Source: a virus
Virus record (IMG/VR): IMGVR_UViG_3300025117_000056
Location: 20,983 to 84,982 of that record
Direction: 5' to 3' (one strand)
DNA: 64,000 nt
Part shown: positions 1 through 64,000 of the stretch, piece by piece
How the letters are laid out: every line of letters begins with the position of its first letter
Numbering within the stretch: position 1 is the first letter of the stretch
Notes under the pieces: model-generated
Database searches by the model: none
Told to the model about the DNA's origin: nothing
The model's input: only the letters and a program-made list of their open reading frames with translations
Translations under genes and position numbers: made by a program

Positions 1-812
1 TTAAAAGATTGATTGTTTTTAATTAATGTTCTATATAATTCAGAAGCTTTACTATTTGGATCTAGTTCGGCAGCTTTACCTTGCATAGCAGCTTCTTCTA
101 AAGCTTCTTTTACTAATCCTTTAGATTCCTTTCTTTGTTGTTTACTCATTTCTATCTTAGACATAGCATCAGACATCACTTTCTTAGCGTCTTCTTTAAG
201 TGATTTACCAGCATTAGGATCACCTTCAACTCTAGCCATACCAGCACTTATCTTTTCTAAACCACCTCTAAGACCACCCATGAAGTCTACCCAATTAGCC
301 ATTTTTTTAGATTCTTCATATATTTCATTTTCTTTGTTCTTAGCAGCTTCATCATCTTTTTGTAAACGTTTTAATATAGAATTAAAACCTTCTTCATCTT
401 TTACTTCTTCTTTTACTTCTTTAACTATAGGTTTATCTTCCTTAACTGGAGATGGTGTAATTTGTTTAGTTTTAGATGGTATAACTGGTGGTGTAACAGG
501 AGCAACATTAACATCTTTTGGTATGTTTATCGGCTGTTGTGGTATGTTTGTTTGTGGTATAGATGGTTGTGTACTACCAAAATCAAATCCTTGTTTATTT
601 GGTTGTAAAGGAATATCTTTTGATAAATTAGTTTGTAGATTATACCTATTTAGTAATTCATCTAATCTATTTTGTTCTAAGTTTTCTTGACTAATAAATG
701 GTGTTGGTTGTTCACCTGTTTGATATGGAATATTAGATGATATAGTTTTACTACCATTTAATAAATCATCAAGAAACTTACTATAATCTATATTATTTTT
801 ATTCTCAGCCAT
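1..812 (-). CDS. Hypothetical virion-module protein, C-terminus off the window
   Basis: An open frame of 270 codons starts at an ATG at 812 (AAAGGAATAATTT before it) and is still open at the window edge, so the protein is longer than seen. The first half is Pro/Gln-rich and looks disordered (many Pro, Gln and Thr at residues 25-120). The second half is charged and helical (residues 140-270, rich in Glu, Lys and Ala) with a short Gly-rich stretch, MGGLRGG. It lies 15 bases after the preceding gene in the same transcript. I do not recognise a family. Position at the distal end of the structural operon suggests an internal or tail-associated protein, which is inference. Confidence 0.8.
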   Translation of the reverse strand, partial: MAENKNNIDYSKFLDDLLNGSKTISSNIPYQTGEQPTPFISQENLEQNRLDELLNRYNLQTNLSKDIPLQPNKQGFDFGSTQPSIPQTNIPQQPINIPKDVNVAPVTPPVIPSKTKQITPSPVKEDKPIVKEVKEEVKDEEGFNSILKRLQKDDEAAKNKENEIYEESKKMANWVDFMGGLRGGLEKISAGMARVEGDPNAGKSLKEDAKKVMSDAMSKIEMSKQQRKESKGLVKEALEEAAMQGKAAELDPNSKASELYRTLIKNNQSF

Positions 813-827
813 AAATTATTCCTTTAA

Positions 828-1895
828 TTATTTACTATAAGGATTAGATCCACCAAAAATACCAGTAGGAGCTTTAGCTGTTGTCACATTAACACCTGAT
901 TGTGTTGGAGCAGCAGAACTACCACTACCAGAAAAAGCTTTACCGGCACTCATTGCTATATCAGCTAATCCTGATCCCATAGATTGTATACCAGCAGCTT
1001 TGTTTGCACCAGCAGCACTTGTTGCAGCAGCATTACCAGTTAACGCACTCATTTGTAAACCAGCTTTCTGTACTTCTCTATCATATTTTCTACCAGCAGC
1101 TTCGGCGTTCCATTGAGATACCTGATTTGCAGCATTAACTCTGTCAGCTTCAAGTTGTTGAGCTAAACTTTGTTTAGTTAGATTTGCTGTATTTAAACCA
1201 GCTACATTACGTTGTTCAACTCCTGCTTTTTGTAAAGCATTAAATTGAGCTATGATATCTTCAGCACTAGCCTTTTGTGCTTCTTCACCAAACTCTTGAG
1301 ATCTCATTTGTGTACTATAATCACCCAATTGACCTAAAGCTGCTAGTTTAGCTTGTGCTGATGTTTGAGCTATACGATCAGCTTGTTCAGCTTGAGCTAA
1401 CATAGCTTGTTGGCTTGACGACTGTCTTTGTGCTAACTCAGCACCAGAACCCAACATACCTCGTTCAGCCATAGATTGAAGTATTCTAGCATCTCTAGCT
1501 TCAGCTTGAGATCCAGTGCTACGTCTTAGTTGTTCAAACTCAGCCATATCAGCACTAGTTAAACCATCCATACTTCTTTCTTGTATACCACTTAATGCTG
1601 CAAGTTGAGCTTCTTTCAATCTAGGGTCAACACCAATATCTGTCATTGATGTTTTCTGTAGTTGAATAGCTTTCTCTTCTTCTGGTAAGAAATCCCAAAC
1701 TAATTCAGGACTTTCAAGTATAAGTTTTTCAGCTTCTGCTGTTGGTATTTGAAGACTATTAGCTATATTTAATGCTGCTTCTCTTAAAGCTTGTGATCTT
1801 GCTTCAGCTTCTTCAGCAGCATTTCCAGCCATTATACCACTAACTAATGACGACCCAATTCCTGCTGCTGCTCCTGCGGCTATCATTCCAGCCAT
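828..1895 (-). CDS. Ala/Gln-rich virion protein, possible internal (ejection) protein
   Basis: The 355-residue product begins with a Gly/Ala-rich hydrophobic segment (AAGAAAGIGSSLVSGIMAG) followed by a long Ala-, Gln- and Glu-rich helix, about residues 25-300, and a Gly/Ser-rich tail. This layout, a small amphipathic or membrane-active N-terminus plus coiled coil, is seen in internal virion proteins of short-tailed phages that are ejected into the cell with the DNA. No catalytic motif is visible. The start is fixed by AAGGAG six bases upstream. The assignment to an ejection role is inference from composition and position. Confidence 0.8.
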   Translation of the reverse strand: MAGMIAAGAAAGIGSSLVSGIMAGNAAEEAEARSQALREAALNIANSLQIPTAEAEKLILESPELVWDFLPEEEKAIQLQKTSMTDIGVDPRLKEAQLAALSGIQERSMDGLTSADMAEFEQLRRSTGSQAEARDARILQSMAERGMLGSGAELAQRQSSSQQAMLAQAEQADRIAQTSAQAKLAALGQLGDYSTQMRSQEFGEEAQKASAEDIIAQFNALQKAGVEQRNVAGLNTANLTKQSLAQQLEADRVNAANQVSQWNAEAAGRKYDREVQKAGLQMSALTGNAAATSAAGANKAAGIQSMGSGLADIAMSAGKAFSGSGSSAAPTQSGVNVTTAKAPTGIFGGSNPYSK

Positions 1896-1919
1896 ATAAA
1901 ACTCCTTAAATAATATATT

Positions 1920-3803
1920 TTAAGATAAACCAAAGAATTGTCGAAGTTGATTAAAATAACCACCTTCTCTTGCTGTTGTTTCACCTTTTACTTTATTACG
2001 TTGTTCTACTGTTTTTTCTATGAATTGATTTTTTAAATTAAGTATATTATTAATTTTAGCTTGTCTATTAGCTATTTCACTTTGTATTTCTGGCATTGCT
2101 AATATTTGTTCCTCTGTAAAACCAGAATAACGATCAGGACCTAATTGATAAACAATATTATTTAAATTCAAAATTGATCGATCTATTGGAAACAATCTAG
2201 TAACAGCAGGATCATTATCCATAGCAACTCTAATTTCATTATCTGATTTATTAATCCATTCATTATTAGGATTTAAATATTGATAACTAGCTGTTGTTGC
2301 ATCCTTATCGCCAGGTTGAAATCCATATCCTGTTCTTTCACCTAAAACATCATAATACCATTGGTTCATTGAAGTAGAAGCTTCTAACGCTTCTTCTTCT
2401 TTAGTTTTGTTTGTTTTAGTTTGTCTATCTAGTATTTCTTTTTCTAAGTTAGATACACCTAATCCTTCTAAACCAACTTGATTAGCTTGCAATCTTCTTG
2501 CTGCTTCAACTTCAGATAGATTACTACCTAATTGATCTTGAAATAATTCCTCTAACGCTTGTTGTTTAGCTACTTCTTCTGATGTAGCAAATCTTGACTT
2601 TTCAGCTAAGGATTCACCTATATTAGCTGTATTAAGAAGTTCAGCTAATTTAGCTTGATCTAGAGTTCCATAATTATATAAACTAGATTCAGCTTCTCCT
2701 GGTGCCTTTCCTGCATAATATGCTGATGTACCACCAACGTTCCATCTACCTTCAACCCCTGTACCGAATTCACCTTGATAACTTAAGTTGTTAGCAATGT
2801 TTAACATTTTATCAGCAGCTTCTCCTGATGTATTTTGTCTTAAGAAATTTTGTTCATCAGAACTAATAGCTTGACCCGATAGTAATTTAGTATATAACTC
2901 AGATACTTTATTTTTATTAGTATTATATTGTTTTAACTTTTCAACAACATTAGTTTCAATATTACCGAATGCTTGTTCTGCACCAGTAGTTACAGCAGAC
3001 TTTGTTGCTTCAATTTCTTCTAAAGTTTTACCTTTAGCTAATTGTTGTAATTTTTCTAGATCTGTAAGTTGTCTAGAAACATCAGTTCCTGCTATTTTAG
3101 AATAGTCTTCTAAAGCTTGTTTTTCTTGTTGTTTAGATTGTAACAATAATTGATCTAAAGATTGTTGTCCTGTAGTATATGTTTTATCAGGACGACTAAA
3201 CATTTCACGAAGTAATTGAAATCTACCAGCTTCACTAGTTCCTAATCCTGCTTTTTGTTGAAAAGCATTAACATCTTGTTTTAATGTAGGTAAAGCTTGA
3301 GATTCGTATGTATTGAATCCACCTTGTTTAGCTGTTAGATATTCTTGATATTCTGGTGTATCCATATATGAACGAATATCGGCAGCATTTTTTTCATATA
3401 GTCCAGGTAAGTCTTGTTGTACTTTTTGTATACGAGCTATTTCACCACCACCAATTTGTTTTAGATTATCTTGATCTAATCCAAATCCGGTTTTAGTTTC
3501 AATATCGCTTCTTTCTGTAGCAGTTTTTGTTGCTAATCCAGTTTCTTCTTCTTGAAGTTTACCTGTTATTTTTTCAGCTAATTTAGGTTCTTGATGTGCT
3601 TGAACATATTTTTGAGCAGAAGTACCTTTCATACCAGTACCTAATTTTCCTGCTGTACTAGCTTGAGTAGCAACAGGAGAAACACCAGCACTAACAGAAG
3701 ATGGTGATCCACTAACTGATATATCACCAGTTTGTTCTAGATTACCAGCTTTCTTCTTTTTCTCTTCTTCAGTTTGTTGAAGTGTATCTGCTATATATGG
3801 CAT
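1920..3803 (-). CDS. Large coiled-coil virion protein, unknown function
   Basis: A 627-residue protein, Gln-, Glu-, Lys- and Leu-rich over nearly its whole length, with no membrane segment, signal peptide or recognisable enzyme motif. A disordered Ser/Gly/Val linker lies at about residues 25-60. It is translated from an ATG with AAAGGT eight bases upstream, three bases after the stop of the preceding gene. Long helical proteins at the distal end of the late operon of short-tailed phages are often internal core or ejection proteins; that role is inferred here, not shown. Confidence 0.8.
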   Translation of the reverse strand: MPYIADTLQQTEEEKKKKAGNLEQTGDISVSGSPSSVSAGVSPVATQASTAGKLGTGMKGTSAQKYVQAHQEPKLAEKITGKLQEEETGLATKTATERSDIETKTGFGLDQDNLKQIGGGEIARIQKVQQDLPGLYEKNAADIRSYMDTPEYQEYLTAKQGGFNTYESQALPTLKQDVNAFQQKAGLGTSEAGRFQLLREMFSRPDKTYTTGQQSLDQLLLQSKQQEKQALEDYSKIAGTDVSRQLTDLEKLQQLAKGKTLEEIEATKSAVTTGAEQAFGNIETNVVEKLKQYNTNKNKVSELYTKLLSGQAISSDEQNFLRQNTSGEAADKMLNIANNLSYQGEFGTGVEGRWNVGGTSAYYAGKAPGEAESSLYNYGTLDQAKLAELLNTANIGESLAEKSRFATSEEVAKQQALEELFQDQLGSNLSEVEAARRLQANQVGLEGLGVSNLEKEILDRQTKTNKTKEEEALEASTSMNQWYYDVLGERTGYGFQPGDKDATTASYQYLNPNNEWINKSDNEIRVAMDNDPAVTRLFPIDRSILNLNNIVYQLGPDRYSGFTEEQILAMPEIQSEIANRQAKINNILNLKNQFIEKTVEQRNKVKGETTAREGGYFNQLRQFFGLS

Positions 3804-3805
3804 TG

Positions 3806-5029
3806 TTATTTACCTTTACTGAAAGTATTTAATACGATATCTTCAATAGCTTTTAATCTTAGTTCTTGTTCTTTCTGTTTCTGACTTATATTAGTTTCTT
3901 CTGGAGTAGATTTTCTAACTATTGGATTTTCATTCTTAAGTGATTCAAATGGTATTTTACCTTGAATTGCTTCCATTAATCTTTGTTGACCTTCTAGATT
4001 AACAACAGACTCACCTTCATTAACTTGAGCATCAACATTATCACCAACATAATTCATACCATCATCTTCAATTACACCACCATTACGATAGTAGTTAATT
4101 TTATCCATTGCTAGTTTTTTTAACTGATCTTGCATTGGATCAACGTTATAAGCAACACCACCATCTTCAAATTTAGGTAACACTCTTTCTTGTGTTCCTT
4201 GAGTTTTTTCAGCTAACATTCTTCTTAAATATTCAGTGACAGGATCTTGAATTCCTGGCATTTGTGGAGGTAAAGTATAACTAGAAAGATCTTGTGAAGG
4301 CATAAATGAATTTAAATTAGGTATTTGAAGACCAGAAACTATACCACCATCTTGATATGCATTTCTAGATGGTATCTTTTTTTGTGAAAGTTCATTTTCA
4401 TATTTTTCAGAATCTTTTATGTGTTGTATTAATTCTGAATCACTTAAATTTTTATATTCTGGAAGTGATCTAAATTTTTCAAATTTCTCAGCTATTCCAA
4501 ATTTAGAATCTAAATTCTCTGAAATATTAGCACCTAACTTAGAAGTATTTTCTGTATCTCTATTCATATAAACATTTCCACCATCTTCATATTTCTTAAC
4601 TACACCACCACATTTATAACCATTATTAGACTTAAGTATTTCCATTTCTTCAGGTGACAAACTATCTCCAGATTCTAATTTATAAGCTAAGGTTCCTTCT
4701 TTTGGACCCAATGGTTGTACTTCTCCTGCTTTTTGAATGGCTTCACCTAAAGCTGCACCATATACATTACCAAATAAATTCTTACCACCAGCCATTCTTA
4801 CTGTTGGACGAGAAGTTCTAATCATATTTAATTCTTTTTCTAAATTCACTTTTTGTTCTGGAGGAGTTTTTGGATTATTCAATGACTTAAGTATTTCACT
4901 TTCTCTTAGAAATGATTGAGTTTCATTAGATACAATCTCACCTCTAGGTAAAGGTTTAACCACACCACCTTCCGCATATTTAGGTTTTTTAAATTTATCT
5001 CTTAAATTTGAAAAATTGTCACTTTTCAT
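3806..5029 (-). CDS. Virion-module protein with repeated DGG/EGG-V motifs
   Basis: The 407-residue protein carries at least five copies of a short aromatic-x-(D/E/N)GG(V/I) motif (YAEGGVV, YEDGGNV, YQDGGIV, FEDGGVA, YRNGGVI) spaced through the chain, and near the C-terminus the segment VNEGESVVNLEGQQ. Similar GG-V motifs and E-GE-VV segments occur in uncharacterised structural proteins of many environmental phages, where they usually sit next to tail or internal protein genes, as here. No catalytic residues can be assigned. The gene has a good ribosome site (GAGGAAGAC) and lies directly behind a copy of the proposed late promoter. Confidence 0.8.
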   Translation of the reverse strand: MKSDNFSNLRDKFKKPKYAEGGVVKPLPRGEIVSNETQSFLRESEILKSLNNPKTPPEQKVNLEKELNMIRTSRPTVRMAGGKNLFGNVYGAALGEAIQKAGEVQPLGPKEGTLAYKLESGDSLSPEEMEILKSNNGYKCGGVVKKYEDGGNVYMNRDTENTSKLGANISENLDSKFGIAEKFEKFRSLPEYKNLSDSELIQHIKDSEKYENELSQKKIPSRNAYQDGGIVSGLQIPNLNSFMPSQDLSSYTLPPQMPGIQDPVTEYLRRMLAEKTQGTQERVLPKFEDGGVAYNVDPMQDQLKKLAMDKINYYRNGGVIEDDGMNYVGDNVDAQVNEGESVVNLEGQQRLMEAIQGKIPFESLKNENPIVRKSTPEETNISQKQKEQELRLKAIEDIVLNTFSKGK

Positions 5030-5050
5030 GTCTTCCTCGAATATAGTAAT

Positions 5051-5068
5051 TACATTAATACTTGATAA
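5051..5068 (-). promoter_or_regulatory. Proposed late promoter, copy 1
   Basis: On the minus strand this reads TTATCAAGTATTAATGTA, a perfect copy of an 18-base motif that recurs before late genes. It lies 22 bases upstream of the ATG at 5029, in the gap between two structural genes. Its promoter function is inferred from recurrence, orientation and position only. Confidence 0.6.
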
Positions 5069-5073
5069 ACCCT

Positions 5074-5475
5074 TTAATTACTGTATATTATGATAGTTAA
5101 TGTGTAAGTTGTGTTTGCTAGTAAACCTGTAATATTACTAACTTTTATTATTTTATTTTCTTCGGTATATGTTATAAAGGGATGTGAAGTTATAGCACCA
5201 CCTAGAACTCTTATGATTTGTGTTCCTGTTGACTTTAAAGCTAAATTATGTTTAAAAGAGATTGAAAATACAGGATTACCACTTGCATCAACTTTGATGT
5301 TATTAATAGTTTTAATTTCTTGATTAAGATTTTCTGATATTGAAAGATTCTTATTTAAAGCATTGTAAACACTTTCAGCAAAGGAATTATAACAAATACC
5401 AATCTTTTCAACTAGTTCCTTTTCATCGTCTTTAAAATCTTCAACGTTTAATCTTTTTGGGCTATCTATTTTCAT
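5074..5475 (-). CDS. Small beta-rich virion-module protein
   Basis: 133 residues: a charged helical N-terminus (about residues 1-55) followed by alternating hydrophobic strands ending in a Thr-rich C-terminus (NTTYTLTIIIYSN). No signal peptide or known motif. It starts in the overlap with the stop of the large tail gene upstream (shared base at 5475), so the two are translationally linked. It may be a small tail or fibre accessory protein; unrecognised family. Confidence 0.75.
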   Translation of the reverse strand: MKIDSPKRLNVEDFKDDEKELVEKIGICYNSFAESVYNALNKNLSISENLNQEIKTINNIKVDASGNPVFSISFKHNLALKSTGTQIIRVLGGAITSHPFITYTEENKIIKVSNITGLLANTTYTLTIIIYSN

Positions 5476-8369
5476 TATTTATATGCTCTCGGTGTTGTTT
5501 GTTCGTTGTAAGTTACTGAATATCCAATAATACCAAACTTCTCTCTGGCTACGTTATGTTCAAATTTCAAATATATATAACGACATCTTTGTTTATTTCT
5601 AGGCACATACGTTCTAAATGGTCTTTCTCCACCATCACCACCATAAACATACTCACCATATGTTTGAGTACCATAATCACCATTACCTTCTGCTTCAAAT
5701 TCAATACCTTCTAAATGAGCACTTATATCACTTCTAAAAGACATAGTACCATATGTAAAGTTATATTGATCAAACATTAACGTTGATTCTCTAAATTGTT
5801 TCATTAATGATGAATCACCTAAAGTTTCCGCGGAATATTGCGTTTCAGTACTTATACCATTGAATATAATACAATCACCAACTAGAATTGGTATTTCGTT
5901 ATAAAGAATAACTTTACCTAAAGAAAATATTACATCTTTAATAACGGCTTCGTAAGTTATAGCTGTTGTATATTTTTCATAGTTAGTAAAGGCAATACCA
6001 GTTGATGTATTTAGTTCGTCTACAAGAAGATTAAACCCATCTCTAAGGTCTTCTATATCGTTACTACCAGAATAACTAGTATAAGTTTGTAGAACGTCAT
6101 CTAGGGCTATTTTTGACACTAATGCTTGTAGTCTACCACCTAGATCATTACCTGTTGATAATTTCAATTCGGTATAGTAATCTGAATCATCTAACATCCA
6201 ATCTTTATCTAACTGATTTAATAATCGATTAAATCTAACAATAGTAATATATTGTATTTGATATAATACATCATGAATGTTAACATTAAGTATGTTACTT
6301 GGAAAAATTATATCACTTCTAATTGTTGATGGTGATAATGTTTTTTCATATTCTCTATCAGCATAGTCTGTTCTTTCAAAGTTTTTTCTTTCAATTTCTA
6401 TCTGGTTAATATCTGATGGACCTAAATAAAGTCTATCATTACCACTATTTACAATACCACAAGTTTTACTCATTATCCAACGAGTCCAAGTCCTTGTAAA
6501 TACGTTAAAACGATAACATTGTGTTGCTGTTGTATCTGTTGGTAATGTTGGTAAAAACAATAGATAAGCTCTATCACTTTCATAAGTTATACCAAAAGAC
6601 TTCTTAGAGAAATTAGGAAAATTACTAGATGTTGGTTTTAGTATTAAGTCTTCTATCTTTCTAGAAATAATACTAACAGCACCATCAGTAACGGTAACAA
6701 CACCTTGACTTGTTAACATATATATTTGATTATTCAATACTTGAGCTGTGTCAGCAGCTATTAATGGACTAGATGAGTCTGTTAATGTAACAACGAAAGT
6801 ATCTGGAGTAGTTCCAGTTAATCTATATATACCATCAGTCTTAAGAATAAATAAAGATTCTCTTAAAGACATAACTCTTAGAATTGGTTTATCTTTAGAT
6901 CCAATAGCTATGTAATTTAATATTGGAACAGATTCAGGTTGTTCTGCTTTTGAATAATAAATCCTATTAGGATTAACTTCATTATCAGACTTAACTGATG
7001 AAGTAAATGGTGTTGATGGAACTACCAAGGGTATTTTAGGACTAATATCATTACCAGAAGCTTCTATATTTGTTCCTAAATAAAATGGTATGTTAGCCAT
7101 AACTCTTTTTTCTAACATCAATTGACCTGGAAGATCATTTGGTCCAGAAAGATAGAAAGCATATACTCTAGATGATTGATTACGATTAATTACTTTAATC
7201 AAAGAATTAACCGTATCGTCTATATTTTGTGAAGGTGTACCAGCTTTAGCTAAAGCAAACTTTTTATTTGGTATATCCTCAACTGTTGAAGCTTCATAAG
7301 TTTCATAACCACTTATATCACCAATATAAAGTTTAGTTGGTCCACCCACATCACCTTCATCTTTAAAATCATCAACAGCTAAAACATCAAAAAATAAACG
7401 ATGTAACGTTGATGTATTTGCATAAAAGACATAACTTTGATATTTAGTTACATCTTTAGCTAATGGTGGTCTATCATTTGAAGAATTTATTCCTTCTCCT
7501 GATATTGGATTTGTATATAAAGTAGTTCCAGAAGCTCTAAAATCTTCAGAAACTAAATCAGTAGCAGTTACATAACCATTACTAAAATCTGTTGAAGTTG
7601 GATAATCTTCAAACACTAAATTCATTTCATCTTCTGGAACATTTAAAATAGCACCAACCATGTTATCTTTTTGTACATCTCTATAGACTTGGTATCCATA
7701 GTTGTTTTCAGAAGTTATTGTGTACGCATCAATTATTTCGGTTGGTATTGTAAATGTTAAAGTTGTTGCTTTTGAAGCACCTGAAGTATTTCTTATTATT
7801 CCTATCTGTCCCGGAGATCCTATTTTTAAATTACCATTAACATCTTTTCTAAACCAAACAACTCTATAAGCTGTCATCTTATTGTTTTCTAACCAATCTG
7901 TAGAGGCGTTTAACTCTATTTGTATATCTAACGCTTTAGGAACACCAGCACTAACTATATAACCTGGATCTGTTGTTAATTCTGTAGCTTCCAATGCTGA
8001 TATTACTTTGATTCCTTCATTTGTTGTAAAATATAAATTACCATTAGATTCAACACTCTTTATTCTAAGTCCTGATTCTAATTCTGTATATGTTCCTGAG
8101 AATTCAGAAAAAGCACCACTACCATCATCAAACAATAATTTAGTAGCGTAGTGTATTAGTATTCTACCTTTATATTGTAATAGTTGTTTAGAGACATCCG
8201 ATGCTGTTCCAAAAGAATCACCATATATTTTCATACCTCTACGAGGTTCAATAACACCATCTTTATCTATTACTATATTATTAGCTTGAACTAATGCACC
8301 ATCTTCCAGTGTTAATTCATTTTTAAATGAATGTAATCCCAATGCTGCATTTACTGTTTTTTGTGGCAT
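5475..8369 (-). CDS. Large tail protein, tail nozzle (tubular protein B-like)
   Basis: 964 residues. The N-terminus contains a segment typical of tail tubular protein B and related nozzle proteins (NNIVIDKDGVIEPRRG, about residues 30-46), and the middle has the LRESLFILKTDGIYRLTG segment found in the same proteins, where a beta-propeller-like fold builds the distal tube of short-tailed phages. Length is comparable to that group (about 800-1000). It follows the adaptor-like gene at 8379 with a 9-base gap, the usual gene order for adaptor then nozzle. Assignment rests on these motifs and on context. Confidence 0.75.
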   Translation of the reverse strand: MPQKTVNAALGLHSFKNELTLEDGALVQANNIVIDKDGVIEPRRGMKIYGDSFGTASDVSKQLLQYKGRILIHYATKLLFDDGSGAFSEFSGTYTELESGLRIKSVESNGNLYFTTNEGIKVISALEATELTTDPGYIVSAGVPKALDIQIELNASTDWLENNKMTAYRVVWFRKDVNGNLKIGSPGQIGIIRNTSGASKATTLTFTIPTEIIDAYTITSENNYGYQVYRDVQKDNMVGAILNVPEDEMNLVFEDYPTSTDFSNGYVTATDLVSEDFRASGTTLYTNPISGEGINSSNDRPPLAKDVTKYQSYVFYANTSTLHRLFFDVLAVDDFKDEGDVGGPTKLYIGDISGYETYEASTVEDIPNKKFALAKAGTPSQNIDDTVNSLIKVINRNQSSRVYAFYLSGPNDLPGQLMLEKRVMANIPFYLGTNIEASGNDISPKIPLVVPSTPFTSSVKSDNEVNPNRIYYSKAEQPESVPILNYIAIGSKDKPILRVMSLRESLFILKTDGIYRLTGTTPDTFVVTLTDSSSPLIAADTAQVLNNQIYMLTSQGVVTVTDGAVSIISRKIEDLILKPTSSNFPNFSKKSFGITYESDRAYLLFLPTLPTDTTATQCYRFNVFTRTWTRWIMSKTCGIVNSGNDRLYLGPSDINQIEIERKNFERTDYADREYEKTLSPSTIRSDIIFPSNILNVNIHDVLYQIQYITIVRFNRLLNQLDKDWMLDDSDYYTELKLSTGNDLGGRLQALVSKIALDDVLQTYTSYSGSNDIEDLRDGFNLLVDELNTSTGIAFTNYEKYTTAITYEAVIKDVIFSLGKVILYNEIPILVGDCIIFNGISTETQYSAETLGDSSLMKQFRESTLMFDQYNFTYGTMSFRSDISAHLEGIEFEAEGNGDYGTQTYGEYVYGGDGGERPFRTYVPRNKQRCRYIYLKFEHNVAREKFGIIGYSVTYNEQTTPRAYK

Positions 8370-8378
8370 TTTTCATCC

Positions 8379-9368
8379 TTATATTGAACGTTTACCTTTT
8401 CTACCGATACCACTACTTCTTAAAATATTATGACGAGATTTAGCTTTGATTGGAGATCCTGATATTCTGTTGTCTAACATTAATCCGTTATTGTTCTCCA
8501 TTTTTTCTAAACGTCTAGTAGCAACGGCTAAATTTTGAACATCACCATTAGCTTCTAAAACTAATGTTGCTGTCATTTGTGCTAATAATGGGTGTAGTTC
8601 ACTTGGACAATTAATTAGATCTGTTTCACCAGCTAATGATAATCTATCACCAATAGATAATCTTGGTGGTATGTTCTCGGGATCTAGTTGTATATATTTA
8701 CCTGAAGTATTTATCGATATAATAGGAACATCAAAACTTATAATTTTATGAGGTGATTTTGTTCTGACGAAATCATATAAAGCTGTTGCTGAAAAATTAG
8801 TAGGTAAAGCTGTTTTATTTTCATCAGAATTAATTAAAGTTATAATACCGTTAGTTCTATCAATGTTTTGAATTATCGCAACTCTTTCATTTAATACTAA
8901 AGCGTTTGGTTTTATTAAATAGAAGAATAGTAAACCACCAATACCGTCTATATTATCTTCACTAGTGTGTATTACTAGATTCTCACCTTCTATATAGTAT
9001 CTAAAAACTCCATTATTACCATTATAATCAACTAATTCATCTGTTGATACTTGTATCATATCCTGTTTAGTTTCTTCATCATTTATGTCACTAATATAAA
9101 ACACTTCTTGAAATTTAGCTCCTATTGAACGATATGGTATTTCATATCGTTTTACACCAGCTTCTAATGGTATTATTTCTTGAATACGAAAATAGTTCTC
9201 TTGTTTTGATAAAATTAAAGGAATTAATGAGCTTGACATCTCATCGTTTGCTAATTTTAATATGTCATTATCATCTAGTAAATTTTGACTGTCTGGTATA
9301 TTAGTACGTTTTTTTATACTATCTAATAATTCAATAGATGAATAATAGGATTTGTTTGCTGTAGACAT
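8379..9368 (-). CDS. Head-tail adaptor / tail tubular protein A-like
   Basis: 329 residues. The N-terminal helical part (SIELLDSIKKRTNIP, then LLDDNDILKLANDEM) resembles adaptor proteins that bind the portal, which start with short helices describing a bundle; the middle is beta-rich and the C-terminal part is helical (LVLEANGDVQNLAVATRR). Similar proteins precede nozzle genes in short-tailed phages, and the large nozzle-like gene follows here after 9 bases. The family call is moderate: no single diagnostic motif is visible. Confidence 0.6.
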   Translation of the reverse strand: MSTANKSYYSSIELLDSIKKRTNIPDSQNLLDDNDILKLANDEMSSSLIPLILSKQENYFRIQEIIPLEAGVKRYEIPYRSIGAKFQEVFYISDINDEETKQDMIQVSTDELVDYNGNNGVFRYYIEGENLVIHTSEDNIDGIGGLLFFYLIKPNALVLNERVAIIQNIDRTNGIITLINSDENKTALPTNFSATALYDFVRTKSPHKIISFDVPIISINTSGKYIQLDPENIPPRLSIGDRLSLAGETDLINCPSELHPLLAQMTATLVLEANGDVQNLAVATRRLEKMENNNGLMLDNRISGSPIKAKSRHNILRSSGIGRKGKRSI

Positions 9369-9382
9369 AGTACATCCTTATA

Positions 9383-9730
9383 TTATTCTTTTAATTGAGA
9401 AGCTAATTCCATTAGTTTTTTAAGTTTAGCTAATTTATTATCTTTTCCTTCTTCCATTCCATCACATTCAGCTTCATCTTCTTTACATTCTTCCATTTCT
9501 TCTTCACTTCCAACAATTTCTTTAGCTTTCTCTAGTCCTTCTTCTAATCCATCTTTATCTGGAGCGGCTACTGTTACTTTTTTCATACCTTTTAATTCTT
9601 CACCACCAGCTTCATTCATGATAGAATCAATATCATCAAGCATTGACTCTTTAATCTTCTTAGATTTATCATCAACAAATTTACCTTCTTTTGCTTTCTT
9701 TCTTAGTAGATCTTTAAATTTTTCAATCAT
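9383..9730 (-). CDS. Small highly acidic protein
   Basis: 115 residues, dominated by Glu, Asp and Lys, predicted to be helical, with a very acidic patch (EEEMEECKEDEAECDGMEEG, about residues 75-95) containing two cysteines. No family is recognised. Its start (ATAAAGGAGTTTCTA then ATG) overlaps the end of the holin-like gene by eight bases, so it is probably co-translated with it. Confidence 0.7.
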   Translation of the reverse strand: MIEKFKDLLRKKAKEGKFVDDKSKKIKESMLDDIDSIMNEAGGEELKGMKKVTVAAPDKDGLEEGLEKAKEIVGSEEEMEECKEDEAECDGMEEGKDNKLAKLKKLMELASQLKE

Positions 9731-9959
9731 TAGAAACTCCTTTATTTTTATTCTCTAAGTAAGTTTTAGTACCACTTATCAAATGTTCTGTTAAGTTTGC
9801 ACCAAAAAAAGATACAGCACAAACCTTTAATAAATCAACTAGCTGAGCACCATCTATATAGTTACCAACTCTAAGTAAAACACTTAGTAGTGTTATTATT
9901 CCCATTATCCAAACTTTACGATAACCCATTAAAAAATCTAGTTTTAATCTAGATAACAT
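9723..9959 (-). CDS. Small membrane protein, holin-like
   Basis: The start chosen at 9959 has GGAG six bases upstream; an in-frame ATG 21 bases earlier lacks a ribosome site. The 78-residue product has one or two hydrophobic segments (IMGIITLLSVLLRV and LLKVCAVSFFGANL) separated by a short polar stretch, and the pattern GYRKVW...FFGANLTEHL. Small phage proteins with a GYRK motif and an FFGAN-x-x-EH ending are common, and some sit in lysis cassettes. No lysozyme is adjacent, as the endolysin candidate lies in the early arm at 37637, so holin is a guess. Confidence 0.6.
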   Translation of the reverse strand: MLSRLKLDFLMGYRKVWIMGIITLLSVLLRVGNYIDGAQLVDLLKVCAVSFFGANLTEHLISGTKTYLENKNKGVSND

Positions 9960-9960
9960 A

Positions 9961-10356
9961 TTAAACTCCAGTTGTCTCACTTCTAAATTTAAAAGTTAGA
10001 CTAACATAACCACTAACGTCAGGTGAAGTATATTGTACTTGACCACTAGATGTTATATCAAATTCTATACCACTATCATCACCTGTACTATTTACTGACA
10101 TATACCAACCAGAATTATTTTGTACACCTATTAATTCAAATATTTCAAATTTATCACTAGTAGCTTGCAAATCAACACTAACTATAGTTTTAAAAGATCT
10201 AACATCAGCATTAGCAAAAGCTAATCCTGTTACGTTAGTAAATGATGTTTGATTGTTGCTACCACTAAAAGACGTTTCTTCGATATCACCTGTGCTAGGT
10301 GAAGATATAGACACTAATTTTGGTATTCCATTTACAAAATTTACAGCATATCCCAT
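9961..10356 (-). CDS. Small beta-rich structural protein sharing a C-terminal domain with two fibre genes
   Basis: 131 residues, all beta-like, with no signal peptide. The last 40 residues (SGIEFDITSSGQ, then YTSPDVSGY) align by eye with the C-termini of the proteins at 17306-18910 (SGITFDVSAGQ, then YSSPNFAGF) and 18932-19600 (VEFDINSSGT, then YNPEVLSG). This points to a shared structural domain, perhaps a small decoration or fibre-tip module. It follows the terminator-like hairpin at 10371-10401. Confidence 0.75.
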   Translation of the reverse strand: MGYAVNFVNGIPKLVSISSPSTGDIEETSFSGSNNQTSFTNVTGLAFANADVRSFKTIVSVDLQATSDKFEIFELIGVQNNSGWYMSVNSTGDDSGIEFDITSSGQVQYTSPDVSGYVSLTFKFRSETTGV

Positions 10357-10370
10357 TTTATATCCTTGTA

Positions 10371-10401
10371 AAAAGAAGAGAAGGACTTCATGTCCTTCTC
10401 T
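10371..10401 (-). terminator. Rho-independent terminator after the repeat fibre gene
   Basis: A perfect 10-base stem (10377-10386 with 10392-10401, sequence AGAGAAGGAC / GTCCTTCTCT) with a 5-base loop is followed in the minus direction by TCTTTTT. It lies between the stop at 10417 and the next start at 10356. Confidence 0.8.
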
Positions 10402-10416
10402 GCTTAATTATGTTAA

Positions 10417-12015
10417 TTAGATAGCTAATTCAAGATGTGGAGCAAGAACTATTTTACCAAGAGCACTAGCATGTCCAAGTAGTACTATGTTTTTATCGGC
10501 TGGAGCAGTTTTAGTAGCATTTCCAGCAGTAGCAGAAAGATAAACACGTTTACCTAAATCAAAGTTTCCATCTTTAAGTACAGTAACTTCACCAGCTACT
10601 TGTACTAGTCCAGAAGCTTCATCTGCTATTTCAGCAATAACAACACCAATAGTACCTTCACAAGTACTTAATGCGTCAGCATCAGCAAGAATGATTTCAC
10701 CAGCAACAGTTTGACTTAAACAAACAACAGATCCTGCTGGTATAGCACTTCCTGTATTATTAGTTAATGTGATAGAAACAGATTGAACAGAACTACGTGC
10801 ATCTAATTTAGCGATAGCACTTTCAATAGTATCGGTATTTGCTATAACGCCAGCAGAAGCAGCATATGCATCAGAAAGTCCAATATCATTAGCTTCAAGT
10901 ACAACGTCACCGGCTTGACCATTTACAGATGTAACTTCATCGCTAACATCCCATTTTTCCCAAGCACTACCATTGTAAGCTACTTTATCACCAGAAGCAA
11001 GAACTATACTACCTCCAAAAGCACCAAAATCATGTGTTCCTGCTGTTGTAACTCTATATAGAGCACCTTGTACTCTTGCAGCTTCTAAATCTAAATCTGG
11101 ACTATTTGTAGTAGCATTATAAGTACCAGCATAGAACAATGGACTTGGTATAGATTCTACTTCAGTTTCCAAAGCTTGTAAAGCTGCTTTGATTGTTGAA
11201 CTATCAGCAATAACTGATCCTGTAAATGTTCCTAAATGTTGAGCATTTTCAGCAACACCAGAAAGAGTTACTAAATCGTTAGCGTTAGCATCTATTTCTT
11301 CTTGAGCTGTTTCTAGAGCTTGTAGAGCAGCTTTGATTGTTTGATCATCAGCTATAGTAGATCCTGTGAATGATCCTAGATTATCAGAATCAACAGCTAC
11401 ACCAGAAAGTGTTACAAGATGTCCAACATCATCAGCAGCACCAGAAGCTACACCGGCAGTTGTTTCATGAGCACTTTCAATTGCTTGTAATGCGACTTTG
11501 ATAGTTGAGCTATCAGCGATTGTGCTTCCAGTAAAAGCACCTAAGTGTTGTGCATTTTCTGCAACACCTGATAATGTAATTAAATCATTAGCATTTACAT
11601 CAACTTCTTCATGTGCTGTTTCTAATGCTTGTAATGCAGCTTTTACTGTAGAATTATCGACTATTGTTGATCCAGTAAATTCACCTAAATTCTCAGCATT
11701 AACGGCAACACCAGAAAGTATTACCAAATCACCAATAGCAGTTTCAGCAGTTCCTAAATCTGTATCTAATTTTTCAATACCTGATTGAACAGTTACTTGT
11801 GTACGAACAGCAGTTAAACCTACTTGATCAGCACCTGAACTACCATCAACTACAGAAGCGATAAGAATTAACTTATCAGCAATAGCTCCAGTAATTTCAG
11901 CACTATTTGCACCTACTTTAATGGAACTTACTTTAAGTATGTCTGTACCACCATTTAGATCGACTTCTTTATGAAACCCATCTATATAACGAATTAATTT
12001 ACTAATGTCTGTCAT
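10417..12015 (-). CDS. Repeat-containing tail fibre or head fibre protein
   Basis: 532 residues. Residues about 100-290 hold four imperfect units containing LSGVA, then LGxFTGSxIxD, then an ALQALETA-type helix, a pattern typical of elongated trimeric fibre shafts. After this come a segment common in phage fibre proteins (VTSVNGQAGDVVLEAN) and a C-terminal domain of about 110 residues (from VSITLTNNTGSAIPAG) resembling capsid or fibre surface domains that describe G-x-V-x-A. No enzymatic motif. It is one of several fibre-like genes on the minus strand. Confidence 0.75.
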   Translation of the reverse strand: MTDISKLIRYIDGFHKEVDLNGGTDILKVSSIKVGANSAEITGAIADKLILIASVVDGSSGADQVGLTAVRTQVTVQSGIEKLDTDLGTAETAIGDLVILSGVAVNAENLGEFTGSTIVDNSTVKAALQALETAHEEVDVNANDLITLSGVAENAQHLGAFTGSTIADSSTIKVALQAIESAHETTAGVASGAADDVGHLVTLSGVAVDSDNLGSFTGSTIADDQTIKAALQALETAQEEIDANANDLVTLSGVAENAQHLGTFTGSVIADSSTIKAALQALETEVESIPSPLFYAGTYNATTNSPDLDLEAARVQGALYRVTTAGTHDFGAFGGSIVLASGDKVAYNGSAWEKWDVSDEVTSVNGQAGDVVLEANDIGLSDAYAASAGVIANTDTIESAIAKLDARSSVQSVSITLTNNTGSAIPAGSVVCLSQTVAGEIILADADALSTCEGTIGVVIAEIADEASGLVQVAGEVTVLKDGNFDLGKRVYLSATAGNATKTAPADKNIVLLGHASALGKIVLAPHLELAI

Positions 12016-12043
12016 TTTTTAAATCTCCAAAAAATTGTTTATA

Positions 12044-12562
12044 TTATGCTTTTTTTACCAGTAAACGAGCAATAGCTCCTGCTCCTGGATCTGCTGACCA
12101 TGTTAATGTAATTGCATCTACTGCCTGATTAAAAGATACTAAAGCTGTACTATTAGCTCCTGCTGTTTTTTGTGAACAAGCAAGAATAACATCACCAGCA
12201 GCTAAACCAACAGCAGCAACACTTTCTACAGCACCACCACCAGCAGAAGCTGCGGTATCAATTACAACTAAATCTGCTATATCTAATTTTAAAGCTAATG
12301 CATCAAATACTACATTTTGTGATGGAGCTTTAGTTGTAACTCCGTCAACTAATGCATCTTCTATATCAGAACTATTAGCTTTCAATGCTAATGCATCAAA
12401 TACTGCATTTTGTGAAGGTGCTTTATCAACAACAGCATTAACAATAGCATCTTCTATAACATCAGCAGCAGCATCTTCAGCAATATCAGTAGCTTCAACT
12501 AAAACAGCATCGATAGCATCTTGTACGTTTTTTTCATCAATTCCTTTGTAATCTACACTCAT
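12044..12562 (-). CDS. Small repeat fibre / structural protein
   Basis: 172 residues, Ala- and Asp-rich. Two copies of a unit ending in KAPSQNAVFDALALK / KAPSQNVVFDALALK lie at about residues 48-88; this PSQNAV-FDAL motif is widespread in phage fibre shafts. The C-terminal 70 residues are hydrophobic beta-like (TLTWSADPGAGAIARLLVKK). It probably forms part of a fibre with the neighbouring genes. Confidence 0.75.
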   Translation of the reverse strand: MSVDYKGIDEKNVQDAIDAVLVEATDIAEDAAADVIEDAIVNAVVDKAPSQNAVFDALALKANSSDIEDALVDGVTTKAPSQNVVFDALALKLDIADLVVIDTAASAGGGAVESVAAVGLAAGDVILACSQKTAGANSTALVSFNQAVDAITLTWSADPGAGAIARLLVKKA

Positions 12563-12577
12563 TATTATCTCCTTAGT

Positions 12578-12751
12578 TTATTCATCAATTTTTTCAAATT
12601 GATATTGAAGTTTTACTTTTAAAGGCAATCCTGACATCTTTAAAAGTTTGTTAACTCTTGTTACTAATAATTTTAACATCTTAGCTACTTTCTTACCTAC
12701 TTCCTGAGAAAGTTGTTGAATCTCTTCGTTACTTTTTGATTCTAAATCCAT
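12578..12751 (-). CDS. Small helical protein, unknown
   Basis: A 57-residue basic, helical protein (MDLESKSNEEIQQL, then VAKMLKLLVTRVNKLLKM) begins at an ATG with GGAGC eight bases upstream and lies between two structural genes. No family is recognised. Good ribosome site, lack of overlap and coding on the operon strand support it as real. Confidence 0.65.
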   Translation of the reverse strand: MDLESKSNEEIQQLSQEVGKKVAKMLKLLVTRVNKLLKMSGLPLKVKLQYQFEKIDE

Positions 12752-12819
12752 GAAATTGCTCCTATTTAATGTTTATCACCGTTTATTATTCTTCCTAAAT
12801 AACAGCTACGATAAATACT

Positions 12820-12837
12820 CACATTAAAACTTGATAA
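12820..12837 (-). promoter_or_regulatory. Proposed late promoter, copy 2
   Basis: Minus-strand TTATCAAGTTTTAATGTG differs from the consensus at one internal base plus the final purine. It lies 69 bases before the ATG at 12751. Confidence 0.55.
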
Positions 12838-12843
12838 AATGAA

Positions 12844-13821
12844 TTAACTTAATTGAATTATTACATCTGGATCTAGTATAATATCTTTATTTAAAGGATT
12901 ATCTTGATTTTTAGAAACCACACCAACTTTTATAACGAAATCTCCAGAAACAAATCCATTAATACCAACTTGAGGTAAAACATTAGTTAAACCACCAGTT
13001 TTACTAACATATAGTATATCACCAAAACTAAAAGCTATTGATACGTTTTTTATAACTCTATCAGACTTAATTTCACCTTGTTCACCATCTAAAGTGTCTG
13101 AAGCTAATAAACCAATAATACCAACACTATTTGATATAGAAACATCTATCAAATCCATATCACCATTAGTATTAACTCTAACTGGTGTATTCTCTAGAAT
13201 AGTACTTCCTGTATTATTTTCTAGAAGTATAGGTGGTGTTTGATTCTGTATCTCTAATAGTTCTTGACTATTTTCCCATTTACCACTAGTAAAGTTGAAT
13301 TTAAGTATATCACTTTCATCAGGACTATATAAATCAACATCAGTTAAACTAGATAAAGAAGCACCAGCACTTACAGCTTTTAAATCAATTTCATTTGTCG
13401 AAGCATTTCCTGTGATACTAATTGTAGAATCACTAGAAATAAAATTGAAGCTTCTTGTAGACAAATCATCCCCATTAGTACAGCCAATCTCTACCGATCC
13501 ACCAATGGGACGTTTAAAAAAACTTGCAACAACTATTTTTGGTATTCCTGAAGCATTATAAACAGAACATCTAAAACGTATTAACTCATATGAACTAATA
13601 TCAACATAAGTGCTATCAACACCAATTATAGTATCGATAGTATCCCAATTAGATTGATTTTTTAGTTTTCCTTCTACAACAACAGCATTGATAATTCCTA
13701 CATTTTCAGTTACAACTCTTAGTGAAGGCTGTTCGGCTAAGTCATAACCATCAGAACTACCAAGTATCCCTGTAGATCGAAAATCAATTTCTAAATTGAG
13801 TCTACGATCTGCTGTAGACAT
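12844..13821 (-). CDS. Beta-rich structural (fibre/decoration) protein
   Basis: 325 residues, mostly beta-like, with a very good ribosome site (TTAGGAGGTACAA). The N-terminus contains an assay of alternating strands, the middle a short collagen-like-free linker (LSSLTDVDLYSPDESDIL, a motif seen in many phage fibre proteins), and the C-terminus a surface domain (VGIIGLLASDTLDGEQGE, then GDILYVSKTGGLTN) similar to the last domain of the fibre at 10417. It probably attaches to or forms a fibre. Confidence 0.7.
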   Translation of the reverse strand: MSTADRRLNLEIDFRSTGILGSSDGYDLAEQPSLRVVTENVGIINAVVVEGKLKNQSNWDTIDTIIGVDSTYVDISSYELIRFRCSVYNASGIPKIVVASFFKRPIGGSVEIGCTNGDDLSTRSFNFISSDSTISITGNASTNEIDLKAVSAGASLSSLTDVDLYSPDESDILKFNFTSGKWENSQELLEIQNQTPPILLENNTGSTILENTPVRVNTNGDMDLIDVSISNSVGIIGLLASDTLDGEQGEIKSDRVIKNVSIAFSFGDILYVSKTGGLTNVLPQVGINGFVSGDFVIKVGVVSKNQDNPLNKDIILDPDVIIQLS

Positions 13822-13838
13822 TTGTACCTCCTAATAAT

Positions 13839-14306
13839 TTATAAATTCTTAAATTCTTCGAATGTTAATGGACTTTCTGGTAAAACTTGTTCTTGTGTTA
13901 TATCTCTTAAGTACATTCTATAGTTCTTCATTAGTATTAATTCTTCTGATGTTATAGGGTAATCAGAAAGCATATACTTATCTGTAGATTGTAGTAGTAC
14001 ATTTCTTTTGTTTCTTAACTGTTCTATGTTATACTCATTAGTAATGTCTTCAATTGTGATAACATAATCAGCTTTGATTGTGTATTCTGTATATATAACA
14101 GTTTCTCCTAGTATTTCTTCTGTTTTTTCTTCTTGACTAAGGATTCTAGAAAGAAGTTCTTCTGGGACTGTTCTTAGTTTACGTTCTGGTAAACCTATTA
14201 CCTTTTCATCAATTTGTTGTTGTAACCAAGAGTCAATTCTTTCATCTTCAACTTTTGATGGATAGTATTTATTTGTTATTTCATTATGTATTATTACTTT
14301 TTTCAT
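13839..14306 (-). CDS. Tail fibre assembly chaperone-like protein
   Basis: 155 residues. The C-terminal half carries the signature of small phage tail fibre assembly or chaperone proteins: an arginine-containing helix (LRNKRNVLLQSTDKYMLSD) followed by a helix with YRMYLRDIT and a Pro-rich end. In that family the helix is usually LR-x-x-RN-x-LL...DW with a later YR-x-x-LRD. The gene sits immediately downstream of the large fibre gene at 14318 with an 11-base gap, the usual place for such a chaperone. Confidence 0.75.
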   Translation of the reverse strand: MKKVIIHNEITNKYYPSKVEDERIDSWLQQQIDEKVIGLPERKLRTVPEELLSRILSQEEKTEEILGETVIYTEYTIKADYVITIEDITNEYNIEQLRNKRNVLLQSTDKYMLSDYPITSEELILMKNYRMYLRDITQEQVLPESPLTFEEFKNL

Positions 14307-14317
14307 ATATTATCCTT

Positions 14318-16603
14318 TTAATCAATATTAAAAATACTTAATCTAGTTCTACTATCACCTGAACTAACATTTAATGTTGAACCATAATTGTGATATAATT
14401 GTAATTCAAAGTAGTCTCCAGTTACTCCGGTTAATATCCCTGAAACTCTCTGCATTTGGGGTATTGCTGGAGTTAAAAAATCCATGTATCTTGGTGATGC
14501 TATTCCATTTTTAAGAACTTTCATTGATGCATTCGTTGGATTATTTTCAAGCCAAATCCAAACATCAATAAAAAAACTTCCATTTCTTTTCAATCTTATC
14601 TTTCCATCACTTTCAATCATTCCATGTGTGTCTTTTATTTTTGTTGGAAAAATAACAGTTGTAAATGTACCATCAATTAATGAATTGCCACCTGTTGCAA
14701 CATAATTAACTATTACTTTCTCACTCGCAGCTATTGTAGCTGGACCTGATTCTCTAATTATAAATATACCATTGGCACTGGCATTGGAACTTAGCGTACC
14801 TCCTACTCCCATTGTAATTTTTAACATATCTCCAACATTCAAAGGCAATGCTGTATTAAGGAAAAAATCTGTTTGATCTCCTAATCTAAAGGACTTGACA
14901 ATAGAATAAGATCCTCCGACAGGTTTGTATTGTAATTGTATAGTATCACTTGTCACAGCTGTATATTTTAATTGCGCTCCTATTCTATAATCGCCTGCAA
15001 TTTGAGTTGTAAATTCTCCAGTAGAAGAATTATAAGAGGAGTGAGTATCCTTGACTTTTGTTTCATAAATTACAGTTCCACCAGAAGAAATTGTTTGTCC
15101 ATTAGAACTAGAGTAAATTGTAGTGTTTACTCTTGTATCTGCTCCATCACTTAAAACTACATTAGAAGACCAACCAGCTACAGGAATAAAATTAGTATGA
15201 AATCTATATTCAGTTGAATCTTCAAATTGTGCATTTCCATCTACAGCTTGACAAGCGTCTTGTGCCGAACCATTATTTCTAATACCAAAAAACAAGGATT
15301 TATTAGAACCATTACTATATGTATTAATAATCCAATCAATATTTGAAGTACCATCTTTGTATAGAATTCCGATAGGTGTGTAGTCACCATCAATCCCTAT
15401 TTTATCAAAAGTTACACTAGTGTCTGTTATTTTAGCAGCGGTTGCTGTGCAAGTACCTGTAGTAAACCATCCCATATATTGAACGCTATCACCAACTCTT
15501 CTTTTATAAAATTTAGCAGATGATATTGTACCAAATCCCTCAGTTGTTGGTGTAAATTCTGTCCAATCTGTTGACGGAGTTCCAGTAACTACACCTTTAC
15601 TATTAGCTACAACAACATTATCAAATATAAAATCAAAATTCAAAGCACTAGTAGTTGTAAAATGTATATACAATCTATAGTTTGTACTAGTATTTGCGTT
15701 AGCTTGAAATTCTCCTTTATAACTTCCAGAACCATCAAATATATCTGGCGTTAAAGGAACTATAACATCGGCGTCTTGATCACTAATAAAAGCTTTAACA
15801 TCATTATTTACATAGCTAAAATTAGAAGTTACTTGATATAAAAAACTTAAGAAATGTGGTTTACTAGCATATCCTCTAGGAACAACAAAGTCATAATAAT
15901 AACCTTCACCTTGAACAGATGTTGATCCAGTTTTAGCAATTTTAAATGATGCTATACCATCTAAAACTTCACCAGCGGTTGTTGTTCTAGTTAAAGCTAA
16001 ATTACCACTAGGTGCTCCTCCAGGAGTTATTTCTGGTGTTGCTGCTGATGTTGTGTTTTTATATGCTGTCCAACTAGTTGTATCATATAACGCTTTACTA
16101 TTTCTAATATAACTATCTTCTAAGTATTGACTAGTAAAAGTAGTACCATTATATTGTAATAAATCATAAGCAGCAGGACTACCAACAACTAAATTATCAG
16201 TATCAATACTTTGAGTATTAATTGTTCCAAATATATATTTACCACCTACAGCTATCCATCTAGTAGTTCCACCATCGTTAGTACTTAATATAAAAGTATT
16301 ATCATCAGTCTCAGAACTATTAGATTCATAACGATAGAATGATTCTGTTTCAACAACATAAATTAAATCAGGCTCAGAATAACCAGTAGCTGCTTCAGCT
16401 AATGCTACTGTTGTGAAAGTATCTAAACCTCCACCACCTCCACCCAATGATACCCAACTTGTGGTATCTAAATCATATCGCCAATATTCTTTAGCATAAC
16501 TTCCTAATCCATCACTAGCCCATAACTGCATATCGACAGGATTTGATGGTGGATTGGTTGTTGGTTCAACTCGAATTCCTTTTTGATAAGTTCTAATACT
16601 CAT
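14318..16603 (-). CDS. Tail fibre/receptor-binding protein with C1q-like domains
   Basis: 761 residues. The N-terminal 60 residues (AKEYWRYDLDTTSWVSL, then a run of glycines) are the kind of anchor found in many phage fibres. The C-terminal third has two C1q/TNF-like beta modules: one around residues 495-630 (STGEFTTQIAGDYRIGAQL) and a second around 640-760 (FFIDVWIWLENNPTNASMKV). Such modules form trimeric heads that bind cell-surface glycans or proteins. Best candidate for the host-recognition protein, supported by its partner chaperone gene directly downstream. Confidence 0.75.
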   Translation of the reverse strand: MSIRTYQKGIRVEPTTNPPSNPVDMQLWASDGLGSYAKEYWRYDLDTTSWVSLGGGGGGLDTFTTVALAEAATGYSEPDLIYVVETESFYRYESNSSETDDNTFILSTNDGGTTRWIAVGGKYIFGTINTQSIDTDNLVVGSPAAYDLLQYNGTTFTSQYLEDSYIRNSKALYDTTSWTAYKNTTSAATPEITPGGAPSGNLALTRTTTAGEVLDGIASFKIAKTGSTSVQGEGYYYDFVVPRGYASKPHFLSFLYQVTSNFSYVNNDVKAFISDQDADVIVPLTPDIFDGSGSYKGEFQANANTSTNYRLYIHFTTTSALNFDFIFDNVVVANSKGVVTGTPSTDWTEFTPTTEGFGTISSAKFYKRRVGDSVQYMGWFTTGTCTATAAKITDTSVTFDKIGIDGDYTPIGILYKDGTSNIDWIINTYSNGSNKSLFFGIRNNGSAQDACQAVDGNAQFEDSTEYRFHTNFIPVAGWSSNVVLSDGADTRVNTTIYSSSNGQTISSGGTVIYETKVKDTHSSYNSSTGEFTTQIAGDYRIGAQLKYTAVTSDTIQLQYKPVGGSYSIVKSFRLGDQTDFFLNTALPLNVGDMLKITMGVGGTLSSNASANGIFIIRESGPATIAASEKVIVNYVATGGNSLIDGTFTTVIFPTKIKDTHGMIESDGKIRLKRNGSFFIDVWIWLENNPTNASMKVLKNGIASPRYMDFLTPAIPQMQRVSGILTGVTGDYFELQLYHNYGSTLNVSSGDSRTRLSIFNID

Positions 16604-16666
16604 TTTTTCTCCTTTTTTATATCAGTTTCACAGGAAGTGGAGTACTTCATTGGTTTATACCAAAGG

Positions 16667-17296
16667 TTATTCCTGATATTTATTACTTTTTCTTAAATTA
16701 TCTATAGCAAATAATGGTTGTAAATTAGTATAGTGAAAACATTTCTTCTGTTCTTCTTCATTTGTTAAATCAAATTTACTAATTGGTTTAATATGATCTA
16801 TATGCCAAACTATTCCTCTATTTTCCCATGTCATCCCTTCCTTAAATTGTTTTTCTAAATATATTTTTAATTCTTCAATTGTACATCCAACCAATTCCAT
16901 AGTTTTTTTATATTTTCTAGTACCTTTTAAAACTTTATTTATTTTTGTACGAATTAACCACATAAATCTATATTCAGGATCAGAATGATATCTTTGGTTA
17001 ACATATCTTCTCTTATAATCTCTAACCTTCTCTATATTATTTAATCGCCAATTTTTATTTCTTATTTTTATTTTATCTTTATTTTTTAAATATCTCTCAT
17101 GACTTTTAATCTTTTTTTCTTCTTCAGTCAATTTAATTTTTTCTTTTTTTGGTTTTCTATTTTTTTCTAAATAAATTTTCCTTTCTATTTTTCTACATTC
17201 TTTACAATCATTTCTTAAACCATCTTTGGATGAAGTTTTTTTACCAAATTCATTTAACTCTTTATCTTTTTTACATTTTGTACAAATTTTTCCCAT
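16667..17296 (-). CDS. HNH homing-type endonuclease
   Basis: 209 residues. An N-terminal zinc-binding-like segment (CTKC and CKEC) precedes a very Lys-rich linker and a C-terminal HNH core with HIDHIKPIS at about residue 164 and NLQPL at about 190, ending in KSNKY. This architecture belongs to free-standing HNH endonucleases common in phages, which nick or cut DNA near their own gene and spread by homing. It is inserted between two fibre genes on the same strand with short spacers and its own ribosome site (AAGAGA). Confidence 0.9.
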   Translation of the reverse strand: MGKICTKCKKDKELNEFGKKTSSKDGLRNDCKECRKIERKIYLEKNRKPKKEKIKLTEEEKKIKSHERYLKNKDKIKIRNKNWRLNNIEKVRDYKRRYVNQRYHSDPEYRFMWLIRTKINKVLKGTRKYKKTMELVGCTIEELKIYLEKQFKEGMTWENRGIVWHIDHIKPISKFDLTNEEEQKKCFHYTNLQPLFAIDNLRKSNKYQE

Positions 17297-17305
17297 TTTT
17301 ATCTC

Positions 17306-18910
17306 TTAATCCAAATATATACTAGTAGCAAAATATTTAATAAATGCAGAACTAAATCCGGCAAAGTTCGGACTTGAATAAGTTACTTGACCAGCAGACA
17401 CATCAAATGTAATTCCTGATACATCACCAGAATGGTTGGCATCTAAAACCCATGTACCATTTTTATTAACTAAATTTAATTTAAACATTTGATAATAATC
17501 AACAGTAGCATCAACGAAAACATATGCTAGTATTTCAACACAATGAGTATCAACATGAAAATTCATACCTAATACGTTAGTGTTTGTTTGATTATTTTGT
17601 AAATTAGCTACTCCAGTTTTTTGTTTTGCATATTTCCAAGTTTGTGTTCCTGAGATTTCTGGATTAGTATAAGTTTTATTTGTTAATTCTTGAGTATCAC
17701 TTGTTCCTACAATACTTCCTGTTACACCATGAACACCACTTGAAGGATCATCAACTTCAGCACCGTGTTCAAAGTTAGTAAAAGTATTATTATCAGCATC
17801 CATAGTTTTATTTGTTAAAGTTTGGTTATCATCTTTACCAACTATGTCTGAGGTAGTTCCATGTGTTGTTGTATCTAAAATGTGATTATTCAAATCACTT
17901 GCAACAGTTCCAGTATTACCAGATACTGTAGCAATTGCTGCATCTAAATCATCTAACACATCTTGTACGTTAGAAGAATTACTATATGTAAATTCATCTA
18001 TTGTACTTATAGCTGAAGCATCATGAGCATCTGTTACATTAGTTATGTGATTGCTTAAATTAGTTCCAACGGTACTTACAGCACCTTCAGCGGTTTCTAA
18101 CCTTCCCTCAACCTCATCTATAGCATCTTGTACATCGGTCGCTACAAGCCCAGAAACAGCGTTATCGTAGGTTATCTCACTAGCTTGGTCATGATTAGCA
18201 ATAGCATCGTTGATCGCTTTATAGATACAAGCGGACGTTGCTATATGGGTTTCATTGTTAATCAACCCTGTCGTTGCTGTATCCAATATACTACTCTTTA
18301 TATTTGTAGTATTTATATTACTAATTGTGCTGTTATCAGCATTTATAGTTTTGTTAGTTAATGTTTGGTTATCGTCTTTACCAACAATATCACTAGTTAC
18401 ACCATGTGTTGTCTTATCTAATTCATGATTTGAAAGATCTGTTGCTACGTTACCTATGTTTGTTTCTGCTGTACCTAGTCTTCCTTCAACTTCATCTATT
18501 GCAGCTTGAACATCTGTGGCTACTAATCCAGAAACTGCATTATCATAAGATATTTCACTAGCTTGATCTTTTGTTGCAATAGCATCAGCTAAAGCTTTGT
18601 AAATAGAAGCTGATGTTGCTAAATGTGTTTCGTTGTTGATTAGACCTGTTGTTGCTGTGTCTAATATTGAAGTCTTTATGTTTGTGGTATTTATGTTAGT
18701 TATTGTACTAGTATCAGCATTTATTGTTTTATTTGTTAGTGTTTGAGTTTGTGTATCGGTAATTATTTCTCTATCAGCACCATTTATATGTACTTTTATC
18801 TTTTCATTATTTTGATTATAAAGATTACCTTCAGAAGATTTATCATATGTTCTAGACGTTAGTTCTTTAACTAATATAATACCTTTAATCCATGCCCATG
18901 CTTTTTTCAT
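17306..18910 (-). CDS. Long repetitive tail fibre protein
   Basis: 534 residues. Several shaft units contain LTNKT motifs, and a unit of about 135 residues is present twice (beginning QTLTNKTIN and including LDTATTGLINNETH, then DNAVSGLVATDVQ, then AIDEVEGRL). The C-terminal 90 residues share the SGITFDVSAGQ-type module with the proteins at 9961 and 18932. There is no enzymatic motif. Interestingly the two DNA copies of the long repeat use different synonymous codons, which keeps the protein repeat while reducing DNA identity. Confidence 0.8.
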   Translation of the reverse strand: MKKAWAWIKGIILVKELTSRTYDKSSEGNLYNQNNEKIKVHINGADREIITDTQTQTLTNKTINADTSTITNINTTNIKTSILDTATTGLINNETHLATSASIYKALADAIATKDQASEISYDNAVSGLVATDVQAAIDEVEGRLGTAETNIGNVATDLSNHELDKTTHGVTSDIVGKDDNQTLTNKTINADNSTISNINTTNIKSSILDTATTGLINNETHIATSACIYKAINDAIANHDQASEITYDNAVSGLVATDVQDAIDEVEGRLETAEGAVSTVGTNLSNHITNVTDAHDASAISTIDEFTYSNSSNVQDVLDDLDAAIATVSGNTGTVASDLNNHILDTTTHGTTSDIVGKDDNQTLTNKTMDADNNTFTNFEHGAEVDDPSSGVHGVTGSIVGTSDTQELTNKTYTNPEISGTQTWKYAKQKTGVANLQNNQTNTNVLGMNFHVDTHCVEILAYVFVDATVDYYQMFKLNLVNKNGTWVLDANHSGDVSGITFDVSAGQVTYSSPNFAGFSSAFIKYFATSIYLD

Positions 18911-18931
18911 TATGTAATTCCTTTAAATGTA

Positions 18932-19600
18932 TTATACTGAAATTATTGATTTGGCAAAAAACTTTAATAAAGAAGCGTGAGATCCAACTTCTCCACTTAA
19001 AACTTCTGGATTATAGGTTATTGTACCAGAAGAATTTATATCAAATTCAACCTTAGCATCACCTAATCTTCTTTGGGCTAATACCCAACCTTGAAGTGAG
19101 TAGTTTCCAGAAAGGACACCACTCTCTACTAATTCAATATCAAACTTACCACCAACATCAGAACCATTAAATGTTGAAAGAATACTAAAAGATGTTGCAT
19201 TTATTCTAGTAATAACAAATGTACTGTCTATGTTTGAAGTATCTGTTATTGTTACAGTATCACCGTTGTTTAGATTGTGATTATATGAAAGTACCACAAT
19301 TGTGGTAACTCCATTACCAGTATAGGAAGTTATTTCTTTAGTAATCCGTCTTGATATGTTATATGGAGCTTCAAATGATCTAACTGTTGAAGAATTGAAA
19401 TGGAATGTTATTATTTCTTTAGCTCCAGAAGTATTTAGTATTGTTTCTGAAGTTTCAATAATGTCATCTGGACCTTGGAGTGTATTTAATGCATCAATAA
19501 TTGCATTTATTATATCAGCTTGTTCCTCACCCCAAGGAGCATTCTCACCTTGAAGTGGTAGGTTATAAGTCTTATTATTAATATATACGATTTTAGACAT
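18932..19600 (-). CDS. Fibre-associated beta-rich protein
   Basis: 222 residues. The N-terminus (LPLQGENAPWGEEQADIINA) is a sequence often seen at the start of tail-fibre connecting proteins of phages, followed by beta-rich sequence including an immunoglobulin-like or fibre motif (YNHNLNNGDTVTI) and the C-terminal module shared with the proteins at 9961 and 17306. It is the first gene behind the promoter-like motif at 19624 and is transcribed together with the fibre at 17306. Confidence 0.75.
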   Translation of the reverse strand: MSKIVYINNKTYNLPLQGENAPWGEEQADIINAIIDALNTLQGPDDIIETSETILNTSGAKEIITFHFNSSTVRSFEAPYNISRRITKEITSYTGNGVTTIVVLSYNHNLNNGDTVTITDTSNIDSTFVITRINATSFSILSTFNGSDVGGKFDIELVESGVLSGNYSLQGWVLAQRRLGDAKVEFDINSSGTITYNPEVLSGEVGSHASLLKFFAKSIISV

Positions 19601-19623
19601 TTGTTTTCCTTGATGTTATTATA

Positions 19624-19641
19624 TACATTAATACTTGATAA
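19624..19641 (-). promoter_or_regulatory. Proposed late promoter, copy 3
   Basis: Minus-strand TTATCAAGTATTAATGTA, a perfect copy of the motif. It lies just beyond the capsid-gene terminator and 24 bases before the ATG at 19600, which is where a promoter restarting transcription for the fibre operon would be expected. Confidence 0.65.
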
Positions 19642-19667
19642 GATTAAATAAATACTGGAAATTAGAT

Positions 19668-19700
19668 AAAAAAAAGGGAGAGCAGAACGCCCCCCCCCCT
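19668..19700 (-). terminator. Terminator after the major capsid gene, with a run of ten G
   Basis: In the minus direction an A plus ten G residues can pair with CTCTCCCT across a 10-base loop (eight pairs, two of them G-U), and eight U residues follow (19668-19675). It lies 26 bases after the capsid stop. The ten-base homopolymer allows several pairing registers and its length may vary between virions or be a sequencing uncertainty. Confidence 0.75.
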
Positions 19701-19726
19701 AAAGGTAGGATAACTGTTTGTTATAA

Positions 19727-20815
19727 TTAGTTAACGATACCAGTGAATACGATATTGCGTCCTAAAGCATTACAGAAAATTGCTAAGTCACAATAAGTAC
19801 GATATTCAATACCGTTTTGATTTTCAAGAACAATTAACATTTCTTCATTTTTTCCTGGAAGATTGAAAGTAATATCAGAAGATCCAACTCTTTCAAAAGA
19901 TTCAAGGTCAAGTCCGAAAGCTATTCCTTCTTTAACATAAGTACAGCTAATGATTTCAATCAAACCATTTTGGCTATGAAATACGATAGTTTGTGAACCA
20001 TTCTCATATTTCTTGACATCATAAGACTCATCAAATAGTCTTTTTGCTGTTTGTTCATTTAACAAATCAGACCATGTTTTAGGATTAACGAAAAGAGAAA
20101 TCTTTCCTTCAAGTCCTTTAGCTACTGCATCAGCAATACCATCAGAAATTTTTTCGAATGATAAAGCTCCACCTACTGGATAAACGTTACCTGTCCATAA
20201 GCTGTAATCAGTAGAAACACCAAAAATGTTACCAGTAGTAGTTGTTAACATTTTATAGATACCCATAAATTCGTTACCCTTAGCACCATGCTCATAAATA
20301 ACTAGTTCATCACCAGCTAATTTAGAAGCTTTCAAAGTAGCTAAGTTATCACCTACAGCAGAAGCCATATCAACATAAAGTCTTTTGTTTCTGATATCAA
20401 CTTTAGTAATTTTGATAATAGTAGTGTTCATTGCTGAATCAGTTAGATTATAAATATCTAACTTCATTTTCTCACCACCAACCCAAATTCCAGGTGCCCA
20501 TTCAGCTACTGTAATATCAAAATAAGCAGAAGCATCATCAACAACACTTATAGTAGCCAATCCAGATTGACCATAGAAACATTGGTATTCATGCTTCTTA
20601 TAAGTTGAATTTAAAAGGTTACGAACAACATGTTTTGTTGCTTTACCGTAAGCAGCAGCATCATTAATGGAACGTGAAATAGCTGCGAATGATAATTGGG
20701 CTTTCAATATCATTTCACAACCTTTTACTGTTGCTTCTTTAGTAGCTCCTGAAATTGCATCTTTTAAAGTTACAATTTCTCCAGAATCACCGTTGTAAGA
20801 AACTCCGTGCTCTAA
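19727..20815 (-). CDS. Major capsid protein, exon 2 (362 C-terminal residues)
   Basis: This exon encodes most of the major capsid protein and is joined to exon 1 at 21695-21862 by removal of an 879-base group I intron, giving 418 residues. The start of this exon, LEHGVSYNGDSG, continues NTINLG of exon 1 into a segment that matches capsid proteins of a family in short-tailed phages where the sequence runs L-x-x-EHGVTY and later YGQSGLATI (both visible here). The exon starts at TTA directly after the last intron base G; the ATG immediately before is intron sequence. A strong terminator follows. Confidence 0.9.
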   Translation of the reverse strand, partial: LEHGVSYNGDSGEIVTLKDAISGATKEATVKGCEMILKAQLSFAAISRSINDAAAYGKATKHVVRNLLNSTYKKHEYQCFYGQSGLATISVVDDASAYFDITVAEWAPGIWVGGEKMKLDIYNLTDSAMNTTIIKITKVDIRNKRLYVDMASAVGDNLATLKASKLAGDELVIYEHGAKGNEFMGIYKMLTTTTGNIFGVSTDYSLWTGNVYPVGGALSFEKISDGIADAVAKGLEGKISLFVNPKTWSDLLNEQTAKRLFDESYDVKKYENGSQTIVFHSQNGLIEIISCTYVKEGIAFGLDLESFERVGSSDITFNLPGKNEEMLIVLENQNGIEYRTYCDLAIFCNALGRNIVFTGIVN

Positions 20816-21694
20816 CATATTGTTATTACTAGCTTTTGATGCTAGTAAGTTTGAGTAATCAAACTCTCAGTTTTATCTATTTTATAACTGAGATCAGAAA
20901 CAACTTGAATTTTATAAAGCATATCAGGATGAATATAATCTTTTATTAAATTAATAAATCTTTCTTTATCTTCTTTTTTTCCAATTCTAATATAAGGATA
21001 AAAATTATGTTCAAGATATACTTTACTATGAATATTAAATTTTTCTAATAATAAATTAGAAAGTTTAATAACATCTTCTTTTGGAAATCCACCTAAAGAA
21101 AATTTAAAAGCTTTTAGTTTTCCTTTATGACTTTCTTTTGAACCATCGTCCATAAAAAGTATAGCTAAAGAAATTTCATTAAAATGTTTTAGAACATAAT
21201 CAGTTATTCTTTTTTTACCATCAACAATCATTCTATAATATAAAGAAGTAAATTTATGATGTACAGTTGTCCAAAATCTATAAAAATTTTGTCTTTTTCC
21301 CGAAGGTGATGTCATAGATTTAGCTAAACACATTTTACTTCCAACACCATATTCTGTTGATATCAAATCTAATTTCCATTTACCATAATCTTTTTGTTTC
21401 TCACAATGACCAAAAAGTATATGTTTATTTTTTTTTCCAGCAAAAGAAGAATCTCCTAACAATGTCCCTATTAAAAACGCTTTTTTATTTTTCTTTAATT
21501 CCAACATTCGAACTCCCTATTGGGTTTCTTTTATTTTTTCAAGTTGACTTTCGCATCTTCTTTCGAAGTCCTTTCGTTAAGTCGTTCAGGCTGGTTTTAC
21601 CCTTGCCCCTTGTTACCTTTATTATATTATAGAAAGGCTTCCAAGTCAATTAGAAAGGATTTTACTTGGGCTTAGATTGCACTATCTATTGTTA
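20816..21694 (-). mobile_element. Group I intron in the major capsid gene
   Basis: Exon 1 ends in TTGGGT and the intron begins TAAC. An internal guide sequence at 21666-21675 (CTAAGCCCAA on the minus strand) pairs with the 5' exon end through six pairs, including the U-G wobble at the splice site that marks group I introns (P1), and its CTAA pairs with TTAG at the start of exon 2 (P10). The last intron base is G. The reading frame is restored exactly and matches capsid homologues. The structured core probably lies at 21508-21690, upstream of the encoded endonuclease. Splice sites are derived by pairing, not by experiment. Confidence 0.9.
20842..21507 (-). CDS. LAGLIDADG homing endonuclease encoded in the capsid-gene intron
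   Basis: 221 residues with two LAGLIDADG helices: FLIGTLLGDSSF at about residue 11 and AILFMDDGSKE at about 115, each carrying the acidic catalytic residue (D19 and D119/D120 region). A protein with both motifs acts as a monomer cutting an intron-free allele of the capsid gene to spread the intron. It has its own ribosome site (AGGGAGTTCGA) and ends 26 bases before the 3' splice site. Translation probably occurs from the unspliced or excised RNA. Confidence 0.9.
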   Translation of the reverse strand: MLELKKNKKAFLIGTLLGDSSFAGKKNKHILFGHCEKQKDYGKWKLDLISTEYGVGSKMCLAKSMTSPSGKRQNFYRFWTTVHHKFTSLYYRMIVDGKKRITDYVLKHFNEISLAILFMDDGSKESHKGKLKAFKFSLGGFPKEDVIKLSNLLLEKFNIHSKVYLEHNFYPYIRIGKKEDKERFINLIKDYIHPDMLYKIQVVSDLSYKIDKTESLITQTY

Positions 21695-21862
21695 ACCCAA
21701 ATTAATCGTATTCTTGTATTCCAATCCCATTCTTTTATTAGGTGATACGAAAGGTATCATCTTAGAAATCTTAACACCTTCTGGTATTAAATCAGTTAAT
21801 TCGCCATAAATGGATTTATGAAAACCATTTAGAGCTGCCATATCATTATGATTATAAGACAT
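21695..21862 (-). CDS. Major capsid protein, exon 1 (56 N-terminal residues)
   Basis: ATG at 21862 with AAGGAG seven bases upstream. Fifty-six codons (MSYNHNDMAALNGFH, then LTDLIPEGVKISKMIPFV, then KRMGLEY) end in GGT and are followed by an in-frame TAA that belongs to the intron. Residues such as DLIPEGVKI-K-IPFV and K-x-G-x-x-Y match the N-terminus of the same capsid family recognised in exon 2. Too short to be noticed alone; read together with exon 2 it makes a 418-residue capsid protein that forms the head shell. Confidence 0.85.
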
Positions 21863-22017
21863 ATAGAAACTCCTTAATTTATTTAAAAAATATCATTTAT
21901 AGACTACCTATAAATGAAAAACCTACTTTGTTTGTTAATTACTCTTTTTCTATTTCTGGTATTTCATAATCCATCGTTGGGTATATGAAAATCATAATAA
22001 ATACTAAAATAATAACC

Positions 22018-22035
22018 CACATAAGTACTTGATAA
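22018..22035 (-). promoter_or_regulatory. Proposed late promoter, copy 4 (capsid gene)
   Basis: Minus-strand TTATCAAGTACTTATGTG. It lies directly downstream of the scaffold terminator and 156 bases upstream of the capsid ATG, leaving a long leader. This arrangement would give the capsid gene its own strong transcript. Confidence 0.55.
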
Positions 22036-22049
22036 TTATGTTGTACTAA

Positions 22050-22082
22050 GATAACAAAGGGTTACCTATTAGCTAGGTAACC
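22050..22082 (-). terminator. Terminator between scaffold and capsid genes
   Basis: A perfect 9-base stem GGTTACCTA / TAGGTAACC (22074-22082 with 22060-22068) with a 5-base loop is followed in the minus direction by CTTTGTTATCTT, a weak U-tract. It lies 11 bases after the scaffold stop and just before the promoter-like motif of the capsid gene. Confidence 0.65.
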
Positions 22083-22093
22083 TGTTTAAATTA

Positions 22094-23044
22094 TTATATT
22101 TTACTCCAAAAATCTTTTTGTTCTATCGTTTTAAATTTTCGGTCAATAACTTCTTTATTTGGTTTACTTCCAGTATCCTTTATACTATTACTAGTTGGTG
22201 GTGCTTCTTTTTTAACTGGTTCAGCTTTCTTTCTTTTCTTTATTATTTGTCCAACTTTATCTTCACCCAACAATTTTTCAATAACTTCTAAAGGCATTAC
22301 ACTAGCTATCGATTTGATTTCATTTAGTATTTGATCTTTAACCAAAGGAACGATATCATTAAAACTAACATCAATATTATTCTTCAATGCTATTCTCATA
22401 TATCCAGTCATTCTATTAATAATCTCAGGATTCATTGGTAATTGATTCTTTTCAATAGCAGCCATCAAATCTCTTTGATATTCAGCAGCATATCTATCTT
22501 GTAGTGCTTTCATTTCAATTTCTTCAGCACGTTTTTTAGCTTTCTGTTCTTCTTCTTCCTTTTGTCTAAGCTTTTCTTGAAGTTCCATTAACTCTCTATC
22601 TTTTGGATCTAGTTGAGCTTTCTCTAATTTGTCATTCATTATCTTTTCAGAAAGTCCATCAATATCAATACCCATTTTACGTAAAGCATTAGCTGTATCT
22701 TTTTGTAAATAGTTAAAGAAGTCTTGTAAATCCTTTTGTACCTTAGCATCTTTCTTTTCTAGTTCAGCAGCTTTTTGTGCTCTTTTCTGTGACATTTCAG
22801 CAAGTTGAACCATTCTAATTAGTTCTTCTTCGTTAGCTAAGTCAATTTGTTTTTCAATTTCTTTACCATCAACTTTAATGTTTAACTTTTTTAAAGTTGA
22901 CTTAACTGCGTCTTTCATTTCAGGACTAGCTTCTGCTGGTTGTTCTGGTGCAGCTTCAACATTACCTTCTTCTGGTTGTACAACAGCTTCTACATTTTCT
23001 GCTGGTGCTTCTTGTGATGGTTGTTCTTGTGTTACTTCAGCCAT
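22094..23044 (-). CDS. Capsid scaffold / assembly protein
   Basis: 316 residues from the ATG at 23044, which has AAAGGAAAATTT upstream; an ATG seven codons earlier has no ribosome site. The protein has a Pro/Glu/Ala-rich N-terminus (residues 1-45), a long charged coiled coil (about 65-200) and a basic, Lys-rich C-terminus. Such a helical protein with a basic tail located between portal and capsid genes is typical of phage scaffolds, which bind the capsid protein from inside the procapsid and leave before DNA packaging. Sequence identity to known scaffolds is not visible, so the call rests on position and composition. Confidence 0.75.
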   Translation of the reverse strand: MAEVTQEQPSQEAPAENVEAVVQPEEGNVEAAPEQPAEASPEMKDAVKSTLKKLNIKVDGKEIEKQIDLANEEELIRMVQLAEMSQKRAQKAAELEKKDAKVQKDLQDFFNYLQKDTANALRKMGIDIDGLSEKIMNDKLEKAQLDPKDRELMELQEKLRQKEEEEQKAKKRAEEIEMKALQDRYAAEYQRDLMAAIEKNQLPMNPEIINRMTGYMRIALKNNIDVSFNDIVPLVKDQILNEIKSIASVMPLEVIEKLLGEDKVGQIIKKRKKAEPVKKEAPPTSNSIKDTGSKPNKEVIDRKFKTIEQKDFWSKI

Positions 23045-23152
23045 AAATTTTCCTTTGTTTACCATCCATATAGGATAGGTGTATTATTTTCTCCATCGAT
23101 AGTGATAGGAGAATGACGAGTAAATCTTTCGAAAAACTCGTCAAAATGTATA

Positions 23153-25204
23153 CTAACTATTTGATATATTTGTCATTCCTTCATTTGCTGTTAATGGTGC
23201 ATTTTCAAAACCTTCAGGCATTCTTGGCTTTTGTAATGTTGTATCTTGTTGATTCAATGCCTGTTCTACTGGTGGTAGATTTTGGGGTGCTTCCATTTGT
23301 GATGGTGATGTTGTCTGTCCTGGATTTGGTTGGGTTATTGGTTGAACTATCGGTTGAATACCCATAGCTTGTAACAACATAGGATCTGTATTTTTCCAAG
23401 TTTGAATATGTTCATTGATATGAGTTAATACTAGATTAACTAACTCAGCATCAGATTTTAATATAGTATCATTCAATACACCTCTATGACATTGAATATG
23501 TTTGGGGTGATTTTCTATAGCTAATACAATAGGTTTTGTTCCCATTAAGAAACCTTCGTTTTCACCACGTATTAAAAATTCCTCTTTTACAATATCTTCT
23601 GTACCCATTTCTAATTTACCAGTATGTATAATTGTTATGTATTGTTCTGGGGTAAGTGTGCCATATTGAAGTAAATTATCAGCCATTTGTGCTCTACCAG
23701 CAAGTGTATTAGTTAAAGGATTTGCAACATCAACAATAACTCTATTTATAGAACGTAGGTCTTCTCCTTTAAATTCTTTCATATACGACCTTCCAGATTT
23801 ACCAACAATAGCCGCAATTCTTGGAGAGTTAGCAAAATCTTGAAGTATTTCAATTAAACAAATACCGACATTTTCAATTAAGTAAATATATTCTTGTTGT
23901 AAACCCGACATAAATTGTATAGCATTAGTTTGTACCATAGCCAATGCTGATCCAGAACGTAAAGATGCTTCTGGATTTCCTCTAGCTGTTGAATTTATAG
24001 CCGATAGAGTTTCCATATCTTTAACATAACGATCCATTAAATTATACAATTCAGGAGCTGTTTTTGTTAAGTTTAAAGCTTCAGGTTTAGCACCACCTTG
24101 AGGGTTATAATCCATGATACTTAAACCATTAGCTAATTGTGTGACATCAATATTTGATCCACTAGGATTTAATATTGTTTGTACACCAAAAGCAACGTTG
24201 TTACTTAATGCTGCTGAATTTAAACTATTATGTGCGTCCTGTATTGATAGTAAATCAAATAAAGGACTATATCCTAATGGTGTTCCTAGTATTCTTCCTG
24301 GATAAATTGGGAATACAGGTATCCTCCTATATGGTAGTTCACCCTCATGGAGTATTGCTTCTTCAGAAACAAATAACATATATTTACCTTCAGGCATTGC
24401 CTCACTACGCCTGTGATAAAACTCTAACACAGATATATCATCAGTTTCATCTCCACTATATAAACCAACACGTACTCTTTTCGAATGATCTTTCGATTCT
24501 ATAGCCATTATTTCTTTTTCTAAATGTGGATACTTAGCGATCAAGTCATATCTATTTTTAAATGATCTAGTTATAATCCAATCGAAATCTCTACCTTCTT
24601 TGGAAAGATCCATAACAACATCTAAAGCTGATAGAACATTAAATTCAACATCACCTTCATACTGTGGATCTGGTATTTCTACTTTCTCTCCATTTTCTTG
24701 TAGTTCTTTGTATTCTTGTATTTCTTTTTTATTAGTTACTTCACCTAACATACCATTCCAAGACATTTTCATCCAACCCAAAGATGTAGATAATGCATAT
24801 TCACATGCCATCTTTAAGTATTCTTCTAGTTTCTTTTCTCTCATATAATAGTCAAGTAGACCATTTCCTAGATATGTCTGTGTAACCGATTTAAAGTCTG
24901 TATTTACTGCTCTACATTCCATTGCCGGTCTAGTTGATGTTGTCATAGTCAACATATGTCTAGCTATGTTTCTGAGATGATTAACTACTATCTGAGCTAG
25001 TTCTCCATCTTCACCAGCAAACGTAATTTGATGAGCTTCACCTATTGAATTATAGTATCCACCATAATATGCAGCATATAAATCTCTAAGTTTATCCATG
25101 AATCCACAAGAGTTAAGTGATCTATCCCATGATTCAATTTTAGATAACAAAGCTGAAGCACATTCTTTTGATTCTCTTGCTGCAAAATATTTATTATTTT
25201 CCAT
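23153..25204 (-). CDS. Portal protein
   Basis: 683 residues, the expected size for the portal of a short-tailed phage. Portal-like features include an N-terminal helical wing with DRSLNSCGF and YAAYYGGYY, a segment of the type STSLGWMKMSWNG, the strand YRRIPVFPIYPG, LGYSPLFDLLSIQDAHN, and RSGSALAMVQTNAIQFMSG, all typical of P22/N4-type portals. The C-terminal 80 residues are Gln/Pro-rich and disordered. The dodecameric portal forms the DNA channel. Its gene follows the terminase block and precedes the scaffold and capsid genes, as usual. Confidence 0.9.
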   Translation of the reverse strand: MENNKYFAARESKECASALLSKIESWDRSLNSCGFMDKLRDLYAAYYGGYYNSIGEAHQITFAGEDGELAQIVVNHLRNIARHMLTMTTSTRPAMECRAVNTDFKSVTQTYLGNGLLDYYMREKKLEEYLKMACEYALSTSLGWMKMSWNGMLGEVTNKKEIQEYKELQENGEKVEIPDPQYEGDVEFNVLSALDVVMDLSKEGRDFDWIITRSFKNRYDLIAKYPHLEKEIMAIESKDHSKRVRVGLYSGDETDDISVLEFYHRRSEAMPEGKYMLFVSEEAILHEGELPYRRIPVFPIYPGRILGTPLGYSPLFDLLSIQDAHNSLNSAALSNNVAFGVQTILNPSGSNIDVTQLANGLSIMDYNPQGGAKPEALNLTKTAPELYNLMDRYVKDMETLSAINSTARGNPEASLRSGSALAMVQTNAIQFMSGLQQEYIYLIENVGICLIEILQDFANSPRIAAIVGKSGRSYMKEFKGEDLRSINRVIVDVANPLTNTLAGRAQMADNLLQYGTLTPEQYITIIHTGKLEMGTEDIVKEEFLIRGENEGFLMGTKPIVLAIENHPKHIQCHRGVLNDTILKSDAELVNLVLTHINEHIQTWKNTDPMLLQAMGIQPIVQPITQPNPGQTTSPSQMEAPQNLPPVEQALNQQDTTLQKPRMPEGFENAPLTANEGMTNISNS

Positions 25205-25217
25205 AAATCATCCTTAA

Positions 25218-25898
25218 TTAAGAAAACAAAGGTTTTTGAAAAGTTAAACCCCAAGCCGTATATACATCATTACCGTCTATTTTTCCACTAACTAATAAAC
25301 CACCTGTCATTATTATTTTTATTTTATATCTTTCACCGCGATAGAAATCAAATTCTATAGCACAAGTTAATTGTGATACATTTTGTAAAGTATCTTTATA
25401 GTCTAAAACAAACCATTCTTCATCAGATTCTTCACCAACTTTAAATATACTTAACGTTACTGTACTAACATCAAGTAAAGATTTTAATTTCATTTGTAAG
25501 TCTAATAAATATATACCATCTCTAGGTATAACAAATTCGTCATTATCTGAATCATAATTACCATCTAAATCCCAAAGTACTCTAGATGATGTTACTGCGG
25601 TCCAAGAAGTTGATATGTTTTGATCTGTACCATTTTTATCAACAGCTAATGAAGAATAAAAATCAAAAGGATTCATTCTATTCATATGTAGAATCGCCTT
25701 TTCATACGACAAATCTTCAACACCATCATTTAATATGACTGTACCATTTTCTAATCTAGTTAATACACTCTCACTAGATAATAATTTGAACCATTGGTTT
25801 GATGGTACATCATATGATTCACCAGAAGGAATATCACTATTTAATATTTGTATAGTCTCTTCTGTATTATTTTTAAGTATCTTTTTCATCATAATCAT
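25218..25898 (-). CDS. Beta-rich structural protein, head fibre or decoration candidate
   Basis: The start chosen is the ATG at 25898, which overlaps the TGA of the upstream gene (ATGA) and has GAGG eight bases before it; an ATG seven codons earlier lacks such a site. The 226-residue product is beta-rich, with a C1q-like segment (SWTAVTSSRVLWDLDGNYDS, then VIPRDGIYLLDLQMKLKSL) as in trimeric fibre heads. It probably forms part of a head or tail spike; the family is not firmly recognised. Confidence 0.7.
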   Translation of the reverse strand: MIMMKKILKNNTEETIQILNSDIPSGESYDVPSNQWFKLLSSESVLTRLENGTVILNDGVEDLSYEKAILHMNRMNPFDFYSSLAVDKNGTDQNISTSWTAVTSSRVLWDLDGNYDSDNDEFVIPRDGIYLLDLQMKLKSLLDVSTVTLSIFKVGEESDEEWFVLDYKDTLQNVSQLTCAIEFDFYRGERYKIKIIMTGGLLVSGKIDGNDVYTAWGLTFQKPLFS

Positions 25899-26383
25899 AC
25901 TGGAACCCTCGAAACCCATAATGTTAAATCCATATCACTACAGTTAGTACCGTCATCTAAGTATTGAGCATATACAACACTACCAGCATCAAAAGTATAA
26001 TCTAGACCATTAACAAATCCATATCCATCGTTTGGGCTATCAACATCTAATGTATAAAAAATAGTTCCAGTTTTAGAAACTGATCTAAATTGTACTCTAA
26101 AAGATACATTTATAGTTTGATTAGACCAACTTATTTCGTTTATTTTGGTTTTAACAGCAAATACACAAAATGGTGTGTTTGGTAGTAATTCTGTTGGACC
26201 TAACCAATTATTATTACCAACAATACCGTTATATACACCTCTTATTCCTGCTCTAGGAAATCCTTCACCATATTGTTTAGATTCTTCTATTGCAGACTGA
26301 GTATCTGTGGAATTGAATCCATTTGTTGAATTATCAAATGGTGTAGATTTTGCTACTTGAGTTGGGTGTGTACGATGTGTCAT
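25895..26383 (-). CDS. Beta-rich structural protein, head-surface candidate
   Basis: 162 residues, beta-rich, Asn- and Ser-rich, no membrane segment. Contains AIEESKQYGEGFPRAG near residue 30, a pattern found in structural proteins of podophages. It overlaps its neighbours at both ends by 1-4 bases, indicating translational coupling within the block between terminase and portal. Function is not known. Confidence 0.65.
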   Translation of the reverse strand: MTHRTHPTQVAKSTPFDNSTNGFNSTDTQSAIEESKQYGEGFPRAGIRGVYNGIVGNNNWLGPTELLPNTPFCVFAVKTKINEISWSNQTINVSFRVQFRSVSKTGTIFYTLDVDSPNDGYGFVNGLDYTFDAGSVVYAQYLDDGTNCSDMDLTLWVSRVPV

Positions 26384-26676
26384 TATGCTACCTCTGTTAT
26401 TCTAACATCAACAGTTCCAGTAGCTGTAATAACCCAAACCCTTAATTCTGGTCCAACTTCAAGTGGAAAAAATTGATTACTAAATATTTTAGTACCGTTA
26501 GATGTTGTAACACCATTACTATATCCGTAATAAATATCACCATTCAAAGGTTGAATTGTTATTATTTTACGTTCACTTAATGGAGTTGTATCATAAACAA
26601 CTTCTTGTGCTGTTGTTGTAACACTCAAAGCTTTATTATAGCCAGGACCATCCAGTTGTGAAAAATTTCCAGACAT
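26383..26676 (-). CDS. Small structural protein, YG-x-x-x-x-VT-type
   Basis: 97 residues. The pattern IQPLNGDIYYGYSNGVTTSNGT and the ending TVDVRITEVA resemble small beta-barrel structural proteins common in phages near portal genes. No known function. It is translated from an ATG with AGGATATAATT upstream and was probably directly adjacent to the gene at 27214 before the HNH gene entered. Confidence 0.65.
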   Translation of the reverse strand: MSGNFSQLDGPGYNKALSVTTTAQEVVYDTTPLSERKIITIQPLNGDIYYGYSNGVTTSNGTKIFSNQFFPLEVGPELRVWVITATGTVDVRITEVA

Positions 26677-26678
26677 AA

Positions 26679-27207
26679 TTATATCCTATTCCCTTTTTTC
26701 ATATTTTCTATAGCAGGAAGATATTGTAAATTCCAAGGAACATGTAGTCCAGTAATATTTTTACCTTTTATCGGTATTATATGATCAACATGATATCCTT
26801 TTGGACAATTTTTATATATTAATTTTAATTCTTCTTTTTGTTCTTTTGTTATCCATTTTGGTTGAACTTTTTTGTTTCTTCTACTATTTTCTCTTACTTT
26901 TGCTCTAGAATTATCTATATCTAAATAATATTCTCTTTTAGAACGTTCTCTACTTTTTTGATGTGTTAATTCTAAATCTTCATAATAATATTTTTTTTGC
27001 ATTAATTCTTCCTAATTCGCATATTCTATCTTTATTTTTTCTATAATATTTTCTTCTTCTAGAATTAACGTTGTCTTTTGTTTCTCTTATTCTATCTATT
27101 TTACATTTTCTACAATATGAACTTCTTCCAGATTTTTTTGCTCTATCAATACAAAAATCTTCTATATTTTTTTCTTGTTTACATTTAGGACAGAACTTAG
27201 TTGTCAT
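26679..27207 (-). pseudogene. HNH endonuclease split by a frameshift at a run of eight A
   Basis: Two open frames together make an HNH protein: the 5' part (75 codons, 26980-27207) has CPKC and CRKC zinc-like pairs, and the 3' part (107 codons, 26679-27002) has the HNH core (HVDHIIPI, NLQYLPA). The frame changes at a run of eight A (26991-26998), where one A more or fewer joins the halves. The second frame starts in the overlap (ATG followed by CAAAAAAAATAT) so it could be translated separately. Either a broken homing gene or expression by slippage. Confidence 0.75.
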
Positions 27208-27213
27208 ATATAA

Positions 27214-27429
27214 TTATTCTACCTTACTTTCTTTAGATTTAATAATTCGTTTAACTTCTAAAATATTAGCATCTAATTTAGGTATAAATTTAGTTTGAAT
27301 ATAACTAAGTAATTTGAAATAGTCGATTATATCTTGTGTTTTGAAATGATTGAATTCTGCTTTTTTAGCTATTGTATTTATAAATTCAATAAACTTTTCT
27401 TTGTCTTCTTCATTGAAATAATTTTCCAT
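27214..27429 (-). CDS. Small helical hypothetical protein
   Basis: 71 residues, charged and helical throughout, with a good ribosome site (AAAGGAGTTTAT). It lies between two structural genes; the upstream gap contains a hairpin. No family is recognised. Confidence 0.65.
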   Translation of the reverse strand: MENYFNEEDKEKFIEFINTIAKKAEFNHFKTQDIIDYFKLLSYIQTKFIPKLDANILEVKRIIKSKESKVE

Positions 27430-27461
27430 ATAAACTCCTTTTATATGAACAAGGGATTAGA

Positions 27462-27479
27462 GAGAGTATTTCTACTCTC
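27462..27479 (-). terminator. Hairpin after the 27500 gene, possible terminator or processing site
   Basis: Seven paired bases GAGAGTA / TACTCTC enclose a 4-base loop; outer bases (ACAAG with CTTGT and GGG with CCC) can extend the structure. No U-run follows in the minus direction, so termination would be weak. Confidence 0.4.
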
Positions 27480-27499
27480 CCTTCCTACTTGTTATTGAA

Positions 27500-28411
27500 T
27501 TATGATAATTCCATGTGTCTAATTTCATGACCTAATGTTGCTGCTATCCATTGAACATCTACAGCAGCTCCTGCTCTTAGTTCCATAATGTTCGCTGGAT
27601 CTAGTGGAAATCCGTTTGCTTGTGTAACTGAAGCACCACCAACAAATGCTCTTTTATTTGTATTATTAAAAATATATAAATACTTTCTATTAGCTAATGC
27701 TGATGCAACAACAGATTCTCTAGTATCTGCAACATCTAGAGTATTAACATCATTTGCAATAGCTGTGTTAGCTAAAGCTGCATCATTAACAACTATTGAA
27801 GAATTGATGATATTAACATCTAATCCAGTATCAGCACCAACAACAGTAGAAGTGATAGATGTTCCTGCTCCGTCTTTAGTCCAAGAAGATACACTATCAG
27901 TAGCAGCAGCTAAGTCTCTAATATCCAAATCTGAAGCATCTACTGTAATTGAATTACCACCATCACCAATAACCCAAGGATCTGTTCCTTGATAAGCTGT
28001 AACACTATCAGATGTATATACTAAATCTCTAATGTCTAAATCTGAAGCAGTTACTGCTATTGAAGAATTAGAAATATGAACATCTAATGCAATATCACTG
28101 TTTTCAGAAGTAGAAGTAAAATAATTAGTACCATCACCAAGTCTTACAGAATCTTCTGTATGATCTAAATCAACATCAATTTGAATATCACTAGAAGCAA
28201 TGTTAACATCTAATGCATTACCGGTAGAAGTAATACCATTACCGGCACTATCAAATAAAGCCGATGCTGTATTCAACCATTCTTGAGAATTAATTGTTTG
28301 ATGGTCAATTAACGTACCATCAGATGATCTTACATATGCACCAACGGAATCACTAGCTAATATAGTGTCAGCGTCGGTTACATCGAAAATTAGCTTTGTC
28401 TTCCAACCCAT
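27500..28411 (-). CDS. Repeat-containing head fibre / structural protein
   Basis: 303 residues. The chain has repeated units with SDLDIRDL-x-x-x-TDSV and ALDVNI / DVHISNS elements, indicating a repetitive beta shaft, and a distinct C-terminal domain of about 80 residues (residues from 225). It begins at an ATG with a strong ribosome site (AGGAGGTTTT). Repeats of this type occur in head-fibre and decoration proteins of podophages. Confidence 0.7.
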   Translation of the reverse strand: MGWKTKLIFDVTDADTILASDSVGAYVRSSDGTLIDHQTINSQEWLNTASALFDSAGNGITSTGNALDVNIASSDIQIDVDLDHTEDSVRLGDGTNYFTSTSENSDIALDVHISNSSIAVTASDLDIRDLVYTSDSVTAYQGTDPWVIGDGGNSITVDASDLDIRDLAAATDSVSSWTKDGAGTSITSTVVGADTGLDVNIINSSIVVNDAALANTAIANDVNTLDVADTRESVVASALANRKYLYIFNNTNKRAFVGGASVTQANGFPLDPANIMELRAGAAVDVQWIAATLGHEIRHMELS

Positions 28412-28442
28412 AAAACCTCCTAAAAATTGTTAAAATAATTAT

Positions 28443-28841
28443 CTAGCTCCAACTAGATAATTCTATAGTATCATTTGCCTTGTTAGATCTAAAGTATACA
28501 ACTATCGGAACAACTAATTTTAAATTATCTTCAGTCTTTAAATTTCCAGGACTTAATGTTGAAAATGTTGTTCCACTTTCACCAATCTGAAAAGACCATT
28601 GTATCTCTCCAAATTTCCTTGATTTCCATTCAAATCTTTTAGTACCCAAAGGTATTGTAAAACTATATTCTGTATTAGCTAGAGGTGCCGCTATATTTTG
28701 AGTTAAACCAGAATCAACTTCAATAGCTAAACTTATTTCACCTTGAATACGTACAGCAGTATTACCATCACCATCGGTGGTAAACTTTTCAGACTCCTTT
28801 CTGTGAAGCCAGTTATTTAAATGATTGAAAACTCCCTTCAC
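28443..28841 (-). CDS. Small structural protein with a GTG start
   Basis: 132 residues starting at GTG (28841) with AAGGATTTGTT upstream; no nearby ATG fits. N-terminal residues 1-30 are basic and helical (VFNHLNNWLHRKESEKF), followed by a beta-rich domain (EYSFTIPLGTKRFEWKSRKFG). It may be a small head or tail component; family unknown. Confidence 0.65.
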   Translation of the reverse strand: MKGVFNHLNNWLHRKESEKFTTDGDGNTAVRIQGEISLAIEVDSGLTQNIAAPLANTEYSFTIPLGTKRFEWKSRKFGEIQWSFQIGESGTTFSTLSPGNLKTEDNLKLVVPIVVYFRSNKANDTIELSSWS

Positions 28842-28853
28842 AACAAATCCTTC

Positions 28854-29852
28854 CTAGATTATTTTTTCAATAGAAGATATTAATTTAGTAACTACATCAT
28901 AATGTATTCTAACTTTCGCTACTAACCCTCCGATTTCTCCTATTTGTACAGATTTAATCATTCCATGTTCAGTATTAACATCTGTAGTTATTGTTGCTAC
29001 ACCATATGTATTATTCTTTATTGTTACTTCATTCGTTCTATATGTAGCAATAAAATAATCTAATATATCTATAGCATTATTTGTTTTTTCAGCAATAGTG
29101 TTCTCATTATCACTTGATAAAATATTAACAATAATTGGTATACTACCTAGAGGTGATGGATCAACACCTAATCCATCTAAATTATACCAAACGTGAAATT
29201 TAAACTCATCATTTGTTGTATATAAAAAAAAGTATTTATTATTAAGAGTGTTTAAACCTTTTTGTGATGATATACCTAAACCACTTGTACCATTTGTTGC
29301 ATCTGGTTTATCACCAACACTATTACTAGCTATAGTTGTCATACACCCAATATTAAGTGATGTAAATTCACTATCTAAATTCATAACTTCTTTTAATCTA
29401 GAAGCTAATAAATTAGAATTATCTGATGAATATATAACAACTTCTAAATCTCTTAAAGCTCCAGTAACTGGATGTATTGATGTACCATTAAGATTAAACC
29501 ATACACCAACAGATCCAACATCATCATATATTATGAAATATTTACCATCTAAATTTATACCAGTTTTACCATTAAAAGTAACTGTAGTAATTTCGCTTCT
29601 ACCATCTGGTGTTCCTCTACATGAAATTAAAGTTTCATGAGCAATACCTTCACCATAAAAATTAATATATTCAACTTCAAACGTTCCATCACTCATATCT
29701 TTATATTCATAACTAACTTTAACGTAACGTTTAGGAACAAAGTCATTGGCTAATATAACATCAAACGCTCTTTGTGTGTCGTTAAATGCAGTTTGAAGTG
29801 TTTGTCCTGGATCTAATACTGACAAACTATTTGGACTATTTTTAGAAAACAT
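28854..29852 (-). CDS. Structural protein with a duplicated domain
   Basis: 332 residues with two related units: GKYFIIYDDVGSVGVWFNLNG followed by GALRDLEVVIYSSDN at about residues 100-150, and NKYFFLYTTNDEFKFHVWYNLDG followed by SPLGSIPIIVNILSSDN at about 205-260. Both have a KYF-x-x-Y...VWYNLDG...SSDN skeleton also found in other environmental phage structural proteins. It lies directly downstream of the proposed promoter at 29891 and the terminase gene. Confidence 0.7.
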   Translation of the reverse strand: MFSKNSPNSLSVLDPGQTLQTAFNDTQRAFDVILANDFVPKRYVKVSYEYKDMSDGTFEVEYINFYGEGIAHETLISCRGTPDGRSEITTVTFNGKTGINLDGKYFIIYDDVGSVGVWFNLNGTSIHPVTGALRDLEVVIYSSDNSNLLASRLKEVMNLDSEFTSLNIGCMTTIASNSVGDKPDATNGTSGLGISSQKGLNTLNNKYFFLYTTNDEFKFHVWYNLDGLGVDPSPLGSIPIIVNILSSDNENTIAEKTNNAIDILDYFIATYRTNEVTIKNNTYGVATITTDVNTEHGMIKSVQIGEIGGLVAKVRIHYDVVTKLISSIEKII

Positions 29853-29890
29853 ATATTATATTCCAATAACATTAGTTGTTTAATTTAAAC

Positions 29891-29908
29891 TACATTAATA
29901 CTTGATAA
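29891..29908 (-). promoter_or_regulatory. Proposed late promoter, copy 5
   Basis: Minus-strand TTATCAAGTATTAATGTA, a perfect copy of the motif, 38 bases before the ATG at 29852 and beginning at the end of the terminase coding region. Confidence 0.6.
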
Positions 29909-31885
29909 TCATCTACGACGCTTAACTGTGAAAATGTCACGAATACTCTGTTGAACGTCCGTAAGTTGTTGTTTTTGTTTAGGAGAGTAGAATCCACCTT
30001 TAGGTAAATCGTAATCTTTAGGGTATGGATTTTTATGATAGTTGATGTTACGTATCAAATAAATCAATGCATCTAAACAGTCAAAATGTGAACCATCAGC
30101 AGCTTTCTCATATTTAGTTCTTGCTTTATTCCAAGTAGCATTCATTAAATGAAATATTAGGTTTATACATCTAGGATTTATCTTTAGTTTTTTACCAGAA
30201 ACTTTCATACGTAAAGCGTTTATTTGTGCGTTTTTATCATCTTTTCTAGTTGGTATAAACGATAAGTTGTGTAAGTTATTAAAGTCTACGATAATTTGCC
30301 AACTAGTATCACATATCCTTGACTCTGGTAATTTGTCACCCCAAAGCATCTTTTCCTTTAATTTAATAGCATCAGCCATATCAATAGTTGTATATTCTTT
30401 ACCATTGAATACTAATTCATCTTCAACAACAATTTCATCATTTCTAAAATCATAATACGCAAACAAAAAAGCTGTCCAATCTAGTATACCAAAGTCACCA
30501 GAAGTATAACATGTATAGTGTGCTGGTCGTTTCCATGTTTGTATTATGTCTTTCATTTTTTCATCAGTAGCTTCTGGTATAACTAATGAATTTGTGTCAG
30601 CTAATAATTTACATAAGTATTCTCTTTTAAAATCTATAGAATCTTTACCACCAACAGCATTAGCCATTTCTTCTATTTCATATCCTTTAAATCTAGGACA
30701 ATCATATATAGTTCTTCTGGTATATGCTTTTTTATAGTCAGCTTCTTTAATATATTTATTAAATGTATGTGCTGCTGAAGATGGTGGAGTTGAAATCATG
30801 ATTGTTAATCTACGCTTAGACGTATTCATAGTTGGAAATAATACAGATTTATAATAGTAGTCAAATTCAGATGAATCCATAAATCCACACTCATCCATGA
30901 ATACCCTATCAAATCTTTGACCTCTAGCATTTTCAATATTACCAGAGTCTGTACCAATACAATGAATTTCAGAACCATTATCAAATACGAATACGTTTTC
31001 TTGAGTATTAAATTTAGGTCTTAATTCTTTAGGACAATCTATACATATTTCATTGAAACGAGATTTAATTAATTTTCTAGCTTGATTCTGTCTAGGTAAA
31101 ACGTAAGCTATTTTAAAGTTGGGATTACGAATACATTCTTCGATTGCTAATAAAGAAATTAGGAAAGAGTTATGAGTTACCAATCCATCACCAGTAAGAT
31201 ATAAATGTGTATCATTATCAACAGTAATATCCCAACATTGTTCCATTCTTCTATTTTCTTTTCTAACACTAACAGAATCTGTCACACCATTTACAACAGT
31301 TACTATTTTATCATACTCATTAAAATCTTTTAGTGGTTTCTCCAAAAGATTACCTTCACCATTTTTAACTAACCAGTAATGTTCATCAGTACAACCAGCT
31401 AAAACTTTACCATTACCAACTAAATCAAATACTTCTTCAACACCACAATCTATTTTATCAACAACTTTAGTTGGACTTACACTACCGTCTTTATTATATC
31501 CATAAATAATATCACCAATATTAATATCTTTGATTAACTTTGGTCCAGTTTCTGTGATGACGTAAGTACTTGAATTTATTGACTTTCCAGTTTGTCTTGA
31601 GAGGCACCATACTAACAAATTATTCTTAGTAGTATGGTAATTTTCATATAAACTTTTCTGATTACTATCCAACTTCCAATGAAGTACTCCTCTTTTCCAC
31701 AATTTAACAGCAGCTTCTCTTTGTAATCTCTGTTTTTTAGCATCAGGTTTAGTTGTACCTTTAGGTCTACCTCTAGGTACAATCTTGACTAAATCTTCTT
31801 CAGTATTTATTATTTTACTATCAACAACAGGTTCTTTATCCTCAACAACTTCTTCTATGATAGTTTTATCTCCACTATTCATCAT
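29909..31885 (-). CDS. terL: Terminase large subunit containing an intein
   Basis: The 658-residue precursor holds a 138-residue intein at about residues 102-239, so the mature protein is about 520 residues. The Walker A motif reads CLSRQTGK|SFLISLL across the intein. Walker B is FDRVFMDECGFMD. The C-terminal nuclease domain has SGDFGILDWTA and SHFDCLDALIYLIR. This enzyme pumps DNA into the prohead and cuts concatemers. The chosen start at 31885 overlaps the end of the small-subunit gene and has AGGTG upstream; a GTG two codons earlier is the other option. Confidence 0.92.
   Translation of the reverse strand: MMNSGDKTIIEEVVEDKEPVVDSKIINTEEDLVKIVPRGRPKGTTKPDAKKQRLQREAAVKLWKRGVLHWKLDSNQKSLYENYHTTKNNLLVWCLSRQTGKSINSSTYVITETGPKLIKDINIGDIIYGYNKDGSVSPTKVVDKIDCGVEEVFDLVGNGKVLAGCTDEHYWLVKNGEGNLLEKPLKDFNEYDKIVTVVNGVTDSVSVRKENRRMEQCWDITVDNDTHLYLTGDGLVTHNSFLISLLAIEECIRNPNFKIAYVLPRQNQARKLIKSRFNEICIDCPKELRPKFNTQENVFVFDNGSEIHCIGTDSGNIENARGQRFDRVFMDECGFMDSSEFDYYYKSVLFPTMNTSKRRLTIMISTPPSSAAHTFNKYIKEADYKKAYTRRTIYDCPRFKGYEIEEMANAVGGKDSIDFKREYLCKLLADTNSLVIPEATDEKMKDIIQTWKRPAHYTCYTSGDFGILDWTAFLFAYYDFRNDEIVVEDELVFNGKEYTTIDMADAIKLKEKMLWGDKLPESRICDTSWQIIVDFNNLHNLSFIPTRKDDKNAQINALRMKVSGKKLKINPRCINLIFHLMNATWNKARTKYEKAADGSHFDCLDALIYLIRNINYHKNPYPKDYDLPKGGFYSPKQKQQLTDVQQSIRDIFTVKRRR
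31169..31582 (-). mobile_element. Mini-intein in the terminase Walker A motif
   Basis: The segment begins with Ser (SINSSTYVITETGPKLIKDI, block A), contains CTDEHYWLV (block B with the conserved T-x-x-H), and ends in the block F/G pattern DNDTHLYLTGDG followed by VTHN, with Ser as the next extein residue. About 138 residues is mini-intein size; no endonuclease domain is present. Removal joins TGK to SFL and regenerates the P-loop. The first residue is Ser rather than the more common Cys. Confidence 0.9.
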
Positions 31886-32309
31886 CTTCACCTGAAACTA
31901 TGCGCAATAAATCAGCAGTAGCTTCTTGTTTATCTTCCTTGGATAGTTTAGGAAGCTTATCACCATTCTTTAAAGCTACATATGCTTTTATAAGTACGTC
32001 AAATTTACGCAAATCAGCCCCTTCTAAGCGTTCTCCTTGCATGACTATACCATCATGCATCCTTTTGAATTCAACCTCAATAATCTCCATTTGGTGGCTT
32101 CTACGAGCCAGTATACCTTCTTCCTGCTTTGGTTGAATTGATGGAACACTACTATTTTTTAGTAACTCTTCTAAATGTTTGACTTTCTCTTCTAAGTCAT
32201 CAATATAATTCTTTGCTTCAAAAAGCATATTACATGCTTTCTCAGCAAATTCCTTAGAATTCATTTCATTTTTCAATTGCTCTAGATTTAGTATATTTAA
32301 TGTATCCAT
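31875..32309 (-). CDS. Terminase small subunit candidate
   Basis: 144 residues, almost entirely helical and charged, with a coiled-coil segment (YIDDLEEKVKHLEELLK, about residues 32-50) and a Lys/Asp-rich C-terminal part. It overlaps the start of the large-subunit gene, the usual coupling of small and large terminase subunits, and lies in the expected position. No helix-turn-helix can be assigned by eye, so the call relies on context. Confidence 0.6.
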   Translation of the reverse strand: MDTLNILNLEQLKNEMNSKEFAEKACNMLFEAKNYIDDLEEKVKHLEELLKNSSVPSIQPKQEEGILARRSHQMEIIEVEFKRMHDGIVMQGERLEGADLRKFDVLIKAYVALKNGDKLPKLSKEDKQEATADLLRIVSGEDDE

Positions 32310-32311
32310 AT

Positions 32312-32599
32312 CTATTTTCTCTTCGATTGTTGAAACTCTAGATTAACTCTAGCTAGTTTACTTTTAATATCGTTTATCTCTTCTCTAGTACTTTCTTTAA
32401 AGTCTTCTTCAGTTTCTATCTTACGTTTATTATCCATCCAATAAATAAAACAATAAACACCACCTAACACTAAAAGATTAGCTGCTGTTTGTAATGTTGG
32501 TTGAATCAATAGTAATTTAATAACAAAGAGTACATAGACACTTAAAAGATAGTGTTTGAAACTAGATAAAAATAACCATATCCGTTTTAAATAATTCAT
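32312..32599 (-). CDS. Membrane protein with C-terminal coiled coil
   Basis: 95 residues. Two hydrophobic helices (YLLSVYVLFVIKLLLI and AANLLVLGGVYCFIYWM) are followed by a charged helix (about residues 60-95). First gene of the leftward late transcript, with a strong ribosome site (AAAAAAGGAG). A holin or spanin-like role is possible, but the family is not recognised. Confidence 0.65.
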   Translation of the reverse strand: MNYLKRIWLFLSSFKHYLLSVYVLFVIKLLLIQPTLQTAANLLVLGGVYCFIYWMDNKRKIETEEDFKESTREEINDIKSKLARVNLEFQQSKRK

Positions 32600-32706
32600 A
32601 AAACTCCTTTTTTATGATATAATAGGGTATCGGTAGTTTCGTTAACGGCTTGTATGTGTTAAACACTATGTCAATATAGACCTTCCGACTTGACACTACG
32701 TAACCC

Positions 32707-32724
32707 TACAATAACACTTGATAA
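32707..32724 (-). promoter_or_regulatory. Proposed late promoter, copy 6, leading the virion module
   Basis: Minus-strand TTATCAAGTGTTATTGTA, with three differences from consensus. It lies at the head of the leftward operon, about 108 bases before the first ATG at 32599. Confidence 0.55.
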
Positions 32725-32759
32725 TCAAATAATAGTTTAAAAAATAGTTGTTAGTACTC

Positions 32760-32788
32760 TTTACAAACCAAGAAAAATATGATACAAT
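32760..32788 (+). promoter_or_regulatory. Sigma-70-type early promoter 1
   Basis: TTTACA at 32760-32765, a 17-base spacer, TACAAT at 32783-32788. It would drive the rightward early genes, reading through the hairpin at 32838. Confidence 0.7.
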
Positions 32789-32837
32789 AGGAAACAACAG
32801 TAGGACGTTAGGTAGTGTTACATCAGTCTTTTCTTGC

Positions 32838-32891
32838 GTTTAACTATGTATAACCTTTCGTAGCAAAAAGCGGAGAAAGGTTGTGTTAAAC
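32838..32891 (+). ncRNA. Structured leader hairpin of the early transcript
   Basis: Two stacked stems: GTTTAAC (32838-32844) with GTTAAAC (32885-32891) outside, and AACCTTTC (32852-32859) with GAAAGGTT (32875-32882) inside, around an A-rich loop GCAAAAAGC. No U-run follows. It could be an mRNA leader element or a small RNA; function unknown. Confidence 0.45.
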
Positions 32892-32953
32892 AATGTAATA
32901 AACCTTAGACAAATGGCACGGATAAGTTTAATTAAAATAATTTATTATTTCTC

Positions 32954-32982
32954 TTGATTTCTAATTATAGATATGGTATAAT
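32954..32982 (+). promoter_or_regulatory. Sigma-70-type early promoter 2
   Basis: TTGATT at 32954-32959, a 17-base spacer and a perfect TATAAT at 32977-32982. It is 31 bases before the first early start codon at 33013 and is the strongest candidate for host RNA polymerase recognition. Confidence 0.85.
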
Positions 32983-33012
32983 ATAGGTATTAACAATAAT
33001 AAAGGAGTAACT

Positions 33013-33381
33013 ATGAAGTTAGAGTTTACTATAGATGAGAAGCAATATCTTAACATGGTAATAAAAGATGCAATACAAGGAGCTAAGAATAACAAAGCAA
33101 GGAATACTGTTAGATATGGTAACAAAGTATTAGCTAAGTTTGACCATAATAATGTCTATAGTGAGTTAAAGTTAAAGGAATTAGATATACTAGCTAAATT
33201 GGTAACTAGTTCTGTTGAAACTCTAGATAAACTATCTCAAGATGACAAACTAAAGGATAAGTTAGATATTATAAGTACTAACTTAAAGTTTGCAAAGCAA
33301 TTCTCTATTAAACTTAACCAACTATATGTTGAACATGCTAATAGATGTTATTTACTTGATAATACTGAGAAACGTAGCTAG
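33013..33381 (+). CDS. Small hypothetical early protein
   Basis: 122 residues, charged, mostly helical, with AAAGGAGTAACT upstream. It is the first gene of the early arm behind the promoter at 32954. Early proteins at this position are often host-takeover factors, but nothing in the sequence identifies this one. Confidence 0.7.
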   Translation: MKLEFTIDEKQYLNMVIKDAIQGAKNNKARNTVRYGNKVLAKFDHNNVYSELKLKELDILAKLVTSSVETLDKLSQDDKLKDKLDIISTNLKFAKQFSIKLNQLYVEHANRCYLLDNTEKRS

Positions 33382-33389
33382 GATTATAT

Positions 33390-34055
33390 ATGTCATATTT
33401 TGATTCAAATGGATTGCTTAACAGTATAGATAACGAAGATGGTGGAGAAAATAGTATGTTATACACATTTGAGTATATACTACTATTTAAGTTATGTTAT
33501 GGATTTAATTGTCATGAATACTTAACATTTACTGAAGCTATGGATAAATGTGAACTAAGTAAAGGTGTGTTTAAACAACATCCAACAAATATAGATTCAA
33601 TGAGTCATGATAACTTAACATCTATGGTATGTTATTCTAAATTATTTAATAAGAAATACCATAAAGATATTTGGGATGAAATAAAGAGACAAGGATACTT
33701 TAAATATGATAACCAGACACCAGATAAACCGACTAAATGGTTACACCCTAGAGATACAATATACTATGGTATACTAAACAATAATGTTATATGTTATATG
33801 TTTATACCAATACTATTTATTATGATGTTAGTTAGTATGTTTGAAGAAAAAGAATCTACTTGTGGTAAGATACTATGGTTTATTAGAATATATAGTTCAA
33901 ACAATTTATTTTTTAAATTGTTTTTTAAACCAATATATGATATAATACTAAGAGTACAGTATGGAAAGAATCCATTACAACAATTATTTAGTATTTACTT
34001 TAAGGAAGTTAATCATCCAATACACTATTTAACAAGGGTTTATTATGAACGATGA
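33390..34055 (+). CDS. Hypothetical protein with a membrane segment
   Basis: 221 residues. A hydrophobic stretch (VICYMFIPILFIMMLVSMF, about residues 131-150) could be a membrane helix, and the N-terminus contains FEYILLFKLCYGF. The pattern TWLHPRD is near residue 118. It overlaps the next gene by 11 bases. No family is recognised. Confidence 0.7.
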   Translation: MSYFDSNGLLNSIDNEDGGENSMLYTFEYILLFKLCYGFNCHEYLTFTEAMDKCELSKGVFKQHPTNIDSMSHDNLTSMVCYSKLFNKKYHKDIWDEIKRQGYFKYDNQTPDKPTKWLHPRDTIYYGILNNNVICYMFIPILFIMMLVSMFEEKESTCGKILWFIRIYSSNNLFFKLFFKPIYDIILRVQYGKNPLQQLFSIYFKEVNHPIHYLTRVYYER

Positions 34056-34407
34056 TAAAGATTTTATACTAGAATTAGAGAAGAAACTAAAAGAAGCTCA
34101 GAAAGAAAATGGTATATATTCATCTTTTGATGAGTGGTATGAAGTAAATAAAGCTAGAGTGAACTGTATTGAAGCTTATGTTAACAATGAAGATTTAGTA
34201 CGTATAGGTTGGGAAGCTAGAACTGAGGAAGTACATTCACTTAAAATGAAATATAATCAATTACTAAATCATGTTGGTGGTAAGGAGATAATTGAAGGTA
34301 TTGTTAGTCTTCCTATTCCAGTAAAGGAAATAGATGTTGTAATATCAACATTGTTTAAAGTTGTTGGAGCATTAATTGTTGTTTTTGGGATATATTACTT
34401 CATATGA
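34045..34407 (+). CDS. Hypothetical protein with a C-terminal membrane helix
   Basis: 120 residues: a charged helical body and a hydrophobic C-terminus (VVISTLFKVVGALIVVFGIYYFI), consistent with a tail-anchored protein. Ends with an ATGA overlap onto the next start. Function unknown. Confidence 0.7.
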   Translation: MNDDKDFILELEKKLKEAQKENGIYSSFDEWYEVNKARVNCIEAYVNNEDLVRIGWEARTEEVHSLKMKYNQLLNHVGGKEIIEGIVSLPIPVKEIDVVISTLFKVVGALIVVFGIYYFI

Positions 34408-34619
34408 GAGTATTACTAGGAACAACAATAACTAATTACTTCTTTAAAAAATCAGATATGAAAGAAAATATGAATCATATCTTTTATTGTGATTTTGAAA
34501 GCATTGAAGAAGTTGAAAATTTTATACATAATTCATATAATAATAGATTATTAATATTACTAAATCCAAATGGAGAACAAGATGACGAAAGAAGCGAAAG
34601 GGAATCTGATTTGTGTTAA
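34404..34619 (+). CDS. Small hypothetical protein
   Basis: 71 residues, no recognisable motif. Its start overlaps the previous stop (ATGA) and its end overlaps the zinc-ribbon gene, so it is probably expressed by coupling. Family unknown. Confidence 0.6.
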   Translation: MRVLLGTTITNYFFKKSDMKENMNHIFYCDFESIEEVENFIHNSYNNRLLILLNPNGEQDDERSERESDLC

Positions 34620-34902
34620 GTGTGGTAAAAAAACATATAGAAATCATAGAGGTGTTGGTTTGTGTAGAGATTGTCAACCTTACATTAGAGATATGAGAGA
34701 TATGTTTGTTGACGAAGCTCTTACTATTGAAAAAAATGGTGAAAAGGAAAGATTGAATGTGAAAGTAACAGGCACACTCAATACATCATTGATTGTTAAT
34801 TTTCTTATCAGTAATAAAAAACCTGAAGATGAATTTGTTGAGTTTAAAAAGAAAAAAGAAGAAGCAATTTTATTAAGTAAAACTATGGATAAGAAAAAAT
34901 AA
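34582..34902 (+). CDS. Small zinc-ribbon-like protein
   Basis: 106 residues from the ATG at 34582, which has GGAGAACAAG upstream; an in-frame ATG 12 bases earlier is part of this ribosome site. CVKCGK and CRDC (about residues 13-34) make a four-cysteine zinc ribbon. The rest is charged. It may be a nucleic-acid or transcription-binding protein; function inferred only. Confidence 0.65.
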   Translation: MTKEAKGNLICVKCGKKTYRNHRGVGLCRDCQPYIRDMRDMFVDEALTIEKNGEKERLNVKVTGTLNTSLIVNFLISNKKPEDEFVEFKKKKEEAILLSKTMDKKK

Positions 34903-35282
34903 TGAAATTAGCTATATGCGGATCTAGAACTATAACATTAAGTCCAGAAGAATTACATACTTATATTAATAAATTATATTCAGAAAGATTCTTAGATCCA
35001 TATGCTGAAGATTTTATAAAAATAGTAAGTGGTGGAGCTAAGGGTGTAGATTTGTCTGCAAAAATATATAGTGAATTATATAATATTGATTATATTGAAT
35101 ATCTTCCTGATTGGGATAAATTTGGTAAATCTGCTGGATATATTAGAAATAAGGAAATAGCTAAATGTGCAGATAAATTATTATTAATATGGGATGGTAG
35201 GAGTAGAGGTTCGAATATTACAAAAACATTATTTGAAAAATTAAATAAACCTATATATCAAATAGTTTTGGAGAAAGTATGA
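34902..35282 (+). CDS. SLOG-family (DUF2493-like) protein
   Basis: 126 residues with the sequence features of this nucleotide-binding fold: MKLAICGSRTI at the N-terminus, VSGGAKGVDLSAK at about residue 43, and a late segment LLIWDGRSRGS. Such proteins bind nucleotide-derived ligands and are found in phages and in defence contexts; the substrate here is unknown. Its ATG shares a base with the TAA of the gene before it (TAATG), so the two are tightly linked in the early operon. Confidence 0.8.
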   Translation: MKLAICGSRTITLSPEELHTYINKLYSERFLDPYAEDFIKIVSGGAKGVDLSAKIYSELYNIDYIEYLPDWDKFGKSAGYIRNKEIAKCADKLLLIWDGRSRGSNITKTLFEKLNKPIYQIVLEKV

Positions 35283-35719
35283 AATTAGAATTTAAAAAAT
35301 TAAATAGAGATGCTATAATTCCTTCGTATGGTCGTGATGGTGATTCTGGTTTTGATTTTAGTTCTGTTATATCTAGAAGGATAACAATACAACCAGGAGA
35401 GACTATGTTAATTCCAACAGGTTTAAGTGTAAATATACCAGAAAATTATGAGATACAGATTCGACCAAGAAGTGGTCTTACGTTAAACACTAAACTAAGA
35501 ATAGCTAATAGTCCTGGAACAATTGATTCGAACTTTTTGGGTGAAATATGTATTATTGTTGATAACATAAGTCAAACACAAACTGAGTATATAAATTTTG
35601 GGGATAGGATAGCACAAGGGGTCTTATGTAAAGTTACTAAAGCTAACATTGAAGAAGTTGAAATAATAACAAAAGAAACCAATAGAGGTACTAATGGTTT
35701 CGGTAGTAGTGGAGTATAA
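35279..35719 (+). CDS. dut: dUTPase (deoxyuridine 5'-triphosphate nucleotidohydrolase)
   Basis: 146 residues with all five trimeric dUTPase motifs: DSGFDFS (22-28), RPRSGL (62-67), GTIDSNFLGEI (80-90), GDRIAQGVL (108-116) and RGTNGFGSSG (136-145). It hydrolyses dUTP to dUMP and pyrophosphate, keeping uracil out of phage DNA. The Tyr usually found in motif III is Phe (F85) here, and the motif V end is GSSG rather than GSTG. Starts by an ATGA overlap with the SLOG gene. Confidence 0.95.
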   Translation: MKLEFKKLNRDAIIPSYGRDGDSGFDFSSVISRRITIQPGETMLIPTGLSVNIPENYEIQIRPRSGLTLNTKLRIANSPGTIDSNFLGEICIIVDNISQTQTEYINFGDRIAQGVLCKVTKANIEEVEIITKETNRGTNGFGSSGV

Positions 35720-35722
35720 AAA

Positions 35723-35989
35723 ATGTTTGAAAAAATTATTTATTATTATCTAACGTTAGTTGATATACCTAATATATTTAATATTTATAATAAACCTTAC
35801 GTTGAACAGAACGTTAGAACATATACATTTTTCGAACTTACTGATGTAGAAAATTATAGTGATGAGTATTTAAATAAACAGTTATTTTTTCTAGTACACC
35901 TAAATGATCCAGAATTTGTATATAACTATGATGAATATTTGTTAACTATATTAAACGAAATAGAATATAGAAAGATAATTAACTCTTGA
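35723..35989 (+). CDS. Small hypothetical protein
   Basis: 88 residues, rich in Tyr, Asn and acidic residues. No recognised family. It directly precedes the promoter at 35986, which overlaps its stop codon. Confidence 0.6.
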   Translation: MFEKIIYYYLTLVDIPNIFNIYNKPYVEQNVRTYTFFELTDVENYSDEYLNKQLFFLVHLNDPEFVYNYDEYLLTILNEIEYRKIINS

Positions 35990-36014
35990 CTGTTTTTAAA
36001 AGCTATGTTATAAT
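35986..36014 (+). promoter_or_regulatory. Sigma-70-type early promoter 3
   Basis: TTGACT at 35986-35991, a 17-base spacer, TATAAT at 36009-36014. It overlaps the stop of the preceding gene and leads into a structured leader before the nucleotidase gene. Confidence 0.85.
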
Positions 36015-36127
36015 TAGATATTCTCAGAAAAGCCTCCTTCTGAGATAGACAAGGAAGTCGATAGTATCCTCTTATATGGTAGATAAAGAAATGAATTTTT
36101 TATCTATCCTTTTATAAAGAGAATTAT
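36015..36127 (+). promoter_or_regulatory. Structured 5' leader of the nucleotidase gene
   Basis: About 110 bases between promoter and start codon with two hairpins: TCTCAG / CTGAGA (near 36022-36045, loop AAAAGCCTCCTT) and GGTAGATAAA with TTTATCTATCC (near 36079-36111). The first loop contains CCTCC, which can pair with ribosome-binding sequences. A regulatory RNA role is possible but unproven. Confidence 0.4.
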
Positions 36128-36811
36128 ATGGGTAATTTAATTACATTGGAAGAGTTTAAAAAACTATTAGATAATAAAAAATATTTATTATCTGATAAAT
36201 CAACAAATAAAATTCCTGCGGTTGTTCTAGATATAGATGATTGCCTACTAAATTTTATAGTAACTCTAATACTTCTTTTTAATAAAATAAATAACACAAA
36301 TATAAACACAAACCAAATCATAGAATGGAATTTTGAAAGTATCTTACTGAAAGACGATATTAATAATAGTTTTATACAAGGTAAAGATATTCGAAATTTT
36401 ATGAAAAGCTATGAAAAAGAAATTTTAACTTTATTGACACCTCTTCAATATGTTAACGACACATTAAATATAATTAACAAATTAGGTTATAAAATAATAC
36501 TTTTAACAGCAAGAGATAAAAAACATACAAAAACCACAAGGTTTAATCTATCACATAATGGTATTTTATACGATAAAATTATTTTTAATTCGAACAAAAA
36601 GGAAATAATTAAACAATTATCAAAAAAATACAATATAGAATTATATATCGATGATAATGTTAATAATATAGTTAACGTTAATAGTCTAGGTTTAGTTAAA
36701 AATATATGTATGGTAAATCAAGCTCATAATATATATAAAAATATACCAAATAACATTAAAAGAATTGATGGTATATATGAAACAATTTCTTTATTAAAAG
36801 AAATAGATTAG
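36128..36811 (+). CDS. HAD-family nucleotidase (deoxyribonucleotidase-like)
   Basis: 227 residues with the HAD motifs: AVVLDIDDCL (nucleophile D35 and acid/base D37), a LLTARD segment in the middle (motif II), and ELYIDDNVNNI (motif IV region). Length and layout resemble phage 5'(3')-deoxyribonucleotidases, which release phosphate from dNMPs and adjust dNTP pools. It lies two genes after dUTPase, supporting a nucleotide role. Substrate not determined. Confidence 0.8.
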   Translation: MGNLITLEEFKKLLDNKKYLLSDKSTNKIPAVVLDIDDCLLNFIVTLILLFNKINNTNINTNQIIEWNFESILLKDDINNSFIQGKDIRNFMKSYEKEILTLLTPLQYVNDTLNIINKLGYKIILLTARDKKHTKTTRFNLSHNGILYDKIIFNSNKKEIIKQLSKKYNIELYIDDNVNNIVNVNSLGLVKNICMVNQAHNIYKNIPNNIKRIDGIYETISLLKEID

Positions 36812-36821
36812 AAGGATATAA

Positions 36822-37067
36822 ATGAAAATAAACATAAATCATTATAGAACAGGTAAGAAAATATTAGAAAACTATTTAAAAATGTTTCCTAATACTGAAA
36901 AATCACAACTACTAGCTGAATTTTCAGCAACTCAAGGAGTACCATTATTGATATGTTATTACTTTCTAGGTGAATTACAAGGGTTTGATGATTTTATACG
37001 TAATAAGATTATAGAATATAAGAAATACTACGATATTGATATGATGGAAGGAGAAACTTATGAATAA
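36822..37067 (+). CDS. Small hypothetical protein
   Basis: 81 residues, helical, with AGAAGGATATAA upstream. No recognised family. Its end overlaps the next start by eight bases. Confidence 0.6.
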   Translation: MKININHYRTGKKILENYLKMFPNTEKSQLLAEFSATQGVPLLICYYFLGELQGFDDFIRNKIIEYKKYYDIDMMEGETYE

Positions 37068-37401
37068 TCTAGATACTAATATAATATATGTAACAAAAAC
37101 TAAAGATTATACTATGTTATATGCTAAAATTACAGCTATTGGTAAACATAATGTTTGTTATGATAGATGTAAAGATTTAAATGATCTAAACTCTGGATTA
37201 GCTATGGAAGAATGTTCTAGTATAGATGATTTTAGGTCTTTTTTTGAAGAATATAAAGAAAAGCCTAAAAAAGTAACATTATATCGTTATTTATATGATG
37301 GGGCTGGTGGAATACTTCATTTAAGTGAGTGGAGTAGTGAAAAAAAAGAAAAACAAACATGGATACTTATGGAATTTACTAAAGAAATAGATTTAGAATA
37401 A
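37060..37401 (+). CDS. Hypothetical protein
   Basis: 113 residues, no motif recognised. It contains a Cys/Asp-rich region (CYDRCKDLNDLN). Translation is coupled to the preceding gene, with GGAG upstream of the ATG. Confidence 0.6.
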   Translation: MNNLDTNIIYVTKTKDYTMLYAKITAIGKHNVCYDRCKDLNDLNSGLAMEECSSIDDFRSFFEEYKEKPKKVTLYRYLYDGAGGILHLSEWSSEKKEKQTWILMEFTKEIDLE

Positions 37402-37412
37402 GGAATACAACA

Positions 37413-37634
37413 ATGAGTAAAAAACTAAAGCCTGAAGTAACTGATCCTACAACAAAACTAATATTATCTATACAAGATGTTGGTTGGGGTTTTATTGTAC
37501 CAGCTGCTAGTGATAAAGATGATGTGATAAATGGTATGTTAATTGGTAATAATGAATTTTTAGATTTAGTACATAGTTATTTACCAGAAAACTTCGCTCA
37601 GATTCTTAAAGAGAAAATGGAAAAGAAAGGATAA
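37413..37634 (+). CDS. Small hypothetical protein
   Basis: 73 residues, mostly acidic and hydrophobic mix, no motif recognised. It stops two bases before the endolysin gene. Confidence 0.55.
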   Translation: MSKKLKPEVTDPTTKLILSIQDVGWGFIVPAASDKDDVINGMLIGNNEFLDLVHSYLPENFAQILKEKMEKKG

Positions 37635-37636
37635 TT

Positions 37637-38041
37637 ATGATAACACTTAAAGAGGTTATTGGAGATATAGATTTCGATGAATTAGACGAACAGATACAAG
37701 ATAATATAATAGATCTTCTGGATAAAATTAACATAATTAGAAAAGCTTGGAATAAACCAATGATTGTTACATCAGGGTTTAGAACTATGGAAGATCATAT
37801 AAGAGTATATAGAGAAAAAGGAATAACTGATGTAACTAAAATACCTATGAAATCGTTACATTTAACAGGAAAAGCTATTGACATATATGATCCAAATTTT
37901 GAGTTAACAGATTGGTGTAAATTAAATAATAGTAAAATACTAAAAGAAGTGGGGTTATGGTGTGAAGATGATAAGTCAGTAAAAAGATTACATTTTCAAA
38001 CGAGTCCTCCTCGTAGTGGTAGTCGATGGTTTAAACCTTAA
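37637..38041 (+). CDS. Endolysin, M15 peptidase (D-Ala-D-Ala carboxypeptidase/endopeptidase type)
   Basis: 134 residues matching the short single-domain M15 peptidases of phages: TSGFRTMEDH near residue 45, LHLTGKAIDIYDP at 74-86 (zinc ligands H75 and D82), and RLHFQ near 117-121 (H119). These cut peptide bonds in peptidoglycan at lysis. It has no signal peptide, so a holin would be needed to release it. Its location in the early arm is unusual for a lysis gene. Confidence 0.85.
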   Translation: MITLKEVIGDIDFDELDEQIQDNIIDLLDKINIIRKAWNKPMIVTSGFRTMEDHIRVYREKGITDVTKIPMKSLHLTGKAIDIYDPNFELTDWCKLNNSKILKEVGLWCEDDKSVKRLHFQTSPPRSGSRWFKP

Positions 38042-38051
38042 AGGAGTTAAT

Positions 38052-38498
38052 ATGGAATTTATAAGAAATATACAAGCTAATATTATTGTTTTTTATGAAA
38101 CGGTTAAAAGATTTTTCTATTATGGTTGGAAACTAAGAAAGAATGGAGATTGGGATTATAATTACTTATATAAGATCATACATCTTAAGATTTGTAATAT
38201 AGAAAAAGCTATAAAAAATGATAAACTACATAGTTGGTCTAAACGAGATTTTAGAGATCTTAAAATAGCTAAGAATTGTTTAGATAGACTAATAAACGAC
38301 AGATATACAGTATATAGTAATGAAGATAGATATCTTGAAAGAAAAGTACATCCTGAATTTGGTATAGTTTATAGTATTAAACCTGATAAACTTAAATTTT
38401 ATAAAAAATCTTTAGAAAAAGAACAATATCTACGTAATCAAGATATGGATATGTTTTGTAAGATACTAAAAGAAAGAAGTACCCGATGGTGGATATAA
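38052..38498 (+). CDS. Hypothetical phage protein, WDY-type
   Basis: 148 residues from the ATG at 38052 (AAAGGAGTTAAT upstream); an in-frame start 36 bases earlier, inside the endolysin gene, lacks a ribosome site. The N-terminus has NGDWDYNYLYKII, a pattern found in small uncharacterised phage proteins, and the rest is charged and helical. Function unknown. Confidence 0.65.
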   Translation: MEFIRNIQANIIVFYETVKRFFYYGWKLRKNGDWDYNYLYKIIHLKICNIEKAIKNDKLHSWSKRDFRDLKIAKNCLDRLINDRYTVYSNEDRYLERKVHPEFGIVYSIKPDKLKFYKKSLEKEQYLRNQDMDMFCKILKERSTRWWI

Positions 38499-38502
38499 TA
38501 CT

Positions 38503-39006
38503 ATGTTAAAGTATATAGTAAACAAAGATACTATAAATCTATGTAAACAGTTTGCTTTAGATTCAGTAGAAAGTAGCTTAGATGAATATTCAAAACGCAA
38601 TCAATCAAACAAAGAATTAATCATTCAACAAATATTTGAAGGTAAGGTAGCAGAATTTGCTGTGTATCAATATTACAAAGATAGACAACTTGATTGTACT
38701 TTACCTGATATATCAATTTATACCAAAAGAAAAAAGTCATTCTCATCAGATTTACAAGTAGGTATGTATCATATACATGTTAAATCACAAAATTTAAGTT
38801 CACAAAGAAGATATGGTAAGTCTTGGTTATTTCAAGCTAAAGATCCTTTGTTTAAAAAAGCTACAGAATACGATATATGTGTGTTCTGTACTGTTGATGA
38901 AAACGTTGTAACTATTGAATTAAAGGATCAATTTGTTAATCTTACATTTTCAGAACCTAAATTAGATAAATTAAAAGGAAATAAAAAAGCTTTTTATCTT
39001 GACTAA
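38503..39006 (+). CDS. PD-(D/E)XK-like nuclease superfamily protein
   Basis: 167 residues. A GKVAEFAVYQYY helix (E54 region) followed by PDISIYTK, then SSDLQVGMYHIHVKSQN gives the E...D...(H)xK pattern of restriction-endonuclease-like folds, and SWLFQAKDPLF follows. This type of small protein occurs in many phages. Whether it cuts DNA is not known; the motif spacing is consistent but not decisive. Confidence 0.55.
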   Translation: MLKYIVNKDTINLCKQFALDSVESSLDEYSKRNQSNKELIIQQIFEGKVAEFAVYQYYKDRQLDCTLPDISIYTKRKKSFSSDLQVGMYHIHVKSQNLSSQRRYGKSWLFQAKDPLFKKATEYDICVFCTVDENVVTIELKDQFVNLTFSEPKLDKLKGNKKAFYLD

Positions 39007-39027
39007 AATTTAAAATTAGTTTATACT
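38999..39027 (+). promoter_or_regulatory. Sigma-70-type early promoter 4
   Basis: TTGACT at 38999-39004, a 17-base spacer, TATACT at 39022-39027. It overlaps the end of the preceding gene and is followed by a folded leader. Confidence 0.8.
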
Positions 39028-39046
39028 TTATAAATAACGACGATGC

Positions 39047-39112
39047 TCAGGTAGCTCCTGACTGATCTATGGGATAACGGTTAGCCATAGTAAGAATAAC
39101 AAAAATCCGTTA
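39047..39112 (+). promoter_or_regulatory. Predicted hairpin and H-type pseudoknot in the leader
   Basis: A small hairpin (TCAGG 39047-39051 with CCTGA 39057-39061) is followed by CTATGG (39067-39072) pairing with CCATAG (39085-39090). The enclosed TAACGG (39075-39080) can pair with CCGTTA (39107-39112) beyond it, across an A-rich 16-base loop. This is an H-type pseudoknot layout. The last arm lies just upstream of AAAGGA, the ribosome site of the gene at 39129, as in translational riboswitches. Confidence 0.5.
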
Positions 39113-39128
39113 CAATTAAAGGATATAT

Positions 39129-39254
39129 ATGTTTTTAATTATTTTTTGGTTAGGAGCAGCTACTACAGTTACAGCTATTGGAATTGATAGTGATTGGAAG
39201 TTTGAGTTAAATGGTATAAAATTATATAAAGAAGAAAGAGCAATAAAGGAGTAA
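39129..39254 (+). CDS. Short membrane peptide
   Basis: 41 residues with a single hydrophobic segment (FLIIFWLGAATTVTAIGI) and a charged C-terminus. The AAAGGA ribosome site sits six bases before the ATG. It is the first product of the promoter at 38999. Function unknown. Confidence 0.6.
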   Translation: MFLIIFWLGAATTVTAIGIDSDWKFELNGIKLYKEERAIKE

Positions 39255-39258
39255 TTTT

Positions 39259-39471
39259 ATGAAAAAAGCGATTTTAATTAGTGATAATACATCGATAAAT
39301 AGAGTTAAAAAAATTTTTAAAAATATAAAGAACATTACAAATGATATTGATACGTTGCGTGGTGAAAAATATGATGAAATTATAATCGTTGATGGTACAA
39401 ATATAAAAAATTTTGAATATATTATGGACACATTAAAATCTATTTCTGATAAAATAACATTTTATATATAG
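39259..39471 (+). CDS. Small hypothetical protein
   Basis: 70 residues, basic, with alternating strands and helices (KKAILISDN at the start, YDEIIIVDGTN in the middle), reminiscent of a small Rossmann-like unit. No specific family. Confidence 0.6.
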   Translation: MKKAILISDNTSINRVKKIFKNIKNITNDIDTLRGEKYDEIIIVDGTNIKNFEYIMDTLKSISDKITFYI

Positions 39472-39479
39472 AGGAATAT

Positions 39480-39839
39480 ATGATACTATACGATGTAGTC
39501 AAAAAAGAACTAATAAAATTTAAAGCTGTTACTGATGATAATGGTAATGAAATCTTTGTAGAAAACATATTCGAACAAGATGGAACACTATACTCAAATA
39601 AAGAACAAGCAATAAAAGAACTAACTAGAATTACTGAAGAACATGAAAAAAACTTAAAAGATACTGGTGATTGGTACTTATTACTTAATCCTCAACAGCT
39701 TCAACAAGGTTATCACTATACATACGATACAGGTAATGAAGTAATTGAATTCTTTATTCTTGAAAGAGAAATAGATATAAAACTTTGTTCCTGTCCCCGT
39801 CCTTCTGATGATAATGATGGTATGATACAATTTGATTAA
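39480..39839 (+). CDS. Hypothetical protein
   Basis: 119 residues, charged, no catalytic motif. The start follows GAGGAATAT directly. A Cys-Pro motif (CSCPRPSDDN) lies near the C-terminus. Unknown function. Confidence 0.6.
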   Translation: MILYDVVKKELIKFKAVTDDNGNEIFVENIFEQDGTLYSNKEQAIKELTRITEEHEKNLKDTGDWYLLLNPQQLQQGYHYTYDTGNEVIEFFILEREIDIKLCSCPRPSDDNDGMIQFD

Positions 39840-39848
39840 TGGAGATAT

Positions 39849-39986
39849 ATGACGAAGATTTTAAACCTTCTTAAACAAAGAATAGAAGTACATTTAAGTG
39901 GTTTTAACGTAAGAGAGAAAGATATACCAGAGTTAACGAAACTTATATTAGAAGAAATAGAAGATTTACTGAAGGATAAGAAATGA
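39849..39986 (+). CDS. Short helical protein
   Basis: 45 residues, all helical and charged (RIEVHLSGFNVREKDI, then LILEEIEDLLKDKK), with GGAGATAT upstream. Its TGA overlaps the RtcB start (ATGA), so it may couple translation of that gene. Confidence 0.6.
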   Translation: MTKILNLLKQRIEVHLSGFNVREKDIPELTKLILEEIEDLLKDKK

Positions 39987-41161
39987 AATATATAGACACT
40001 GAAAATGTTATAATTAAAAGTTGGTGTAATGAACCTGAAGAAAGTACTATAGAACAAGCTAAAAATCTAGCAAATCTTCCTTTTGTATTTAGACAAGTTT
40101 GTTTAATGCCAGACACACATATGGGTCATGGTATGCCTATTGGTGGAGTTTTAGCTACTAAAGGTGTTGTAATTCCAAACGCTGTTGGTGTTGATATTGG
40201 GTGTGGAATGTATTGTGTTAAAACCTCATTAAAAGTAAACGAAATAGATACTGAAACTATAAAAAAAATAATGACTATAATTAGAAAAAAAGTACCTGTA
40301 GGATTTGCTCACCACCAAAAAGAACAGCCATTACAATATATACCAAAAATTGACAATAATTTATTTTTTACTCATGAGTTATATATTATAAATAATGAAT
40401 TTTCATCGGCTATGAAACAAGTTGGTACATTAGGTGGTGGTAATCATTTTATTGAAATTCAAAAAGGATCTGATGGTTATGTATATTTTATGATACATAC
40501 AGGAAGTAGAAATTTAGGTAAAAAAGTATGTGATTATTATAATAAAATAGCTAGAGATATAAATGATAAATGGTTTTCTAAAGTACCTAAAGAATGGGAT
40601 TTAGCGTTTTTACCATTGGATACAAGAGAAGCTAAACTATATATAAACGAAATGACATTTTGTTTAGAGTTTGCGTTTTTAAATAGAAAACTTATTGCCG
40701 AAAGAATAAAAGAATCGTTTTTAGATGTTATTTCTTGCTCTTTTACTGATGAAATTAATATACATCATAATTATGCAGCTATTGAACATCATTTTGATTC
40801 TAATGTTGTTGTACATAGAAAAGGAGCTACATCGGCTAGAGATGGTGAATTAGGATTAATACCAGGATCACAAGGAACATCTTCTTATATAGTTAGAGGA
40901 AAAGGAAACGTAGAATCGTTCATGAGTTGTTCACATGGTGCTGGTAGAAAACTTAGTAGAACAAAAGCTAGAAATGAATTAAATTTAGAAAATGAACAAA
41001 AGATTTTAAACGATAAAGGTATTATACATTCAATAAGAAATCAAGAAGATTTAGATGAAGCTAGTAATGCATATAAAGATATTGATATAGTAATGGAAGA
41101 ACAAAAAGATTTGGTTGATATTTTAATAAAACTAGAACCTATGGGTGTAATCAAAGGATAA
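39983..41161 (+). CDS. rtcB: RNA ligase RtcB
   Basis: 392 residues with the RtcB signature blocks: MPDTHMGHGMPIGG (42-55), NAVGVDIGCGM (66-76, metal ligand C74), GGGNHFIE (151-158, metal-binding H), HTGSRNLGK (172-180), INIHHNYAA (259-267) and SCSHGAGRKLSR (315-326) with the histidine that takes the GMP. It joins 2',3'-cyclic-phosphate or 3'-phosphate RNA ends to 5'-hydroxyl ends using GTP and manganese. In phages it could mend tRNAs cut by host anticodon nucleases. The intron in this genome is self-splicing type, so RtcB is not required for it. Confidence 0.95.
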   Translation: MKYIDTENVIIKSWCNEPEESTIEQAKNLANLPFVFRQVCLMPDTHMGHGMPIGGVLATKGVVIPNAVGVDIGCGMYCVKTSLKVNEIDTETIKKIMTIIRKKVPVGFAHHQKEQPLQYIPKIDNNLFFTHELYIINNEFSSAMKQVGTLGGGNHFIEIQKGSDGYVYFMIHTGSRNLGKKVCDYYNKIARDINDKWFSKVPKEWDLAFLPLDTREAKLYINEMTFCLEFAFLNRKLIAERIKESFLDVISCSFTDEINIHHNYAAIEHHFDSNVVVHRKGATSARDGELGLIPGSQGTSSYIVRGKGNVESFMSCSHGAGRKLSRTKARNELNLENEQKILNDKGIIHSIRNQEDLDEASNAYKDIDIVMEEQKDLVDILIKLEPMGVIKG

Positions 41162-41164
41162 AAA

Positions 41165-41359
41165 ATGAAACAACAAGTAACACAAAATTCTAATGGTATT
41201 GGATTTATAGGACTACTAACTATTGTATTTATTACGCTAAAACTATGTGGAGTCATAGCTTGGAGTTGGTGGTGGGTATTAAGTCCTATATTGTTATCAA
41301 CAGGAATAGCTATTATTATACTTATTGTAATGTTCTTAATATTAATGTTAGCTAAATAA
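41165..41359 (+). CDS. Small membrane protein
   Basis: 64 residues with two hydrophobic segments (IGLLTIVFITLKLCGVIAW and PILLSTGIAIIILIVMFLIL) and a short polar N-terminus. It follows RtcB by three bases. Unknown function. Confidence 0.65.
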   Translation: MKQQVTQNSNGIGFIGLLTIVFITLKLCGVIAWSWWWVLSPILLSTGIAIIILIVMFLILMLAK

Positions 41360-41369
41360 GGAATATACT

Positions 41370-41702
41370 ATGAATGAAAAGAAAGAAATTAAAATAGAAG
41401 ATTTAAGAATAGGTCAAGAAGTTTGGTATCTTGATATAATATATAAAGTTATGGGGTTGTATGGAAGAACTAACTCTATAACTATTTCAAATGGTTGTAA
41501 TACATATTATGTTAAACCTTATGTGTTATCTTTAACTCCACCAAAGAAGAAGATAAAGAAAACTAAAACTTTATGGTTTAACATATATCCAGAGGATATA
41601 ATATGTTTACATTCATCACAAGAATTCGCTAAAAGCGTTTCAAGTAATTGCTTAATAGCGACAATATCACAAACAATTGAATGGGAAGAAGATGAAAAAT
41701 AA
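41370..41702 (+). CDS. Hypothetical protein
   Basis: 110 residues, Lys-rich and beta-rich, with VWYLDIIYKVMG and a basic stretch in the middle (PPKKKIKKTK). It could bind nucleic acid; not recognised. Overlaps the next gene. Confidence 0.6.
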   Translation: MNEKKEIKIEDLRIGQEVWYLDIIYKVMGLYGRTNSITISNGCNTYYVKPYVLSLTPPKKKIKKTKTLWFNIYPEDIICLHSSQEFAKSVSSNCLIATISQTIEWEEDEK

Positions 41703-41919
41703 AGAAAAGTTTAACTGTGATAAATGTAAGAAAGCTACACAAGAACTATATGTATTAAATAATAACAATAGTTTAGTTGCTACTACCGATCCAAGAGATA
41801 CTTGGATCTGCTACAAATGTGGAGCTGAACATATTAAAGACTTTGAGAAAAGCGTAGGAGCTGCTAGATGCTTTCTAGAAGCCTTAGGTTACATTCAAAG
41901 AGAAGATCAAGAAGAATAA
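41692..41919 (+). CDS. Small zinc-ribbon protein
   Basis: 75 residues from the ATG at 41692, with GGGAAGAAG upstream; an earlier in-frame start is part of the overlapping gene's end. Two CxxC pairs (CDKC at 9-12 and CYKC at 43-46) form a zinc ribbon. A regulatory or nucleic-acid-binding role is possible. Confidence 0.6.
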   Translation: MKNKEKFNCDKCKKATQELYVLNNNNSLVATTDPRDTWICYKCGAEHIKDFEKSVGAARCFLEALGYIQREDQEE

Positions 41920-41976
41920 TAACATATTAACTAAGAACGCTGAATAAGCCTATTTCTGTGATCCTAGGAGCCTATT

Positions 41977-42444
41977 TTGAAAATATATCGATATAGCCTA
42001 AAAAAGATACCTCGTTCAATACTTGCTGAATTGATTATGATGGATGATCAATTTGAATATGCTAGATGGGATATAGATACATGGCATAGCTTAGGTATGG
42101 ATTTTTATTTAAATCAAGATAAATACGATTTATTTTTAATAGAGAATTGGTATGGTTTTGTTATTGGTTATGCTTTCTTTAGAAAAGATCCAGAAAGCTA
42201 TCATCTCATGAAAATGGCTATCGTATCCAAAGATCAGTCTAAAGGGTTAGGAACTAAGCTTTTTGAGTATGTTAAAAACTATTACAAAGGAAAGCATGAA
42301 ACTTATAATATAACATTGGAAGTGAAAGAAGACAATGTCAAGGGTATTGGTTTATATAAAAAGACAGGATTTGAAGAATTGCAAAAACTTGAGAACTATT
42401 ATGCTGAAAACATACATGGTATCAAAATGATACTAAAAGTTTAA
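41977..42444 (+). CDS. GNAT-family acetyltransferase, TTG start
   Basis: 155 residues beginning at a TTG with AGGAG five bases upstream. The middle contains the acetyl-CoA-binding segment (VSKDQSKGLGTKLFEYV, motif A) and LEVKEDNVKGIGLYKKTGF (motif B). Most like the RimI/N-acetyltransferase branch. Its substrate is unknown; phage GNATs sometimes modify host proteins or antibiotics. The upstream leader has two GCCTATTT repeats. Confidence 0.75.
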   Translation: MKIYRYSLKKIPRSILAELIMMDDQFEYARWDIDTWHSLGMDFYLNQDKYDLFLIENWYGFVIGYAFFRKDPESYHLMKMAIVSKDQSKGLGTKLFEYVKNYYKGKHETYNITLEVKEDNVKGIGLYKKTGFEELQKLENYYAENIHGIKMILKV

Positions 42445-42687
42445 TTTCGTAATACTCAATAATTGGTTGCGTCTTTTTCCAATTATCTCTCCTAAGCCTC
42501 GATTCACTATCGTTCATTGTTCGGCTACTCCATCCAACGCTAAGCATCAAATAAACAGAGTTAGTCCTAATTATGCATTGCATTAATAAAAGCTAAGTTA
42601 AAAATATTTTTTGGCTATGTAATTTACACTTGACAACCTTCGGCTAATATTATATACTAATCAATATACTAAACAAAGAGGTGCTAC
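42445..42687. other. Intergenic region with hairpin and promoter
   Basis: About 240 bases without a credible gene. It contains a stem ATAATTGG / CCAATTAT (42459-42466 with 42479-42486) lacking a U-run, and the promoter at 42630. Confidence 0.6.
42630..42658 (+). promoter_or_regulatory. Sigma-70-type early promoter 5
   Basis: TTGACA at 42630-42635, a 17-base spacer, TATACT at 42653-42658, 29 bases before the ATG at 42688. Confidence 0.85.
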
Positions 42688-43062
42688 ATGACTCTAACAC
42701 AATTTGAAGAATTTATGGACTATCTAGATAAGAACGATGAAGCTATGCCTACATCTATGTTATTGAAAGAACAAGAAATTATAAGTCTAAAAATAGATAT
42801 GCTTACTCAAAACTACAATTCTTGGGCTGGACTTGTAAACATAACAAACAGTGAGATACTCTTTGTAAATACAACAATTTACAATAACGAGATACATAAC
42901 ACATATGATCAGGGTAACAATATGATGTTTACACCACATAAGCAAATACCAGACAGATTCTTAGAATATCCAAACCAACAAAGACCGACTGAATATAAAC
43001 ATAAGTGTAGCTGTAACAGCTTAGATTTATTTCGTTTTGGTTGTCGATGTGGTGGAAAATAA
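42688..43062 (+). CDS. Hypothetical protein with a cysteine-rich tail
   Basis: 124 residues, acidic N-terminal half and a C-terminal C-x-C...C-x-C cluster (HKCSCNSLDLFRFGCRCGGK) that could bind metal. Good ribosome site (AGAGGTGCT). Unknown family. Confidence 0.65.
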   Translation: MTLTQFEEFMDYLDKNDEAMPTSMLLKEQEIISLKIDMLTQNYNSWAGLVNITNSEILFVNTTIYNNEIHNTYDQGNNMMFTPHKQIPDRFLEYPNQQRPTEYKHKCSCNSLDLFRFGCRCGGK

Positions 43063-43099
43063 CCGTATGTAACAAGGTCTTACGACCAAAGGAAGATTT

Positions 43100-43300
43100 A
43101 TGTTATTAATTTTATTTATATCTACTATTAGTAATATGATTATGTTGAATGAAGTTATTGAGTTAAAGCAAGCAAATCCAATATATTACGATTGCTATTA
43201 CTCAGGTCAACTTAGATACTGTGAAATATCTGAAATAATCCAAGAATCAGTTACAAACGAAGTTGATCCAATAGAACAGCTAGAAAGGATTGTAAAATGA
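43100..43300 (+). CDS. Small exported or membrane-anchored protein
   Basis: 66 residues with a hydrophobic N-terminus (LLILFISTISNMIML) like a signal peptide, then a polar part containing two cysteines (YDCYYSGQLRYCE). It ends in an ATGA overlap with the next gene. Unknown function. Confidence 0.6.
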   Translation: MLLILFISTISNMIMLNEVIELKQANPIYYDCYYSGQLRYCEISEIIQESVTNEVDPIEQLERIVK

Positions 43301-43473
43301 AGATATATAAAATAACAATGGTGAATAGCCAAACTTTTTTATATGATAGTGATATTGATGAGATAGCTGAAGTTGCTTGGTATTTCAATACCTTAATAGC
43401 TAGAAACCATATATTCTTGAACTGTAATGGTAAGATCATTAACTTAAAGAACATTAGTCATATTGATGTATAG
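43297..43473 (+). CDS. Small hypothetical protein
   Basis: 58 residues starting by ATGA overlap with the upstream stop. Alternating strand and helix (IYKITMVNSQTFLYD, then LNCNGKIINLKNI), no motif. Real by coupling and codon pattern, function unknown. Confidence 0.6.
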   Translation: MKIYKITMVNSQTFLYDSDIDEIAEVAWYFNTLIARNHIFLNCNGKIINLKNISHIDV

Positions 43474-43519
43474 GATTTCGTTTCTATTATATTTAAAGAT
43501 GACTGTGAAGGATTAAAAA

Positions 43520-43753
43520 ATGAGAAAGTATAAATTCTTAGATAAGTTATGGAATAGAAAGACTAGAAATTATCATCTAATAGTACAAATCCCTGGATAT
43601 TGTTATGGAAACAAGGAAGAAGATGTATTATATTTTTACTATACAGTACCATTCAAAGGTAATGGTAGAATGATTGGTCGAACTCAGATACAATGGTCAG
43701 AATTAGAAATAGATACACTTTTTAAAAAAGTACCCAAATTTCCTTGGGAGTAA
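43520..43753 (+). CDS. Small hypothetical protein
   Basis: 77 residues, rich in aromatic and basic residues, with GAAGGATTAA upstream. No recognised family. Confidence 0.55.
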   Translation: MRKYKFLDKLWNRKTRNYHLIVQIPGYCYGNKEEDVLYFYYTVPFKGNGRMIGRTQIQWSELEIDTLFKKVPKFPWE

Positions 43754-43785
43754 TTAGTTTATTAATAATTTAACTTGGAGCTAAC

Positions 43786-43983
43786 ATGAAATTGAAAAGA
43801 ACTGTTTACAAATCGAAAAACAAAGAAGCTTACTATGTTCTTAGTACTCTTAATGATGTTATAGTTGAAAGAGTCGACTTTGATACTTTGGAGAAAGTCA
43901 TAACATATCTTGATGAAACCGAAAAACAGTTAAAAAATGAAGGATACTCGCTAGAGAGAGAAAACGATAATATGATGCAATGA
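43786..43983 (+). CDS. Small hypothetical protein
   Basis: 65 residues, charged, with TTGGAGCTAAC before the ATG. No recognised family. Confidence 0.55.
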   Translation: MKLKRTVYKSKNKEAYYVLSTLNDVIVERVDFDTLEKVITYLDETEKQLKNEGYSLERENDNMMQ

Positions 43984-44044
43984 ATAAAGGAGAAATCCTT
44001 AACGATGTTCATTCACGAAGTTCATGAGTGATCAGGAGTGATAT

Positions 44045-44290
44045 ATGAAATTTTATGCTATAAAAGATATTGGTGATAATTTTTTAGCTAAAGAGTATTG
44101 TGAAGGATGTAAGTATTCAACAATGACACAAGAAGGTGCTTGTTTATATGAAACATCACACCAACTACATACGATACTAAACAACGAAAATATGATGTTA
44201 CTAATTTTTGAATCTAAAGAAAAAGCAGATAAATACATTAAAGATACTGGATACATTTGTTATCATTCAATTTGTTTAGATGATATTTAG
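44045..44290 (+). CDS. Small cysteine-containing hypothetical protein
   Basis: 81 residues with four cysteines (CEGCKYSTMTQEGAC near residue 19, and one late Cys), possibly metal-binding. Good ribosome site (CAGGAGTGATAT). Last gene before the large noncoding stretch. Confidence 0.6.
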   Translation: MKFYAIKDIGDNFLAKEYCEGCKYSTMTQEGACLYETSHQLHTILNNENMMLLIFESKEKADKYIKDTGYICYHSICLDDI

Positions 44291-44405
44291 TTTATGATGC
44301 ATTGCTTTAATAATATAGAGGTAAAATTTTTACAGAAGTCTAGATCTACATTTACTCATCCCATTTCACACATACCCTCCCCTTAGTCTAACCATACCAT
44401 ACTTA

Positions 44406-44458
44406 TTGCAAGATCTATACCAATACATATTCTTTGTTTATTGGTATGAGTATTGCAA
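44406..44458. repeat. 53-base interrupted inverted repeat
   Basis: TTGCAA, 6 bases, TACCAATA, 13-base loop, TATTGGTA, 6 bases, TTGCAA. Fourteen paired bases with a symmetric internal loop; it is present on both strands and could be a DNA site for a dimeric protein or an RNA hairpin. Confidence 0.6.
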
Positions 44459-45337
44459 TTGCATATAGTATGCCAAACCAATATCACAACTAAGTGTTTT
44501 AGTAATGGTACACACTTATATTAACTGGGTACTTATACTAAGTTAAGCTGTTATATACAACACCATAGTGATATCGATAGATGTTATATAAAACATCATA
44601 ACAATAACATCGTCTTAGTAACATTTTATTGTTAATAACATATCTGTTAATATCTATCAAAGTAATTTATGTTCATGAGTGTTAAGCCATACTAATTTTA
44701 GTATAACTTGAGATTATACGGTTATTAGTATCTTTCACTTCGTTCAAGAAGTGTATTACTTATAAGAGATATAAGATAAACTATTAGCAACTAAACTTGT
44801 ATAGTTGTCACTTAACAACAATATCTACGTGTTGTTTATTGACAACAGTATTATTATTTTTAATGGTAAGTATAAGATAAAGATTGATCAACTAGACAAG
44901 TATAGTAGTATTAGTATTACTTATAAGAAGATACTAGATGTAGTAGATAAACTAATAGAGCTAACTTTGGGTATAGTATGGGCTTGTATGTTTAGTGATG
45001 CATGAGATTACAGAGAGATAACGTGAGAAGTTAATGATTACAGGTAGATAGAAATTATACTATTAATACTATTACCATATATATTCGATAGTTTACATCA
45101 TTTAATCTGTTCTCGGTATAATTTATTTATTGTAATAAAACCATACCATACAATTTAGTCTGATGTCCCTAGAGAACGTTAGCTAACATACCGTAATTAA
45201 TTTTAACAATTAATCACGTGTTACGATGTACTCATTTCGCTATCGTTTCACTACGCTGCATTCGTGTTAACATGCTTAACGCAGATAACTTAGTTAACAG
45301 ATTGTTTAGTTTTGTATAATATACTAATTTGTATATC

Positions 45338-45355
45338 TATACAGATACTTGATAA
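45338..45355 (-). promoter_or_regulatory. Late-promoter-like motif on the minus strand in the noncoding region
   Basis: TTATCAAGTATCTGTATA on the minus strand matches the first 11 bases of the late motif exactly. It would transcribe leftward through the noncoding region and, if not stopped, antisense to the early genes. Confidence 0.35.
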
Positions 45356-45571
45356 ATCGATTTAACACACTGTTTCAGACACTATTCAATAATTACTAGA
45401 TGTTAGCCGAAAATCATAAAACATAGCCCGAAAAAATAATTCAATTTTAGAATTATATCAGTGAGTTATCATATAAAAAAGTTAGCTAAGATCTTTTTGA
45501 TCGTTCTGCTACATAACTGTATTACTTTATGTTCCATAAATATTATTGACAACTTAGCTGTTTTGATGTGG

Positions 45572-45600
45572 TTGACTTTTTGATGCGGTTGTGTTAAGAT
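45572..45600 (+). promoter_or_regulatory. Sigma-70-type early promoter 6
   Basis: TTGACT at 45572-45577, a 17-base spacer, TAAGAT at 45595-45600. It is 39 bases before the preferred start at 45640. It restarts transcription after the noncoding region. Confidence 0.7.
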
Positions 45601-45639
45601 TTTTATATGAACAACGAAAAAATAAAAAAGGTAAATAAT

Positions 45640-45825
45640 ATGAAGTTTGAATTCTTAAGAACTAAGTATCTTATGTTAGTAGCTAAGTTAACTTATATCA
45701 AGATGACCTATGATCTTGAGGATAAGGACACTATCTACATGATAGAAAAATTTGAAAATCTTATCAATTGTTTCAAGAAGATAATAGCACGTAGAGACCA
45801 ACAAAGAATATTTATTAAAGATTGA
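45640..45825 (+). CDS. Small hypothetical protein
   Basis: 61 residues from the ATG at 45640, preceded by AAAAAGG. An ATG at 45607 is in frame but lies at the expected transcription start, so it would be leaderless. Charged and helical, unknown function. Confidence 0.6.
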   Translation: MKFEFLRTKYLMLVAKLTYIKMTYDLEDKDTIYMIEKFENLINCFKKIIARRDQQRIFIKD

Positions 45826-45834
45826 GGTGATACG

Positions 45835-45909
45835 ATGAAAAACGATAACTTTGTGTTTATTTTAACATTCAGTGTGTTTATGGTTATATTAGTAACTAAT
45901 TTAATATAA
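45835..45909 (+). CDS. Short membrane peptide
   Basis: 24 residues (FVFILTFSVFMVILVTNLI) after a good ribosome site (GAGGTGATACG). Almost entirely hydrophobic. Unknown function. Confidence 0.5.
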   Translation: MKNDNFVFILTFSVFMVILVTNLI

Positions 45910-45926
45910 AATCGTTCAGGAGTGAT

Positions 45927-46139
45927 ATGAAGTTATTACTTAACGGTATTGAGATTGTTAGAGCTATAAGTATTAAAGAGTTAAAGAGTAGAGTTAACAA
46001 GTTAAAAGTAATTCAAGTTAACAACGTTCTTAATTTAGTTAGTATTATATTTGAAACTAATAACGGTATAATGGAGTACATTATTATCTGTAATTCTAAT
46101 AAGTCTAGTCGATTTGTTTATAAAGTATTAAAGGACTAA
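45927..46139 (+). CDS. Small hypothetical protein
   Basis: 70 residues, basic and hydrophobic, with CAGGAGTGAT before the ATG, the same leader as the gene at 44045. Contains LNLVSIIFETNNGIMEYIII. Unknown family. Confidence 0.55.
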   Translation: MKLLLNGIEIVRAISIKELKSRVNKLKVIQVNNVLNLVSIIFETNNGIMEYIIICNSNKSSRFVYKVLKD

Positions 46140-46146
46140 TATTACT

Positions 46147-46191
46147 GAACGTACATTCCTGAATGGAATGAAGAATAATGAGGTATATATG
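46147..46191 (+). repeat. Intergenic hairpin-leader repeat, copy A
   Basis: About 45 bases from GAACGTACATTCC to the start codon, with a stem CATTCC/GGAATG around TGAAT, then GAGGTATATATG. A near-identical copy (three differences) lies at 47456-47500 before another gene. Confidence 0.65.
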
Positions 46192-46368
46192 GATAAAATT
46201 TATAACTATGAGATATCAGGAATAGACACTAAGGATTATCCAGATTTTTGTGATGCATATGTTAGTTATGCAGAACATGAGGATGGTACACCACTAACAG
46301 ATGAAGAGCTTGATGAAGTCAATGAGAGTGGTATGGTATATGAACTTGTTATCAACTATTTATTTTAA
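46189..46368 (+). CDS. Small acidic protein of a common phage type
   Basis: 59 residues from the ATG at 46189 (TGAGGTATAT upstream). Contains SYAEHEDGTPLTDEELDEVNE, a pattern widely present in short uncharacterised phage proteins. Function unknown. Confidence 0.65.
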   Translation: MDKIYNYEISGIDTKDYPDFCDAYVSYAEHEDGTPLTDEELDEVNESGMVYELVINYLF

Positions 46369-46381
46369 CTAAGGATGGTAT

Positions 46382-46552
46382 ATGGATATTAAATATAAGA
46401 TAGTTTATGAAGATAGCGGTTATAATGGTTTATACTTCTTTTTTATTTACTTTAAACGTGGGTCAATTACTAATTGGGTTATAGCATCTTCACATTCGTT
46501 TAAAACCAAAGAAGAAGCTCAACACCATATAAATACCGTTTTAAAAGCTTAA
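46382..46552 (+). CDS. Small hypothetical protein
   Basis: 56 residues, aromatic-rich (YNGLYFFFIYFKRG), ending with an EEAQHHINTVL helix. AAGGATGGTAT precedes the ATG. No family. Confidence 0.55.
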   Translation: MDIKYKIVYEDSGYNGLYFFFIYFKRGSITNWVIASSHSFKTKEEAQHHINTVLKA

Positions 46553-46630
46553 CTCGTTTTTAGGCTATGTTTTGTGATAATTAGAGGCATATAAGAGATT
46601 GACCTTAACTGTTTAACAAAGGATAAAATT

Positions 46631-46783
46631 ATGGACCGATATTTAATAAATTATATAGATTGTTTTAACTGTATGCATACAACTAAGGATAGTTACACTC
46701 ATAAAGAAATGATAGATATGTTAGATATACTAAGTAACTTTAAATCTATCTTAGTTGTAAATGTAAATAAGATAACTGAATAA
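46631..46783 (+). CDS. Small hypothetical protein
   Basis: 50 residues with a Cys pair (CFNC near residue 11). AAAGGATAAAATT precedes the ATG. Unknown function. Confidence 0.5.
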   Translation: MDRYLINYIDCFNCMHTTKDSYTHKEMIDMLDILSNFKSILVVNVNKITE

Positions 46784-46824
46784 TAACATTGAGAGGTAAT
46801 ATTACCGAACGGAGTAAGGTATAT

Positions 46825-46968
46825 ATGTATAAAATAGAATGTATTTATAAGTGTGGTAACTATATGTTTGTGAGTAACTTAAGTCAAGATAGACTTGACT
46901 TCTTTTTGGATAACTTAGTTTTAGATAGAAATGTTTTAAAGGTTATTGTTAGCCGAGAGGAGATATAA
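46825..46968 (+). CDS. Small hypothetical protein
   Basis: 47 residues, GTAAGGTATAT upstream. Contains DRLDFFLDNLVLDRNVLK, an amphipathic helix. Unknown function. Confidence 0.5.
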   Translation: MYKIECIYKCGNYMFVSNLSQDRLDFFLDNLVLDRNVLKVIVSREEI

Positions 46969-46991
46969 TATCAAACAAAGTGAGGTATAAT

Positions 46992-47069
46992 ATGTTACCA
47001 CATATAATATTTATAATTGGTTTAATAGGAATATTAGTAGCTGCATATATAACTTTTAATCATAAATAG
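46992..47069 (+). CDS. Short membrane peptide
   Basis: 25 residues with a single hydrophobic helix (IIFIIGLIGILVAAYITF) and GAGGTATAAT upstream. Unknown function. Confidence 0.5.
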   Translation: MLPHIIFIIGLIGILVAAYITFNHK

Positions 47070-47078
47070 GAGATTTTT

Positions 47079-47399
47079 ATGAACAATCAATCATATACTG
47101 AATATTACAATGAGTTACAACGTGAAGAAAAAAGAAAAAACACTAGAGATATAATCAAAGATATAGTACAATTTAATCGATATGAGAACAAAGACGTTGT
47201 TATAATAGGTAGTTTTAAATTAAATGAAGTCTATGAAGACTTAACCGATCAACTATTAAAGTTGTGTGTTATCGATCGTTTCAAAGAAATACATTTAAAA
47301 AGCTATAACAAAGATTATAAATATAAAGAATTTGTTAAGTTAGTTGGTAATAAAAGAAAATTACATAAAATGTATAAACAGATTTTAGGTATTGAATAG
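47079..47399 (+). CDS. Hypothetical protein
   Basis: 106 residues, charged and helical, with AGGAGATTTTT upstream. No family recognised. Confidence 0.6.
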   Translation: MNNQSYTEYYNELQREEKRKNTRDIIKDIVQFNRYENKDVVIIGSFKLNEVYEDLTDQLLKLCVIDRFKEIHLKSYNKDYKYKEFVKLVGNKRKLHKMYKQILGIE

Positions 47400-47455
47400 T
47401 GATATCATTACTGAATGTAATGAAGTATATTAAAAGATATTGAGGTATCATTACC

Positions 47456-47500
47456 GAACGTACATTCCTGAATGGAATGAAGGATAGTGGGGTATATATG
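47456..47500 (+). repeat. Intergenic hairpin-leader repeat, copy B
   Basis: Near-identical to 46147-46191: CATTCC/GGAATG stem, then GTGGGGTATATATG. A related ATTACTGAATGTAATG stretch lies just upstream (47407-47422). Homology extends through the ribosome site, so it may act at translation start. Confidence 0.65.
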
Positions 47501-47824
47501 AACAAATTTGATGGTATAATTAAAAAGCATGGTATTGAAAACTTAGTTATATCCAAAAAGCAATTAAAAGAAGGTGATACTATATTAATAAGTACATATA
47601 ACAAAATAATGGAAACTAAGGTTATAAGTTTATTAAATAATATATGCGGTTATGAAAATTATATAATTGTAGATAACGATAGTTATTTAGATCTATCAAA
47701 TACCTTAGTTATTAAGGTTAACAAAGAGATAAAAGAAAAAAATAGATGTTCTTGTGGGGCTAAGTATACTAGTAATCCTAATTATCACTTAAGTTATTGT
47801 GATTGTTTTAAAAGTAATTATTAA
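47498..47824 (+). CDS. Hypothetical protein with a C-terminal zinc-binding motif
   Basis: 108 residues from the ATG at 47498; an earlier in-frame ATG lies in the hairpin leader. The C-terminus has CSCGAKYTSNPNYHLSYCDC, a likely zinc site (Cys and His ligands). No family. Confidence 0.6.
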   Translation: MNKFDGIIKKHGIENLVISKKQLKEGDTILISTYNKIMETKVISLLNNICGYENYIIVDNDSYLDLSNTLVIKVNKEIKEKNRCSCGAKYTSNPNYHLSYCDCFKSNY

Positions 47825-47863
47825 TAAAGAAGAGATATAATAACGTTTAAATAGGAGATGTTT

Positions 47864-48646
47864 ATGAATGAAAATACAATAGTGTGTCCTACAAATGCAA
47901 CAACTAGTTATAATGTTACCGAAAAGTATAAGTTTCAATCTACTAAGGATATTATTAGTTTTTTTGAGTCTCAAGGGTTTATGTTAGCTAATAAAAAGAT
48001 CTGTAAGGTTAGAAATAGATCTAAACAAGGCTTTCAAAAACATATGTTACGGTTTAATCATGAGGCGTTAAGGATTGATGATCAAAACACGTTACAAGTC
48101 TTAGTTAAGAATAGTCATGATGGATCAAGCTCTCTTCAAATTAATCTAGGTATATATAGGCTTGTATGTTCAAATGGTATGGTTATAGGTAGAGAATTTG
48201 TTGGTTATAATTTAAAACATATAGGTCATAACTTCTATATTAAATTAGAAGAATCTTTAAAAGAATTGATAGTAGCTGCACCTAAATACAAAGAAATGAT
48301 TATAAGAATGCAGAATGTTAACTTAACCAATGATCAAAAAGACGAAATTATAAAAAAAGCGGTTAACTTGAGGCTACAAAGCATTGAAAATGTGGATAAC
48401 GTTGACGTTAGTCGTTCTTTTAGTCCTATTAGAATAGAAGATAATACCAATGACTTATATACTGTACTTAATTTGGTACAAGAGAGAGTTATTAGAGGCG
48501 GTATAAAATATACAACAAAGACTGTAAATGAAAATAACGTTGTTGAGATTAAAAATCATTCAACTAAAAAAATTAATAGTATTGATAAAGATTTGGAGTT
48601 AAATAAGAATTTGTTTGATATAGTATCTTCTTATTTAGTAGCTTAA
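47864..48646 (+). CDS. DUF932-like phage protein
   Basis: 260 residues from the ATG at 47864 (AGGAGATGTTT upstream). Segments GFQKHMLRFNHE, LVKNSHDGSSSLQINLGIYR and LVCSNGMVIG match the DUF932 family found in phages and plasmids. Its function is unknown; relatives are often near anti-defence or accessory genes. Confidence 0.8.
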   Translation: MNENTIVCPTNATTSYNVTEKYKFQSTKDIISFFESQGFMLANKKICKVRNRSKQGFQKHMLRFNHEALRIDDQNTLQVLVKNSHDGSSSLQINLGIYRLVCSNGMVIGREFVGYNLKHIGHNFYIKLEESLKELIVAAPKYKEMIIRMQNVNLTNDQKDEIIKKAVNLRLQSIENVDNVDVSRSFSPIRIEDNTNDLYTVLNLVQERVIRGGIKYTTKTVNENNVVEIKNHSTKKINSIDKDLELNKNLFDIVSSYLVA

Positions 48647-48658
48647 TGAGGTATATGT

Positions 48659-49336
48659 ATGACACAATATGAAAAAGACTTAGCTGCTGTTAAACAAAAT
48701 GGTTATGCTTTGAAATATGTTGAACATCAAACTCCCGAATTATGTTTAGCTGCTGTTAATCAATATGGTTATGCTTTACAATTTGTTAAGCATCAAACAG
48801 AAGAAATATGTTTAGCTGCTGTTAAACAAAATGGTTATGCTTTGAAATATGTTAAACATCAGACAGAAGAAATATATTTAGCTGCTGTTAAAGAGAATGG
48901 TATGGCTTTACAATTTGTTAAACATCAAACAGAAGAAATATGTTTAGCTGCTGTTAAACAAGACGGTTATGCTTTGAAATATGTTAAACATCAAACAGAA
49001 GAAATTTGTTTAGCTGCTGTTAAACAAGACGGTTATACTTTGGAATATGTTAACCATCAAACAGAAGAATTATGTTTAGCTGCTGTTAAACAAAATGGTT
49101 ATGTTATACAATATGTTGAATATCAAACAGAAGAAATATGTTTAGCTGCGGTTATAGAGAATGGTTATGCTTTATGTTGGGTTAAACATCAAACAGAAGA
49201 ATTGTGTTTAATTGCAGTCAATCAAGACGTTCGTGCATTGTATTATGTTAAGTCTGAAATTAAAACTAAAGAGTTTATGTTACGTTGCCTTGAAAATAAT
49301 ATAGCTTGTATAAAATATATGGAGATAGAATGCTAA
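48659..49336 (+). CDS. DUF4116-like 22-residue repeat protein, copy 1
   Basis: 225 residues: a 13-residue cap (MTQYEKDLAAVKQ), eight 22-residue units with the core ALxYVKHQT-x-EICLAAV, and a C-terminal cap beginning SEIKTKEFMLR. Such helical repeats (DUF4116 family) form a solenoid. The gene ends with a ribosome site (GGAGATAGA) for the next gene and overlaps it by seven bases. Four more copies exist in the window. No molecular role is known. Confidence 0.85.
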   Translation: MTQYEKDLAAVKQNGYALKYVEHQTPELCLAAVNQYGYALQFVKHQTEEICLAAVKQNGYALKYVKHQTEEIYLAAVKENGMALQFVKHQTEEICLAAVKQDGYALKYVKHQTEEICLAAVKQDGYTLEYVNHQTEELCLAAVKQNGYVIQYVEYQTEEICLAAVIENGYALCWVKHQTEELCLIAVNQDVRALYYVKSEIKTKEFMLRCLENNIACIKYMEIEC

Positions 49337-49587
49337 TTAGAAAATATAAAAATAGAAAAATGTATTGTTCTGAATTGAATAGATGTTTAAAACTAAATGA
49401 TATTAGTAAGTTAGTTAAAAAAGATATTACTTTACAAGTATTAGATTATAATGACGTTGATGTTACAAACGAAATATTAAAGATGATACTAGTTAACTGT
49501 AATATACCAATACAACAACTAATAGAACTTATAAACCAATACTATGAGGTGAAAGATGATAAAAACGAAGGAACAAGCGATAACTAG
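49330..49587 (+). CDS. Small hypothetical protein
   Basis: 85 residues from the ATG at 49330; the ribosome site GGAG lies inside the repeat gene's last codons. Basic N-terminus (LIRKYKNRKMYCSELNRCL), the rest helical. Unknown family. Confidence 0.6.
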   Translation: MLIRKYKNRKMYCSELNRCLKLNDISKLVKKDITLQVLDYNDVDVTNEILKMILVNCNIPIQQLIELINQYYEVKDDKNEGTSDN

Positions 49588-49702
49588 AATTCGATATTTA
49601 GATGATCTATATTTTGAGACTGAAAAGGATAAACAAGGATTGATATTACTAGAAATATATGTTATATTACATAGATTAGCAACAAACTATTATGGAGAAT
49701 AG
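49556..49702 (+). CDS. Small hypothetical protein
   Basis: 48 residues, starting inside the end of the previous gene with GAGGTGAAAG upstream. Helical and charged (LDDLYFETEKDKQGLILLEI). Unknown function. Confidence 0.5.
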   Translation: MIKTKEQAITRIRYLDDLYFETEKDKQGLILLEIYVILHRLATNYYGE

Positions 49703-49705
49703 AAA

Positions 49706-50416
49706 ATGAGTAATTACAAACAAATAGTTAACTTATCAGAATCAATCAACAAAGAAGAAATTAATTATTGGATTGATCACAATCTTAATAATTATTTAAA
49801 AACTAGTCTAGAAAATGTTAGTGAAATAGAGCATATAATTGACTTCTTTTTATCAAAAAAAGAAAAAATCAGACTTCATAAAATGAGCTATCAAGTAGCC
49901 GTTGAACTATCAAAACAATGGATTGAAAAACTAAATAAAAAGTCTGGTGAAATTATAGAAACAGAAGAAGATACTGAATTGTTATTTAAATTTAAAAACG
50001 GTTTTAGAGTGGTTAAATTAGTGTCTGAATCAAGTTATAAAAGAGAAGGCTTATTAATGAGTCATTGTGTAGCAAGTTACTACGCCAAATCGAATATTGA
50101 GATTGTTAGTTTAAGAGATGTAAACAATAAACCGCATTGTACAATTGAATTTCAAAAGACTAACAACGTTATTAATCAAATAAAAGGTAAGGGAAACGGT
50201 AGTATACATCCTAAGTATATTAAAGCTGTAATTAAAATTCTTAAGAAGTTTAACGTTGAAATTCGAGAGAGTGAATTGAAAAACTTAGGTTATATTAATT
50301 TAAATGAAAAACAATGGTTATACTTAGAAGAAAATTTTGAAAATCTAAAGTGGATTATGTTTAATAATACTAAATTTTTATATACTAATTTAAAATATAA
50401 AAGAATTCATAAATAA
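49706..50416 (+). CDS. PcfJ-like protein
   Basis: 236 residues. Segment FKNGFRVVKLVSESSYKREG, then LLMSHCVASYYAKSN, then SLRDVNNKPHCTIEFQK, then INQIKGKGNGSIHPKY match the C-terminal part of PcfJ-like proteins: an H-C pair in the M-x-HCV motif, then TIE and Q-x-x-GKGN. Family members are common in phages and plasmids with unknown activity. Neighbours are DUF4116 and GP88-like genes. Confidence 0.8.
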   Translation: MSNYKQIVNLSESINKEEINYWIDHNLNNYLKTSLENVSEIEHIIDFFLSKKEKIRLHKMSYQVAVELSKQWIEKLNKKSGEIIETEEDTELLFKFKNGFRVVKLVSESSYKREGLLMSHCVASYYAKSNIEIVSLRDVNNKPHCTIEFQKTNNVINQIKGKGNGSIHPKYIKAVIKILKKFNVEIRESELKNLGYINLNEKQWLYLEENFENLKWIMFNNTKFLYTNLKYKRIHK

Positions 50417-50473
50417 CAGCCTTTTTATTAAAAAAGTGGTTATAATTTGAATTATGTTTACTATGAGGTATAT

Positions 50474-51085
50474 ATGAAAGAAAAAAAGAAATTTAGTTTA
50501 GTTGAAAATAATATCAAAGTAGATGCTTTAATATGGAATTTACCAGCTATTATTACATGTAAAGCAAACTTAGAATGTCATAAGTATTGTTATTGCAAAA
50601 AAGATAAACGTTTTCCAAGTGTTGAGGTTAGCCGAACTAATAATTTACAATTCAGTAAGTCAACAGACTTTGTAAATGAACTAACTAACGCTATTAAAAG
50701 TAATAAAAAGCATTCAACGGTTAGACTTCACGCGTCGGGTGATTTTTATAGTGTTCAATACATAAGTGATTGGTATAAAATAATAAGTAATTGTCCAGAA
50801 GTAACTTTTTATGCTTACACAAAACGTGATGATCTATTTACTAAAGAGATATTAGCCGAAAAGCCTAACAACTTAACTTTGATATTTAGCGTTGATGGTT
50901 TATTTGAGACAATTCAAGACATACCAAATATCGATGTTCCACAAGGTTATAACAAGATAGCATTTGTAACAAAAAATGATACAAATTGTGTTGCTCAAAA
51001 AGACGATGATAAAAAATGTATTAGTGGTTGTAAGAAATGCTTGAAGTCATGTAAAGAAAATATTATTGTATTTAAAAAACATTAA
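50474..51085 (+). CDS. GP88-like protein (HASGDFYS type)
   Basis: 203 residues from the ATG at 50474 (GAGGTATAT upstream). CHKYCYCKK at about residue 34 and VRLHASGDFYSVQYISDW at about 85, followed by FYAYTKRDD, are hallmarks of the GP88-like family of phages. Cysteine groups at both ends (C-x-x-x-C-x-C and CISGCKKCLKSC) could bind a metal or Fe-S cluster. Biological role is not known. Confidence 0.8.
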   Translation: MKEKKKFSLVENNIKVDALIWNLPAIITCKANLECHKYCYCKKDKRFPSVEVSRTNNLQFSKSTDFVNELTNAIKSNKKHSTVRLHASGDFYSVQYISDWYKIISNCPEVTFYAYTKRDDLFTKEILAEKPNNLTLIFSVDGLFETIQDIPNIDVPQGYNKIAFVTKNDTNCVAQKDDDKKCISGCKKCLKSCKENIIVFKKH

Positions 51086-51102
51086 TTTTTGGAGATATAG
51101 AA

Positions 51103-51291
51103 ATGACTAAATATAAATTTACAGATCTTTCACCAGAGGCTAAATTAAATGCAATGTTAGATTATATTAGTGGTTGGCAACAAACACATAATGACGATCC
51201 TTTCGATTTAACGGATGCAGAAAGTGCTTGTCTCGATCTTAATGATGAATTATTTTATAACGAAAAAGGAGAATTACTAGATGAATATTAA
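51103..51291 (+). CDS. Small hypothetical phage protein
   Basis: 62 residues, acidic; N-terminus TKYKFTDLSPEAKLNAM resembles other small phage proteins beginning with YKF-x-xLSPEAK. Function unknown. Confidence 0.6.
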   Translation: MTKYKFTDLSPEAKLNAMLDYISGWQQTHNDDPFDLTDAESACLDLNDELFYNEKGELLDEY

Positions 51292-51415
51292 AACACTAAC
51301 TGAAGCTATTATCTTAACATTAATATTACTAATACCTATTATCTATATTACTTATATTAGTTATGAGTACATGAACACTATAAGTAATTTTAGTTATAGT
51401 ATATTTTTAAATTAG
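51281..51415 (+). CDS. Short membrane protein
   Basis: 44 residues, mostly hydrophobic (AIILTLILLIPIIYITYI), starting inside the end of the previous gene, with AAAGGAG upstream. Unknown function. Confidence 0.55.
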   Translation: MNIKTLTEAIILTLILLIPIIYITYISYEYMNTISNFSYSIFLN

Positions 51416-51423
51416 GTGTAAAC

Positions 51424-51579
51424 ATGCAAAACTTAAAACAAAATAAAATAGTCTTACTAATATTGTTGATATTTTGTGGTATCTTAGGTATATTACCAAA
51501 GAATAATGATCTTGGTGATATTATAAATAAGGCGATAGAAAACGTAAGAAATGATTTACAAGGTGTTAAACATGAATGA
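51424..51579 (+). CDS. Small exported or membrane-anchored protein
   Basis: 51 residues: hydrophobic N-terminus (IVLLILLIFCGILGILP) like a lipoprotein or signal anchor with a Cys in the hydrophobic end, then charged. It overlaps the next start. Unknown function; a spanin-like role is conceivable but not shown. Confidence 0.5.
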   Translation: MQNLKQNKIVLLILLIFCGILGILPKNNDLGDIINKAIENVRNDLQGVKHE

Positions 51580-51724
51580 AATAATAGATAAAATGATAGA
51601 CATACAAGAGAACATGTTGATAATCGAAGAGTCTTTACTTTATAATAGTGATAAAAATTTACAGTTAAAACTAAATGAATTGTATAATCAATGGTTAAAT
51701 TATAAAAACTTACTAACAAAATAG
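51572..51724 (+). CDS. Small helical protein
   Basis: 50 residues, starting eight bases before the end of the previous gene, helical and charged (IIDKMIDIQENMLIIEE). It may act with the membrane protein overlapping it; unknown. Confidence 0.5.
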   Translation: MNEIIDKMIDIQENMLIIEESLLYNSDKNLQLKLNELYNQWLNYKNLLTK

Positions 51725-51732
51725 AGGTGTTT

Positions 51733-52449
51733 ATGGGACAATATCATATTATTTATAACATAGATAAAAAAGAATTCATAGATGCGCGTAGCTTTGATAG
51801 TGGTTTAAAATTGTTTGAGTATCCGTTTTATGGTGTTATGATGTTTGCTTTTAATTTGTTGTTAAGCAATTCTAACGGTCGTGGTGGTGGTGACTTATAC
51901 GTAAAGCATGATTATGATAAAAAAACATATAAGAGAATAGAAACAGAAGAAACAAAGTTAAAAGAAGCTATTTTATCTCAAGTGTCCAGTAGATGGTCTG
52001 GTGATAGAATAGTTGTACAAGGTGATTATGTTAACGAAAACGATAAAGCTTATATAAATGATGTTGATATAGAAAACAATTATACCAATATTTCTAAATT
52101 AGTTTTAAATGTTCTAACGTTAGATGATTATTTACGTGAAAAAATACCAAGTGGTTATTCATGGAAATATTTAGCTAACAAAAAGGATAACAAATATAAT
52201 AACGCTTTAGAATTAATAAAAGATACTAAAGGTAGAATGTTTAGGATTAAGTTTATTAAAAAAAGTGGTGAAATAAGAGAGTTAACTGTTAGAAATGGAG
52301 TTACTAAACATATTAAAGGTGTTGAAAGAAAGAAAAATGATAACAATTTAGTGTTATATGATATGAATAATAAAAGTTACAAGACTATTATTAAAGATAA
52401 TATTGTTAGTATAAAATTTAATGGTGTTATTTATAATTTCGATAGATAA
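51733..52449 (+). CDS. Phage protein of the MGQYH...GRGGGDL type
   Basis: 238 residues. N-terminal MGQYHIIYNIDKKEF, then SNSNGRGGGDLYV and SSRWSGDRIVVQGDY match a common uncharacterised phage family. A separate C-terminal beta-barrel-like domain (about residues 160-238, FIKKSGEIRELTVRNGV, then TIIKDNIVSIKFNG) is also seen alone in other phages. Function unknown. Confidence 0.75.
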   Translation: MGQYHIIYNIDKKEFIDARSFDSGLKLFEYPFYGVMMFAFNLLLSNSNGRGGGDLYVKHDYDKKTYKRIETEETKLKEAILSQVSSRWSGDRIVVQGDYVNENDKAYINDVDIENNYTNISKLVLNVLTLDDYLREKIPSGYSWKYLANKKDNKYNNALELIKDTKGRMFRIKFIKKSGEIRELTVRNGVTKHIKGVERKKNDNNLVLYDMNNKSYKTIIKDNIVSIKFNGVIYNFDR

Positions 52450-52501
52450 TAATATAGTATTATCAAATGTACATTCTTGAACGAAGTAAAGGAAAGTTAA
52501 A

Positions 52502-53041
52502 ATGACACAATATGAAAACGACTTAGCTTGGATTAAAGACAATGGTTGTAATTTACGTTATATTTACAATCAGACCGATGAGATTTGTTTAGCTGTTGTT
52601 AAACAAAACGGTAGAGCTTTGGAATATGTTAAACATCAGACAGAAGAAATATGTTTAGCTGCTGTTAAAGAGAATGGTATGGCTTTACAATTTGTTAAAC
52701 ATCAAACAGAAGAAATATGTTTAGCTGCTGTTAAGCAAAATGGTTATGCTTTACTATATGTTAAGCATCAAACTGATGAATTATGTTTAGCTGCTGTCAA
52801 TCAAAATGGTTATGCTTTGAAATATGTTGAATATCAAACACCAGAATTATGCTTAGTTGCTGTTACTAATTATGGTAATGCTTTGAAATATGTTAAGCAT
52901 CAAACTGACGAATTATGCTTAGTTGCGATTAAAAAATATGAATGGTGTTTGTGTTATGTTAAACCAGAGATTAAAACTAAAGATTTTTTATTACGATGTT
53001 TAGAAATTAATATAGCTTGTATAAAATATATGGAGATATAG
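52502..53041 (+). CDS. DUF4116-like repeat protein, copy 2
   Basis: 179 residues: cap MTQYENDLAWIKD, six 22-residue units and the C-terminal cap KPEIKTKDFLLRCLE. Its first 227 bases are identical to those of copy 3 (53941) except one base. The end overlaps the ribosome site of the following gene. A repeat spacer (ATGTACATTCTTGAACGAAG) precedes it. Confidence 0.85.
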   Translation: MTQYENDLAWIKDNGCNLRYIYNQTDEICLAVVKQNGRALEYVKHQTEEICLAAVKENGMALQFVKHQTEEICLAAVKQNGYALLYVKHQTDELCLAAVNQNGYALKYVEYQTPELCLVAVTNYGNALKYVKHQTDELCLVAIKKYEWCLCYVKPEIKTKDFLLRCLEINIACIKYMEI

Positions 53042-53043
53042 AA

Positions 53044-53328
53044 ATGAATAATATAATAGATTTTCCTAAAATAAAACAATTACAAGAGGAACTAAATAAA
53101 TTACTAGAAAGCAATCCAGAAAGAAGGGAATATCAAGAGTGGTTAAATAAACAACTAGATAAATATGGTGATGGTTCTACTCCAGAAAGTAGACATAATA
53201 GAATGTTATTTTTTAATGAATTACTAAAGGATAAAATAAGATCTTTAAACAAAGCTTTGTTAGATTGTAAAGTAGATTTAGAAAAGATTAAGACTAAAAT
53301 AAAGGATATAGAAAATGATAGTAAATAA
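53044..53328 (+). CDS. Coiled-coil hypothetical protein
   Basis: 94 residues from the ATG at 53044, with GGAGATATAGAA from the repeat gene's end. Mostly a charged helix. Overlaps the next start by 14 bases. Unknown function. Confidence 0.6.
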   Translation: MNNIIDFPKIKQLQEELNKLLESNPERREYQEWLNKQLDKYGDGSTPESRHNRMLFFNELLKDKIRSLNKALLDCKVDLEKIKTKIKDIENDSK

Positions 53329-53581
53329 AAGGTATCACAGTCCTTTGTTATATAAAGTAAATAAACGAAACAACTATCAAGTCTGGTGTGCTATAGTTGA
53401 AGATAATATATTAAAGATTATGTCATACGAACAATCGTATAATAGATTTAATAAACGTAACTATATAAAAGAATATGATAACAAAGAAACTGCTATTAAT
53501 GATTTGAATAAACGTTATGAAGAAAAAAGAAAGAAAGGATTCAGAAATTGGAACGAAATAAACAAAGATATATCAACTTAG
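53315..53581 (+). CDS. Hypothetical basic protein
   Basis: 88 residues, Lys/Arg/Asn-rich with a strand pattern NYQVWCAIVEDNILKIMSY, reminiscent of small WGR-like domains but too weak to claim. Start has GGATATAGAAA upstream. Overlaps the next gene. Confidence 0.55.
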   Translation: MIVNKRYHSPLLYKVNKRNNYQVWCAIVEDNILKIMSYEQSYNRFNKRNYIKEYDNKETAINDLNKRYEEKRKKGFRNWNEINKDIST

Positions 53582-53820
53582 GTTGGTTTATATTACAAAG
53601 TAAATATTGTTATTACTTAGAAGTTAAGTTTAAACATTTAAATGATACAGAATATGATAAAATAGAGGATGAATATAAACAGTTAGCTAAAGATCTAGGG
53701 TTACCAATAAGTGCTTGTGATATGGTCGGTTTTGATTTAAATAGGGCAAGTTGTAGATTGGTTAAAGATAAACTAGAGCAAACAAAGAGTGTTGACTTTG
53801 GTTTATTAAATGAAGTATAA
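53548..53820 (+). CDS. Small protein resembling NAD-ligase domain Ia
   Basis: 90 residues with a TTG start (AAAGGATTCAGAAA upstream). CYYLEVKFKHLNDTEYDKIEDEY and then MVGFDLNRASCRLV resemble small phage proteins related to the NMN-binding domain Ia of NAD-dependent DNA ligases (YY-x-x-x-x-P-xx-xDxEYD). No ligase catalytic domain is present, so it cannot join DNA alone. The role is unknown. Confidence 0.55.
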   Translation: MERNKQRYINLGWFILQSKYCYYLEVKFKHLNDTEYDKIEDEYKQLAKDLGLPISACDMVGFDLNRASCRLVKDKLEQTKSVDFGLLNEV

Positions 53821-53868
53821 TTACTAAATATCACTTCTTGAACGAAGTGAAAGATAATTAGGTATAGT

Positions 53869-53925
53869 ATGATTTGGATTATATTTATTTGTTCAATATT
53901 ATTTTTTATGTGGTTAATAGGATAA
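53869..53925 (+). CDS. Tiny membrane peptide
   Basis: 18 residues (MIWIIFICSILFFMWLIG) with TAGGTATAGT upstream, in a gap before a repeat gene. Likely membrane; weak evidence because of its length. Confidence 0.3.
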   Translation: MIWIIFICSILFFMWLIG

Positions 53926-53940
53926 AAAAATGAGGCGTAT

Positions 53941-54480
53941 ATGACACAATATGAAAACGACTTAGCTTGGATTAAAGACAATGGTTGTAATTTACGTTAT
54001 ATTTACAATCAGACCGATGAGATTTGTTTAGCTGTTGTTAAACAAAACGGTAGAGCTTTGGAATATGTTAAACATCAGACAGAAGAAATATGTTTAGCTG
54101 CTGTTAAAGAGAATGGTACGGCTTTACAATTTGTTAAACATCAAACAGAAGAAATATGTTTAGCTGCGGTTATAGAGAATGGTTATGCTATATGTTGGGT
54201 TAAACATCAAACAGAAGAATTGTGTTTAATTGCTGTTAAAAAATATAGTGATGTTTTGCGTTTTGTTAAACATCAAACAGAAGAAATTTGTTTAGCTGCT
54301 GTTAAACAAGACGGTTATGCTTTGGAATATGTTAAACATCAAACTGATGAAATATGTTTAGCTGCTGTTAATCAATATGGTAATGCTTTGAAATATGTTA
54401 AACCAGAGATTAAAACGGAAGAATTTTTATTACGATGTTTAGAAACTAATATAGCTTGTATAAAATATATGGAGATATAG
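53941..54480 (+). CDS. DUF4116-like repeat protein, copy 3
   Basis: 179 residues, six repeat units between MTQYENDLAWIKD and KPEIKTEEFLLRCLE. The first 227 bases match copy 2 except one base, and the last 215 bases (from about 54266) match the end of copy 4. The 3' end carries the ribosome site of the exonuclease gene. Confidence 0.85.
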   Translation: MTQYENDLAWIKDNGCNLRYIYNQTDEICLAVVKQNGRALEYVKHQTEEICLAAVKENGTALQFVKHQTEEICLAAVIENGYAICWVKHQTEELCLIAVKKYSDVLRFVKHQTEEICLAAVKQDGYALEYVKHQTDEICLAAVNQYGNALKYVKPEIKTEEFLLRCLETNIACIKYMEI

Positions 54481-54482
54481 AA

Positions 54483-55532
54483 ATGAAGATATCTTGGAGT
54501 AGAATAGAGAAGTATTTAACTTGTCCTAAATACTATTATTACTATTACATTTGTGGTTATAGAGACACAACAATTAGTTCAGCTTTATTCTTTGGTACTA
54601 GTTTGGGTACAACTTGGCAACAAATACTTTTAACTAAAAAAGAACAGCTAACAGAAGAAGAAAAAAAGATAATCAACATTAATCCGTATATCTTTTTTGA
54701 TAATTTATATAAAACAGTTAAGATAAATGATAACATTTACGATTTAGAAGATTGTATGTATGCTCGGTATTTTAAAAGTGATTTTGATAGTGATATACTA
54801 AATACTGAGGATAATGAACGAATAACAACATATAAACAAAAGAATAACATAGAAGAAAGTTTATCTTTTGATATATTGTATCCTAAATATGAAACTTATT
54901 CAACTAATGAAAAAGAAACAAAGTTTATTAACTTCCTATTTTGGGTGTCAACAAGACGTAAAGCTTATATGTTAATCGATATTTATATAAAAGAAGTATT
55001 ACCTTTGGTTCATAAAGTACATAGAATTGAAGGTAAAATATCTATAGAAAATACTAATGGTGATGTTCTTGAAGGATTTCTAGACGTTGATGCAGACTTT
55101 GAATATCCTAAAGATAATGTACAAAGAGTAATATTAGACCATAAAACTAGTAGTGTTAAATATAGTTCTAATGCTATTTTAACAAAGCAACAGCTTGCTT
55201 TATATAGCTATTCTGAAGGAATTGAGACACAAGGGTATATAATTGGATTAAAAAAGATAAAGAAACCTAAAATTGGTACAAATAAAGGTAAATTACAAGC
55301 AGAAATACAAATATTAGTTGATAAAATATCAGAAGAAAGACAAGAAGAAGTTATAAAAGAAGCAGATTCTGTCTTACAAAAGATAAAGAAACAAGAGTTT
55401 GAAAAGGATTATAGTAAAGGTTGTTTAGTATTTGGTAAATCTTGTTGTTATAAACCTTTATGTCATAAAGGATGTAATCCTGATTATTTGTATATAAAAA
55501 AAGGTGAGAATATAAGCAAAAAATGGGAGTAA
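54483..55532 (+). CDS. Cas4/RecB-like PD-(D/E)XK exonuclease with a cysteine cluster
   Basis: 349 residues from the ATG at 54483. SWSRIEKYLTCPKYYYYYY at the N-terminus (C14) and a C-terminal cluster C-x-x-x-x-x-x-CC-x-x-x-x-C-x-x-x-C (about residues 315-333) suggest an iron-sulfur or zinc site as in Cas4 and AddB. The nuclease core has LEGFLDVDADF then VILDHKTSSVKY and QLALYSY, the D...(D/E)xK...QLxxY pattern. Probably a DNA end-processing nuclease acting with the Rad52-like protein at 58969. Confidence 0.85.
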   Translation: MKISWSRIEKYLTCPKYYYYYYICGYRDTTISSALFFGTSLGTTWQQILLTKKEQLTEEEKKIININPYIFFDNLYKTVKINDNIYDLEDCMYARYFKSDFDSDILNTEDNERITTYKQKNNIEESLSFDILYPKYETYSTNEKETKFINFLFWVSTRRKAYMLIDIYIKEVLPLVHKVHRIEGKISIENTNGDVLEGFLDVDADFEYPKDNVQRVILDHKTSSVKYSSNAILTKQQLALYSYSEGIETQGYIIGLKKIKKPKIGTNKGKLQAEIQILVDKISEERQEEVIKEADSVLQKIKKQEFEKDYSKGCLVFGKSCCYKPLCHKGCNPDYLYIKKGENISKKWE

Positions 55533-55614
55533 TTACCGAATGTAAATGGTGTATTATTACCGAATGTAATGAATTATCGTGAATGATTAGAATTAAATAT
55601 GGTGAGGTATATGT

Positions 55615-56550
55615 ATGACACAATATGAAAAAGATTTAGCTGCTGTTAAAGAAAATGGTAGAGCTTTGAAATATATTGAACATCAAACACCAGAATTATG
55701 TTTAACTGCTGTTAATCAAAATGGTTATGCTTTGAAATATGTTGAATATCAAACAGAAGAAATATGTTTAGCCGCTGTTAAGGAAAATAGTTATGCTTTG
55801 AAATATGTTAAACATCAGACTCCAGAACTTTGTATGATTGCTGTTAAAGAAGACGGTCTTACTTTATGTTTTGTTAAACAACAAACAGAAGAAATATGTT
55901 TAGCTGCTGTTAAACAGAATGGTTATGCTTTGGACTATGTTAAACATCAGACAGAAGAAATATACTTAGCCGCTGTTAAGCAAAATGGTTATGCTTTACA
56001 ATTGGTTAAACAACAAACTGATGAAATATGTTTAGCTGCTGTTAATCAATATGGTTATGCTTTACAATTGGTTAAACAACAAACTGATGAAATATGTTTA
56101 GCTGCTGTTAAACAAAATGGTTATGCTTTGAAATATGTTAAACATCAGACTCCAGAACTTTGTATGATTGCTGTTAAAGAAGACGGTCTTACTTTATGTT
56201 TTGTTAAACAACAAACAGAAGAAATATATTTAGCTGCTGTTAAAGAGAATGGTATGGCTTTACAATTTGTTAAACATCAAACAGAAGAAATATGTTTAGC
56301 TGCTGTTAAACAAGACGGTTATGCTTTGAAATATGTTAAACATCAAACAGAAGAAATTTGTTTAGCTGCTGTTAAACAAGACGGTTATGCTTTGGAATAT
56401 GTTAAACATCAAACTGATGAAATATGTTTAGCTGCTGTTAATCAATATGGTAATGCTTTGAAATATGTTAAACCAGAGATTAAAACGGAAGAATTTTTAT
56501 TACGATGTTTAGAAACTAATATAGCTTGTATAAAATATATGGAGATATAG
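55615..56550 (+). CDS. DUF4116-like repeat protein, copy 4 (12 units)
   Basis: 311 residues, the longest complete copy: cap MTQYEKDLAAVKE, twelve 22-residue units and the C-terminal cap KPEIKTEEFLLRCLE. It carries an internal duplication 330 bases (five units) apart, with 107 identical bases, and a tandem identical 66-base pair near 55985-56110. The last 215 bases are identical to copy 3. Same function question as copy 1. Confidence 0.85.
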   Translation: MTQYEKDLAAVKENGRALKYIEHQTPELCLTAVNQNGYALKYVEYQTEEICLAAVKENSYALKYVKHQTPELCMIAVKEDGLTLCFVKQQTEEICLAAVKQNGYALDYVKHQTEEIYLAAVKQNGYALQLVKQQTDEICLAAVNQYGYALQLVKQQTDEICLAAVKQNGYALKYVKHQTPELCMIAVKEDGLTLCFVKQQTEEIYLAAVKENGMALQFVKHQTEEICLAAVKQDGYALKYVKHQTEEICLAAVKQDGYALEYVKHQTDEICLAAVNQYGNALKYVKPEIKTEEFLLRCLETNIACIKYMEI

Positions 56551-56551
56551 T

Positions 56552-56869
56552 ATGCGTTATATTATAGTTTTTATTATATTTATAATACTAATATCATTAG
56601 ATACATCACAATCTAATTTAAAAAATCAATCTTGTTATCTAGGTTATGTTGTTAAACTAGAAAAACAAGAAAAGAAGTATATACTAAATATAAAACTTAA
56701 TAACGAAATCCAAGTATTAACCATTAATGAAAATAGTGATGTAAAATTCATTGATTTATTACAAAATGTTACAGGTAAAAATGTTTTAATTGGTATAAAA
56801 TATATGTATACTAATAATGAATATAGTGATAAACTTGAAAATGTTAAAATAATAAGGAGCAAGATATGA
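56552..56869 (+). CDS. Membrane-anchored or exported hypothetical protein
   Basis: 105 residues with an N-terminal hydrophobic helix (YIIVFIIFIILISL) and a beta-like exposed part. Start follows the repeat gene's stop with GGAGATATAGT. Unknown function. Confidence 0.65.
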   Translation: MRYIIVFIIFIILISLDTSQSNLKNQSCYLGYVVKLEKQEKKYILNIKLNNEIQVLTINENSDVKFIDLLQNVTGKNVLIGIKYMYTNNEYSDKLENVKIIRSKI

Positions 56870-57432
56870 GAAACTTTCCATTAGAAAAGGATAAAATAGA
56901 TAAAAACCAAATATGGACTATTAGTTCAAATGGAACACCAATGTATGTTTGTATTGGTAATGTTGATTCGTTTAATCTTTTATATAACTTACCTCAAAAT
57001 CTTTTAGATGAACTACTAGAATATGGTTGGTGTAATCAATATAATAGATTTCATTTTGAAACGTATAACTTTAAATTAAATGATACAATAAAAGATACTA
57101 ATACAAATACCCAATATGAAATATCCGATGTTACTATGAACATATGTAATAATATATTTGTTGCTAAATTATGGGATATAGACAATTTTAAGAGTATAGA
57201 AATGTCTTTAGGTGATTTAGAATATAATATAAGTAGTCAAGAATATGAAATTATAGAAAAGGAAGAAGATTTAGTATCTAAAGAAATTGATGATTTTTTT
57301 TCTGGTGTTGATGAAAAAAAGGAATTACCTTGTTCTATATATAATAAAGATTGTGAGATAGTAACTTCATATATGCCTGTATCTGGTAAATCCTTTAAAA
57401 TGTGTAGAACCCATAAGAAGGAGGTATTTTAA
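56866..57432 (+). CDS. Hypothetical protein with a C-terminal cysteine motif
   Basis: 188 residues, acidic, coupled to the previous gene and sharing its last base with the next. The C-terminus has CSIYNKDC and a late CRTHKKE. No family. Confidence 0.65.
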   Translation: MRNFPLEKDKIDKNQIWTISSNGTPMYVCIGNVDSFNLLYNLPQNLLDELLEYGWCNQYNRFHFETYNFKLNDTIKDTNTNTQYEISDVTMNICNNIFVAKLWDIDNFKSIEMSLGDLEYNISSQEYEIIEKEEDLVSKEIDDFFSGVDEKKELPCSIYNKDCEIVTSYMPVSGKSFKMCRTHKKEVF

Positions 57433-57755
57433 TGGAAAAATTTAAAATTGGTGATAAATTTAAATATAGAGATGATATATATTTCCAAATTATAAACATA
57501 GGTGTGTATGATAATGGTGATCCTAGATATAAACTTGAATGTTATGAACGTCAGTTAATATCGATAGACCATTGTGGTGATGAATGTTTATTGGTGTGTA
57601 AAAAAATTGTTAACTTTCCTTGGGAAAATGAGACTTGTAAAGAAATTAAAAATGAATGTGAACATCTTTGGTTTGAAACTATATCACCATTTTCGGGTAT
57701 AAAATGGAAAGATTGTAGTAAATGTGGTATGAAGTGGGAAGATTATCAAAAATAA
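57432..57755 (+). CDS. Hypothetical protein with a zinc-ribbon end
   Basis: 107 residues with a beta-rich start (KIGDKFKYRDDIYFQI) and a C-terminal zinc-binding pattern (CEHLWFETISPFSG, then CSKCGMKW). TAATG overlap with the previous gene and AAGGAGG upstream. Unknown function. Confidence 0.65.
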   Translation: MEKFKIGDKFKYRDDIYFQIINIGVYDNGDPRYKLECYERQLISIDHCGDECLLVCKKIVNFPWENETCKEIKNECEHLWFETISPFSGIKWKDCSKCGMKWEDYQK

Positions 57756-57771
57756 TATATGAGGGTATAAT

Positions 57772-58107
57772 ATGTATTTCTTAAAATTAGTAATGTCTTT
57801 TCTTTCATTTATTATATTATGTGTTATAATTACGAGTGTTTATATTTATCTTGAAGAAAGTAAAAAAACTAATTTATGTAAAATACTTGAAAAAGAATTT
57901 AATATAATATACAATGTATATGAATATAATAATATGTTTTGTAAACAAACAATATGTATAAGTCCATATCTTTATAGAAAAGATTATTTTAATAATTTAC
58001 AAGAGATAACTTTATCAGATACAACATTAGAATGTACCAAAAATATTTATGAAAAATTAAGAATTCAAAAAGAATATGAAAGTTATAAAATGGAGGTAAA
58101 ACAATGA
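57772..58107 (+). CDS. Membrane-anchored hypothetical protein
   Basis: 111 residues, N-terminal hydrophobic helix (LSFIILCVIITSVYIYL), then a Cys-containing exposed part. Overlaps the next gene by ATGA. Unknown function. Confidence 0.65.
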   Translation: MYFLKLVMSFLSFIILCVIITSVYIYLEESKKTNLCKILEKEFNIIYNVYEYNNMFCKQTICISPYLYRKDYFNNLQEITLSDTTLECTKNIYEKLRIQKEYESYKMEVKQ

Positions 58108-58541
58108 AAATTTTCGAACTAGCTAAAGAATTAGGTTTAAAAGGTCATGAGTTACTTAACTTGATCAAAGAAAACGACTATGGTTATACAGCAATTACAC
58201 AGACTTTAGATGTTGATGATGAAAATAAGTTTAGAAATGAATTTAAAGATGTTAAAAAAGAAGTAACAATTGAAGAAATAAAAGAAGAAGTAGATCCTGA
58301 GATAAAAGAACATGATAAAATTGAGATGGTTGGTATTTATTATGATTATAAAAGAAAGAAATATATACCAATAACAATGATTATATTACCAGAACAGTTT
58401 GAAACATTAAACGTTGTTAAAAATGGAGAATATAATACCATTTACAATGCTAAAAGTAAAATGGGAGAACTATCAACAAAGGCTAAGTTTTTTAATCCTA
58501 GTACATTAGAAAGACTTATAGATAAAAGGAGATTAAAATGA
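58104..58541 (+). CDS. Protein with an IF2 N-terminal-like domain
   Basis: 145 residues. The N-terminus (FELAKELGLKGHELLNLIKEND, then QTLDVDDENKFRNEF) resembles the small helical IF2_N domain of bacterial translation initiation factor 2. There is no GTPase domain. The remainder is charged with a beta part (KKYIPITMIILPEQFE). A role in translation or in binding another protein is speculative. Confidence 0.65.
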   Translation: MKIFELAKELGLKGHELLNLIKENDYGYTAITQTLDVDDENKFRNEFKDVKKEVTIEEIKEEVDPEIKEHDKIEMVGIYYDYKRKKYIPITMIILPEQFETLNVVKNGEYNTIYNAKSKMGELSTKAKFFNPSTLERLIDKRRLK

Positions 58542-58873
58542 TATTATTAAAAGAAGTATTTGATAAATTACCAGAAAAGGTGAGGAAGTTAATAACTGAA
58601 GAAAATGAAAAATATTGGGTAAATAGAAAAGGTAATATAAATCCATATATTACTAATATGGGATATTATCATGAATATCTTGGTTATAATGTATATTATG
58701 AGTTTTGTAAAAATATTGAAACATTAGAAGATGTTAAATTAATAACTCAAATTGATATACCTAAATTATTAAAATTAGAAAAAGAGAATGAAGAACTATA
58801 CAAATTAAAAAAAGAATATGATAATCTAAAGAAAAGTATAGAAGTTATAAAAGATCAATTTAATAAAGGATAA
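58538..58873 (+). CDS. Coiled-coil hypothetical protein
   Basis: 111 residues, a C-terminal charged coiled coil (about residues 75-110, LKLEKENEELYKLKKEYDN). Coupled to the preceding gene. Unknown function. Confidence 0.6.
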   Translation: MILLKEVFDKLPEKVRKLITEENEKYWVNRKGNINPYITNMGYYHEYLGYNVYYEFCKNIETLEDVKLITQIDIPKLLKLEKENEELYKLKKEYDNLKKSIEVIKDQFNKG

Positions 58874-58878
58874 TTGAA

Positions 58879-58959
58879 ATGATTAAGGAAATATTCACAT
58901 ACGTTTGGGTTAGTATATTTGTTATTTCGTTGATAATATTAATGTTAAATCTTAACTAA
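58879..58959 (+). CDS. Short membrane peptide
   Basis: 26 residues (YVWVSIFVISLIILML) with AAAGGATAATTG upstream. Likely membrane-inserted. Unknown function. Confidence 0.5.
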   Translation: MIKEIFTYVWVSIFVISLIILMLNLN

Positions 58960-58968
58960 GGAGTATAA

Positions 58969-59547
58969 ATGACAGAAAAAGAAATTTATGAAAAACTATC
59001 ATCACCTTTTCCATCAGAAGCTTTTCAGGTAGATTCTAGTAGAGGATTTGATTTATCTAGTTTAAAAGCTCAGTATATAGTTGAGCGTCTTAACGAAGTG
59101 CTTGGTATTGGTGGTTGGGATTTAGTTGGTGCTTATGAAAGAATTAAAGATGATATAATCTTTCAAGGTAAATTGTTCATAAGAATTGATGATAAAACTT
59201 ATGAACATGATGGGGTTGGACATTGTGGACCTAAGAAAAACGTTGGTGATCAATATAAATCTGCTAAAACTGATTGTCTTAGTAAAACAGCAAGTTGGTT
59301 TGGTGTTGGTAATGAATGTTTTAAAGGTTTAGTTGATCCTAAAACGATTAAGAAAGGAAATAATGTAACAAATTACACTCAAACAACAAAACCGAGTGTA
59401 AATAATTACAAAACAGAAGAAAAAAAGGAGGAAAAACAAGAAGAAATACCAACTTTCAGCAAGAAAAAGAAACAAATGGAAGAAAAAACAGTAGAAACTG
59501 TTAAAAATGAAGAAAATACAGCAGTAAAAAGTACAAGTAAATGGTGA
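58969..59547 (+). CDS. Rad52-like single-strand annealing protein
   Basis: 192 residues. RFDLSS-type start (RGFDLSSLKAQYIVERLN), LGIGGWDL, FQGKLFIRIDD and NVGDQYKSAKTDCLSKTASWFGVG match Rad52/Rad22/Sak-type annealing proteins of phages. The C-terminal 60 residues are Lys/Glu-rich and disordered. It anneals complementary single strands during phage recombination and pairs logically with the exonuclease at 54483. Confidence 0.85.
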   Translation: MTEKEIYEKLSSPFPSEAFQVDSSRGFDLSSLKAQYIVERLNEVLGIGGWDLVGAYERIKDDIIFQGKLFIRIDDKTYEHDGVGHCGPKKNVGDQYKSAKTDCLSKTASWFGVGNECFKGLVDPKTIKKGNNVTNYTQTTKPSVNNYKTEEKKEEKQEEIPTFSKKKKQMEEKTVETVKNEENTAVKSTSKW

Positions 59548-59553
59548 TAATAT

Positions 59554-59721
59554 ATGTTTAAACAAATCTTAATTGATGATATTTTATATTTAATTAATAG
59601 TAATGATGAATTAGTAACATATTGGGGTATTAATGGTGTTGGTCAAATACATATAGATCGAATATTTCCAATTTTAATTATAAATTTATTAACTAAGGAG
59701 AATTTATGGCTAGATATTTAA
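59554..59721 (+). CDS. Small hypothetical protein
   Basis: 55 residues, hydrophobic-rich, between the annealing protein and the next gene, which it overlaps by 16 bases. No family. Confidence 0.5.
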   Translation: MFKQILIDDILYLINSNDELVTYWGINGVGQIHIDRIFPILIINLLTKENLWLDI

Positions 59722-60002
59722 ATGTTGGTTCTATTACTAGAAGAAAAGGTAAAGAAGGCGGTGAAGTGTTACAATTTGAGTTAGACAATGTATCGTTATC
59801 TGAATTTATTGATTTGATAAAGGAACACGGTAAACGTTATTTAGGTGATATGAATAAAGAAGATATTAAAGCTGGACAAGAGTTGAAATGGGATGATCCT
59901 AAGAGAATACCAAGATTAACTTTTGGCGTCTTTGAACCAAAGACGACTAACGAAAATGTTCGTAAATTCGTAATGTTTAATATTTCGAAAAAAGTTGACT
60001 AA
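59706..60002 (+). CDS. Hypothetical protein of the replication region
   Basis: 98 residues, mixed strand/helix, with CTAAGGAGAATTT upstream. RYLNVGSITRRKGKEGG is basic and may bind nucleic acid. Next to recombination and replication genes; role unknown. Confidence 0.65.
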   Translation: MARYLNVGSITRRKGKEGGEVLQFELDNVSLSEFIDLIKEHGKRYLGDMNKEDIKAGQELKWDDPKRIPRLTFGVFEPKTTNENVRKFVMFNISKKVD

Positions 60003-60022
60003 ATAGGGTATCATATGTTATA

Positions 60023-60060
60023 AATAGGGTAGTGAAGAAATATCATTACCCTATTTTTTT
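60023..60060 (+). terminator. Strong rho-independent terminator
   Basis: A 13-base stem (60023-60035 with 60043-60055, one G-T pair) with a 7-base loop, followed by a run of T that overlaps the 3' arm and continues to 60060. It separates the small-gene operon from the primase-helicase gene. Confidence 0.9.
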
Positions 60061-60079
60061 GTAACCAATGAGGTTTTAA

Positions 60080-62113
60080 ATGGAAAAATTGTATTATAGA
60101 TTGTGTAAAGGTATGAATTCGAAAGGTAAACTCTATGCTATAGAAGACAATATGTATAACCATATTGATGATTATGAAAAGGATTGGTACTTTTCAACAT
60201 ATTTATATACCGAAGAACAAAGAAGAGAAATAGAAACTGAAATAGAAGAAGTTGATAAACAAGGTAACAAATATACAACAATTAGGGGTGTATCTGGTAT
60301 TACTGATGTTAAAACAAATAAGATGTGTTTTGACTTCGATAGTCATGATAACCTCGAATTAGCTCGTAAAGACACTTTAAAGCTAGTTGACAAACTTATT
60401 GGTGAAGGTATACCTAAGAAGGATATACAGCTCTGTTATAGCGGTTCTAAAGGCTTTGGTGTCATTATAGAGACAGACACATACTTTACTCCAGAAGAGA
60501 TTAAACGCACAGCATCATTCTTGACTACGGATTCTGAAACTTTTGATAGTAAAATGTATAACGCTAGTAGGATTTTTAGATGTCCACTAACGAAACATCC
60601 AGTAAGTGGGTTGTATAAGTATCCTTTAACTTATACCGAATTGAAAGATAAACATGCTAATGAAATAAAGGAATTAGCTAAAAGTAATGATATAGATCCT
60701 TTAGATTACCAAGACTATTTTGATGTTGTACAATTACCAGAAAAGATAGTACATTTAAAGAATATTAAACCTAAAGTTAGTGTTAGTGAAGTTGATAGAT
60801 TAGAAATGGTAACGAAACTAGATGATATTAACTTTTCAGAAAGACCTAGTTTTTTAACACCAGCAAAATATATGTTACATTTAGGTCACTTTCAAGAAGG
60901 TCAAAGAAGTCATTCAGCTATGATACTATGTTCAACATATAAAAAAGCTGGATTTAGTAAAACAGATTCTTATAGATTGCTTAAAAGTGTAATGGAGAGA
61001 CAATCAGAAATTAATAACGTTGATAGATTTCCAGATGAAGAATTGTGGAATAACGTAGTTTCTGTTGTATATGGTAGTAACTGGAACGGTGGTACTTATA
61101 ATAGTGATACTAGTGATTTGTTAGTTAAAACTAATTTATTACTTCCTGAATATTTAAGAGATACTAATAAAGGTAGTGGATTGGTTGACAATGATTATAT
61201 TTTTGGTCAATTTAAAAAATTCATGGATGAGATTGATAAAAATACACTAAGATTTGGTATTAAAGATTTAGATAATAAGGTTAAATTACTAACAGGTACA
61301 ACAGTTGGTGTTTTGGGTATACCATCATCAGGTAAAACCGCTTTAGGTATGAGTTTGTTGGCTAATAATTCTAAAGTTGGTGAACAATCTATATTTTATA
61401 GCTTAGATATGTCAATAAACATTATAGCTTATAGACAAGTTCAAGCTATAACTGGTTGGGATGATGATATGATTAAAAATACATATAAAACAAATCCTAA
61501 ACTATTCTTTGATAAATACAACGAATCTAAAGAAACTTTATTTAAAAACGTTACTTATTGTTTTAGACATGGAACAACACCAGCGGATATTCGCTCTGAT
61601 ATAGTTAATTATGAACAAAATACAGGAAAGAAGGTGAGGTTGGTGTTAATTGATTATCTTGAAAATGTTCAAAGTGGTTATACAGACCCAACTATAGGTT
61701 CTGGAGTTGTTGCACAAAGTTTATCAAATATTGCAGCAGAACTAAACGTTTTGATTGTTATATTACTTCAAACACAAAAAAATATACAACCAACAGAAGA
61801 AATAACATCAATGCGAAGCATTAAAGGGGCTTCAATAATTGAACAATCTCTTAGTGTTGCGATAGGTATAAGTCGTTTAGGACACTCATCAACTTATTCA
61901 GACTATGATACTAGTATGCAAGTTAATGTTATTAAGAATAGATTTGGTTCTCAATCTAGAGTTGATGTTGGGTGGTCTGGTAATTATGCTAAAATTAGAG
62001 ATCTTACACAAGAAGATAGGAAGAATATTTCTGAAATTATTAGATTGAAGAAAGAAGATGCTGAAGAAAGAGAAGAAGAAAGAAGACAAAATAGAGGAAA
62101 CGGTTGGGGTTAA
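60080..62113 (+). CDS. Primase-helicase (AEP primase fused to RecA-like helicase)
   Basis: 677 residues. The N-terminal part has FDFDSHD (D85, D87) and SGSKGFG (121-127), as in archaeo-eukaryotic-type primases. The C-terminal part has GIPSSGKT (Walker A, 413-420), LVLIDYLENV (Walker B near 521-530) and a later LLQTQKN, as in DnaB/RecA-like helicases. It would prime and unwind DNA at the phage fork. Gene directly follows a strong terminator, so its promoter is not obvious in the 20 bases before it. Confidence 0.85.
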   Translation: MEKLYYRLCKGMNSKGKLYAIEDNMYNHIDDYEKDWYFSTYLYTEEQRREIETEIEEVDKQGNKYTTIRGVSGITDVKTNKMCFDFDSHDNLELARKDTLKLVDKLIGEGIPKKDIQLCYSGSKGFGVIIETDTYFTPEEIKRTASFLTTDSETFDSKMYNASRIFRCPLTKHPVSGLYKYPLTYTELKDKHANEIKELAKSNDIDPLDYQDYFDVVQLPEKIVHLKNIKPKVSVSEVDRLEMVTKLDDINFSERPSFLTPAKYMLHLGHFQEGQRSHSAMILCSTYKKAGFSKTDSYRLLKSVMERQSEINNVDRFPDEELWNNVVSVVYGSNWNGGTYNSDTSDLLVKTNLLLPEYLRDTNKGSGLVDNDYIFGQFKKFMDEIDKNTLRFGIKDLDNKVKLLTGTTVGVLGIPSSGKTALGMSLLANNSKVGEQSIFYSLDMSINIIAYRQVQAITGWDDDMIKNTYKTNPKLFFDKYNESKETLFKNVTYCFRHGTTPADIRSDIVNYEQNTGKKVRLVLIDYLENVQSGYTDPTIGSGVVAQSLSNIAAELNVLIVILLQTQKNIQPTEEITSMRSIKGASIIEQSLSVAIGISRLGHSSTYSDYDTSMQVNVIKNRFGSQSRVDVGWSGNYAKIRDLTQEDRKNISEIIRLKKEDAEEREEERRQNRGNGWG

Positions 62114-62145
62114 AATATATAATTTTTTAAAAAAGGGATTAATTA

Positions 62146-62673
62146 ATGAAAAAATCATGTAAAATTGCTATAACATGGGATTGTAATCTAGATTGTTCTT
62201 ATTGTTGTAATAAGTTAGATGCTGTACAAAATAAGTTTCAAAATTCAACTTTAGATGAAATACTTGTTCAAAATTATGAAAATATATCAATTACTGGTGG
62301 AGAAATAGGTATATGTCCAGAAAAACTTAACAATTATCTTGAGATTTTAGGAAAAACAAAATCGAAATTATGGTTATATACTAACGGTAGATTAATGCCA
62401 CAAATGTTAATTAGACCTGAAAGAATTAATGGTATTAATATTAGCTGTCATAATAGTATATCACACAGTTTGTTATGTGTGAATCAATGGGAAAAATATA
62501 AGGATATAAATATTAGATTACATATACAAGATGAAAAATATGATGACTATCTTATTAGTATGCAAAAATTAATAGAGTTATATATTCCTAAACAAAATAT
62601 TAAATTGTGGACGTTAGATAAATGTTTTGACAATATTGAAGAAGATTGGTATTATATATCAGGAGTTAATTAA
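62146..62673 (+). CDS. Small radical SAM protein
   Basis: 175 residues with the C-x-x-x-C-x-x-C iron-sulfur motif CNLDCSYC (C13, C17, C20) and a GGE-type SAM-binding motif ITGGEIG (about 49-55). It is short for the superfamily (usually 200-350), so it may lack a C-terminal substrate domain. Related small phage enzymes include QueE-like ones, but the substrate cannot be told. It follows the primase-helicase gene. Confidence 0.8.
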   Translation: MKKSCKIAITWDCNLDCSYCCNKLDAVQNKFQNSTLDEILVQNYENISITGGEIGICPEKLNNYLEILGKTKSKLWLYTNGRLMPQMLIRPERINGINISCHNSISHSLLCVNQWEKYKDINIRLHIQDEKYDDYLISMQKLIELYIPKQNIKLWTLDKCFDNIEEDWYYISGVN

Positions 62674-62675
62674 AA

Positions 62676-62777
62676 ATGATTTTACTTATATGTTTACTAA
62701 TAATATTTTATGTAATTTTATTTATTGGGATTATATCTTATAAAGGTAAGAACTATATTAAAAAAACAATAAAATAA
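62676..62777 (+). CDS. Short membrane peptide
   Basis: 33 residues (ILLICLLIIFYVILFIGIISY, then a basic tail). Starts just behind the radical SAM gene. Unknown function. Confidence 0.5.
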   Translation: MILLICLLIIFYVILFIGIISYKGKNYIKKTIK

Positions 62778-62796
62778 TCGAACGGAGGTGAGATAT

Positions 62797-63150
62797 ATGA
62801 CGTTAAAAGAGTGTATAGAAAAAGGATTTAAGAAATTTACTAGACCTAATTATAAAAAATATAATGTATATTGTTTCTTTGATTCAGATAATGCATTACA
62901 ATACATGGATAGAGATTGGGTAGGATTTGATACTAATTATATAGTATTTAAAGATGATTTAATTGCTGATGATTGGGAAAAATATAAAGTAAAAGTTAAA
63001 AAAGAAAGATACATTTATTTACATAAATATGATATGATGAAAGAATTTAGAGTGGATTATAGACTATTTCTATCAATAGAAGATGCTGAAGAAATTAGAA
63101 CATCCATGGCTGGAAAAATATTAAAAATAGAATGGGAAGAGGAGGAATAA
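62797..63150 (+). CDS. Hypothetical protein
   Basis: 117 residues from the ATG at 62797 with GGAGGTGAGATAT upstream; a GTG nine bases earlier is part of that site. Contains a DDLIADDWEKYK segment like DUF2829-type phage proteins (helix then AxDW). Not certain. Confidence 0.6.
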   Translation: MTLKECIEKGFKKFTRPNYKKYNVYCFFDSDNALQYMDRDWVGFDTNYIVFKDDLIADDWEKYKVKVKKERYIYLHKYDMMKEFRVDYRLFLSIEDAEEIRTSMAGKILKIEWEEEE

Positions 63151-63443
63151 TGAGCTATACTGAACATTTAGCAAGACAATTAGTTGAAGAAGCTATGAAA
63201 ACAGAACAATCGTTAATCTTAGAACAGTTAACTGATTTAGTTTCTAGAAATTTGTTAGTTATAGAATCAACACAGCCAGTTATAATTCAAGATTGTTGTA
63301 GTAATAAATTAACAATACAAAAGAAAATAAAGTTGACTTTAAAAGATAAAGAATATATACTAAAACTAGAAGAAGAGAATAAAGAATTAAGATCTATAAT
63401 TAAAAACTTAACTATAAGTTTAACTAATTATAAAGATATTTAA
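63150..63443 (+). CDS. Hypothetical protein
   Basis: 97 residues from the ATG at 63150 (TAATG overlap, GAGGAGG upstream). Coiled-coil C-terminus (LKLEEENKELRSIIKNL). No family. Confidence 0.6.
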   Translation: MSYTEHLARQLVEEAMKTEQSLILEQLTDLVSRNLLVIESTQPVIIQDCCSNKLTIQKKIKLTLKDKEYILKLEEENKELRSIIKNLTISLTNYKDI

Positions 63444-63457
63444 CAAAAGGAATCAAA

Positions 63458-63736
63458 ATGAATAGTAAACTACTTACACATTTTTTAAACAAAACAGTAT
63501 TTGTAACATTTCAACATGGTTCTAAAGTATTTGGTGAAGAAGATTTTGCTATAGAAGGCATCATTGTTGATATAGACAATGAGTTTATCTATATTAAATC
63601 AACAACAGTTAACGATAGAATTGCAGCATTTAAGATAAGTTTAATTGAGAGTATACAGGATGCTGAAGGAACTGAAGATATTGAAGAAGATTATGATAAA
63701 TTTGAAAGTAATAATGGTGGTAATATACTGAATTGA
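63458..63736 (+). CDS. Hypothetical protein
   Basis: 92 residues, acidic C-terminus, beta-rich start with TVFVTFQHGSKVFG. AAAAGGAATCAAA upstream. Unknown family. Confidence 0.6.
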   Translation: MNSKLLTHFLNKTVFVTFQHGSKVFGEEDFAIEGIIVDIDNEFIYIKSTTVNDRIAAFKISLIESIQDAEGTEDIEEDYDKFESNNGGNILN

Positions 63737-63768
63737 GGTGTTATTGCTGAAAGAATTGAGGTATATGT

Positions 63769-64000
63769 ATGACAGAATATGAAAAAGATTTAGCTATGGT
63801 TAAACGAGATAGTTATGCTTTGGAATACGTTAAACATCAAACTTATGAATTATGTTTAGCTGTGGTTATAGAGAATGGTTATGCTTTGAAATATGTTGAA
63901 CATCAAACTCCCGAATTATGTTTAGCTGCTGTTAATCAATATGGTTATGCTTTACAATTTGTTAAGCATCAAACAGAAGAAATATGTTTAGCTGCTGTTA
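63769..64000 (+). CDS. DUF4116-like repeat protein, copy 5 (3' end off the window)
   Basis: The ATG at 63769 (GAGGTATATGT upstream) opens a frame that reads MTEYEKDLAMVKRDSYAL and then 22-residue repeat units up to the window edge. From about 63878 its sequence is identical to a stretch of copy 1 near 48703. The C-terminal part lies outside the window. Confidence 0.8.
   Translation, partial: MTEYEKDLAMVKRDSYALEYVKHQTYELCLAVVIENGYALKYVEHQTPELCLAAVNQYGYALQFVKHQTEEICLAAV

What the first reader, a model, noticed from the sequence alone, without database searches (positions are those of the whole stretch)
48659..64000. Family of five DUF4116-like repeat genes that share and swap 66-base units
Five genes (48659, 52502, 53941, 55615, 63769) encode proteins built from 22-residue (66-base) units between the same N-terminal cap (MTQYE-x-DL) and C-terminal cap (IKT-x-x-FLLRCLE). 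Unit numbers differ (8, 6, 6, 12, and unknown). Long stretches are identical between copies: the first 227 bases of copies 2 and 3, the last 215 bases of copies 3 and 4, and a block of copies 1 and 5, while copy 4 has its own duplication 330 bases apart. This points to ongoing recombination that makes new repeat arrays. The last codons of each complete copy also carry the ribosome site of the next, unrelated gene, so the family moves as a cassette. The DUF4116 match is from memory of the family; its role in phages is not known to me.
Basis: partly seen in the sequence, partly recalled or inferred. Interest (0 to 1): 0.85.

Follow-up and report, generated by a model that had tools for sequence, protein, structure and literature searches.

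The report
Phage repertoire of shuffled solenoid proteins
A bacterial virus carries six related genes built from the same 66-base unit, the copies have exchanged pieces with one another, and one position of the unit changes unusually fast, which suggests a set of diversified protein-binding rods whose targets are still unknown.

Summary
The record is a phage of about 85 kb whose map closes into a circle, with six DUF4116 genes (3 to 12 units of 22 residues, shared caps), five starting in the window. Long identical blocks sit next to blocks 18-24% diverged, so mosaic exchange between copies is well supported. "Ongoing" is not shown: five records of this phage agree over all parts compared, except one poly-C tract; among eight other closely related contig pairs, one differs by exactly one 66-base unit. 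Four diverged relatives show no DUF4116 match, so the family was most likely gained and then multiplied. AlphaFold gives a confident alpha-solenoid (pLDDT 97). New here: unit position 15 is the most variable, with more amino-acid than silent change in 13 of 17 viral contigs; position 18, one helix turn away, is second; the same two lead in bacterial loci, without the excess over silent change. Best reading: accessory early protein-binding solenoids, diversified by unit exchange and selection, probably acting on host proteins (defence or toxin effectors). Binding is likely, the target unproven. The papers searched describe no function for DUF4116.

The parts
48659..49336 (+). copy 1 (c1), 225 aa, 8 units; its bases 40-299 (48698-48957) are identical to copy 5 in a register shifted by one unit
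52502..53041 (+). copy 2 (c2), 179 aa, 6 units; first 227 b match copy 3 with 1 mismatch, the remaining 313 b have 67
53941..54480 (+). copy 3 (c3), 179 aa, 6 units; 5' part like copy 2, last 217 b (54264-54480) identical to copy 4
55615..56550 (+). copy 4 (c4), 311 aa, 12 units; internal 108-b exact repeat (55790-55897 and 56120-56227, 330 b apart); 174 b (56215-56388) identical to copy 1 (48863-49036)
63769..64000 (+). 5' part of copy 5 (c5); the gene continues, after 6 bases missing from this record, at record base 1 (L009:1-236); whole gene 157 aa in L015:11203-11676
48648..48658 (+). leader GAGGTATATGT with ribosome-site-like GAGG, also before copies 4 (55604-55614) and 5 (63758-63768); no other plus-strand occurrence before an ATG in window or L009
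52488..52501 (+). second leader type AAAGGAAAGTTAAA, also before copy 6 outside the window; no other plus-strand occurrence before an ATG in window or L009
49319..49327 (+). ATGGAGATA: last codons of copy 1 carrying GGAG before the start of the next, unrelated gene (49330)
53030..53038 (+). ATGGAGATA: same element at the end of copy 2, before the gene at 53044
54469..54477 (+). ATGGAGATA: same element at the end of copy 3, before the gene at 54483
56539..56547 (+). ATGGAGATA: same element at the end of copy 4, before the gene at 56552

Best explanation
The six genes are an accessory, multi-copy family of alpha-solenoid proteins (DUF4116) lying in the early/replication gene region. Each protein is a rod of two-helix, 22-residue units between an N-cap and a C-cap. 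Shown by calls: the fold (a confident prediction), the mosaic exchange of units between copies, no DUF4116 match in four diverged relatives, and the concentration of amino-acid change at positions 15 and 18 of the unit's second helix. Inferred: the family was gained and then multiplied in this lineage; the proteins are binding scaffolds with no catalytic part; positions 15 and 18 are exposed; unit exchange, loss and duplication plus selection on position 15 make new binding surfaces; the targets are host proteins met inside the cell. My first guess for the targets is toxin-like or defence effectors, which these proteins would block as immunity proteins do. Rough odds: binding scaffold 0.8; target is a host defence or toxin protein 0.35.
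For: AF2 model of copy 1: mean pLDDT 97.3, pTM 0.88, two helices per unit (unit positions 3-12 and 14-19). Mosaic: 1 of 227 against 67 of 313 mismatches (c2/c3); 56 of 254 against 0 of 217 (c3/c4); 174-b identical block between parts with 33 of 135 and 16 of 87 mismatches (c1/c4); 260-b block (c1/c5). Position 15 has the best mean variability rank of 22 positions (1.6); mean pN / mean pS 1.38 (bootstrap 1.19-1.62), pN>pS in 13 of the 17 viral contigs that passed the filter, of 49 considered; position 18 is second (rank 3.7, ratio 1.02). In 12 of 79 bacterial or archaeal loci that passed a similar filter the same two positions lead (ranks 2.2 and 4.0); with the Lokiarchaeota locus and two of three C. 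difficile loci left out, 2.0 and 4.2. L051: almost no silent change (pS 0.02) but Y/N/D/W at position 15. Accessory: 0 of 4 diverged relatives has a DUF4116 match though late and early genes are shared. The copies lie among plus-strand early/replication genes. Giant-virus entries named F-box or protein-kinase proteins are among the closest predicted structures. Ankyrin (with Tox-AHH) and HEAT repeats are listed as immunity proteins of polymorphic toxins (PMC3482391, passages read). In Vibrio ostreicida two DUF4116 genes lie among paralogous genes downstream of a Tox-PAAR-like gene.
Against: No toxin or defence family was found next to the copies here (10 neighbours, 5 of them without any Pfam match at E<=0.01), and no conserved partner in other viruses (at most 2 of 107 neighbours share a Pfam family) or in bacteria (at most 4 of 89). 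Position 15 does not exceed silent change in the bacterial/archaeal loci (ratio 0.95, 0.79-1.12) or in 4 of 17 viral contigs. In this phage both constant and variable positions as groups show pN below pS (0.46 and 0.65), and near-identical unit pairs show 52 amino-acid to 33 silent codon changes, so constraint dominates overall. The comparison is not corrected for kinship of the contigs. No solved structure matches convincingly by sequence (best E 0.026) or by Foldseek at E<=0.001. Exposure of positions 15 and 18 was judged from helix positions, not coordinates. Host unknown.
Confidence: 0.5

Rival explanations
1. Selfish or neutral repeat growth: 66-b units multiply and homogenise by slippage and homologous recombination, and the proteins have no selected binding role.
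For: Nearest other unit lies in the same genome for 87% of 590 units against 6% expected, as plain tandem growth would give; one exact-unit difference with a frameshift between 99.5% identical contigs.
Against: All six copies of this phage are open with both caps; the conserved positions are constrained (pN/pS 0.46); change is focused on positions 15 and 18 both in viral contigs and in bacterial/archaeal loci.
Confidence: 0.15
2. Binding scaffolds acting on phage or housekeeping host proteins (assembly, replication or transcription control), not on defence or toxin proteins.
For: Copies lie among replication and regulation genes here; neighbours elsewhere include methyltransferases, regulators, helicase loaders and endonucleases, one or two each.
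Against: No match in 4 of 4 relatives that keep replication genes; excess amino-acid change at position 15 fits conflict better than housekeeping.
Confidence: 0.25
3. Modular nucleic-acid readers, one unit per base, in the manner of PUF, PPR or TAL repeats.
For: Two variable positions per unit with restricted alphabets: 15 mostly Y/L/D/W/N/F/H/R, 18 mostly Q/K/R/E.
Against: Positions 15 and 18 are hardly coupled (mutual information z 2.0 against within-genome shuffles; other pairs reach 6.5) and the window frames have net charge 0 to -9.
Confidence: 0.05
4. The mosaic identities are produced by the assembler, which misjoined reads of near-identical repeats.
For: Both ends of this record lie in copy 5 at 127-b exact matches to copy 1, as a de Bruijn break would leave; a DUF4116 gene touches a contig end in 13 of 55 other contigs against 4.2 expected. 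The records of this phage may share an assembler.
Against: Three other long records agree with this one over every copy fetched, with breaks at copy 5 (two) and copy 2. The 29-kb record also agrees but holds only the first 140 b of copy 1.
Confidence: 0.07

Closest known systems
DUF4116 (Pfam PF13475)
   Same: Sequence family: every window copy exceeds the gathering score; an alpha-solenoid model of the family was reported before (PMC8078820, passages read).
   Different: No function is given in the passages of the two papers that name the family, and mosaic exchange or fast-changing positions are not mentioned in them.
DUF4116 genes of Pseudoalteromonas phage vB_PtuP_Slicky01 (OQ508958)
   Same: Three DUF4116 genes with 22-residue QTPEICLAAV-type units on the strand opposite the structural genes.
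   Different: Other caps (VDTSVFEPETLEL...); no other window-phage protein of at least 90 aa was detected in the 26-kb stretch of Slicky01 searched; the three genes lie within about 2.3 kb rather than dispersed.
Immunity proteins made of ankyrin or HEAT repeats in polymorphic-toxin loci (PMC3482391)
   Same: Helical-repeat proteins in multi-gene arrays, thought to bind toxins directly (passages read); DUF4116 genes in such a setting in Vibrio ostreicida.
   Different: DUF4116 is not ankyrin or HEAT; no toxin gene is seen next to the phage copies.
Armadillo/HEAT and designed alphaRep solenoids
   Same: Helical-repeat rod; best VIA-align Z 7.3 to alphaRep 6bzx.
   Different: Z under 8 for a repeat protein may mean only a common arrangement (note); no sequence relation found.
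Giant-virus DUF4116 proteins (Klosneuvirus, Hokovirus, Marseillevirus LCMAC201)
   Same: Closest predicted structures in the viral library, up to 54-63% identity over aligned stretches.
   Different: Several entries there are named F-box or kinase proteins; the phage copies show no second domain at a credible score.

Membership tests
DUF4116 (PF13475) | score above the curated cut-off of 24.9 bits | tested here: met
   48.9 to 237.8 bits for the five window copies
DUF4116 (PF13475) | alpha-solenoid of helical repeats (earlier model in PMC8078820) | tested here: met
   AF2 model of copy 1, pLDDT 97.3, 20 regular helices; prediction only
Ankyrin or HEAT/armadillo repeat family | sequence match to the family's Pfam profiles | tested here: not met
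   no such family among Pfam matches at E<=0.001 for the five copies
Ankyrin or HEAT/armadillo repeat family | same fold | tested here: inconclusive
   VIA-align Z up to 7.3, below the level at which repeat matches are informative
Polymorphic-toxin immunity protein | gene next to a recognisable toxin | tested here: not met
   10 neighbours of the copies give no toxin family, 5 of 10 have no Pfam match at all; a Tox-PAAR-like gene lies upstream only in the bacterial locus L093
Polymorphic-toxin immunity protein | binds and blocks a toxin | not testable with these tools
   needs protein experiments
Diversity-generating retroelement target | reverse transcriptase in the genome | tested here: not met
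   RVT_1: 0 matches in this record; found in 3 of 14 control genomes
Modular nucleic-acid reader (PUF/PPR/TAL type) | coupled specificity residues; nucleic-acid-binding charge | tested here: inconclusive
   15-18 coupling only z 2.0; net charge 0 to -9; both speak against, neither excludes
Known anti-phage defence protein (PADLOC) | strong profile match | tested here: not met
   two of the copies scanned: best E 0.0022 for copy 1, none for copy 4 at E<=0.01

The most novel reading that the evidence does not exclude
DUF4116 genes in phages, giant viruses and some bacteria are a general recombining repertoire of target-binding rods: dispersed cassettes trade 66-base units so that each genome keeps a changing panel of solenoids aimed, through positions 15 and 18, at rival or host proteins. 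This would be a viral analogue of a combinatorial binder library, made by homologous recombination and not by a retroelement.
Probability: 0.25. Interest if true: 0.85.

Novelty: new variant of a known kind. Interest (0 to 1): 0.6.

Why it matters
DUF4116 is found in phages, giant viruses, bacteria of several phyla and Lokiarchaeota records, yet the two papers in the library that name it give no function in the passages read. Locating the fast-changing positions of the unit turns an unknown repeat into a testable binding hypothesis with named residues. If the targets are defence or toxin proteins, the family would be a large, unread source of natural inhibitors. The result also warns that these genes tend to break assemblies, so that phage records end inside them and copies can be missed.

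Tried and rejected
Retroelement-driven diversity: no reverse transcriptase match in the record. Two-residue nucleic-acid code: weak coupling, acidic proteins. Known defence families: no convincing PADLOC match; NCBIfam matches all lie far under their cut-offs. Solved-structure relatives: none convincing by sequence or Foldseek (0 of 538 matches at E<=0.001). A common partner gene: none. Slicky01 as a relative of the phage: the 28% portal alignment is full of gaps and tblastn found nothing in the 26-kb stretch, so I claim no kinship. Further scans with the putative capsid gene (named by its place; no PHROG match) and the exonuclease-like gene at 54483 returned only records of the same phage. 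Exact empty sites: not found; relatives are too diverged. In one search the 128-b match listed for contig 28584_450 is one stretch of DNA read in two overlapping frames and is not counted as an exchange. In one search the breakpoint tests other than 2/3 and 3/4 are not used, because the copies run out of register near the caps. Literature searches with little return; for I saw listings only, apart from passages of PMC3482391.

Filters and dropped rows: one search kept the best 80 of 102 relatives (70 loci, 58 contigs, 55 not this phage). One search kept the best 80 of 88 (79 loci, at least two titled Lokiarchaeota). In one search I left out 11 contigs (3 records of this phage, already represented, and 8 near-duplicates of other contigs) and then contigs with fewer than 8 distinct units or 20 pairs; 17 of 49 passed (count). 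The unit pattern restricts 11 positions, so only 3, 8, 11-16, 18, 21 and 22 could vary freely; 15 leads among these. (8 units, 10 pairs): 12 of 79 loci passed, 11 bacterial (three C. difficile) and one Lokiarchaeota. In one search ten pairs were compared; eight have stretches of at least 90% identity, two (L032 with L030 and L031) do not. Neighbour scans: one search used 89 proteins, my selection from the 183 candidates plus three more genes of L093; one search used 107 of 130 candidates.
Full report
What is there. The window is bases 20983-84982 of an 84,982-base virus record. The record carries phage genes: portal, terminase large subunit, DnaB-like helicase with a primase part, DNA polymerase and exonucleases. 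Portal, terminase and their long neighbours lie on the minus strand in the first half of the window, early and replication genes on the plus strand in the second half. All copies are in the plus-strand region. Five DUF4116 genes start in the window and a sixth lies at L009:13612-13956. Pfam confirms the family in every window copy, and the profile finds 31 stretches in the record and none in 14 control genomes.

Copy 5 and circularity. The record ends inside copy 5 and starts inside the end of a copy. The last 127 bases equal copy 1 bases 40-166 and the first 127 bases equal copy 1 bases 173-299. Record G003 (IMGVR 3300025121_000002) reads straight through with 6 bases in between and gives one 157-aa gene. 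The map therefore closes, at about 84,988 bases, and this record seems to have been cut where its assembler met the repeat. Records G001 and G002 break in the same gene, G003 in copy 2, and the 29-kb record G008 starts in copy 1. The same happens elsewhere: 13 of 55 other contigs have a DUF4116 gene touching a contig end, against 4.2 expected from gene and contig lengths (simulated P 0.0001; 11 of 47 without near-duplicates, 3.5 expected, P 0.0004).

Mosaic structure. Units differ from each other at a median of 13 of 66 bases, yet 8 of 780 pairs are identical. In register, copy 2 and copy 3 have 1 mismatch in 227 bases and then 67 in 313; copy 3 and copy 4 differ at 56 of 254 bases (N-cap left out) and then share the last 217; copy 1 and copy 4 share 174 bases between parts with 33 of 135 and 16 of 87 mismatches; copy 1 and copy 5 share 260 bases one unit out of register, with diverged sequence on both sides. 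Breakpoint tests for 2/3 and 3/4 give p=0.001 by site and by codon permutation, the smallest value 999 permutations allow; the tests for other pairs are confounded by loss of register near the caps and are not used. Copy 3 thus looks composed of a copy-2-like start and a copy-4-like end. Across viral contigs the nearest unit is in the same genome for 87% of 590 units (6% expected), and for 88% of 434 units of multi-gene genomes when the unit's own gene is left out.

Is exchange going on now? The fetched parts of G001, G002, G003 and G008 are identical to this record, apart from a poly-C tract in G003, so unit numbers are fixed among them; but they are the same phage, a weak test. Eight pairs of other contigs with 90-100% identity were compared; seven show no unit change in the aligned genes, and one (L041/L071) differs by exactly one 66-base unit together with a 1-base frameshift. 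Turnover therefore exists but is not rapid at this scale.

Gain and spread. A scan with the SbcD-like exonuclease found four diverged records of 79-85 kb (45-47% identity). Of 34 late-region open frames, 24 have a match in at least one of the four, and several early genes match in similar order, yet 0 of 4 has a DUF4116 match; their completeness is not stated, so absence is likely but not certain. The family was most simply gained in this lineage and then multiplied to six dispersed copies. Five of six copies have a short leader of one of two types, seen before no other start on the plus strand of the 84,000 bases searched, and the complete window copies end with codons that hold a ribosome-site-like sequence for the next gene. 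Such a unit could drop between two genes without harm, but similar overlaps occur in 11 of 36 other pairs, so this is only suggestive. No homology with Slicky01 beyond DUF4116 was detected in the stretch searched, so the family probably also occurs in unrelated phages.

Fold and variable face. AlphaFold2 with 32 sequences gives pLDDT 97.3 and pTM 0.88: a solenoid with a 10-residue and a 6-residue helix per unit. PDB searches give no clear match; the closest predicted viral structures are DUF4116 proteins of giant viruses, some named F-box or kinase proteins. Position 15 and then 18 change most: mean ranks 1.6 and 3.7 in the 17 of 49 viral contigs that passed the filter, 2.2 and 4.0 in 12 of 79 bacterial or archaeal loci, 2.0 and 4.2 in nine bacterial loci with only one C. 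difficile kept. Position 15 exceeds the pooled silent rate in the viral set (ratio 1.38, 1.19-1.62) but not in the other (0.95, 0.79-1.12; 0.91 in the nine); position 18 is about equal to it in viruses (1.02) and lower in the rest (0.77; 0.73). In near-identical unit pairs, 16 of 52 amino-acid changes fall on 15 or 18. L051 is the clearest case: silent change 0.02, yet position 15 is Y, N, D or W. The contigs were not corrected for kinship. The two positions lie three residues apart on the second helix, away from the conserved A16, L17 and V20, so an exposed face is likely; I had no coordinates to check it.

Function. The absence of a second domain, the solenoid fold, the variable positions and the place among early genes point to a binding scaffold. 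A host target is inferred from the accessory distribution and the excess change at position 15. Two outside clues favour blockers of toxin-like effectors: a Vibrio ostreicida locus where two DUF4116 genes sit among paralogous genes after a Tox-PAAR-like gene (that the gene next to it is an AHH-type nuclease is my recollection of a motif, and Pfam gave no match for it), and the listing of ankyrin repeats as immunity proteins for Tox-AHH (PMC3482391, passages read). Against this, no toxin family was found beside the phage copies and no common partner elsewhere.

Verdict. The likely meaning is a diversified set of protein-binding solenoids. The mosaic and the variable positions are shown; the binding role is inferred and the targets are open.

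Noticed in passing
window 19690-19699: A run of ten C beyond the end of the putative capsid gene is seven C longer in record G003, and record G008 matches up to this tract. Lengths of G001 and G002 suggest further variants (not read). A slippage tract or a sequencing artefact.
   Followed up: partly
window 29909-31891: The terminase large subunit reads as if a small intein-like stretch (ending ...LVTHNS) interrupts its Walker A region; judged by eye.
   Followed up: no
L009:4865-7383: The DNA polymerase seems split over two adjacent reading frames (590 and 237 aa); two of four relatives match both parts next to each other.
   Followed up: partly
window 16667-17296, 20842-21507; L009:9728-10390: Several open frames look like homing or HNH endonucleases (by eye).
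   Followed up: no
window 49330-49587: The gene after copy 1 matches the PHB/PHA accumulation regulator DNA-binding domain (E 1.3e-9), a possible hint at a host that stores PHB.
   Followed up: no
L065 (IMGVR 3300028584_000450): A tandem run of DUF4116 genes, several ending in EYWRLLYG; in several the end overlaps the start of the next.
   Followed up: partly
L094, L095: DUF4116 genes in contigs titled Candidatus Lokiarchaeota.
   Followed up: no
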